DNA of 27,570 nt from positions 1-27,570 of the IMG/VR virus record IMGVR_UViG_3300044647_003122, one strand, 5' to 3'. Positions 1 to 27,570 of the stretch are shown here, piece by piece. How positions within the stretch are numbered: position 1 is the stretch's first letter; each line of letters begins with the position of its first letter. A program made the translations under genes and the position numbers. The stretch is from a virus. The notes beneath the pieces were generated by a model, which was given only the letters and a program-made list of their open reading frames with translations, had not been told where the DNA came from and searched no databases.

Positions 1-6
1 TCCGCA

Positions 7-51
7 TGGTGCGCGATACAGGTTTCGAACCTGTGACCCCTACCGTGTCAA
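7..51 (-). other. 3' half of tRNA-Val(GAC), putative attachment site (att) remnant
   Basis: Read on the minus strand, this stretch gives anticodon loop TTGACAC (anticodon GAC at 49..47), stem strand GGTAG, a five-base variable region, a perfect T-arm (ACAGG / TTCGAAA / CCTGT), the acceptor 3' strand ATCGCGC, discriminator A and an encoded CCA ending at 7. The bases 5' of the loop (GCCGCCCC) do not pair with GGTAG, so the tRNA 5' half is absent. Tyrosine integrases commonly recombine in the 3' half of tRNA genes, starting near the anticodon loop, and leave such a half-copy at one end of the element. I infer that this is the end of a prophage. The alternative is a decayed tRNA gene. Confidence 0.75.
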
Positions 52-119
52 GGGGCGGCGGTTTGGGCGGATTTGCTGGGTTTGGTGAGTGGGGCGGTGA
101 TTGGGTGCCGGTTTCGGTG

Positions 120-335
120 TCAGAGCCAGCGGGGGATTTGGGATTGCTGACTGCCCGTGCCGGCGGCGGTGCCGCGGGAGCGGGAGCGGATGAAAGTGCC
201 ACGCGGGGTGCGGGTGATGAAGGTGCCGTCGGCGGCGTTGGGATTGGTGCCGTAGATGACATTCTCCAGTGCCGCGATCCGGCGGGTGATCCGGCCGCGG
301 CTGGAGCCGACGAGGGTGGTGGGCAGCGGGGTCAT
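120..335 (-). CDS. Small hypothetical protein at the end of the late operon (71 aa)
   Basis: I do not recognise this protein. It is basic and Arg/Thr-rich, with a central stretch NVIYGTNPNAADGTFITRTP and no membrane segment. Its ATG overlaps the stop of the preceding 278-residue gene in an ATGA, the same junction type used throughout the operon, which supports translation. It is the last gene before the tRNA half-site, about 70 bases downstream. A competing longer frame (372..40) would overlap the upstream gene by 41 bases and looks like shadow composition. The function is unknown; a tail-associated protein is possible from position only. Confidence 0.55.
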   Translation of the reverse strand: MTPLPTTLVGSSRGRITRRIAALENVIYGTNPNAADGTFITRTPRGTFIRSRSRGTAAGTGSQQSQIPRWL

Positions 336-1168
336 GTTGGGGTGACGATACGGTCGGTGAGCAGATTGGCAATCCTCGGGACGCCCCAGTATTCGCGCTG
401 GTAGCGCCAGCGGCCGTCTTCCTGTTGCTCCATCGTGGGCGCCTGCATCAGCCAGTAGTATGCGCTGAGGGTGCCGGTGAGCGCCGCGGCGAGGTTGCTG
501 GGGATCGTGGTTTCGTAGGCCAGCAGGCCGGCGGTGGTGCAGAGGCTGTTAATGTAGCTGAAGACGGGCTGGAGCGACGTGAAGGCGGGGCGCACCGAGG
601 AACGGACCAGCGCCGGGGTGCTGACGAATTGCGACGTCACGCCGTTGCTCAGGTCGTCGACCAGCGCGTTGGTCATGGCCGTGAAGGCGGCGTCCCCTTC
701 TTTGCCGGCCTTCGCGATGATGTCGGCGGTCGTCAGGTCATACTCAGCCTGCGTGGTGATCCCATCGGCGTCTACCAGCGCGGGCCGGCTGGTCTCTCCG
801 CGGAGCATGGCCTCGATGTCGGCCTTAAAGCGGGCCCGGGCGTCGGCGGTGGCGATGGTCGCCATCTGGGCGACGACGAGGTCATCGAGCCAGATGTCGC
901 GCTGTTCGGTGATGTAGCGCACGGCCCAGGTGTCGCTGAGGTCTTCGTCGATCTGGGATGCCTGGGGCCGCTTGTAGCTGAAAACACCGACCGGCGAATT
1001 GCCGACGGGCTCGTAGCGGTATTCGTAGCCGGCGGCCTGCGCGGTCGTTTCGTAGGCCGCAAGGTCGGCGTGCAGGATCTGGACGCGGGCTTCTTCGAGC
1101 CGGCCGCCGCGCGGGGACCAACTGACGCCGGGCGTCAGCGATTGGGTGACAGTGCCCTTGATGACCAT
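332..1168 (-). CDS. Putative minor tail protein (278 aa)
   Basis: This soluble 278-residue protein follows the tape measure gene after only three bases. An SD-like GGAGG lies 11 bases before its ATG. I see no signal peptide or membrane segment. The N-terminus (MVIKGTVTQSLTPGVSW) and the C-terminal WRYQREYWG stretch are Trp/Tyr-rich, as in tail-tip and distal-tail proteins, but I cannot assign a named family. Genes just after the tape measure usually encode distal tail or baseplate components, so a minor tail role is an inference from position. Its stop overlaps the start of the 71-residue gene, which suggests coupled expression. Confidence 0.6.
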   Translation of the reverse strand: MVIKGTVTQSLTPGVSWSPRGGRLEEARVQILHADLAAYETTAQAAGYEYRYEPVGNSPVGVFSYKRPQASQIDEDLSDTWAVRYITEQRDIWLDDLVVAQMATIATADARARFKADIEAMLRGETSRPALVDADGITTQAEYDLTTADIIAKAGKEGDAAFTAMTNALVDDLSNGVTSQFVSTPALVRSSVRPAFTSLQPVFSYINSLCTTAGLLAYETTIPSNLAAALTGTLSAYYWLMQAPTMEQQEDGRWRYQREYWGVPRIANLLTDRIVTPT

Positions 1169-1171
1169 GGC

Positions 1172-2272
1172 TTAGAGTTCCTCCCTGATGGCTGCGCGGA
1201 CGCGTCTGAGTTCTTCCACCGATTGGCGAGCCAGTTCGCTTTGCTGCTTGGATTCACGAATCAGCGGATTGCCGGCGCCGCCGAAGAAGAGGCCGGCCGA
1301 AGCCAGGCCACCGGCGGGAATACGCGGATCGAAGGTCGGCAACATTTTGGCTGAAGCCGTGCGGGCGGCCTTTTCCGTTTCGGTGAACAGCGGCGGCGCG
1401 TTCACGTTCGCCTTGGCCGCGGCGATTTCCTCGGGCGTCAGCGGCTCGGTGGCGCCCTCGGGACCGAAGGCGCCCTGCCCTGTAATCGCATTGATCGGCG
1501 CCTGGAGCAGCGTCGTGAGAAAGCCGAGGGCGCCCATCATGCCGCCCTTGATGCCGCCGCCGTTGGCCTTGCCGACCTCGTCGCCGAAGCTGATCGCATC
1601 GGACAGGGCCCGGCCGCCCAGCGTCTTGAATGACCGGAAGATGCTGTTCGCCCGGTCGCCGAATTCGTCGAGCGTCTTGATCTCGGAATCGGACAGGAGC
1701 GAAATGGGTTTCAGTTCCTTCAGCGTCTTGACCAGCTCCAGCAGGCGCTGGCCTTTCTCGCCGACCAATTCGCCGAACGATTCACGGATGGCCGCGGTCG
1801 GCGTCATCGTGGCCAGGGCGACGCCGATGGCTTTGAGCAGGTCGAGGTTGCTGCGCGCCGGGTCGTTGAGGTCGGCGAGCGAGATGCCGAACTTGGCGAA
1901 TTCCTCGCGCAGCTTGGCGTTGCCTTCGGCGGCATCGCGCCGGGATTGGCCGATCTTGTCGAGGGCCCCGCCGAGGCGTTCGAACTCCAGTCCGCTGTCC
2001 TCGGCCGCGCCGGCGAGCGTCTGGATCTCCTCGCGGGCGATGCCGAATTGCTCGCTCAGGTCATTCACGCGCCCGGCGTAGTCGATGATCTGCTTGGCCC
2101 CGCCGACGAAGGCCCCGGCGGACAGGGCGCCGAAGAGCCCTTCCTTGATGGACGGACCGATGTCCCGCGCGAACACGTCCGCCGTGCGTTTGCCGGCGTT
2201 CTGGGCCGCATTCAGCCCCCGGGTGAACGGGCTGATATCAAGGCCGAGTTTGGCGAGGAGATTAAGAGCCAT
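1172..2272 (-). CDS. Phage tail tape measure protein, short (366 aa)
   Basis: The N-terminus (MALNLLAKLGLDISPFTRGLNAAQ) is the classical tape measure opening: an amphipathic first helix, then Gly/Ala-rich segments (FGALSAGAFVGGAKQIIDYA) and the stretch VNDLSEQFGIAREEIQTLAGA, which resembles the conserved region of tail tape measure families. Such proteins fill the tail tube and set its length at roughly 0.15 nm per residue, so 366 residues would imply a short tail of about 50 to 55 nm, or a part of a split tape measure. Its ATG overlaps the TAA of the preceding gene by one base (TAATG). Tube, chaperone-position gene and tape measure are in the usual order. Confidence 0.82.
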   Translation of the reverse strand: MALNLLAKLGLDISPFTRGLNAAQNAGKRTADVFARDIGPSIKEGLFGALSAGAFVGGAKQIIDYAGRVNDLSEQFGIAREEIQTLAGAAEDSGLEFERLGGALDKIGQSRRDAAEGNAKLREEFAKFGISLADLNDPARSNLDLLKAIGVALATMTPTAAIRESFGELVGEKGQRLLELVKTLKELKPISLLSDSEIKTLDEFGDRANSIFRSFKTLGGRALSDAISFGDEVGKANGGGIKGGMMGALGFLTTLLQAPINAITGQGAFGPEGATEPLTPEEIAAAKANVNAPPLFTETEKAARTASAKMLPTFDPRIPAGGLASAGLFFGGAGNPLIRESKQQSELARQSVEELRRVRAAIREEL

Positions 2273-2898
2273 TAGGCAGAGGCCGCCAGACGGGCGTTAG
2301 CGGCGGCGAGGATTTCGGCGTGCCGCTGGGCGGCGTCGGCGGTGAGGGCGGCGGCGAGTTCGTCCTGGGCATCGGTCGCCAGTTCGAGGCGGCCTTCGGT
2401 TTCCCAGTGGATCGTGTAACGGAGCAGCGCGGTGCCGAGCGGCAGGGCCAGCGCGGCGGACTCGGAATAGCCGAGGCGGGCCATCAGGCAGACGAGCAGG
2501 TGCTCCAGGAAGGGCGCGCCGGCCGTGCTCTCGCCCTGGGCGGGATCGTTGCGGAAGCTGGGCATCTGGCCCCAATGCCGGCAGTAGGCGCGGAACTTGG
2601 GGATCTCGCGGAGCAGGCGGAGCGGACCGTAGCGCACGCCGAGCCAGAAGGCGCGCACGCGCAGGCCGAGGCGGAAGGCCAGCCGCGGCGTGCCGCGCAG
2701 GAAGGCGCCCGGCGGCCGGCGGCAGACTTCGAGCGCCAGGAGCAGGCCCGCGAGGTCATCGTCGGCGAGGTCGGCCTGACCGAGGACTTCGAGCGAGATC
2801 GCATGGCCGAGCGTGAACGGTTCGAGCGCCGTGCCGGCCACCTCGAAGGCGACCGGCACATGCGCGCGGGCGTAGAGTTCGGCGAGGCCTTCGGGCAT
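2272..2898 (-). CDS. Putative tail assembly chaperone (208 aa)
   Basis: The gene lies between the tail tube and tape measure genes, where long-tailed phages encode gpG/gpT-type assembly chaperones that keep the tape measure soluble before tube polymerisation. The protein is rich in Ala, Leu and Arg. It has a hydrophobic middle (AFLRGTPRLAFRLGLRVRAFW) but no clear membrane helix, and an alanine-rich helical C-terminus. I recognise no motif, so the call rests on synteny. I see no obvious slippery site or overlapping second frame of the lambda gpG/gpGT kind. It is joined by TAATG to the tape measure gene. Confidence 0.5.
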   Translation of the reverse strand: MPEGLAELYARAHVPVAFEVAGTALEPFTLGHAISLEVLGQADLADDDLAGLLLALEVCRRPPGAFLRGTPRLAFRLGLRVRAFWLGVRYGPLRLLREIPKFRAYCRHWGQMPSFRNDPAQGESTAGAPFLEHLLVCLMARLGYSESAALALPLGTALLRYTIHWETEGRLELATDAQDELAAALTADAAQRHAEILAAANARLAASA

Positions 2899-2901
2899 GG
2901 C

Positions 2902-3327
2902 TTAGGTGATGGTGGCGGAGAGGTCCGTGGCCCACTTCTTCACGGTCAGGTCAAACTCAACCTGCGCCCCGGACGAGCGGGTCTTGCCCACACGCATCAC
3001 GACGTAATCGCCCGCAATGCTGGCGTCGCTGGCGTCGGTGATGACAAACTTGTCGCCCACCGCCGGAAGCGCGGCGGCGGCCGTAGCGGCGCCGCTCAGC
3101 GTCGTGGCGTTGAACGGATAGACGCGCAGGGTCAGTTCGCTGGTCGGATTGAAGAACACCAGGCCGGCGGCTTCGCCATTGGCGTCCTTGACCTCAACCA
3201 TTTCGGCGTCCCGCGTCAGCGATTGCTCCAGCGACTTGACGTTGAGCGTGGTCGCGGCGCCCGTGTAGGTATAGCCGGAGGTCGTGATGCCCCAGGCGAC
3301 GCCCATTCCTTTTTGAGTCACTGCCAT
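2902..3327 (-). CDS. Major tail tube protein (141 aa)
   Basis: The protein is 141 residues, strongly beta-rich and Thr/Ala-rich. It opens with MAVTQKGMGVAWGI, and contains LNVKSLEQSLTRDAEMVEVKD and a C-terminal GAQVEFDLTVKKW strand, a pattern typical of tail tube proteins whose hexameric rings stack to form the tube lumen. It lies just upstream of the putative chaperone and the tape measure gene, the conserved position for the tube gene. There is no cysteine or signal peptide. An immunoglobulin-like or decoration protein is a less likely alternative. Confidence 0.68.
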   Translation of the reverse strand: MAVTQKGMGVAWGITTSGYTYTGAATTLNVKSLEQSLTRDAEMVEVKDANGEAAGLVFFNPTSELTLRVYPFNATTLSGAATAAAALPAVGDKFVITDASDASIAGDYVVMRVGKTRSSGAQVEFDLTVKKWATDLSATIT

Positions 3328-3345
3328 AAAGTTTCTTGGATTGGT

Positions 3346-3921
3346 TTAGGTGAGATCGAGGCCAGCGCACATGAGGCTGACGGTGAATTCGACGGCCCGG
3401 CCGCGTTCGGTGACGAAGCGACGGTCGGCAAAGCTGCTGACGACGCCGATGACGGTGAGCGCATCCGCATCTTCCCGGGCGTCGTTCAATTCGCCGGGCA
3501 AGTCGTCGACGTAGAGGGCATCGGCCACGGCTTGGCGGCAGGCCTCGGCAATGGTCGCGACGCCGAGATTGCCGGCGCCGGGATTGGCGGGATCGACCAT
3601 GTCGTCGGCCGGGTAATGGATCGTGACCGTCAGCTCGGCAATCTGGTTGCCGGTGAAGTCGCCCGGCGGCTGCGACGTGCCGGTGCAGGCGCAGATGATG
3701 CAGGGCAGATCGGCGTGATCGTTGTCCTCGCCCGCCAGGAAGAACAGCGCCCGGCCGCCGGCCAGGGGCACGTCATCGGTGTCGGTCAGGTTGGCCGTGC
3801 CGCCATCGGACACGGTCTGGGGGAGCCCGTGCGTCGTGCTGGCGACGTCACCCGCCGCGATGCCGCCGACCGTTACCGCGAGGTAACGCTTGGCGGCGAG
3901 CTGGAGCGCGTGGGCAATCAT
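3346..3921 (-). CDS. Putative tail terminator / tail completion protein (191 aa)
   Basis: I place the start at the ATG at 3921 (MIAHALQLAAKRYLAV), preceded by AGGTGACG. The open frame continues upstream to 4017, but those 32 codons are encoded by the repeat hairpin and the CACCATGGACGGC box (FLHSAFCLLPSP, HHGRRPRQ) and are unlikely to be native protein. The mature part has alternating strands and helices (VEFTVSLMCAGLDLT at the end) and lies just before the tube gene, where tail terminator proteins are usually encoded. The motif REDADALTVIGVVSSF also fits that class loosely. The function is inferred mainly from position. Confidence 0.55.
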   Translation of the reverse strand: MIAHALQLAAKRYLAVTVGGIAAGDVASTTHGLPQTVSDGGTANLTDTDDVPLAGGRALFFLAGEDNDHADLPCIICACTGTSQPPGDFTGNQIAELTVTIHYPADDMVDPANPGAGNLGVATIAEACRQAVADALYVDDLPGELNDAREDADALTVIGVVSSFADRRFVTERGRAVEFTVSLMCAGLDLT

Positions 3922-4168
3922 CGTCACCTGACGCGGGCGCCGTCCATGGTGGCGGGGCGAAGGAAGAAGGCAGAACGCGGAATGAAGAAACCGGGGCAGG
4001 CCCGGCGGCTTCGGCATTCTTCATTCTGCCTTCTGCCTTCCGGGCCTGGCCCGTGGCCTCGGCGATGATGCGGCGCATCGAGGCGAGCGTGGCGGCGTCC
4101 TTCGGCGCCAGGCGGGCCGGCTCGGCAGTGCGGCCGGTGGCGATGTCGGCGAGGGCCTGGAGGGTCAT
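3848..4168 (-). CDS. Small unknown gene with a repeat-derived C-terminus (106 aa)
   Basis: The first 41 residues (MTLQALADIATGRTAEPARL and onward) look like a normal helical protein. From about residue 42 the frame runs into the element A hairpin (ARKAEGRMKNAEA, VSSFRVLPSSF) and the MDG box. It then overlaps the first 74 bases of the downstream tail gene out of frame. I infer that repeat insertion truncated or re-ended an ancestral gene. An upstream TTG at 4174 would add two residues. The function is unknown; it could be a remnant of a tail or neck gene. Confidence 0.45.
   Translation of the reverse strand: MTLQALADIATGRTAEPARLAPKDAATLASMRRIIAEATGQARKAEGRMKNAEAAGPAPVSSFRVLPSSFAPPPWTAPASGDDDCPRAPARRQALPRGNGRRHRGG
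3939..3952 (-). promoter_or_regulatory. CACCATGGACGGC box, copy 1
   Basis: On the minus strand this reads CCACCATGGACGGC and is followed by a GC-rich spacer and AGGTGACG before the ATG at 3921. It is one of six near-identical boxes in the window. The function is unknown; a translation-initiation role is inferred from its constant position. Confidence 0.6.
3958..4042 (-). repeat. Element A hairpin, copy 1
   Basis: An imperfect inverted repeat is built from GAAGGCAGAA / GAATGAAGAA units: one arm at about 4012..4042 (minus strand GGAAGGCAGAAGGCAGAATG), a GC-rich centre and the complementary arm at about 3961..3990. It is embedded in the end of the 106-residue frame, just upstream of the putative tail terminator gene. 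It matches the hairpins at 15969..16041 and 23795..23883. Confidence 0.75.
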
Positions 4169-4175
4169 GGGCAAT

Positions 4176-4253
4176 TCAATTTGGAAGGCAGGAAGGCAGG
4201 AAGGGAACCGGGCCGGTCTGCTCGGTTCCTGCTTTCCTGTCTTCCAGATTCAT
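4176..4253 (-). repeat. Element B hairpin, 'empty' form, encoding a 25-codon frame
   Basis: This is a complete inverted repeat. On the minus strand the purine arm (ATGAATCTGGAAGACAGG and onward) is followed by a short GC centre and the pyrimidine arm (TTCCTGCCTTCCTGCC). The ATG at 4253 overlaps the TGA of the upstream 60-residue gene in ATGA. It opens a 25-codon frame starting MNLEDRKAGTEQTG, closed by TGA at 4176, eight bases before the next gene's ATG at 4168. No gene lies between the arms, in contrast to the copies that flank genes elsewhere in the window. Confidence 0.75.
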
Positions 4254-4432
4254 TCCCTTCCGCCGGCTGCCTTCACGTAGTCGGCTTCGGTCTTGGCGTT
4301 GAGGGCTTGCAGTTCGGCGATCTGCTCGGGCGTGAGTTCGCCGCGTTGCTTCAGCAGCCGGAGAACATCGATGGCAAACGGCGCAAGAGCCTTGGCGGCT
4401 TCGATGGCAAGCGGGATGGCGATGGCAGTCAT
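4250..4432 (-). CDS. Small amphipathic protein in the lysis-like cluster (60 aa)
   Basis: The start is fixed by an ATGA overlap with the stop of the upstream lipoprotein-like gene. The protein has a hydrophobic N-terminal half (AIAIPLAIEAAKALAPFAID), then a charged helix (LRLLKQRGELTPEQIAELQALNAKTEADYVK). Similar short proteins occur near phage holin and spanin genes, but I recognise no named family. The N-terminal segment could be membrane-associated, though it is short and contains charged residues. Its own stop overlaps the start of the element B frame. Confidence 0.6.
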   Translation of the reverse strand: MTAIAIPLAIEAAKALAPFAIDVLRLLKQRGELTPEQIAELQALNAKTEADYVKAAGGRE

Positions 4433-4881
4433 TTGGCGAAGGCGTTGACGGTGGTTTCGAGGTTGGTGAGCAGGCTCAGCACCTGGCCGGCGGCCGGTTG
4501 CTGCGTGTCGTAGCGGGCGGCGGCAAAGGCGGTGGCCCATGCGGCGGAGAACTTCCGCCGCGCATCGTCCACTTGGAGCCGGCGTTCGAGGAGCTTCGCG
4601 TGGGCGGCTTCGCGCTGGCCATCGGGCAAGGCATCGGCGCGCTTCTGTTCGCGCACCACGTAGCCGGCCCACAGCTTCATGGCGGCGTCGGCCCCGTATT
4701 GGATGCCGGCGAGGGTCTTTTGGCTGTTGGCTTTGGTGGAAGCGCATCCGGCAAAGAAACAGCCTATGCCAAGCAGCATGAGGCAAAGGAGTATCTTGCC
4801 CAGATGGTCCTCAATCCACCATTCCACTTTGTCGTGCCACGGAATCGGGCGGCCGTAGATGTCGGTTTTTGGGGTCTTCAT
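4429..4881 (-). CDS. Membrane or lipoprotein-like protein, spanin candidate (150 aa)
   Basis: A charged N-terminus of about 29 residues (IYGRPIPWHDKVEWWIEDH) precedes a hydrophobic segment at about residues 30 to 45 (ILLCLMLLGIGCFFAG). The segment ends in a lipobox-like FAGC (Cys46) followed by STK. The remainder is helical and Gln/Arg-rich. This could be an exported lipoprotein or an Rz-like inner-membrane protein. The n-region is longer than is usual for lipoproteins, so processing is uncertain. It lies in a chain of small overlapping membrane-protein genes, which fits a lysis cassette. The assignment is an inference. Confidence 0.6.
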   Translation of the reverse strand: MKTPKTDIYGRPIPWHDKVEWWIEDHLGKILLCLMLLGIGCFFAGCASTKANSQKTLAGIQYGADAAMKLWAGYVVREQKRADALPDGQREAAHAKLLERRLQVDDARRKFSAAWATAFAAARYDTQQPAAGQVLSLLTNLETTVNAFAK

Positions 4882-5192
4882 GGTTTTGGAATGTTCACCG
4901 TTTGGCCGGTCCGGGCTTGGAGCGGGAGTTTCACGCTGGCGATGTAGTCGGCGAGGAAAGCAAGCAGGCGATAGGTGCGGCTGGCGAACAGGGCGTTAAT
5001 GCGGTCCACGGCATCGGCGTCCTTGGTCGAGACGCTGAATTCCACGAAGGCCGCGATGGCTTCCTCCAGCTTGCCGGAAACCAGCTTGAAGGCGACGCGG
5101 GCGGTGCCGATCCACGTCAGCGCGGCGGCGAGCCAGCCGTGTTTGGCGGAATAGGTATCAAGCAGGCCGGCAATGAGCGTTTCTTCGTTCAT
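4878..5192 (-). CDS. Hypothetical protein in the lysis-like cluster (104 aa)
   Basis: This 104-residue helical protein has one moderately hydrophobic region (HGWLAAALTWIGTARVAFKL), then acidic and aromatic helices, and ends IPKP. The hydrophobic stretch is not clearly transmembrane. Both ends overlap neighbours: ATGA with the holin-like gene upstream (5192..5189) and ATGA with the lipoprotein-like gene downstream (4881..4878). This argues for a coupled translation unit. I do not recognise the family. A role with the adjacent XhlA-like membrane protein is plausible from position alone. Confidence 0.62.
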   Translation of the reverse strand: MNEETLIAGLLDTYSAKHGWLAAALTWIGTARVAFKLVSGKLEEAIAAFVEFSVSTKDADAVDRINALFASRTYRLLAFLADYIASVKLPLQARTGQTVNIPKP

Positions 5193-5548
5193 CGTTGTTG
5201 GGTGTTGATGCTAGCACGCACGGAATCGAGGGAGGATTTGATGACCCAGCCGCCGATGGTGATGCCGAGGAAGCTGAGAATGCCGATGACCAGACCCACG
5301 ACCGCGACGTGGACGCGTTGCTCGGACTTGAGGTTGTGCAGTTCGGCGGTGATGTCGGTCTTCAGAGTGTGCATTTGGTTGTTGTGTGCCTCCCAGCGGC
5401 CCCGGGCTTCCTTCTCAAAATCATCCAAGCGCGCCTCGGTGCGGTTGGCTTGTTCCCGCAGCGCGTCTACTACCGGCTCCAGATGGGTGAGTCGGTCGGC
5501 CATTGCGTTCAGGCGTTTCCATACGTCGCCCTGGCTGATGGGTGCCAT
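5189..5548 (-). CDS. Holin / XhlA-like coiled-coil membrane protein (119 aa)
   Basis: Residues of about 10 to 78 form a coiled coil with heptad spacing (LTHLEPVVDALREQANRTEA, then MHTLKTDITAELHNLKSE). One clear transmembrane helix follows (VAVVGLVIGILSFLGITIGG, about 82 to 101), with a short tail. This layout matches the small XhlA-type or holin-accessory proteins of phage lysis cassettes, which sit in the inner membrane. It lacks the two or three helices of class I/II holins, so it may be an accessory. It starts two bases after the upstream stop (TGAAATG). Confidence 0.62.
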   Translation of the reverse strand: MAPISQGDVWKRLNAMADRLTHLEPVVDALREQANRTEARLDDFEKEARGRWEAHNNQMHTLKTDITAELHNLKSEQRVHVAVVGLVIGILSFLGITIGGWVIKSSLDSVRASINTQQR

Positions 5549-5549
5549 T

Positions 5550-5930
5550 TCATGGTTGTGTAAACATTGTGGGCGAGTAAGTCGCGAGGCCGTGGGTGGC
5601 GAGGAACTCGAAGGGTGCGGCGCCGTTGGTGAGGTCGTAGTCCAGCACCAGCGTCACGCCGGCAAACGGCGGCGTGTTGGCCAACACGTTGAGCTTGGCG
5701 CGATTGGTTGCGGAGAACGGCGTCGCGCACCAGAAGTGCGTCACGTTGGTTGCGGGCAACGTGACCAGCGCCGCGGTGAACGTGAACTCGCCGCCAAGCG
5801 GATCGAACTCTGCCTTGGCCACCGCGTTGGCCGCGTCGCGGAGGTGCGCGGGAACGATGATGACCGTGGAGGTTTGCGCCAACAGCGCGAGCGGGAGTAT
5901 TGCGAGCAGGATGGCAAGGATGATTCTCAT
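5550..5930 (-). CDS. Exported hypothetical protein (126 aa)
   Basis: The N-terminus MRIILAILLAILPLALLAQT is a clear Sec signal peptide with probable cleavage after ALLA. The mature part of about 107 residues is beta-rich (TSTVIIVPAHLRDAANAV, GGEFTFTAALVTLPATN) and has a single Cys. I recognise no family. It is translationally coupled by ATGA (5930..5927) to the upstream LamG-like exported protein. Phage structural proteins normally have no Sec signal, so this may be an envelope protein made by the lysogen or during lysis. Confidence 0.7.
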   Translation of the reverse strand: MRIILAILLAILPLALLAQTSTVIIVPAHLRDAANAVAKAEFDPLGGEFTFTAALVTLPATNVTHFWCATPFSATNRAKLNVLANTPPFAGVTLVLDYDLTNGAAPFEFLATHGLATYSPTMFTQP

Positions 5931-6685
5931 GGCGCAGGGGTCCCATATTTCTCAGCTGACCGTAGGTAAGCCTCCACGTTCTGCCGCTCCGTCGTGGTCA
6001 GTGTTCGGTTGTAGAAGATCAGCTCGGCCACATAGACGGCTGAAAACTCAAAGTTTGACCGCGCAAACAGCCGGTCAAAGTCAGTTGTGCCGGTGGCGGA
6101 GGCCGCGGTCAGGGTTTGAGCCGTTCCATCCACCCACGCATTGAGCGTTCCCGACGCATCCTGGCCGGTGAGCACGTGCCACGCATGGCTTGGGATTGTG
6201 GCGTGTTTCTGGTCTGTCCTCGATGCGACATAAAGCCGAGAGAGTGAGCCGTATTCGATCGGGCTGTAGGGGGGAGTGATTGACGCCGTTGCCAGCGCGT
6301 AGCCCAGCGACCCGCTGGCCGAGCGTTTCTGCACCGAGAACACGGTCCAACTGGCCGTTGAGGATACGGACGCGGAAAGGGTCATCAGGTCGTTTACGCC
6401 GTCCGCGAGCACTGCATTGTGCCCATTGACTTCGCCGGTCTGAAGCGTGGGGCGCGAAGCGAGCGTGGCTTGCGTCGCGTTAATCGTGGTCGGGGTGCGC
6501 GCTGACCATGTTTGCACCGTGTCGCCATCGGCCCCGGAAATGTCATCGGCAACCAGCCAGATCGTGAGCCCGGAAACGTCGGCCGGGCTGAATGCCGCCG
6601 CGCTCGCCCCGTTCTGCGCAAAGAACAGCGGCGTCGGCGCGTAGCAGCGGAGCGCGAGCAGGAGGGAAAGGAGGAGCGTTTTCAT
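5927..6685 (-). CDS. Exported LamG / concanavalin A-like lectin-fold protein (252 aa)
   Basis: The N-terminus MKTLLLSLLLALRCYA looks like a signal peptide. The body is a beta-sandwich pattern typical of LamG/concanavalin A-like domains: LTIWLVADDISGADGDTVQTW, WTVFSVQKRS, HAWHVLTGQDASGTLNAWVD, and the closing AELIFYNRTLTTTERQNVEA, which is characteristic of LamG-type domains in exported and phage tail proteins. Such domains usually bind carbohydrates. Its start overlaps the stop of the embedded Rz1-like lipoprotein frame (ATGA at 6685..6682). It could be a receptor-binding or adhesion protein; the signal peptide argues for export. Confidence 0.72.
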   Translation of the reverse strand: MKTLLLSLLLALRCYAPTPLFFAQNGASAAAFSPADVSGLTIWLVADDISGADGDTVQTWSARTPTTINATQATLASRPTLQTGEVNGHNAVLADGVNDLMTLSASVSSTASWTVFSVQKRSASGSLGYALATASITPPYSPIEYGSLSRLYVASRTDQKHATIPSHAWHVLTGQDASGTLNAWVDGTAQTLTAASATGTTDFDRLFARSNFEFSAVYVAELIFYNRTLTTTERQNVEAYLRSAEKYGTPAP

Positions 6686-6804
6686 CGCATGGCGGGTGGG
6701 TTATACGTGGGCGGTGTCTTACATCCGCACGCGAGTCCACACAGCAAAACCATCAGCAGGAGTGACCAAGCCCGTCTGGGGTTCAAACGCATAGAGTATT
6801 TCAT
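6682..6804 (-). CDS. Embedded Rz1-like small lipoprotein (40 aa), spanin candidate
   Basis: This 40-codon frame begins inside the 3' end of the papain-like gene, in another frame, and ends with a stop overlapping the ATG of the LamG-like gene (ATGA). The peptide has a basic start (MKYSMRLNPRRAW), a hydrophobic core (SLLLMVLLCGLACGC) and a short proline-rich tail (KTPPTYNPPAMR). This layout is that of Rz1-type outer-membrane spanin lipoproteins, which are often encoded out of frame within a neighbouring gene. The lipobox is not perfect (ACGC or GLAC) and no strong ribosome site precedes 6804. A shorter start exists at 6792. Confidence 0.5.
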   Translation of the reverse strand: MKYSMRLNPRRAWSLLLMVLLCGLACGCKTPPTYNPPAMR

Positions 6805-7117
6805 CGGAGCACAGGCAGAGGTTGAGTGAATGGGCAGAGCGTTCCTGCAAGCAGGACGCTTCTCCAAAAGTGTGACCGGCATCGCGCAAGCCAGCTTTGA
6901 CCAATGCAAGGTCTGCTTCGTGCGCGGCCCAGCGGGCAAACTGCTCGCAGTCGAATGTTTCCGGGATAAACTCCAGTTTGTTGCCGGCGATGTAGCCACC
7001 AAACTCCCGCAACCATTCCGGCGATGGCGCGACGTAAGCCGAGTCCATGAGCACGATGTCGCGCACGCCAATGGCACGCAGCTTCGTGTAGATCAGTTCG
7101 ATGGAAACAGCGTTCAT
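6719..7117 (-). CDS. Papain-like cysteine peptidase-type protein (132 aa), endolysin candidate
   Basis: The protein carries FDCEQFARWA (Cys57), HSLNL (His96, Asn99) and FEPQTG (Glu112), in the Cys-His-acid order seen in the MOA-lectin C-terminal (Agglutinin_C-like) papain-fold domain found in many phage proteins. It has no signal peptide. No other endolysin candidate is visible in the window, so a cell-wall or virion-associated proteolytic role is possible, but activity cannot be judged from sequence. It starts one base after the upstream tailspike stop (TGAGATG). Its last 86 bases overlap the Rz1-like frame. Confidence 0.65.
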   Translation of the reverse strand: MNAVSIELIYTKLRAIGVRDIVLMDSAYVAPSPEWLREFGGYIAGNKLEFIPETFDCEQFARWAAHEADLALVKAGLRDAGHTFGEASCLQERSAHSLNLCLCSDEILYAFEPQTGLVTPADGFAVWTRVRM

Positions 7118-7118
7118 C

Positions 7119-10100
7119 TCAGTAAGCTCCCAGGTTGACCGACACGCGGTTGGTGCCGCCGACCGGAACGACGCTCCACGCGAGTTCCGCCCAGCCGTTC
7201 GTGGCGCCGGTAATCGTGAGTGTGGTTGAGCCCGTCGCCGTGGCGGCGGAGCTGCCCGCGGCGCGGCCGGGTGAACTGACGAGAATGGTTCGGTTGGTGG
7301 TGTCAGGAATCAGATGCACCACGCCGCCGTCGTTGTCCGTCAACCCGGACCAGAGCAACTGGAAGTTGTTCGTGACCGTCAGCACGCTGCGTTGGTTTGG
7401 CCCTTTGCCGGCGGTGATGGTGACGTTGGTGCCCCCTGAGTAGGTGAGCGTCTCGGTCGTGGGCTTGAGCGCGACCTGAACGCCTTCAACGGCTAACTGC
7501 CCAGCACTCAACCGCGAAAGCGTGGTGTCAGAGGCGTGGCCGAGTTCGATTGTAGTGCTCGCCGCCAACGTGCCAGACACACTGGCCGAACCCGTGACGG
7601 CGGCATAGTTCCCGCCCAGTTGCAACACGGTGCCACGGCTGGTTGAGTTGTTCGGAGTCGTCTTGAAATTGATCAGCGTTTCATTGTTGGTCGGGCTCCA
7701 CGTCTGAAAGCTGGTCAATATCTCTATCTCAGCCGCAGCCCCGGACGCCGCGCTGCCGTTGTAACCTCCGGCCTGAAATGTGTAGATGGTATCATACCCA
7801 GTCAGGCCCGCCGGAGCGGATGGCGTCCCGTTAAAACGATAAGCGATGTCGCGCACACCGTAGGCGGTTCCCTTGGAAGCGGCGTAGGCATTTCGCGTCT
7901 GCGTGGAGAGCGAACCGATGCTGGTCAGTATCAGCGGCGTGTTGTTGGTCTGCATCAGCGTCATCGTTCCGGCAGTGTCCACTTGCACCGAGCCGGTTGC
8001 GTCGGTCGGGTAGAATTGCCACCGCTGCCACTTGGTCCCGTCGTGCCAGTAGAGCAGGCGGTTCGACGCATCGAAGGTGAGCGGGATTTGTCCTGAAACT
8101 GCGGTCGGCGTTCCGGCCGGCGTGCCAGTCGTGCCGGGCACATACAGGAAGCCCGTGGTCGCCGATGAGGAAAGCGAGGCGCGCCCAACGACCACGTTGC
8201 CGTCCGGCGTGAACACATCCGGCAGCGCCAGCGCGGTGGCGCTGTCAATCACCACGGGCCAGTCCTGATTCACGTAAACATTGTCGCGCACCACGTTCCC
8301 GACCGTGTTGGTCATCAGCACTCCGATAGCGGACTGGCTTGCGCTCCGCGTGCGCCCCATCGTCGCATCGGTGACGATGTTGGTGCCGCCTCCCGTGATG
8401 AGGACCGACGGAATGTTGGTCGCGTTGTTGTATCCCGCCTCCGCCAGATTCGCCGATACCTTGTTCCAATAGCTTTGATCTAGCCGAACTGCGGAGCCGT
8501 AACTCTGGTCAAAGCGGCCACCGAGCACTTCGTTGTCATCGCCCTTAAAGATGGTGATGTTTGCTTCCGCCGGCACGTAGGGAAACACGCGCCACGAACC
8601 GGAGCCGCCCGTCGTGAGGTCCAGTTTCACACCTTGCAACGCACCGCCGGCCGCGCCTTGGTCGTATTGGCTATTCACGCCGAACGTGTCCGCATCCACC
8701 CGCACAACGAAATACAGCGTCGATTCCGACAGCGGACTCGGCAGCGTGCCGCCGTTGGCGCTGAACCGGACCGGCATTCCGGTGTAGAAGCGATAACTCG
8801 CGGACGTGAACGTATCGGCGCCCGTGTCCACCGTTGGCGCCGTCAACGCGGTGCTGAATGCCTGGGCGTTCCAGATGAAGTTGCCGTTGATCTTGTTCTT
8901 GTTGCCGTAGATGAACAGGCCCACGCCTTCAAAACCGCCATAATCGCAGTCGGTCACGTAGCTGTCGGCGGTCTGAATCACGTAGGGCGGACGCATGACG
9001 CCGATGGATCGCGTCCCGTGAATCTTTTTAATCTCGATTCCGTTGCCCTGATAAACGCGAAACATCGGGCCGTCCCATTGTTGCAGGGTAAGATTTTCCG
9101 CCGTGACATTGCTGACCTTGTAGATGTCCAGCGGCGTGGCGTATCGCACCGCGCTCGCGTCCAGCCACAAGTCCCGGACCGACGCGCCCGTGAAGTAATT
9201 CGTGCCGTAGGAACCGTCGCCGAACGTCGTGTTCAGGTTGCGATACGTCGTGTCCGAATTGGCCGCATTGATGGACACCAGATTACTCACGCTGGTCGCC
9301 GACCAGAGCAGCGAGAGCTTGACCGGGTTATTCATCCGCGGCGATTCGCCAGACCATTGCGACGGCGCGACGCCGACCAGCGAAACGCGGGTTGGGATGT
9401 TGATCTGCTGCCCGCTGAAATACTGCCCGCCACCCAGCGTCACAGCGCCGATGCCCGCCGCCTTGGCGTAATCCAGCGCCGCCTGAATCGCCGGGCCAGA
9501 GTCGGTGAAGCTGGTCGCCGTGTTAAGTGAGGAAACGGTGGCAGTGTAATTGGTCGCGCTGCCGGCCGCCGCGATTTGGGCGAGCGTGAGCGCGGAGCCA
9601 AAGGTGCGGATTTCAAACACCGGCTGTCGCGGCAAATTGGCCGACGTGGGCGACGTGGACAGGATGCCGGTCGTCGCGCCGTTGCCAATCTCGCCGGCCA
9701 AGTCCGACGAATTGGTTATCGCGAAGCTGGACGTGATGTCGTTGGTCCCGCGGTAGACTTTGAACACGCCGTTGGTGCGGGCGATGGTGACTTGGATTCG
9801 CGTCCCTTGGTAAGCGAGGAACGGGTTGGGCGTGGCCGTCAGCTTGCCGGCGCCGCTGCCGGTTGAGCTGCTGCCGCTGGTGCCGCGGACCAGAACCTCG
9901 AAATAATTTGTCGCGCCGTAGGCTTCCACGTCACGGCCAAGCCCGGAACTCCCCTGCCAGCGGAGCACACCCTCGGCGAAAGTCGTGTCGCTCGAATACG
10001 TCGGAACCTGCCAGTCCATCCACACGGAGAAGTCCGCCGTGCCCGGCATGTTGGTTGAAAGCGACTCGTTGAAGTAGGGCGAGTAGGCGACCTTGTAGGG

Positions 10101-10763
10101 CACGGCGCCGAACATTTCCGGGGTCACATTGCCATCAAAAAGACGCTTCCAGACAAACGAGGCGCTTCCGGCCTGAAACACGGTGCCGGTGTTGGTGGCC
10201 TCAAACGGCGCGTAATAGAACGTCCCGCCGCCACCGTCGCCGGGCTCGTAATAACCGCGCACTTCGACGGTCGCGTTGGTGGTTACCAGTCCGGTGTTGA
10301 GTCCAACGAGGCTGGCGATGTTTTTGGTTGTGTGCGCTGTTGGATACACGCTGACCGTCTCACCGTTGACGCCCCGCAGGCCAAGGTTGAAAAGCGTGTT
10401 GGCAGTCAGATCGTTGCTACCTGCGCCGCTGTAAATTGTGGTGCCACCGAGACTAATGTTCGACAACGACCCCGTGAGGTTCACGGCAGTGCCGTTGGTC
10501 GTGTCGAGCTTGTTGCCGAGCAGGGTTGTCGAGACGTCGGTGACGACGTTGGTGATTGCGGCCAGCACGGCGGGATTGGTCGACACGCCGACCAGCAGGT
10601 TGTTGACCGTGATGGCGCGGGTGCCGTAGGTCGCGTCGTCGACGGGCACCTTGGTTGCCGAGGTGACGTTGGTGGACGTCGGCAGGCTGCGGATAAAAGT
10701 CTGCGCCCGGGTCGGCCAGGACAGCACCGCGAAAAGGATGAGGGCGACCGCGAAGCGAGTCAT
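7119..10763 (-). CDS. Tailspike-like protein with pectate-lyase-type beta-helix (1214 aa)
   Basis: This very large protein starts with a Sec-type signal (MTRFAVALILFAVLSWPTRA). A Ser/Thr/Asn-rich N-terminal region follows, then a LamG-like stretch (residues of about 220 to 400), then a right-handed beta-helix signature (IQAALDYAKAAGIGAVTLGG, QQINIPTRVSLVG) as in pectate_lyase_3 tailspikes and depolymerases, and a long Thr/Ser/Gly-rich C-terminal domain ending VSVNLGAY. Phage tailspikes of this type bind and cut surface polysaccharide. The signal peptide is odd for a virion protein. The CACCATGGACGGC box lies 23 bases before the start. An exported polysaccharide-degrading enzyme of the lysogen is the alternative. 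Confidence 0.72.
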   Translation of the reverse strand: MTRFAVALILFAVLSWPTRAQTFIRSLPTSTNVTSATKVPVDDATYGTRAITVNNLLVGVSTNPAVLAAITNVVTDVSTTLLGNKLDTTNGTAVNLTGSLSNISLGGTTIYSGAGSNDLTANTLFNLGLRGVNGETVSVYPTAHTTKNIASLVGLNTGLVTTNATVEVRGYYEPGDGGGGTFYYAPFEATNTGTVFQAGSASFVWKRLFDGNVTPEMFGAVPYKVAYSPYFNESLSTNMPGTADFSVWMDWQVPTYSSDTTFAEGVLRWQGSSGLGRDVEAYGATNYFEVLVRGTSGSSSTGSGAGKLTATPNPFLAYQGTRIQVTIARTNGVFKVYRGTNDITSSFAITNSSDLAGEIGNGATTGILSTSPTSANLPRQPVFEIRTFGSALTLAQIAAAGSATNYTATVSSLNTATSFTDSGPAIQAALDYAKAAGIGAVTLGGGQYFSGQQINIPTRVSLVGVAPSQWSGESPRMNNPVKLSLLWSATSVSNLVSINAANSDTTYRNLNTTFGDGSYGTNYFTGASVRDLWLDASAVRYATPLDIYKVSNVTAENLTLQQWDGPMFRVYQGNGIEIKKIHGTRSIGVMRPPYVIQTADSYVTDCDYGGFEGVGLFIYGNKNKINGNFIWNAQAFSTALTAPTVDTGADTFTSASYRFYTGMPVRFSANGGTLPSPLSESTLYFVVRVDADTFGVNSQYDQGAAGGALQGVKLDLTTGGSGSWRVFPYVPAEANITIFKGDDNEVLGGRFDQSYGSAVRLDQSYWNKVSANLAEAGYNNATNIPSVLITGGGTNIVTDATMGRTRSASQSAIGVLMTNTVGNVVRDNVYVNQDWPVVIDSATALALPDVFTPDGNVVVGRASLSSSATTGFLYVPGTTGTPAGTPTAVSGQIPLTFDASNRLLYWHDGTKWQRWQFYPTDATGSVQVDTAGTMTLMQTNNTPLILTSIGSLSTQTRNAYAASKGTAYGVRDIAYRFNGTPSAPAGLTGYDTIYTFQAGGYNGSAASGAAAEIEILTSFQTWSPTNNETLINFKTTPNNSTSRGTVLQLGGNYAAVTGSASVSGTLAASTTIELGHASDTTLSRLSAGQLAVEGVQVALKPTTETLTYSGGTNVTITAGKGPNQRSVLTVTNNFQLLWSGLTDNDGGVVHLIPDTTNRTILVSSPGRAAGSSAATATGSTTLTITGATNGWAELAWSVVPVGGTNRVSVNLGAY

Positions 10764-10777
10764 CCCTCAGCGCCGCC

Positions 10778-10790
10778 GCCGTCCATGGTG
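10778..10790 (-). promoter_or_regulatory. CACCATGGACGGC box, copy 2
   Basis: The minus strand reads CACCATGGACGGC, then a GC-rich spacer and GAGGG just before the ATG of the tailspike gene at 10763. It follows the C and B repeat arms at 10801..10859. Confidence 0.6.
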
Positions 10791-10800
10791 CGGAAGAATT

Positions 10801-10827
10801 GAACAGCGAAGGCGCGAAGGCGCGAAG
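10801..10827. repeat. Element C (GCGAAGGCGCGAAG type), copy 1
   Basis: The forward strand reads GAACAGCGAAGGCGCGAAGG and continues with another CGCGAAG unit. Related copies are at 25710..25735 and 26834..26860, with an inverted copy at 27193..27213. It lies between the methyltransferase stop and the tailspike start, next to an element B arm. Confidence 0.7.
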
Positions 10828-10834
10828 AAGATCA

Positions 10835-10859
10835 ATCTGGAAGGCAGGAAGGCAGGAAC
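10835..10859 (-). repeat. Element B pyrimidine arm, 3' flank of the methyltransferase gene
   Basis: The forward strand reads ATCTGGAAGGCAGGAAGG and onward. It is the inverted partner of the arm at 11643..11669, so the two arms bracket the whole methyltransferase gene. It lies 15 bases after the gene's stop. Confidence 0.7.
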
Positions 10860-10874
10860 GGAAAGACGGGCTCT

Positions 10875-11669
10875 TTAAAGGAGGACGCCTTGGCGGGCCT
10901 CGCGTTCGAGGCGCTCGACGGCGGTGGCAAAGTGTTTTGGGTCTTTCTCGATGCCGATGAAGTTCCGGCCCGTGCGCAGGCAGGCGACGCCGGTCGTGCC
11001 GCTGCCCATGAACGGGTCGAGAACGGTTTCGGCTTTTGCCGTGTGCTGCTGGATAAAGCGTTGCACTAGCTCCACGGGCTTCACATTCGGATGCAAATCG
11101 CCGCGGGGTTTGCTGATCCGCATCACGTTTGGCTGCGCCGGATAGTCATCGTTCCATGCCAGCTTTCCGCCTTTCCGATGCGAAACCATGATCATCTCGT
11201 GCTGCCGGCGATATCGCCACCCGAGGCCGGGATTCATTTTGTCCCAGATGATCGAGTGAAAAAACTCCAAGCCGGAGCAGTCCATACGATTTGCCACCCA
11301 GGCAAACGTGGGCCGCGGGCCGCCGCCGCCGCAGCAGCAGCAGCAGCAGCAGCAGCAGTCAGGCCGCAAAACGCGCGCCGCTTCAGTCAGCATCCCGTCC
11401 ACGACTGCGCGCATTTCCAATGGGCCATCGTTTTCGATTGGGCTGCCAGCGATTTCGCGGTAGTCGTTCAGCCTGGCATTTAGGTCGCCGACGTGATTCG
11501 AGTGACCGTATGGCGGATCCGTCCAAATCATTTCGACCGAGTCGCTTTTGAAGGACGCAAGCACGGTGAGGCAGTCCCCACGAAACAGCGTGGCGGTCAA
11601 ATCGCCGAGCGTGATCCGCACCGGCTCTGTGCTCTCGGCTGTTCCTGCTTTCCTGACTTCCAAATTCAT
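10875..11669 (-). CDS. Beta-class DNA methyltransferase with poly-Cys tract (264 aa)
   Basis: This protein transfers a methyl group from S-adenosylmethionine to adenine-N6 or cytosine-N4 in DNA. The catalytic motif TDPPYGHSN (about residues 50 to 58) comes before the AdoMet-binding motif VLDPFMGSGTTG in the C-terminal third, the beta-class order. Residues of about 105 to 113 are nine consecutive cysteines encoded by a pure TGC repeat, followed by GGGGP. The start at 11669 overlaps the previous stop (ATGA). The first nine residues, MNLEVRKAG, are encoded by element B. No restriction endonuclease is adjacent, so an orphan enzyme that protects phage DNA is the likeliest role. Confidence 0.88.
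   Translation of the reverse strand: MNLEVRKAGTAESTEPVRITLGDLTATLFRGDCLTVLASFKSDSVEMIWTDPPYGHSNHVGDLNARLNDYREIAGSPIENDGPLEMRAVVDGMLTEAARVLRPDCCCCCCCCCGGGGPRPTFAWVANRMDCSGLEFFHSIIWDKMNPGLGWRYRRQHEMIMVSHRKGGKLAWNDDYPAQPNVMRISKPRGDLHPNVKPVELVQRFIQQHTAKAETVLDPFMGSGTTGVACLRTGRNFIGIEKDPKHFATAVERLEREARQGVLL
11331..11357. repeat. Pure CAG/TGC trinucleotide microsatellite (9 units)
   Basis: Nine perfect GCA units on the plus strand lie directly beside four GCC units. Inside the methyltransferase they read as nine Cys followed by four Gly codons. Slippage in steps of three would change protein length without breaking the frame. Confidence 0.9.
11643..11669 (-). repeat. Element B purine arm, 5' flank and start of the methyltransferase gene
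   Basis: On the minus strand it reads ATGAATTTGGAAGTCAGG and onward. It begins at the ATGA junction with the upstream Cys-rich gene and supplies the first codons of the methyltransferase. Its inverted partner is at 10835..10859. Confidence 0.7.
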
Positions 11670-11899
11670 TCCCCCTTTGCGCCGAGCGGGCAGGCGTCGT
11701 GGCCGCCGGGCTTGAGCCAGGGGCGGTCGCGGCTCAGGCAGCTCCAGCAGCGCGCCCAGGTCGCCGTGTTGGGGTGCGCGCACTTCTGCTGCGGGGCGTT
11801 GAACCATTCGCAGGCGCGGCAGGCGGCCTCGCGGCGGGTCACGGGCGGTGGCCGCGGATTGGTCGGCCGGCGCATTTTCCCCTGGATGCGAAATTGCAT
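11666..11899 (-). CDS. Cys-rich small protein, probable metal-binding (77 aa)
   Basis: The basic N-terminus (MQFRIQGKMRRPTNPRPP) is followed by CRACEWFNAPQQKCAHPN, then WARCWSC and ACPLGAKGE. The six cysteines include two CxxC pairs (CRAC, CWSC), which suggests zinc or iron-sulfur binding. It starts three bases after the 1216-residue gene and its stop overlaps the methyltransferase start. Small Cys-rich proteins of this kind are common in phage genomes, but I cannot name the family. A regulatory or DNA-linked role alongside the methyltransferase is speculative. Confidence 0.65.
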   Translation of the reverse strand: MQFRIQGKMRRPTNPRPPPVTRREAACRACEWFNAPQQKCAHPNTATWARCWSCLSRDRPWLKPGGHDACPLGAKGE

Positions 11900-11902
11900 G
11901 GG

Positions 11903-14900
11903 TCAGTCCCCGGCGGCGTAGGCCTGCACGGGCACGGTCACGGCCGGGGTGTTGCCGACGACCGCCGTGAGGTTGGTCGAGCGGGTGTTGCCGCCGACGC
12001 ACGCCGGATTCGTGTTGCCCGCGCTGTCGGAGATGTAGACGTCGCCGCTCGGAGTGTCCTCGCTGGCATCGGCCGTCAGCAGCACGCAGGTCGGATCTTC
12101 GTTGGTGACCTCGGCGTCCCAGAGCACGGCCTCGCCGGAGCCGGGGCCGAGGCTCCAGACGTGGACCGTGCCGGAGGCCGTGTTATTGCAGGTGGTGCCG
12201 TTGGTTTCGCCGGCAACGCGCACATAGCGGCCAACCGTCTGGAGGACCTGCCGCTGGAAAATGACGCCGGCATTGCCCAGATCGACCAACGCTGCAAGGT
12301 CGGGCGGCATGGCGTTTTCAAAGCTGCCGTCGGGCGACCAGCGAAACTCGATGGCTTGTCGGGTCGTCGTGAGCGTCGCCGTCGAGCCGGTGCTGCTCAG
12401 ATCCACGCTTGTGGCCACGCCGCCACCCGCGCCCGGCGTCCACGCGCCGACTGTCGGCGTGCCGAGTTCGGTTTCGCTCGCGGCGCGCAGCCAGATCGAG
12501 AAGTCGACCCCCGAGGCCTTGCTCCAGCCGTCGTCAATGGCCCGGGCGCTCGTGGCGTTTCGAACCAGATTGGTGACGTCGCGGGTGTGGACATACGTCG
12601 TGACGCGATGCTCCAGGGTCATTGGCAGCATCAGGCGCGCGGTGCGAAGCCGGTTCACGGCGCGGGCGAGGGTGTTGAACGTGCCGGCGTAAAGATACGT
12701 CATCGGCATGGGGCCGTGCCCCTGCGGATTGTCGGGCCGAACATCGACCGGCAGGAGCGGCACATGCCGATTCTGGTCGGCATCGAACATCAGGTTTTCG
12801 AACGTGTAATCGTAGAGCGTCGTATTGGAATTGTCGCAGGCCTGGGCGGCGGATTCGCGGCCATCCACGAAGCCTTCGCAGCCGGCGCGGAGGTAAAGCT
12901 CGACGAGGCGCAGATGTTCGCTGAGGGCCGGCGAATCCGTGCCGGGCTCCAGCGTGGCGTTGCCGTCGAGGTAGGGCTCGGGAATGTCCTTCGTGAAGAT
13001 CAGCGTCGGGAAGACGGTCCCGAAGACGTCGCCGCCGGTCGGCAGGCCCGAGGTGAAGGCAGCATCGCCAGCCCCGGCATTGCCGGCGCGGCGACCGCTC
13101 TGCTGCTGGAGCAGGTATTCGCGCAGGGCGTTTTCGGTCGTGCGGTAATCGAAGACCTCGGCCGCCAAGTCCGTCAGGTTCCAACTGGCGAGCGAGGAAC
13201 TGATTGAGCTGGGCGCCGTCGAATGATGATGCACGCGGCCGGTCATCGTCACCTTCACGATCTGCTCGCCGAAGCTGGCGGTCCAGGTGTCGTCGATCAC
13301 CGCGCTTTCGACCCGCACGGGCGGTTCGTAGATGCGGCACGACCGCATGAAGGGCACCGTCGCTCCGCCGTTGGCGTAGGGCGGATTAAACGGCGTGCCG
13401 GGCGTGGGCATGTAGCGGTAGCCGCTGGGCGTCTCGGACGTGTAGAGCGGCCGCTGACCGTAGCCGACATGGAGCAACGTGTTGTTGTCGCGGGCGATGT
13501 TCGTGTCATCCAGCGTGCAGCGGTCGCCCAGGACGTTCAGGATGTCGGCGTAGCTGTCGGGCTTCCAGATGCTCGAATTGCTCCAGTAGTAGGGCCGGAA
13601 GGTGAAGTCCACGCACCAGCCATTGGAAAAGCCGCCCGGGTAGGCCGCGAAGATGCCGTCGGCCTCGCGCAGGGTGCCGGTGCCGGAATAGATCGCCGTG
13701 CGCGCCGTGAAGGTCTGGCCGGCGTTGAATTGCTCGCCCTCGTGCTGCACCGCGCCGGTCACGACCCGGTATTGGCGGCCCCGCGTCAGGCCATCGGTCG
13801 CCGGGGCCTCGGGGGCGGGCGCGATGCCTTCGAGGAGGTCGATGGGGACATTGTGCGACATGCCCAGCGCCCAGCGGCGGAGGTAAAGGATGGACTTGCC
13901 GTCCTGCACGGCGTAGCCCACGAACTGGTGCCGGTTCAGCAGCCGCACGCATTTCGACAGCTCGCGGGCGGCATCGAAGACGGCGTTCTGGTTCAGCACG
14001 GAATCCATGCCCGGCCCAATCTCGGACACGGGCACGATTGCGCCGTAGTCCCGGTAACGGATGAAGATGTCGCGCGCCAGATCCTCGTCGATGCCCCGGC
14101 CGTCGAGGTCGATGCCGCCGCGGTAGCTGCTGCGGCGGAGCGTCGCGTAGAGGTCGTAAAGCTGCGGCTTGTATTCCAGCAGACAGGTCGTCTCGACGGC
14201 GACGTAGCCCTCGGCGGCGGAGAAGCTGAATTCGCTGTCGATCTCCACGCCGAACGCGGCGAAGTGCCGGGCCTCGGCCAGCCGGACGATTTGCGCGGCA
14301 TCGCCGGCCGAATTTGCCGTAAGCGTGACCGATTGAATCAGCTCGTCGTTGTCGCGAATCCGCACGACGACCGTGCCCTGGGCGGCGACGCCGCGGGCCA
14401 TCACGAGGACGTGCGTCGCCAAGGTGCCGGGCGGGAAGTTGAAGTCGCGCCCGCCGAAGTTGCAGTCGAGTTCCTGCGGGAAGACGGCCAGCGAATCCGC
14501 GCCGGTCAGTTGCCACCGGGGATAAAACGGCCGGATGGCGTCGCCCGTGTTCCAGCCGATCTGCGGGGCGAGGGCGTATTGGCTGGCGAGGAATTCCTGC
14601 GTGCGAAAGGCCGAGGCCTGGCCGCCATCGGGGCGCAGGCGCTGCGTCTCGTCGCCCCGGAAGCCGGCAGCATACTCGGCCACGGCGCGCGAGATGGCGT
14701 TGGCGTTGGCCTTTGAAAGCTCGGCGTTGTTCGTGTAGGGGCCCTCGATCCACTCGGCCTTGGAGTAGTAATCGACGCTGCCGTCGTTCCCAAAAACGAA
14801 GTAGGCGAAGGGCGTGTAGGCCACCCAGGCGACATCCTCGGGCTTTTCGGGGCAGGTGCCGGAATAGCTGACGACCTCCTCGGTGGCGAGGTTCGTGAAG

Positions 14901-15553
14901 AAGATTTGAAGGTCTGGGGGGTAGAAGTCGCCGCCCTGGCCATCGTCAATCGGGGCGCAGGTGCCGGCGTTGTTTGGGCGCGGGAAATAGCCGCCGTAGC
15001 TGAGCCCGTGCGTGCCCGTGAGGCTGCCGCGGATGTAGCCGTAGCTGACGCCGAGCGTGAACATGGGCGAGCCGTAGTCGCCGCTCGTGGGATCGAAGGC
15101 GCCGCGCTGCGCCTTGCCGAGTTCCCAGATGTCGGCGGCGACGAGCGGATCGGCGGGATCCTCGCGGGTCGCCAGATTGACCGGCACGGCCTCGATGCGG
15201 ATGCGTTCGCTGTCAAGGTTCAGCGCCTCGGACCCGAGCACGAACACGTTCAAGTGATTCGCGAGGTTGGCGCCCTGCGGTTCGCCGGGGCCGGTCGTGG
15301 GCCACTCGGCGGCCTTGGGGCGGAGCATCTGGTAGAAGTTCCAGAACTCGCTTTCGGGCGTGGCAAGGCTGCCCTCGTCGTTACGCGGTTTCTTGAAAAG
15401 CCCGACGTGGAAGTAGTAGGCGAGGCGATAGTTCCAGTCGCCGATGCCGCTCCAGCGCCGCGAGTTGATCGCCCGGGCGACGGACGCCAAGTCGCCGGCC
15501 CGGATCGGCTGGCCGGCCAAAACCTCGCGGGCCTGCGTAAAGAGCAGGGGCAT
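11903..15553 (-). CDS. Very large virion-type protein of unknown function (1216 aa)
   Basis: The second-largest gene region in the window encodes 1216 residues with no signal peptide or membrane segment. It opens MPLLFTQAREVLAGQPIRAG and continues RAINSRRWSGIGDWNYRLAYYF. It is rich in Tyr, Asn, Thr and Gly and has beta-type segments toward the C-terminus (TVHVWSLGPGSGEAVLWDAE). I recognise no catalytic motif. Its size and its position after the connector genes suggest a tail, tip or adhesion component. It starts three bases after the stop of the 123-residue gene, so the two are probably co-translated partners. Confidence 0.7.
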   Translation of the reverse strand: MPLLFTQAREVLAGQPIRAGDLASVARAINSRRWSGIGDWNYRLAYYFHVGLFKKPRNDEGSLATPESEFWNFYQMLRPKAAEWPTTGPGEPQGANLANHLNVFVLGSEALNLDSERIRIEAVPVNLATREDPADPLVAADIWELGKAQRGAFDPTSGDYGSPMFTLGVSYGYIRGSLTGTHGLSYGGYFPRPNNAGTCAPIDDGQGGDFYPPDLQIFFTNLATEEVVSYSGTCPEKPEDVAWVAYTPFAYFVFGNDGSVDYYSKAEWIEGPYTNNAELSKANANAISRAVAEYAAGFRGDETQRLRPDGGQASAFRTQEFLASQYALAPQIGWNTGDAIRPFYPRWQLTGADSLAVFPQELDCNFGGRDFNFPPGTLATHVLVMARGVAAQGTVVVRIRDNDELIQSVTLTANSAGDAAQIVRLAEARHFAAFGVEIDSEFSFSAAEGYVAVETTCLLEYKPQLYDLYATLRRSSYRGGIDLDGRGIDEDLARDIFIRYRDYGAIVPVSEIGPGMDSVLNQNAVFDAARELSKCVRLLNRHQFVGYAVQDGKSILYLRRWALGMSHNVPIDLLEGIAPAPEAPATDGLTRGRQYRVVTGAVQHEGEQFNAGQTFTARTAIYSGTGTLREADGIFAAYPGGFSNGWCVDFTFRPYYWSNSSIWKPDSYADILNVLGDRCTLDDTNIARDNNTLLHVGYGQRPLYTSETPSGYRYMPTPGTPFNPPYANGGATVPFMRSCRIYEPPVRVESAVIDDTWTASFGEQIVKVTMTGRVHHHSTAPSSISSSLASWNLTDLAAEVFDYRTTENALREYLLQQQSGRRAGNAGAGDAAFTSGLPTGGDVFGTVFPTLIFTKDIPEPYLDGNATLEPGTDSPALSEHLRLVELYLRAGCEGFVDGRESAAQACDNSNTTLYDYTFENLMFDADQNRHVPLLPVDVRPDNPQGHGPMPMTYLYAGTFNTLARAVNRLRTARLMLPMTLEHRVTTYVHTRDVTNLVRNATSARAIDDGWSKASGVDFSIWLRAASETELGTPTVGAWTPGAGGGVATSVDLSSTGSTATLTTTRQAIEFRWSPDGSFENAMPPDLAALVDLGNAGVIFQRQVLQTVGRYVRVAGETNGTTCNNTASGTVHVWSLGPGSGEAVLWDAEVTNEDPTCVLLTADASEDTPSGDVYISDSAGNTNPACVGGNTRSTNLTAVVGNTPAVTVPVQAYAAGD

Positions 15554-15556
15554 GCG

Positions 15557-15928
15557 TCATGCCGCGCAGACGACGGTGCCAATGGTGAGGGCGGCGGTAT
15601 CGGCCTTGACCGACACGGTCACGCCGCTCGGGATCTTGCAGGGGCCCCAGAACGCCCCGGGCGGAATCACGCCGTGCGTGGTGCTGGCATTGAGCGACAC
15701 GGTGGCAAAGTTGTTCCCGTCCAGATTATAGAGGTGCGCCCAGTAATCCGCGCCGGTAGTGAGCGAGCCCATTTCAATGGCGGTCCAACTGGCGGTGACG
15801 GCGGCGGTGCTGCCGTCGTTCATGTTGCTGCCGGACATGTCCAGCGTCTTGCTGGTCGTGGCCGGCGACACGTTCAAGCCGCCCTTGGAAGCGGTCAGTC
15901 CCGACGACAGCGTGATCTCGTTTGGCAT
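15557..15928 (-). CDS. Small beta-rich virion-type protein (123 aa)
   Basis: The protein opens MPNEITLSSGLTASKGGLNV and is rich in Ser, Thr, Ala and Gly with repeated short strands, ending in VSVKADTAALTIGTVVCAA. It has no signal peptide. The composition resembles small phage tail or decoration proteins, but I recognise no family. The start is 22 bases after the ATG of a CACCATGGACGGC box and downstream of an element A hairpin. It lies between the connector gene and the 1216-residue gene, so it is probably assembled with the latter. Confidence 0.62.
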   Translation of the reverse strand: MPNEITLSSGLTASKGGLNVSPATTSKTLDMSGSNMNDGSTAAVTASWTAIEMGSLTTGADYWAHLYNLDGNNFATVSLNASTTHGVIPPGAFWGPCKIPSGVTVSVKADTAALTIGTVVCAA

Positions 15929-15941
15929 ACCTGACGCGGCG

Positions 15942-15955
15942 GCCGTCCATGGTGG
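15942..15955 (-). promoter_or_regulatory. CACCATGGACGGC box, copy 3
   Basis: The minus strand reads CCACCATGGACGGC, followed by CGCCGCGTC, AGGT and the ATG at 15928. The spacing from box ATG to gene ATG is 22 bases, as in copies 5 and 6. Confidence 0.62.
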
Positions 15956-15968
15956 GCGCGAGAAGCGC

Positions 15969-16041
15969 CGAAGGCAGAAGGGGGAATGAAGAATGCAGAA
16001 ACCGGCCGGCCGCGCCCTTCTTCATTCTGCATTCTGCCTTC
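15969..16041 (-). repeat. Element A hairpin, copy 2
   Basis: On the minus strand the arm GAAGGCAGAATGCAGAATG and onward is followed by a GGCCGGCCGG-type centre and the arm TTTCTGCATTCTTCATTC. It begins directly after the TAA of the connector gene (16042..16044). The arms pair over most of their length, so it could act as a stem-loop in the mRNA, but there is no T-tract of a standard terminator. Confidence 0.78.
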
Positions 16042-16848
16042 TTACTTCACCCGGGCACCGGCCTTGCGCGCCGCCGCGGCGGTGGCGGCTTCGACCTGGG
16101 CGCGGAGATTCCGCAGCCGGTTCCGATAGGCGCGGTTCATGATGTTGGCGGTTTGATCCAGCTTCTGCGCATAGCCCAGCGCATTGCCGACGATGATGGA
16201 GCGGTTGTCGCCACGGCCTTGCTCCGTGAAGATGCCCGGCTCCTCGTGGCGCGTGATCCAGCGGGGCAGGCGCAGACCGAGCGCATCGGCGGCGCGTTTC
16301 CAGCCGGCCTTAGCCCGGCCGACGAGGGCTTGCTGGGAGCGGAGCAGGCGCACGATGGAGCGGCCATCGCGCACCAGCACGCGGCGACCGCGAACGACCC
16401 GCCCGCGGCGGTCCCGGTGGCGGTTCAGGACTTCGACCGTCGCCGTGGCTTCGATGCTCTCGACCCGCACGCCGGCCCGGTCCAGCACCTGGAGCGCGGT
16501 GCCGTATTGCCCGGCGCGGAGCAGGCCCCGCAGATTGACCGCCATTCGCCCTTCTCCCTTGGCCATTTCCAAGTCGTCGAAACTCAGAAACAGGCGGCGA
16601 ATGTCGCGCGCCACGGCGTCCTGCCCCTGCTTGCGGGCAGACAGGGAATTGCCTGGGAGGCTGGTCGCATTGCGGGCGGTGCCGGCCGCGCCGAGGGGAT
16701 TGCCGCCGGTCGGCGGCGTCAGCGCGCAGGCATCGGCCACGAACAGGCGAGTTTGCGCCCGGAGCAGTTCGCCCGTGTCCTTGCGGACCACGCGGCTGAG
16801 CCGGTCCAGTTGTTTGGCAAAATCGCGCTGGTCGAATTGGAAGTCCAT
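16042..16848 (-). CDS. Head-tail connector / minor head protein, HK97 gp10-like by position (268 aa)
   Basis: The N-terminus MDFQFDQRDFAKQLDRLSRV and the pattern KDTGELLRAQTRLFVADACALTPP resemble gp10-type tail completion and connector proteins, which open with a helix carrying a 'DTGELL'-like segment. The C-terminal third is strongly basic and helical (NIMNRAYRNRLRNLRAQVEA). It also contains VGRAKAGWKRAADALG. At 268 residues it is longer than a standard gp10 protein of about 120 to 150, so extra domains are present. It follows the 110-residue connector gene by one base (TAACATG). The function is inferred from synteny. Confidence 0.6.
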   Translation of the reverse strand: MDFQFDQRDFAKQLDRLSRVVRKDTGELLRAQTRLFVADACALTPPTGGNPLGAAGTARNATSLPGNSLSARKQGQDAVARDIRRLFLSFDDLEMAKGEGRMAVNLRGLLRAGQYGTALQVLDRAGVRVESIEATATVEVLNRHRDRRGRVVRGRRVLVRDGRSIVRLLRSQQALVGRAKAGWKRAADALGLRLPRWITRHEEPGIFTEQGRGDNRSIIVGNALGYAQKLDQTANIMNRAYRNRLRNLRAQVEAATAAAARKAGARVK

Positions 16849-16849
16849 G

Positions 16850-17182
16850 TTACGAGGCGCGCTTGCGCTGGCTGAGGTCCATCAGGCCGAGATTGTAGGC
16901 GGCGTCGTCTTCCTCGACCATCACGACCTTGTATTTGCGGCCCTCGACGGTCGCGATGGCGCCCAGGCAGGGAATCCAGACGGCTTCGAGCTGCGACTTG
17001 GACAGCGAGAGCGTGGCGTTGGCCTCGGGCGCAAAGCCGCCGTCGCCCAGCTCCTGCCGGTGCGTGCTGCGGTCGATGACGCCGGTCAGGACCGTGCCCA
17101 CGCCATCAATGCGAACGGCGGTGCCGGCGATGCCCTCGGCGTGTTGCTGGGCGCGGGCGACGAGATCGGAGAAGGTGCTCAT
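16850..17182 (-). CDS. Putative head-tail joining protein (110 aa)
   Basis: This small protein opens MSTFSDLVARAQQHAEGIAG and continues with strands (AVRIDGVGTVLTGVIDRSTH, KYKVVMVEEDD). The size and fold pattern fit gpFII-like or head-tail joining proteins that connect the neck to the tail. The start follows an element A pyrimidine arm. The next gene begins one base after its stop. There is no single diagnostic motif, so the call leans on its position between capsid and connector genes. Confidence 0.58.
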   Translation of the reverse strand: MSTFSDLVARAQQHAEGIAGTAVRIDGVGTVLTGVIDRSTHRQELGDGGFAPEANATLSLSKSQLEAVWIPCLGAIATVEGRKYKVVMVEEDDAAYNLGLMDLSQRKRAS

Positions 17183-17184
17183 CT

Positions 17185-17216
17185 GAAGGCAGAAGGGAGA
17201 ATGAAGAAGGCAGAAG
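17185..17216 (-). repeat. Element A single arm
   Basis: Only the pyrimidine arm is present on the minus strand (GCCTTCTGCCTTCTTCATTC and onward), between the SSB stop and the next start. The purine arm is missing, so this is a half-copy of the A hairpin. Confidence 0.6.
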
Positions 17217-17218
17217 GC

Positions 17219-17635
17219 TCAGAAGGGGACGTCGTCGTCGATGGGCGAGGCCGGGGCGGCGGCGGGGGCGGGTTTGGGTTTGGCCGGGCGGTCGCCGGCG
17301 GATTTGGGGCGGAGGAATTGCATCTGCTCAATCACGACGCCGAGGCGGCTGCGGTCTTCGTTCGTGGTCTTGTCCTTCCAGGTGTCGAGCTTGAGGCGGC
17401 CGGTCACGAACAGCGGGTCGCCTTTCTGACAATACGCGGCGATGAGTTCGGCGGTTTTGCCCCACGCGTCGCAGTCCACGAAGGTGACCTCCTCGCGTTC
17501 CTCGCCGGCTTCGGTGCGCCACTTGCGATTGATCGCGAGCGAGACACGGCAAACCGCGGTGCCCTTCGGCAGGTAGCGCAGCTCGGGCGTCCGCGTCAGG
17601 TTGCCGATGAGGGTGACTTGATTGAAGGCGGCCAT
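17219..17635 (-). CDS. ssb: Single-stranded DNA-binding protein, SSB (138 aa)
   Basis: SSB coats single-stranded DNA in replication, recombination and repair. The OB fold covers about residues 1 to 105 (NQVTLIGNLTRTPELRYLP, VTFVDCDAWGKTAELIAAYC, PLFVTGRLKLDTWKD). A Pro/Ala-rich linker and the acidic tip DDDVPF follow, the conserved partner-binding tail. It starts one base after the glycosyltransferase stop (TGAAATG), and in-frame codons upstream of 17635 belong to that gene's shadow. Its place within the head module, not in a replication cluster, is unusual. Confidence 0.95.
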   Translation of the reverse strand: MAAFNQVTLIGNLTRTPELRYLPKGTAVCRVSLAINRKWRTEAGEEREEVTFVDCDAWGKTAELIAAYCQKGDPLFVTGRLKLDTWKDKTTNEDRSRLGVVIEQMQFLRPKSAGDRPAKPKPAPAAAPASPIDDDVPF

Positions 17636-17636
17636 T

Positions 17637-18770
17637 TCAGTTCGGGTTTGTGTCTTGGGGCGGTTGGTCGAGATCCAGCGCGGCGGTCTGGGCGCGGTAT
17701 TCGGGGTCGAGCAGGTTGGCGGCGTGTTCGCCGGCGGCCTGGTCGTGCTGGCCGGCGGCGCGGAGCAGGCGCACGCGCAGGTATTGGCGGCCCCAGGCTT
17801 TGCCATACCAGCAGGCTTGATGCGTCCACGGCAGCGGCGCGGGCACGGGCAAGGCATCCAGCATGCGGAAGTAGGACGTGGCTTGGCTGACCTGACCGCG
17901 GCGCGTGTGATATTGCACGAGCATGGCGAAGGCTTCGCGGCGGTGCGGCTGGAGTTGCACGGCGGCGGCGAGGTGGCCCTCGGCGCGGTCGGGCTCCAGT
18001 TCGGCGAGGTTCAGGTGCACGAGGTAACGCTCCTCGGCTTTGTCCTTGTGCAGGCAAGCGAGCGCGGCCAGGCCGTCGGCGCGGGCGGCGTCCACGTTGC
18101 CCAGGCGGACGTGCTCGGCGTGGCGGTAGAAGAGGTGCCGCGGGTATTGCTCAAGGACGCGGTCGAGGATCGCCAGATTGCGGCGGGCGCTGCCTTCGCT
18201 CTTGGCCGGGTCAGGGTCGGTGTGATGGATGACGATCTGCGGGCATTCGAGCGCCTTGCCCTCGACGACGCAGGTTTCGTGAATGGCGCCGCGCCACTTG
18301 CCCTTGCCGTTGCGGATCAGGCGTTCGCGCAGGATCACGGAGCCCTTGTCGGCGATGGCGTAGCTGCAGAACAGCGCGTTGACGTCGTCGGGCACGGTGG
18401 CGATGGCTTCGCGGATGCGGGCCATGTTCTCGGGCGTCACGCGGTCATCGCAGTCGAGCCAGAGGATCCAGTCGGAGTCGGCCAGAGAAAACGACTTATT
18501 GCGGGCCGCGGCGAAGTCATCGATGTGCGGGAGGTCTTCGTCTCGGTTGCCGTAGGAGGCGAGGTGCAGCTTCTTTTCGGCGATGCAATCCAGGGCGACC
18601 AGCGCCGTGGAATCGTGCATCTGATTGCCTACGGCCTTGACGATCACGACCTCGTCGACGTGGTCGCGGATGTCGCGCAGGATGTTGCCGATGCAATGCG
18701 CTTCATTGCCTGCGATGAAGCAGGCGGAGAGCGTGGGGACTTTCTTCGGGGTGCCTTCGATTTCGTTCAT
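17637..18770 (-). CDS. Family 2-like glycosyltransferase with C-terminal TPR-like repeats (377 aa)
   Basis: The N-terminal GT-A domain has LSACFIAGNEAHCIGNILR (the nucleotide-sugar start region), NKSFSLADSDWILWLDCDD (DxD-type metal site at residues 106 to 109) and GKWRGAIHETCVV. From about residue 210, helical TPR-like repeats follow (RNLAILDRVLEQYPRHLFYR, AERYLVHLNLAELEPDRAE-type helices). Such proteins glycosylate sugars, proteins or DNA. Position just after the capsid genes suggests modification of a virion protein, but the acceptor is unknown. A terminator-like hairpin sits just upstream. Confidence 0.82.
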   Translation of the reverse strand: MNEIEGTPKKVPTLSACFIAGNEAHCIGNILRDIRDHVDEVVIVKAVGNQMHDSTALVALDCIAEKKLHLASYGNRDEDLPHIDDFAAARNKSFSLADSDWILWLDCDDRVTPENMARIREAIATVPDDVNALFCSYAIADKGSVILRERLIRNGKGKWRGAIHETCVVEGKALECPQIVIHHTDPDPAKSEGSARRNLAILDRVLEQYPRHLFYRHAEHVRLGNVDAARADGLAALACLHKDKAEERYLVHLNLAELEPDRAEGHLAAAVQLQPHRREAFAMLVQYHTRRGQVSQATSYFRMLDALPVPAPLPWTHQACWYGKAWGRQYLRVRLLRAAGQHDQAAGEHAANLLDPEYRAQTAALDLDQPPQDTNPN

Positions 18771-18806
18771 GCCTTCATTCTGTGTGCCTTCGGTGGAGTC
18801 TCCGCC

Positions 18807-18840
18807 AAAACGCCGCCCCCGACGTGAGTCAAGGGCGGCG
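18807..18840 (-). terminator. Rho-independent terminator-like hairpin between capsid and glycosyltransferase genes
   Basis: On the minus strand CGCCGCCC, a 14-base loop and GGGCGGCG form an 8-bp perfect GC stem, followed directly by TTTT (18810..18807). It lies downstream of the Bbp16-like gene and upstream of the glycosyltransferase start. The T-tract is short, so partial termination is the most likely effect. Confidence 0.6.
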
Positions 18841-18872
18841 CCGGCATGAGTTCCGATCGGGAAGGCGGCCGA

Positions 18873-19301
18873 TCAGAAGCGAATCGTGAGGGTGCCGGCG
18901 ACGGCGCTGGCATCCGTGCAAGTGGTCGCCAGAGTGACGCGGGCGCGAACGTAGCGTTCGCAGTTGCTGGGCACGCGGCACCGCAGCGCGGTTTCGGCCA
19001 CGCCGTTGGCGCTGCCCGCAATCGTCTGCGAGACAATCGTGCGCGTCGCGGTCGTGAACGTGCTGGTCGTGCCGGACTCGATGGCGTAGGTCACGCCACC
19101 GGTCGAGGCCGCCGGCGCAATGGTGGAGCTGAGCGCCGGGATGCTCAGTTCGAGTTCGAAGCTTTCGTTCTCGTAGGTGTCGGCGCCGAGGTCAATCGCG
19201 GCGCTCTGTTTGGAGCCCGCGGCGAGCAGCGTGGTGGGCAGGGCGAAGGTCGCTGGATTAAGCGACGCGTCTTGCCGATTTCTGGCGAATTCGTTGGCCA
19301 T
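18873..19301 (-). CDS. Bbp16-like capsid-associated protein (142 aa)
   Basis: The protein is 142 residues, beta-rich and Ala/Thr-rich. It includes SKQSAAIDLGADTYENESFE near the N-terminus and VPSNCERYVRARVTLATTCT near the C-terminus. The layout (leading disordered arm, then a beta barrel) resembles Bbp16-family structural proteins encoded right after the major capsid gene in some podoviruses and siphoviruses. It is probably a capsid decoration or stabilising subunit. It starts 32 bases after the capsid stop. The family call is from memory of composition and synteny, so it is moderate. Confidence 0.6.
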   Translation of the reverse strand: MANEFARNRQDASLNPATFALPTTLLAAGSKQSAAIDLGADTYENESFELELSIPALSSTIAPAASTGGVTYAIESGTTSTFTTATRTIVSQTIAGSANGVAETALRCRVPSNCERYVRARVTLATTCTDASAVAGTLTIRF

Positions 19302-19333
19302 GTTCTTGGGTAGTTAGGGGTCGCTTGGGTGAG

Positions 19334-20257
19334 TTACAGGGCCAGCTTCTCGTTGTTGCGAATCTGGTTGGTGACTTGGATCGGCACACCGAAGACCTCG
19401 GTGGGGATCGGCGCGGGCGTTCCGCCCGGGGTCGTGGCGGTGCGGCTGGCGCGAAGCTGGTAAAGCGAGCGCGGGGTCATGAACAGCACGTCGGGGAACA
19501 TGCCCAGGTTCGTCTGGAACTTCTGGAGCAGGCTCGCGACCAGGCCATCGGTCAGGCCCTTGCCGGAATCCTCGGTCAGCTTCTTGATGCGGCCGACGCT
19601 GTAGAGGTTGCCGACTTGCAGGCCGGGATACGCCGTCAGCGCGGCACAGTAGGCCGTGAAGAGCTTGCTGTTGGCGTCGGTGACCTGCTGCGACATCCAG
19701 TCGGAGAGGGTCAGCGAGCCGTTGTTGCCCAGCACCATCTGGGCGTATTGCGGGCCGAACTTCACGCCCCAGACAGACGAGCAGGTGTCTTCGGTGCTGC
19801 CGGTGGCATCGACGACCATGTTGGTCGTATCGTGCATGCCCAGCGCGCCGGGAAAGCCCTTGCTGTCGCCGCCCGTGCCGAGGCCATACCAGATCTGGCT
19901 GCCAAGCAACTTGAGCGCGGAGCCGACGACGCCCGCGGCCTCGATGGCCTGGAGCGCGGCGGGGCCGTCCTCGTAGGCATCAGCCACGGCCTTGTCGACC
20001 TTGATCTGCGCGTCGAGGATGAAGGTCTCGACGAGGCGGTTGGTGAACGTGGATTGCGAGCCCGTCACGCCTTCATTGGCGGCGCGGAACTGCGTGGTCG
20101 GGAGGGCAGTGCGGACGACGGTCTTGTAGGACGTGCCGCGGATGGTGCGAGCAGGAAAGAGCGAGACTTCCGGCGCAAGCACCAGAGACTCCTCGATCAG
20201 GCCCACGACTTTGTCGGAGCCGTTAAGCTTCGCGATGTCGAGCAGGGTGTGTGGCAT
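19334..20257 (-). CDS. Major capsid protein (307 aa)
   Basis: The sequence MPHTLLDIAKLNGSDKVVGL, then APEVSLFPARTIRGTSYKTV, RTALPTTQFRAANEG and the C-terminal region PDVLFMTPRSLYQLRASR with VFGVPIQVTNQI match HK97-fold major capsid proteins of the Bbp17-like type. It lies directly after a scaffold-like gene and an S49 protease, the standard head maturation order. Several hundred copies assemble the head. At 307 residues the length is normal. It has no repeat-derived extension, and the next gene follows closely. Confidence 0.88.
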   Translation of the reverse strand: MPHTLLDIAKLNGSDKVVGLIEESLVLAPEVSLFPARTIRGTSYKTVVRTALPTTQFRAANEGVTGSQSTFTNRLVETFILDAQIKVDKAVADAYEDGPAALQAIEAAGVVGSALKLLGSQIWYGLGTGGDSKGFPGALGMHDTTNMVVDATGSTEDTCSSVWGVKFGPQYAQMVLGNNGSLTLSDWMSQQVTDANSKLFTAYCAALTAYPGLQVGNLYSVGRIKKLTEDSGKGLTDGLVASLLQKFQTNLGMFPDVLFMTPRSLYQLRASRTATTPGGTPAPIPTEVFGVPIQVTNQIRNNEKLAL

Positions 20258-20275
20258 GAATCGTTTGGTTTGGGT

Positions 20276-20761
20276 TTAGTTCTGCCGCGCAGCAACCTGC
20301 TCGGCCTGGAAAATGGCGGTGACCCTGGCGAGGCCCGTGAGCCCTTCGCCGGGTTTCTTCTGGGCGTTGTCGGCGGCGGCTCCGGGCGCGGTGGCGACTG
20401 GCGCATGGCCGCGGGCGGCGAGTTCGCTGGCGGCGCGGAGCGTGGCGGCGTCCTCGCCGGCCTGGCGGGCGGCGGATTCGCGGGCCTCGACCGCGGCGGT
20501 AATGGCTTCCACGGAAAACTCAGTCGCGCCGAGCGAAATCGCCGTGCCCTTGAGGCTGGCTTCGAGCGCCTTGAGCTTGGCATTTTCCTCGCGGGCTTGC
20601 AGGAGGTCGCTGTGCAACGCCTGTTCCTGCGGACTCTTCGCTCCGAGGAACGCCAGGGTGTTCGCCGCCTGCGCGGCGGTGACGGTTTCTTCCGTGATGC
20701 CGGCCTGGGCGAGGGCGGCCATCAGGAACGTGTCGCGAGCGGATTTGCCGAAGATGGTCAT
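20276..20761 (-). CDS. Putative head scaffolding protein (161 aa)
   Basis: This highly helical, Ala/Glu-rich protein has a coiled coil at about residues 45 to 115 (HSDLLQAREENAKLKALEAS, VEARESAARQAGEDAATLRA) and a flexible Ala/Pro segment before a helical C-terminus (LARVTAIFQAEQVAARQ). Scaffolds of this kind guide capsid assembly and are removed by the head protease encoded just upstream. Its C-terminal helix may bind the capsid protein. A CACCATGGACGGC box lies about 50 bases upstream, inside the end of the protease gene. Confidence 0.7.
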   Translation of the reverse strand: MTIFGKSARDTFLMAALAQAGITEETVTAAQAANTLAFLGAKSPQEQALHSDLLQAREENAKLKALEASLKGTAISLGATEFSVEAITAAVEARESAARQAGEDAATLRAASELAARGHAPVATAPGAAADNAQKKPGEGLTGLARVTAIFQAEQVAARQN

Positions 20762-20788
20762 CGTAGTTTTTGCATAGGTTTTCCGACG

Positions 20789-21649
20789 TTACTGAGTTTC
20801 GCGGCCGTCCATGGTGAGCGCGGCCAGCAGGTCCGTGAGGCTGCCCACGACGCGATCCGCAAGGCCCACGGCGACGGCGGTGCCGCCCATGAAGGTCTGC
20901 CCCTGCATCGTGTCTTCGGCCACGGTGGCGCCGTTGCGGGCGCGATTGGCCACGACGTCCGCCGTGAACATGGCGTAGATCGAATCGACTTCCGCTTGGA
21001 TGAGGGCGCGGTCCTCGGGCGCCAGCGGCAGGCCGGGAATGCCCATCGCCTTGTGCTTGCCGGCCTTCATCAGCTCCAGCTTGTAGCCTTCCTGCGCCCA
21101 GGCGGCCGATTCATCGACCAGCGCGGAATAGACGCCGATGGAGCCGACGTCGGCCGTGGGCGTGACGACGATGGAATCGCAGGCGCTCGCGAGCCAGTAG
21201 GCGGCGGAGCAGCACTGGGCATCCGTGAAGGCGATGACGGGCTTGGTCTCGCTGATGGTGCGAATGAGGGACGCCAGCTCGGGAATGCCAGTCACGGTGC
21301 CGCCGGGCGAGTTGAAATGCAGCACGATGCCCTGCACGCGCGGATCGGCTTGCGCTTCGCGAAGCGTCTTCTCGACGTCATTCAGGTCGAGGCCGCCGCA
21401 GTCCGTTTCCATCGCGGAGAGGTAACGGGCGCAGACGCCATGCACGGGCACGACAAGGATGCCCTTGTCCATCACGGGCTCGGCCTCCTCGTAATCGTCG
21501 GGCTGCCCGGGCATGGGCATGTGCTCATCGGCGCGGAGCCGGCCGGCGCAGGCGGCCTCGAAGGTGTTGCGGATGGCGGCGAGCGCGGCGGGCGTGATGC
21601 ACCAGCGGGCGGACAGGAGCGCGGCGGCAATGCGGGGGTAGGGCGTCAT
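20789..21649 (-). CDS. S49 family (SppA-like) head maturation protease (286 aa)
   Basis: The protein has the S49 core: LVVPVHGVCARY, GIVLHFNSPGGTVTGIPELA (oxyanion loop, SPGG at 114 to 117), AFTDAQCCSAAYWLASACD with nucleophile Ser148, and VGSIGVYSALVDE, followed by a lysine in KAGKHKAMG (about 195 to 200) as the general base. In phages this enzyme cleaves the scaffold and capsid proteins. Its start overlaps the portal stop (ATGA). Its last residues, MDGRETQ, are encoded by one of the MDG boxes. Confidence 0.9.
   Translation of the reverse strand: MTPYPRIAAALLSARWCITPAALAAIRNTFEAACAGRLRADEHMPMPGQPDDYEEAEPVMDKGILVVPVHGVCARYLSAMETDCGGLDLNDVEKTLREAQADPRVQGIVLHFNSPGGTVTGIPELASLIRTISETKPVIAFTDAQCCSAAYWLASACDSIVVTPTADVGSIGVYSALVDESAAWAQEGYKLELMKAGKHKAMGIPGLPLAPEDRALIQAEVDSIYAMFTADVVANRARNGATVAEDTMQGQTFMGGTAVAVGLADRVVGSLTDLLAALTMDGRETQ
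20804..20816 (-). promoter_or_regulatory. CACCATGGACGGC box, copy 4 (inside the protease 3' end)
   Basis: The minus strand reads CACCATGGACGGC and encodes the MDG of the C-terminal MDGRETQ. This is the only copy that lies within a gene, 43 bases before the scaffold ATG. Confidence 0.55.
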
Positions 21650-23235
21650 GCGTTGGGATCGTTAAGCGTGATGGCGGGCTCCATCGGCTGGCCGACCTCG
21701 ACGTCGGGATTGAAGATGGCCGTGGGCGGCACGCCGGTTTCGGTGGCGATGCGTTCGCGGAGCAGCCAGTCGTTGGCCCGGCGGCGGAGCAGTTCCTCGG
21801 CGGTGCTGCCGTCTTCCTCGGCGATCTCGCTGAGCGAACGCAGGCCCATGGCGACGTCGGCGCGGCGGTTCTGGCTGTCGCGGCCGATGTCCACGCTGGG
21901 CTTGCTGGGCAGCGTGAAGGCGAGGTTCCACCAATCCCGCGTGAAGGGCAGCGCGCCCGTGCCCAGGAAGGCGCCGGTCGCGTAGAGCACGGCGGACAGC
22001 AGCGGCGTCCAGAGGGCGTCCTGCCGCTGGGCGACGCTGCGCTGGATCTGGCCCATGACCGAGCGCACGGCCGCGCCGCCGATCTTGCTCATGTCGTGCA
22101 TGTCAATCGGCCAGCCGAGGCCGCGATGCGCGCTGCGGGCAATGTGATCGAGGAAGTCGGCCAAATCGCGGTTCGGCCGCTCGGGCTGGAAGGCTTCGAG
22201 CTTGTGCCCGGCGTTCGCCTTGAAGTAACGGATCAGGCCGGCGGAGATGACTTTGTTGCGCGTGTCGATGTCGTCGAGGGACGTCACGCCGGAGCCGGCG
22301 GCGAGGTGCGCGTTCGGCAGGCCGGCGCGGCCGGATTCGTTGCTCTCGATCATGGCCACGCGGGCGGTGGCCTTCGTGGCGATCTTCTCGGCCTCGCGGA
22401 TTTCGCTGAGGTCATACCAATCGAGGATGCCGTAGATCAGGCTCGGGATGCCGCGGCCTTGCGAATACCATTCGGGATCGAAGCCATGAATCACGGACTC
22501 GGCCGGCAGGAACTGGTATTGGTCGCGGACGCGGGCGCTGTAGGGCAGCAGGAAGGCGTCCGGCTGGACGAGATTATACGCCAGAGGGCGCATGAAGTCG
22601 TCGTAGACGATGCCGTTGAGGAAGATGCTGCCGGCCTTGAGCAGGCGGCCATTCGGCAGGCGCACGTCGAGCGGCAGGAGCGTTTCGCCCCAGGGCGAGC
22701 CGACGCGGTGCGCCTCCAGGAATTGCAGGCGCGGTTCGCCGGCCTCGTTCTTCGTGAGCAGGATGAAGAAGTCGCCGTCGGTGTCGAAACACTTGCAGGC
22801 GATGTGCGCGTTGCGGGCGAGCGAGAAGGGCCGGCCGCGCAGGTCGCAGTTTTCGGTCCAGCGCGACATGGTCGCATTGAAGGCGTCGGCGAAGGTCTTG
22901 TCGGCGCCGAGATAGACGGGGCGCCAGGCCGAGCCGATGGTGTAATCGGCCTTCTCCTTGACCGCGCCGCGGACCTGTCCGTTGCTGGTGTAGATGTAGC
23001 GGCCATCGGAGACCATCGCCCGATGGCGGAATTGCGTGACGAGCCGGGCGATGTCGCGGCCGACCTCAGGCCGCCAGCCGCGTTGCGTGCCGTCCTGGCT
23101 GCCCGGGTAAAGGAACTGCCCGACGCCGCCGGTATTGCTGCCATCGGTGGCGACCGCCTGAATCCGGCCGGCGCCGCGATTCCCCCGCGGGGAGGCAACG
23201 CGGCGCGGACGGGCGGCGGACTTCGGCGACGACAT
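21646..23235 (-). CDS. Portal protein, lambda gpB-like (529 aa)
   Basis: The portal forms the dodecameric DNA channel at one head vertex. Features of the lambda-type family are visible: an Arg-rich N-terminus, RGWRPEVGRDIARLVTQFRH, AVKEKADYTIGSAWRPVYLG, DGDFFILLTKNEAGEPRLQF, VIHGFDPEWYSQGRGIPSLI and LAAGSGVTSLDDIDTRNK. 529 residues is a normal length. It lies between the gpW-like and protease genes as in lambda-like head operons. The start at 23235 is 22 bases after a CACCATGGACGGC box. About 246 bases of repeat-rich DNA separate it from the upstream gene. Confidence 0.92.
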   Translation of the reverse strand: MSSPKSAARPRRVASPRGNRGAGRIQAVATDGSNTGGVGQFLYPGSQDGTQRGWRPEVGRDIARLVTQFRHRAMVSDGRYIYTSNGQVRGAVKEKADYTIGSAWRPVYLGADKTFADAFNATMSRWTENCDLRGRPFSLARNAHIACKCFDTDGDFFILLTKNEAGEPRLQFLEAHRVGSPWGETLLPLDVRLPNGRLLKAGSIFLNGIVYDDFMRPLAYNLVQPDAFLLPYSARVRDQYQFLPAESVIHGFDPEWYSQGRGIPSLIYGILDWYDLSEIREAEKIATKATARVAMIESNESGRAGLPNAHLAAGSGVTSLDDIDTRNKVISAGLIRYFKANAGHKLEAFQPERPNRDLADFLDHIARSAHRGLGWPIDMHDMSKIGGAAVRSVMGQIQRSVAQRQDALWTPLLSAVLYATGAFLGTGALPFTRDWWNLAFTLPSKPSVDIGRDSQNRRADVAMGLRSLSEIAEEDGSTAEELLRRRANDWLLRERIATETGVPPTAIFNPDVEVGQPMEPAITLNDPNA

Positions 23236-23248
23236 GCCTAGCGCGGCG

Positions 23249-23262
23249 GCCGTCCATGGTGG
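23249..23262 (-). promoter_or_regulatory. CACCATGGACGGC box, copy 5 (before the portal gene)
   Basis: The minus strand reads CCACCATGGACGGC, then a nine-base spacer, AGGC and the portal ATG, with the same 22-base spacing as copies 3 and 6. Confidence 0.62.
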
Positions 23263-23283
23263 AAAGGGGCGAAGACCGGATCA

Positions 23284-23469
23284 ATCTGGAAGGCAGGAAG
23301 GCAGGAAGGGAAACCAAATTTTCCCGCGCTGTTGTTACGCCGACGGGTAGCGGCCGGGGTTTACTTTTACCCGACTGCGCAGACTTCGGGCACGTTCCCC
23401 TGTCTGCTCATTTGCCCGGGTTACGGGCAAGGCTTTCTATGTTCCTGCTTTCCTGCCTTCCAAATTCAT
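23284..23469 (-). repeat. Element B pair with 130-bp palindromic insert (portal leader)
   Basis: The stretch between the gpW-like and portal genes holds an element B pair: purine arm 23441..23469 and inverted pyrimidine arm 23284..23309. Between them are about 130 bases with no substantial gene. The insert has its own palindromes, including TTGCCCG (23412..23418) paired with CGGGCAA (23424..23430), and CGGGTA (23344..23349) with TACCCG (23368..23373). It may be a regulatory leader for the portal gene, or the remnant of a lost cassette. Confidence 0.7.
23437..23469 (-). CDS. Possible 10-residue leader peptide MNLEGRKAGT
   Basis: This is an 11-codon frame (MNLEGRKAGT then TAG) encoded by an element B purine arm. 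GGAGGAA lies directly in front of the ATG. It begins 12 bases after the stop of the gpW-like gene. Translation is unproven. Support comes from the same peptide start in three other copies of the element. Confidence 0.35.
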   Translation of the reverse strand: MNLEGRKAGT

Positions 23470-23481
23470 TTCCTCCGGTTG

Positions 23482-23754
23482 TTACCTTGCCGAGAAGACC
23501 TGTTCGTTGGGCATGACCAGGGCGTCGTCATCGACCCATGCGAGGGCTTCCTGGAGGGCGGCGATTTCCTCGGCGACGGTCATGCCGCCGCGGGGATCGT
23601 ATTGCCAGGCCTTGCCGTTCACGCTGGCGCTGGTGATCTGGCCTTCGCCGGGCGTCCGCGCGATCAGGTAAGCCTTGAGGGTCGCGAGCCGGGTGTTGAT
23701 CTCGGTCGCGGTCCACCCGAGGAACGGACCCGCGGGAACGGTAGCCAATGCCAT
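23482..23754 (-). CDS. gpW-like head-tail joining protein (90 aa)
   Basis: This is a small helix-strand-helix protein (TATEINTRLATLKAYLIART, EIAALQEALAWVDDD) between the terminase and portal genes, the exact position of lambda gpW. The central SASVNGKAWQYDPRGGMTVA is similar to the turn region of gpW-family joining proteins. It probably plugs the portal after packaging. The start is 22 bases after box copy 6 and downstream of element A copy 3. At 90 residues it is slightly longer than lambda gpW (68). Confidence 0.75.
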   Translation of the reverse strand: MALATVPAGPFLGWTATEINTRLATLKAYLIARTPGEGQITSASVNGKAWQYDPRGGMTVAEEIAALQEALAWVDDDALVMPNEQVFSAR

Positions 23755-23767
23755 GCCCTACGCGCCC

Positions 23768-23781
23768 GCCGTCCATGGTGG
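23768..23781 (-). promoter_or_regulatory. CACCATGGACGGC box, copy 6
   Basis: The minus strand reads CCACCATGGACGGC, followed by GGGCGCGTA, GGGC and the ATG of the gpW-like gene at 23754. It lies directly after the element A hairpin at 23795..23883. Confidence 0.62.
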
Positions 23782-23794
23782 CCGCCAAGCGGCC

Positions 23795-23883
23795 TGAAGG
23801 CAGAAGGGGGAATGAAGAATGCAGAAACCCCGGCAGGCCGGCCCCATCTTTATTCTTCATTCTGCATTCTGCATTCTTCATTC
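23795..23883 (-). repeat. Element A hairpin, copy 3
   Basis: On the minus strand the purine arm GAATGAAGAATGCAGAATG and onward starts at the terminase stop codon, which is the TGA within GAATGAAGAATG. A centre GGCCGGCCTGCCGGGG and the arm TTTCTGCATTCTTCATTC follow. It is the closest match to copy 2 at 15969..16041. Confidence 0.78.
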
Positions 23884-25644
23884 CTCACTCTCCGCCGTGC
23901 TGGTGGCCGTCAGCAGGCCGCACATGCTGGCGCTGATCACCTGGCCGCATTCCATGTCGAAGGCGTGGTTGTCCGGGCGCAGCTTCTTCCATTCGTAGAA
24001 CCAGCCGTTGTTCTTCGGGTGGCGCTTGCGGATCTTGGCCTCGGCGTAGGCTTGTTCGACGTATTCGCTGGGCGCGTTGCGGGCAATGGTCCAGAGCGGT
24101 TTGCCGTCGGCGCTGCGGGCCTGCCGGAGCGTGTCGAGCCGGTCCTTGGCGCCTTCGGACGCGTAATGGAAACCGACGCACCATTGCATGCCCTGATTCG
24201 ACCGGCCGAGGAAGGGGTCGATGGTGCGCGGCTCGCCGAAGATGCGGCGCACGCCGTCGTGATGCGGGAAGGCCCGGGCCGAGACGCCGTTCGCGCAGAG
24301 GAAATGGTAGGCGGTGCAGATCTGGTGCACGAGGTCGGCGTTGTAGGCCTCGTCGAGCACGACGTGATTCGGCGGGATGCCGAGGCGGTTGCGCAGGGCC
24401 TCGATCTGGCTGCCTTCCCAGAGGCGCTCGAAGTGCAGCAGGCGGCTTTGCGCGTTGGGGCTCCATTGCCGGGCGACGGCCCAGAAGTGATCGCGCTGCA
24501 CGTCGACCCAGAGGAAACGCATCGGCGCGCCGTCGGCCATCTTGCCCTCGTCGGCCCACGGATCACCGAGGTCGTAGTCGCCCACGGGCAGGTCGTTCGT
24601 GCGGCGCGTGACCTTCATGGGATCCCACGACTCGACGCGTTTCTTGCGGTAGAAGTCCTCGGTGGCCTCCAGGCTGCCGCGGCGTTTGGCGTTGCAGGCC
24701 GCCAGCCATTCGCCGACGAGCTGGCGCCAGTCGCGCATGAGGAAGGCGTTGCCGCGCCAGAAGTGGACCTGTGGGTCGGGCGCGGGATTGCCCTGCACGT
24801 AGCCGGCGCCGCGGGCAGGGTCGTTGAGTTCGCGCAGGGTCTTGGGATCGTAGAGCGTGACCTGATTGCACGCGGGGCAATGCCAGCGGGCGGTGAGCTT
24901 GGCGACCTCGATCTTCCAGGAGCCGTCGGGCTCGCGGGTGTGCTCGTCGCTGTCCCACTTGATGCCGCCGGGCGAATCGGGTTCGCCGAATTCCAGCGGC
25001 ACGCGCTCGCGGCAATGCAGGCAGACGACGTGCCAGTTCATCTGACTCGACGTGCGCCAGAGCACATCGACCTCGTCGTCGACGCTCGGGGCGGTCGTGG
25101 CGAGGATGATCTGGCGCTGCCATTGGTAGGAATCGGACCGGGCGATGATCTCGGGGATCCAGCCGGGCTCGAATTGCCAGGGCTCGTCGAGGTAGATGGT
25201 GCGGCCGGAGCGGCTGTTGCGATGGTTGCGATTTTCGGCGCCGAGCAGACTGAAGGGCGCGTCGATGGCCTTCCAGATCTGCTTGCCGCCGCGCGCATCG
25301 GGATCGTGCGGGAAGTGGGCCATGACGGCGGGCACGCTGTCGCGCAGGGGGCAGAGCTTTTCGTCGGCGAGATCGGCGGCGTCCTTGCCGTTCAGGCAGT
25401 AGAAGAGCTGGCGGCCGGGCTCGACGGCGATGTTGCGGAGCGCGCGCATCTGGAGAAACAGGGTCTTGAAGACCTGCGGCGGGAACATGAGGCCGAACGT
25501 GCAGCCGCGCCGGCGGTCGACCTCGCGGGCAATGGGCCCGAGCCAGGGGAAGTCGGCCGCCCGAAACGCGCCGTCGCCGACACGGAGGTTGCGCTCGGCC
25601 CATTCGAGGGTGCCAATGAAGCGGGGCGGAGGAAGCGAGGACAT
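23878..25644 (-). CDS. Terminase large subunit, GpA-like (588 aa)
   Basis: This is the ATP-driven DNA packaging motor and nuclease. Residues of about 53 to 61, MFPPQVFKT, form the Walker A-like loop of GpA-type terminases, with the usual Gly before KT replaced by Phe. IYLDE (about 150 to 154) is Walker B. Two CxxC pairs, CLHC (208 to 211) and CPAC (256 to 259), form a zinc-knuckle region. The nuclease-side strand LWVDVQRDHFW and the C-terminal segment YEWKKLRPDNHAFDMECGQV are typical of the family. It precedes the gpW-like and portal genes. No clear small subunit is adjacent. Confidence 0.93.
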   Translation of the reverse strand: MSSLPPPRFIGTLEWAERNLRVGDGAFRAADFPWLGPIAREVDRRRGCTFGLMFPPQVFKTLFLQMRALRNIAVEPGRQLFYCLNGKDAADLADEKLCPLRDSVPAVMAHFPHDPDARGGKQIWKAIDAPFSLLGAENRNHRNSRSGRTIYLDEPWQFEPGWIPEIIARSDSYQWQRQIILATTAPSVDDEVDVLWRTSSQMNWHVVCLHCRERVPLEFGEPDSPGGIKWDSDEHTREPDGSWKIEVAKLTARWHCPACNQVTLYDPKTLRELNDPARGAGYVQGNPAPDPQVHFWRGNAFLMRDWRQLVGEWLAACNAKRRGSLEATEDFYRKKRVESWDPMKVTRRTNDLPVGDYDLGDPWADEGKMADGAPMRFLWVDVQRDHFWAVARQWSPNAQSRLLHFERLWEGSQIEALRNRLGIPPNHVVLDEAYNADLVHQICTAYHFLCANGVSARAFPHHDGVRRIFGEPRTIDPFLGRSNQGMQWCVGFHYASEGAKDRLDTLRQARSADGKPLWTIARNAPSEYVEQAYAEAKIRKRHPKNNGWFYEWKKLRPDNHAFDMECGQVISASMCGLLTATSTAESEE

Positions 25645-25646
25645 TG

Positions 25647-25671
25647 AATTTGGAAGGCAGGAAATCAGGAA
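25647..25671 (-). repeat. Element B pyrimidine arm, 3' flank of the 85-residue gene
   Basis: The forward strand reads AATTTGGAAGGCAGGAAATC and onward. It is the inverted partner of the arm at 25928..25957, and supplies the stop codon (TGA in TTCCTGATTTCC on the minus strand) of the gene between them. Confidence 0.68.
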
Positions 25672-25922
25672 TCTGAGGCAGGGAGCGGGGAGCTAGGAGC
25701 GGGGAGACCAACAGCGAAGACGCGAAGGCGCGAAAAGGACGAATTCTTCATGCGGCGGCGCCATTTGTTGATGCGGCGGGCAAAGGGTCGGTTAACCTCA
25801 CGTTCCCACCGCTTGGCCAGACTGATGTCGTTGGCGAGGTCGAGGCCGGTGACGCTGTCCCAGTCGATGTTGGCATCCGTCGCCTTCGGAGCGGTGCGGA
25901 AGAATTCAAGCTGTGCCGTCAT
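25665..25922 (-). CDS. Small unknown protein with a repeat-encoded tail (85 aa)
   Basis: The first 58 residues (MTAQLEFFRTAPKATDANID, DLANDISLAKRWEREVNRPF, INKWRRRM) are helical and basic. The remaining residues, NSSFSRLRVFAVGLPAPSSP and onward, are encoded by elements C and B and a tandem direct repeat. AGGAA lies eight bases before the ATG. The start overlaps the stop of the MNLEGRKTGTDA leader frame (ATGA). It is immediately upstream of the terminase large subunit, a common place for a small terminase subunit, but it is shorter than usual, so the function is open. Confidence 0.55.
   Translation of the reverse strand: MTAQLEFFRTAPKATDANIDWDSVTGLDLANDISLAKRWEREVNRPFARRINKWRRRMKNSSFSRLRVFAVGLPAPSSPLPASDS
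25682..25706. repeat. Tandem GGAGCGGGGAG direct repeat
   Basis: Two perfect 11-base copies, GGAGCGGGGAG, are separated by CTA. The repeat lies inside the repeat-derived 3' end of the 85-residue frame, between element B and element C arms. Confidence 0.75.
25710..25735. repeat. Element C, copy 2
   Basis: The forward strand reads AACAGCGAAGACGCGAAGGC and then GCGAAA. It encodes part of the C-terminus (RLRVFAV) of the 85-residue frame on the minus strand. Confidence 0.72.
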
Positions 25923-25957
25923 GCGTCGGTTCCTGTTTTCCTGCCTTCCAGATTCAT
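25919..25957 (-). CDS. Possible 12-residue leader peptide MNLEGRKTGTDA
   Basis: The ATG at 25957 overlaps the methyltransferase stop (TGATG). The 12-codon frame ends in a TGA that overlaps the ATG of the 85-residue gene (ATGA). It is encoded by an element B purine arm. Such perfect coupling at both ends is suggestive, but translation is not shown. Confidence 0.4.
   Translation of the reverse strand: MNLEGRKTGTDA
25928..25957 (-). repeat. Element B purine arm, 5' flank of the 85-residue gene
   Basis: On the minus strand it reads ATGAATCTGGAAGGCAGG and onward. It starts at the methyltransferase stop codon. Its inverted partner is at 25647..25671. Confidence 0.7.
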
Positions 25958-26826
25958 CAAAGCGGGAATCCCGGAGTCGTGGCGGCGAGGCGGGCGCGGG
26001 CCTGGGCGACGTAGGCGGGATTGAGTTCGAGGCCGATGGCGCGCCGGCCGTGGGCGTAGGCGACCGCCAGGGTCGTGCCGGTGCCGCAGAAGGGATCAAG
26101 CACGAGGTCGCCGGGGCGCGTGCCGGCGAGGATGCAGCGTTGCGCGAGGGCGCGGGGCATGATGGCCGGGTGCCGGGCGTAGGCGGCGGAGTCCTGATCG
26201 GGCGCGAGGGCCCATTGGTTGCGGCCATTGCGCCGGCCGCCGAGGTCGTCGGGTTCGCTGAGGGCCGCGGCGTCGAAGTAGTAGCCGGGGCCGCAACTGA
26301 AGAGGAAGACGCGCTCGTCGGTGCGCGTGGGCCGGTCGGTTGGGTTTTCGATGAGGCCGCGGGTTTTGGTCCAGACGATTTCGCTGCGGCAGGTGAAGCC
26401 CTGGGCGAGCATCGCCAGGAGGAAGCGCGAGGGCAGGCCGAGCAGGGTCTTTTCCGGCAGGGACTTGTCGCGGATGCCCCAGTCGGCATCGTTCATGACG
26501 TCGGCGAGGTTGATCCAGAGGGTGCTTTGCGGGGTGAGGCAGGTGTCGCGGAGCAGGGCGAACAGGCGGGCAAGGCGCTGGGCGTAGGCGTCGGGCGTGG
26601 ATTCCCAGCCGATTTCGCAGACCGCGGCGTTGGTGTAACGATGGACTGACCAATAGGGCGGGCTGGTGACGATGGCCTGCACGGGCGCCCGGGCGGCGAG
26701 GCCGAACAGGACGGCGGTTTCCTCACACGAATCAGACCAGACCTCGGGCACGGGCATGGCCCGGCGCGGGGCCTCGGCCGGCGCGCTGGCGACAGGCTCG
26801 GGGGCAAGTTCGGGGAAGAGGGTCAT
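25957..26826 (-). CDS. Beta-class DNA methyltransferase (289 aa)
   Basis: The catalytic motif VTSPPYWSV (SPPY at 55 to 58) precedes the AdoMet-binding motif LDPFCGTGTTLAVAY near residue 245, the beta-class order used by cytosine-N4 and adenine-N6 enzymes. Between them are STLWINLADVMNDADWG and FTCRSEIVWTKTRGLIENP, typical for the family. The ATG at 26826 (MTLFPELAPEPVAS) is preferred to the longer frame, whose extra codons come from elements B and C. There is no adjacent restriction gene, so it is probably an orphan enzyme that protects phage DNA or a regulator. Confidence 0.9.
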   Translation of the reverse strand: MTLFPELAPEPVASAPAEAPRRAMPVPEVWSDSCEETAVLFGLAARAPVQAIVTSPPYWSVHRYTNAAVCEIGWESTPDAYAQRLARLFALLRDTCLTPQSTLWINLADVMNDADWGIRDKSLPEKTLLGLPSRFLLAMLAQGFTCRSEIVWTKTRGLIENPTDRPTRTDERVFLFSCGPGYYFDAAALSEPDDLGGRRNGRNQWALAPDQDSAAYARHPAIMPRALAQRCILAGTRPGDLVLDPFCGTGTTLAVAYAHGRRAIGLELNPAYVAQARARLAATTPGFPL

Positions 26827-26833
26827 GGATTTT

Positions 26834-26885
26834 GAACAGCGAAGACGCGAAGGCGCGAAGAATTTGGAAGGCAGGAAATCAGGAA
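26834..26885. repeat. Element C copy 3 plus element B arm (left composite arm)
   Basis: Element C (26834..26860, GAACAGCGAAGACGCGAAGG and onward) is followed by a B arm (26861..26885, AATTTGGAAGGCAGGAAATC and onward). With 27151..27213 it forms a nested inverted repeat around the 103-residue gene. Confidence 0.72.
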
Positions 26886-27190
26886 ACGGCCCAAGGTTGG
26901 TCGCCCGGGCCAATGTAGATTTGTTGCGCATCTTCAATGGTCTTGTGCTCCCGGCAAACGATGGAATCCATTTCATTCCTTAGCTGCAACAGGGCCGAGT
27001 GAGCTGCGTTCGCGCGAAGGCCGCCGAGTTCGGAACTTTTCCACAAACCGAAAGCCCAAAGAAACACGATTGCTTCGTTTGCCGTCCTCAGGGCGCGACC
27101 AAGTTCCCGGTGTTGCTCCAGCGTGAGTTGGGGCGGCCTTCTGCTTTTGCTTTTCCTGCATTCCTGCTTTCCAGATTGTTTTGCCTTCAT
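26879..27190 (-). CDS. Small unknown protein between inverted repeat arms (103 aa)
   Basis: The start at 27190 gives MKAKQSGKQECRKSKSRR, in which residues 5 to 16 are encoded by a diverged element B purine arm. The native-looking part follows: LTLEQHRELGRALRTANEAI, then VFLWAFGLWKSSELGGLRAN and an amphipathic helix LLQLRNEMDSIV. There is a weakly hydrophobic segment but no clear transmembrane helix. The stop is the TGA inside the pyrimidine arm (TTTCCTGATTTCC). I recognise no family. It is flanked on both sides by the B and C arms. Confidence 0.6.
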   Translation of the reverse strand: MKAKQSGKQECRKSKSRRPPQLTLEQHRELGRALRTANEAIVFLWAFGLWKSSELGGLRANAAHSALLQLRNEMDSIVCREHKTIEDAQQIYIGPGDQPWAVS

Positions 27191-27213
27191 GCCGTTCGCG
27201 TCTTCGCTGTTTA
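27151..27213. repeat. Element B arm plus element C (right composite arm)
   Basis: A B arm (27151..27178, TTTTCCTGCATTCCTGC and onward) is followed by an inverted element C (27193..27213, CGTTCGCGTCTTCGCTG and onward). Both are inverted relative to 26834..26885. Confidence 0.68.
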
Positions 27214-27570
27214 TATCGGCTCTTGCGCCGGGGTGATGGCGCGGAGGTTTTGGCGGAGGCGAAAGACTTCGCCGTGACTGACGCCGAAGATCTTGGCGAG
27301 GGAGCGGGTGCTGTAGGCGTGCTGGCCGTGGGGCACGAATTCGGCCAGGGCGATGGCGGCGCGGAGGCCAACGCGGCGTTCGCTGGTCTCGGCTTCGGTC
27401 TCGGCGGGGCGGCTGGCGCCCCGGCCGGTGGCGCGGTAGTCGGCCGGGCGGGCGCCGCCGATCCAGAGGAGGACGCGCTCCAGAACGGTCCACTCGGCCG
27501 CGGAGTCGGCGTGCTGGCGGCTGAGGTGCCACACGAACAGCCGGCGGGTGTCCTCGGGGCTGACGGCGCG
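27211..27570 (-). CDS. HTH-containing protein, partial at its N-terminus
   Basis: The frame is open to the window edge (RAVSPEDTRRLFVWHLSRQH), so the start lies beyond 27570. A GTG at 27534 is possible but unlikely. The C-terminal part has TRSLAKIFGVSHGEVFRLRQ, a helix-turn-helix pattern of the kind found in phage transcription regulators and DNA-binding small subunits. The central region includes WTVLERVLLWIGG and VGLRAAIALAEFVPHGQ. It may be a regulator of the late operon or a terminase small subunit-like protein. Only 119 codons are visible. Confidence 0.6.
   Translation of the reverse strand, partial: RAVSPEDTRRLFVWHLSRQHADSAAEWTVLERVLLWIGGARPADYRATGRGASRPAETEAETSERRVGLRAAIALAEFVPHGQHAYSTRSLAKIFGVSHGEVFRLRQNLRAITPAQEPI

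What the first reader, a model, noticed from the sequence alone, without database searches (positions are those of the whole stretch)
4176..27180. Element B: a start-codon module inserted at gene junctions, present in empty and gene-loaded forms
The purine arms at 4253, 11669, 23469 and 25957 all begin at or within about a dozen bases of an upstream stop codon. They all encode a peptide beginning MNLE(G/V/D)RK(A/T)GT. A matching inverted pyrimidine arm lies directly after the purine arm (4176, no gene between), after a 130-bp non-coding insert (23284), after a small gene (25647) or after a whole methyltransferase gene (10835). The 103-residue gene at 26879..27190 has the same layout with a diverged purine arm. 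This looks like a modular cassette flanked by inverted repeats, with an empty counterpart. It could carry accessory genes into phage operons while supplying a start codon, SD-like purines and an RNA hairpin. I know of no named element with this design. Passive decay of host repeats is the simpler alternative.
Basis: partly seen in the sequence, partly recalled or inferred. Interest (0 to 1): 0.78.

Follow-up and report, generated by a model that had tools for sequence, protein, structure and literature searches.

The report
Hairpin-bounded swappable gene slots in phages
In a group of viruses that probably infect Verrucomicrobia, short mirror-image repeats mark several joints between genes, and at those joints (but not at unmarked ones) related viruses have swapped whole accessory genes, so each repeat looks like a gene slot that also lends the newcomer a translation start site.

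Summary
Five pairs of facing ~25-bp purine/pyrimidine arms (family B) lie at the stated places, in the strict order ><><><><><, and flank nothing, a 134-bp non-coding piece, a DNA methyltransferase gene or small genes. Three further arm families (N, C, S) sit at the same or other junctions. Flanking core genes are about 83-100% identical, yet the content between arms differs at six of the nine arm-bearing junctions and at none of 19 covered junctions without arms (p=2e-4). One site holds a small gene, another ORF, a queC pair or a DUF5131 gene; the methyltransferase and the non-coding insert each occupy different sites in different genomes. A second, unrelated phage group shows the same pattern and shares cargo and a tail module with the first. 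Upstream arms carry ATG/GTG far more often than downstream arms. The arms are rare in Verrucomicrobiota genomes (mostly as empty hairpins) and far denser in these phages. Best reading: gene-exchange slots delimited by short homologous hairpin repeats that double as translation starts, comparable to T4 PeSLs and mycobacteriophage SAS. The enzyme is unknown; recombination is inferred.

The parts
4178..4250 (-). J1: empty B hairpin (arms 4178-4202 and 4226-4250, loop 24 nt; upstream arm ATG complement ends 4253). G007 has the 135-nt loop here. Also a breakpoint of a tail module shared with unrelated phages.
10802..10858 (+). J2: N arm (10802-10828) and B downstream arm (10834-10858)
10875..11669 (-). 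J2 cargo: N6/N4 DNA methyltransferase, 264 aa, whose frame starts at the arm ATG (PF01555 E=2e-29). A C-hairpin allele without the gene is in G003; the gene is at J3 in G012.
11642..11669 (-). J2: upstream B arm with ATG
23283..23466 (-). J3: B arms 23283-23307 and 23442-23466 around a 134-bp structured non-coding insert; at least six different alleles in relatives
23796..23876 (-). J4: empty C-family hairpin; relatives hold N/B-bounded small genes here
25647..25954 (-). J5: B arms 25647-25671 and 25930-25954, with S and N arm copies inside
25665..25922 (-). J5 cargo: 85-aa gene MTAQLEFF..; replaced by queC plus a second gene (G002-G004), a DUF5131 gene (G007) or another ORF (G005)
26835..27211 (-). 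J6: N arm 26835-26861, B downstream arm 26861-26885, 103-aa gene 26879-27190, diverged B upstream arm 27153-27177, N arm copy ending 27211; four alleles in relatives
3959..4040 (-). C-family hairpin at another junction (no length variant seen)
15970..16048 (-). C-family hairpin at another junction (12-bp length difference only)
17185..17215 (+). single C arm at a junction (invariant)

Best explanation
The arms delimit gene-exchange slots at gene junctions of temperate, probably Verrucomicrobia-infecting phages. A slot is a palindromic repeat (B, N, C or S family) that may be empty (hairpin) or have accessory genes between its two arms. SHOWN: in two unrelated phage groups the content between arms has been gained, lost or replaced while the core genes on both sides stay nearly identical; the same cargo occurs at different slots and in unrelated phages; boundaries of change coincide with arm edges; the annotated cargo genes lie on the coding strand; upstream arms carry an ATG/GTG and SD-like purines next to the cargo start. 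INFERRED: exchange happens because the 25-60 bp repeats give short homology shared by all slots of all co-infecting phages and prophages (homologous or strand-annealing recombination, with deletions by arm or illegitimate events), and the arm keeps each newcomer translated by supplying a stop-start/SD context. The arms probably descend from, or are shared with, REP-like hairpins of the host lineage and were amplified in the phages.
For: (a) Length variation of >=30 bp among relatives at 6 of 9 armed junctions against 0 of 19 covered unarmed junctions, Fisher p=2.2e-4. (b) Of 48 distinct structural breaks in two phage groups, 32 have an arm within 40 bp of both edges (random positions: mean 1.9, max 6 in 500). 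(c) Where both alleles have an arm of the same family at an edge, homology usually runs to 0-9 bp of the arm's inner edge; where the families differ it stops close to or outside the outer edge. (d) Same cargo at different slots: methyltransferase J2/J3, non-coding insert J3/J1 (96% over 111 bp); a deleted methyltransferase remnant in a hairpin in G007. (e) Between unrelated groups: queC pair 86% over 1,158 bp, 351-bp cargo 99.4%, tail module 96.5% starting at J1. (f) Clean presence/absence alleles. (g) ATG/GTG on 28/54 upstream against 2/29 downstream arms, p=3e-5; ORF start close to the arm 32/54 against 10/29, p=0.04. (h) Twenty-six homologous methyltransferases in other phages have no arms.
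Against: No recombinase that would do this was identified: the early-region proteins tested gave only a primase/helicase and a weak phage-integrase match below Pfam's cut-off. No arm-free ancestral site was found. Homology running through arms is partly expected because all B arms resemble each other. Arms and breaks both lie at gene joints, so part of the association could be selection for intact genes, although armed and unarmed joints differ. All phage data are metagenome contigs, and G012 right of J4 looks chimeric. Some breaks (tail-fibre region, others in the early region) have no arms.
Confidence: 0.62

Rival explanations
1. Dedicated cassette mobility: arms are ends recognised (perhaps as folded hairpins) by a trans-acting recombinase or transposase, such as a host RAYT-type HUH enzyme or a phage integrase, which moves the cassette as a unit.
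For: Inverted terminal arms around single genes; the same cargo at different slots and in unrelated phages; hairpin forms exist in possible host genomes.
Against: Arms track the site, not the cargo (J5 upstream arm ..AAAACAGG in alleles with four different cargos; methyltransferase arms differ between J2 and J3). Flanks of the window's pairs show no target duplication, and the arms bear no GTAG/CGTC REP tag. One-armed and mixed-family slots (C on one side, B on the other) are common.
Confidence: 0.15
2. Passive scars: host REP-like hairpins inserted at joints, with gene turnover by ordinary illegitimate recombination at gene boundaries; arms are bystanders.
For: Related hairpins exist in a few Verrucomicrobiota genomes; gene-boundary turnover is normal in phages.
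Against: Unarmed joints show no length variants while armed joints do; breaks sit at arm edges; arms are far denser in phages (one per 2.8-6.3 kb) than in the richest genome tested (34 in 5.4 Mb).
Confidence: 0.15
3. Assembly artefact: 25-60 bp repeats join fragments of different phages in metagenome assemblies.
For: All phage relatives are metagenome contigs; G012 switches phage group after J4, next to cargo of several hundred bp shared between the groups.
Against: The same alleles recur in separate records (queC at J5 in G002, G003, G004; non-coding J3 in G000/G001, G002, G004, G009; methyltransferase variant in G003 and G008). Arms are shorter than common assembly word sizes (own knowledge). 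Unarmed joints are collinear.
Confidence: 0.05
4. Regulatory elements only: the repeats are RBS/hairpin elements (terminator, mRNA stabiliser), and recombination at them is a side effect without role.
For: Upstream ATG/SD context; stable hairpins, z -4.9 and -3.2 for J1 and J4.
Against: The downstream arm and the gene-loaded form have no obvious regulatory need; no sigma-70-like promoter matches and terminator-like matches not above shuffles.
Confidence: 0.03

Closest known systems
PeSL (promoter-stem-loop) cassettes of T4-type phages (Arbiol et al. 2010, cited in PMC3950731; original not readable here)
   Same: Dispersed intergenic stem-loops at which phage gene modules are proposed to be shuffled.
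   Different: Here no sigma-70-like promoter was found; arms carry translation-start rather than promoter sequence, can lie more than 1 kb apart around genes, and several repeat families replace each other.
Start-associated sequences (SAS/ESAS), Cluster K mycobacteriophages (PMC3203893)
   Same: Conserved repeats at translation starts of a subset of non-structural genes, with inverted repeats beside about half; rare in the host.
   Different: SAS is a 13-bp RBS-position repeat with 17-bp IRs upstream of the start; no gene is carried between the IRs, and in the passages read no allelic cargo exchange between slots is described.
Cluster O mycobacteriophage repeat-flanked genes (Corndog 14, YungJamal 60; PMC4351075)
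   Same: Single gene present in one phage, flanked by short direct or imperfect inverted repeats, one copy in relatives.
   Different: Isolated cases; here a set of slots sharing the same arms, with multiple alleles per slot and cargo shared between unrelated phages.
Short conserved boundary sequences proposed to mediate phage mosaicism (discussed in PMC3029335)
   Same: Homology at gene joints proposed to target recombination.
   Different: Arms here are multi-copy, palindromic and interchangeable between sites.
REP palindromes with RAYT transposases (PMC3733652)
   Same: Short intergenic palindromes, also in Verrucomicrobia (O. terrae is described as highly enriched in GTAG repeats).
   Different: No GTAG or CGTC tag in the window's B arms; phage-enriched; genes carried between arms.

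Membership tests
T4 PeSL cassettes | promoter plus stem-loop | tested here: not met
   stem-loop yes; no sigma-70-like promoter match in 10700-27570, though other promoter types are not covered
T4 PeSL cassettes | breakpoints of modular exchange at the repeats | tested here: met
SAS/ESAS | repeat at the RBS position of a start codon, one orientation | tested here: inconclusive
   upstream arm bears ATG or is followed closely by a start in many cases, but the arms are longer and come in inverted pairs
REP (GTAG/CGTC) | GTAG or CGTC tag at one end of the palindrome | tested here: not met
   five window arms
REP (GTAG/CGTC) | RAYT transposase in the genome | not tested
   phage and host genomes not searched for HUH transposases
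MITE / composite transposon | terminal inverted repeats | tested here: met
MITE / composite transposon | target-site duplication | tested here: not met
   no shared flanks at the five window pairs; none seen by eye in the allele pairs
Integron gene cassettes | attC at the cassette 3' end and IntI integrase | not tested
   no search for attC/attI or IntI was run; the phage integrase-like protein gave only a weak PF00589 match
Phage boundary sequences | short conserved sequence at mosaic joints present in both partners | tested here: met

The most novel reading that the evidence does not exclude
A dedicated phage gene-cassette system, integron-like in logic: a common pool of cassettes is exchanged between standard hairpin slots in unrelated phages of one host by a recombinase that recognises the folded arms, each slot delivering the cassette in frame behind a ready start/SD.
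Probability: 0.13. Interest if true: 0.9.

Novelty: new variant of a known kind. Interest (0 to 1): 0.68.

Why it matters
Why phage genomes are mosaic mainly at gene borders (homology at border sequences, or random illegitimate events filtered by selection) is a long-standing question. Here the same genomes contain armed and unarmed borders, and only armed ones vary in length in the set tested, so the question becomes directly testable. The slots also show how phages could trade DNA-modification and other accessory genes (N6/N4 and C5 methyltransferases, queC, a DUF5131 gene, a metallophosphoesterase) between unrelated lineages without disturbing the operon.

Tried and rejected
Rfam search of the window: nothing. 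Host as the sole source of the arms: B arms are near background in most of 388 Verrucomicrobiota genomes (max 12 per 5.3 Mb), and N arms occur in 5 of 115, so simple inheritance of an abundant host repeat is unlikely for the sampled hosts; the real host is unknown. Transposition with target duplication: no duplication seen. GTAG/CGTC REP identity: rejected. Arms as a general feature of methyltransferase genes: 26 homologous loci without arms. Nearest cultured relative by terminase, Verrucomicrobia phage P8625 (28.7% identity), has no B, N, C or S arms. Early-region proteins tested: no annealing recombinase by Pfam. Arbiol et al. 2010 could not be opened. Not used: structure prediction, metagenome scans.
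Full report
WHAT WAS CHECKED. The window (27,570 bp) is an IMG/VR viral contig, matching at 100.0% over its full length part of the 38,668-bp record G001, whose ends repeat about 211 bp. It encodes terminase, portal, head protease, a major head protein match and tape measure. The nearest cultured relative by terminase is Verrucomicrobia phage P8625, at 28.7% identity. Genes run on the minus strand.

ARMS. The B consensus AATTTGGAAGGCAGGAAGGCAGGAA was scanned with up to 6 mismatches. The window has exactly ten arms in the order ><><><><><; base-shuffled window sequence had none. Loops are 24, 784, 135, 259 and 268 nt. Other families are N (AACAGCGAAGACGCGAAGGCGCGAAGA), C (GAAGGCAGAAGGCAGAATGAAGAATGCAGAA) and a purine/pyrimidine block S. 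Empty B and C hairpins fold with z about -3 to -5.

RELATIVES. Terminase, portal and arm-pattern searches found related contigs. Group 1 (window, G001-G009, G012) has junction flanks about 83-100% identical. Aligning them to the window breaks at the arms. At J3 (23262-23484) the alleles are: 134-bp non-coding insert; C hairpin only; C hairpin plus methyltransferase; C hairpin plus a methyltransferase with a different middle part; a small ORF with S/N/B arms; phosphoesterase plus a hairpin holding a short remnant of the methyltransferase. At J5: 85-aa gene; queC plus a second gene; DUF5131 gene; another ORF. J4 and J6 have several alleles each. The methyltransferase is at J2 in the window and at J3 in G012 (95% over 772 bp); the non-coding insert is at J3 in the window and J1 in G007 (96% over 111 bp).

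CONTROLS. Breaks and arms both lie at gene joints, so joints were compared with joints. Six of nine armed joints have a relative with a length difference of at least 30 bp; none of 19 covered unarmed joints does (p=2.2e-4). The armed/unarmed classification and gene coordinates were set by hand, after the arms and most breaks had been seen, and many joints are covered by only one or two relatives. Against random positions, 32 of 48 distinct breaks in two phage groups have arms within 40 bp of both edges (mean 1.9, max 6 in 500). If both alleles carry the same arm family at an edge, divergence usually begins 0-9 bp inside the arm; otherwise close to or outside it.

SECOND PHAGE GROUP. G011, G013, G014, G017-G021 have a different backbone. 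They show the same presence/absence alleles, including an empty B hairpin in G018 opposite an N/B-bounded insert in G011. After the helicase gene, one arm (GCCGGCGGAG-AATTTGGAAGGC) is followed by different cargo in G017, G018, G020 and G021, including a C5 methyltransferase (PF00145), a PHROG-annotated methyltransferase and a queC pair. The queC pair (86%), a 351-bp cargo (99.4%) and a tail module starting exactly at J1 (96.5% to G013) are shared with group 1. G012 switches from group 1 to group 2 after J4 and may be a chimeric contig; only its part left of J4 is used as evidence.

START MODULE. ATG or GTG directly precedes 28 of 54 upstream arms but 2 of 29 downstream arms (p=3e-5). An ORF of at least 45 aa starts between the arm and 40 nt past it at 32 of 54 upstream and 10 of 29 downstream arms (p=0.04). 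Arms from related contigs are not independent, so these p-values are optimistic. In several cases (J5 in the window, J4 in G002) the arm ORF is about a dozen codons and ends in ATGA, overlapping the cargo start; in others (J2 in the window, J5 in G005) the arm ATG opens the cargo frame. Translational coupling is inferred.

HOSTS. Exact long B arms were found in 14 stretches of genome contigs, all titled Verrucomicrobia or Spartobacteria, mostly as tight hairpins or single arms. The richest of six tested holds 34 copies (<=3 mismatches) in 5.4 Mb; phages hold one per 2.8-6.3 kb at a somewhat looser setting. The actual host is not identified.

VERDICT. The cassette observation is correct and is strengthened by allelic evidence. 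The mechanism (short-homology exchange at arms, with the arm supplying translation start context) is the most economical reading but is not proven. The kind of thing is known (PeSL, SAS/ESAS, boundary sequences); the combination seen here I have not found described in the papers read.

Noticed in passing
window 11330-11360 (minus-strand methyltransferase): CAG/GCC run encoding nine Cys and four Gly inside the methyltransferase; G012 has one Gly fewer. Possible slippage tract.
   Followed up: no
G003/G008 J3 (L063, L083): The methyltransferase variant shares its start and end with the window's enzyme but has a different middle, suggesting exchange of the target-recognition part.
   Followed up: partly
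L172 (IMGVR 3300024433_000075) 3700-10000: Another viral contig carries C-family arms in five closely facing sets (plus one single) at roughly 0.7-1.6 kb spacing; not examined for allelic variation.
   Followed up: no
G012 (L085) after about 6257: Contig changes from phage group 1 to group 2 beside shared cargo; real recombinant or chimeric assembly.
   Followed up: partly
window 23310-23444: Structured 134-bp non-coding insert (z -2.7) shared between slots; no Rfam match; nature unknown.
   Followed up: partly
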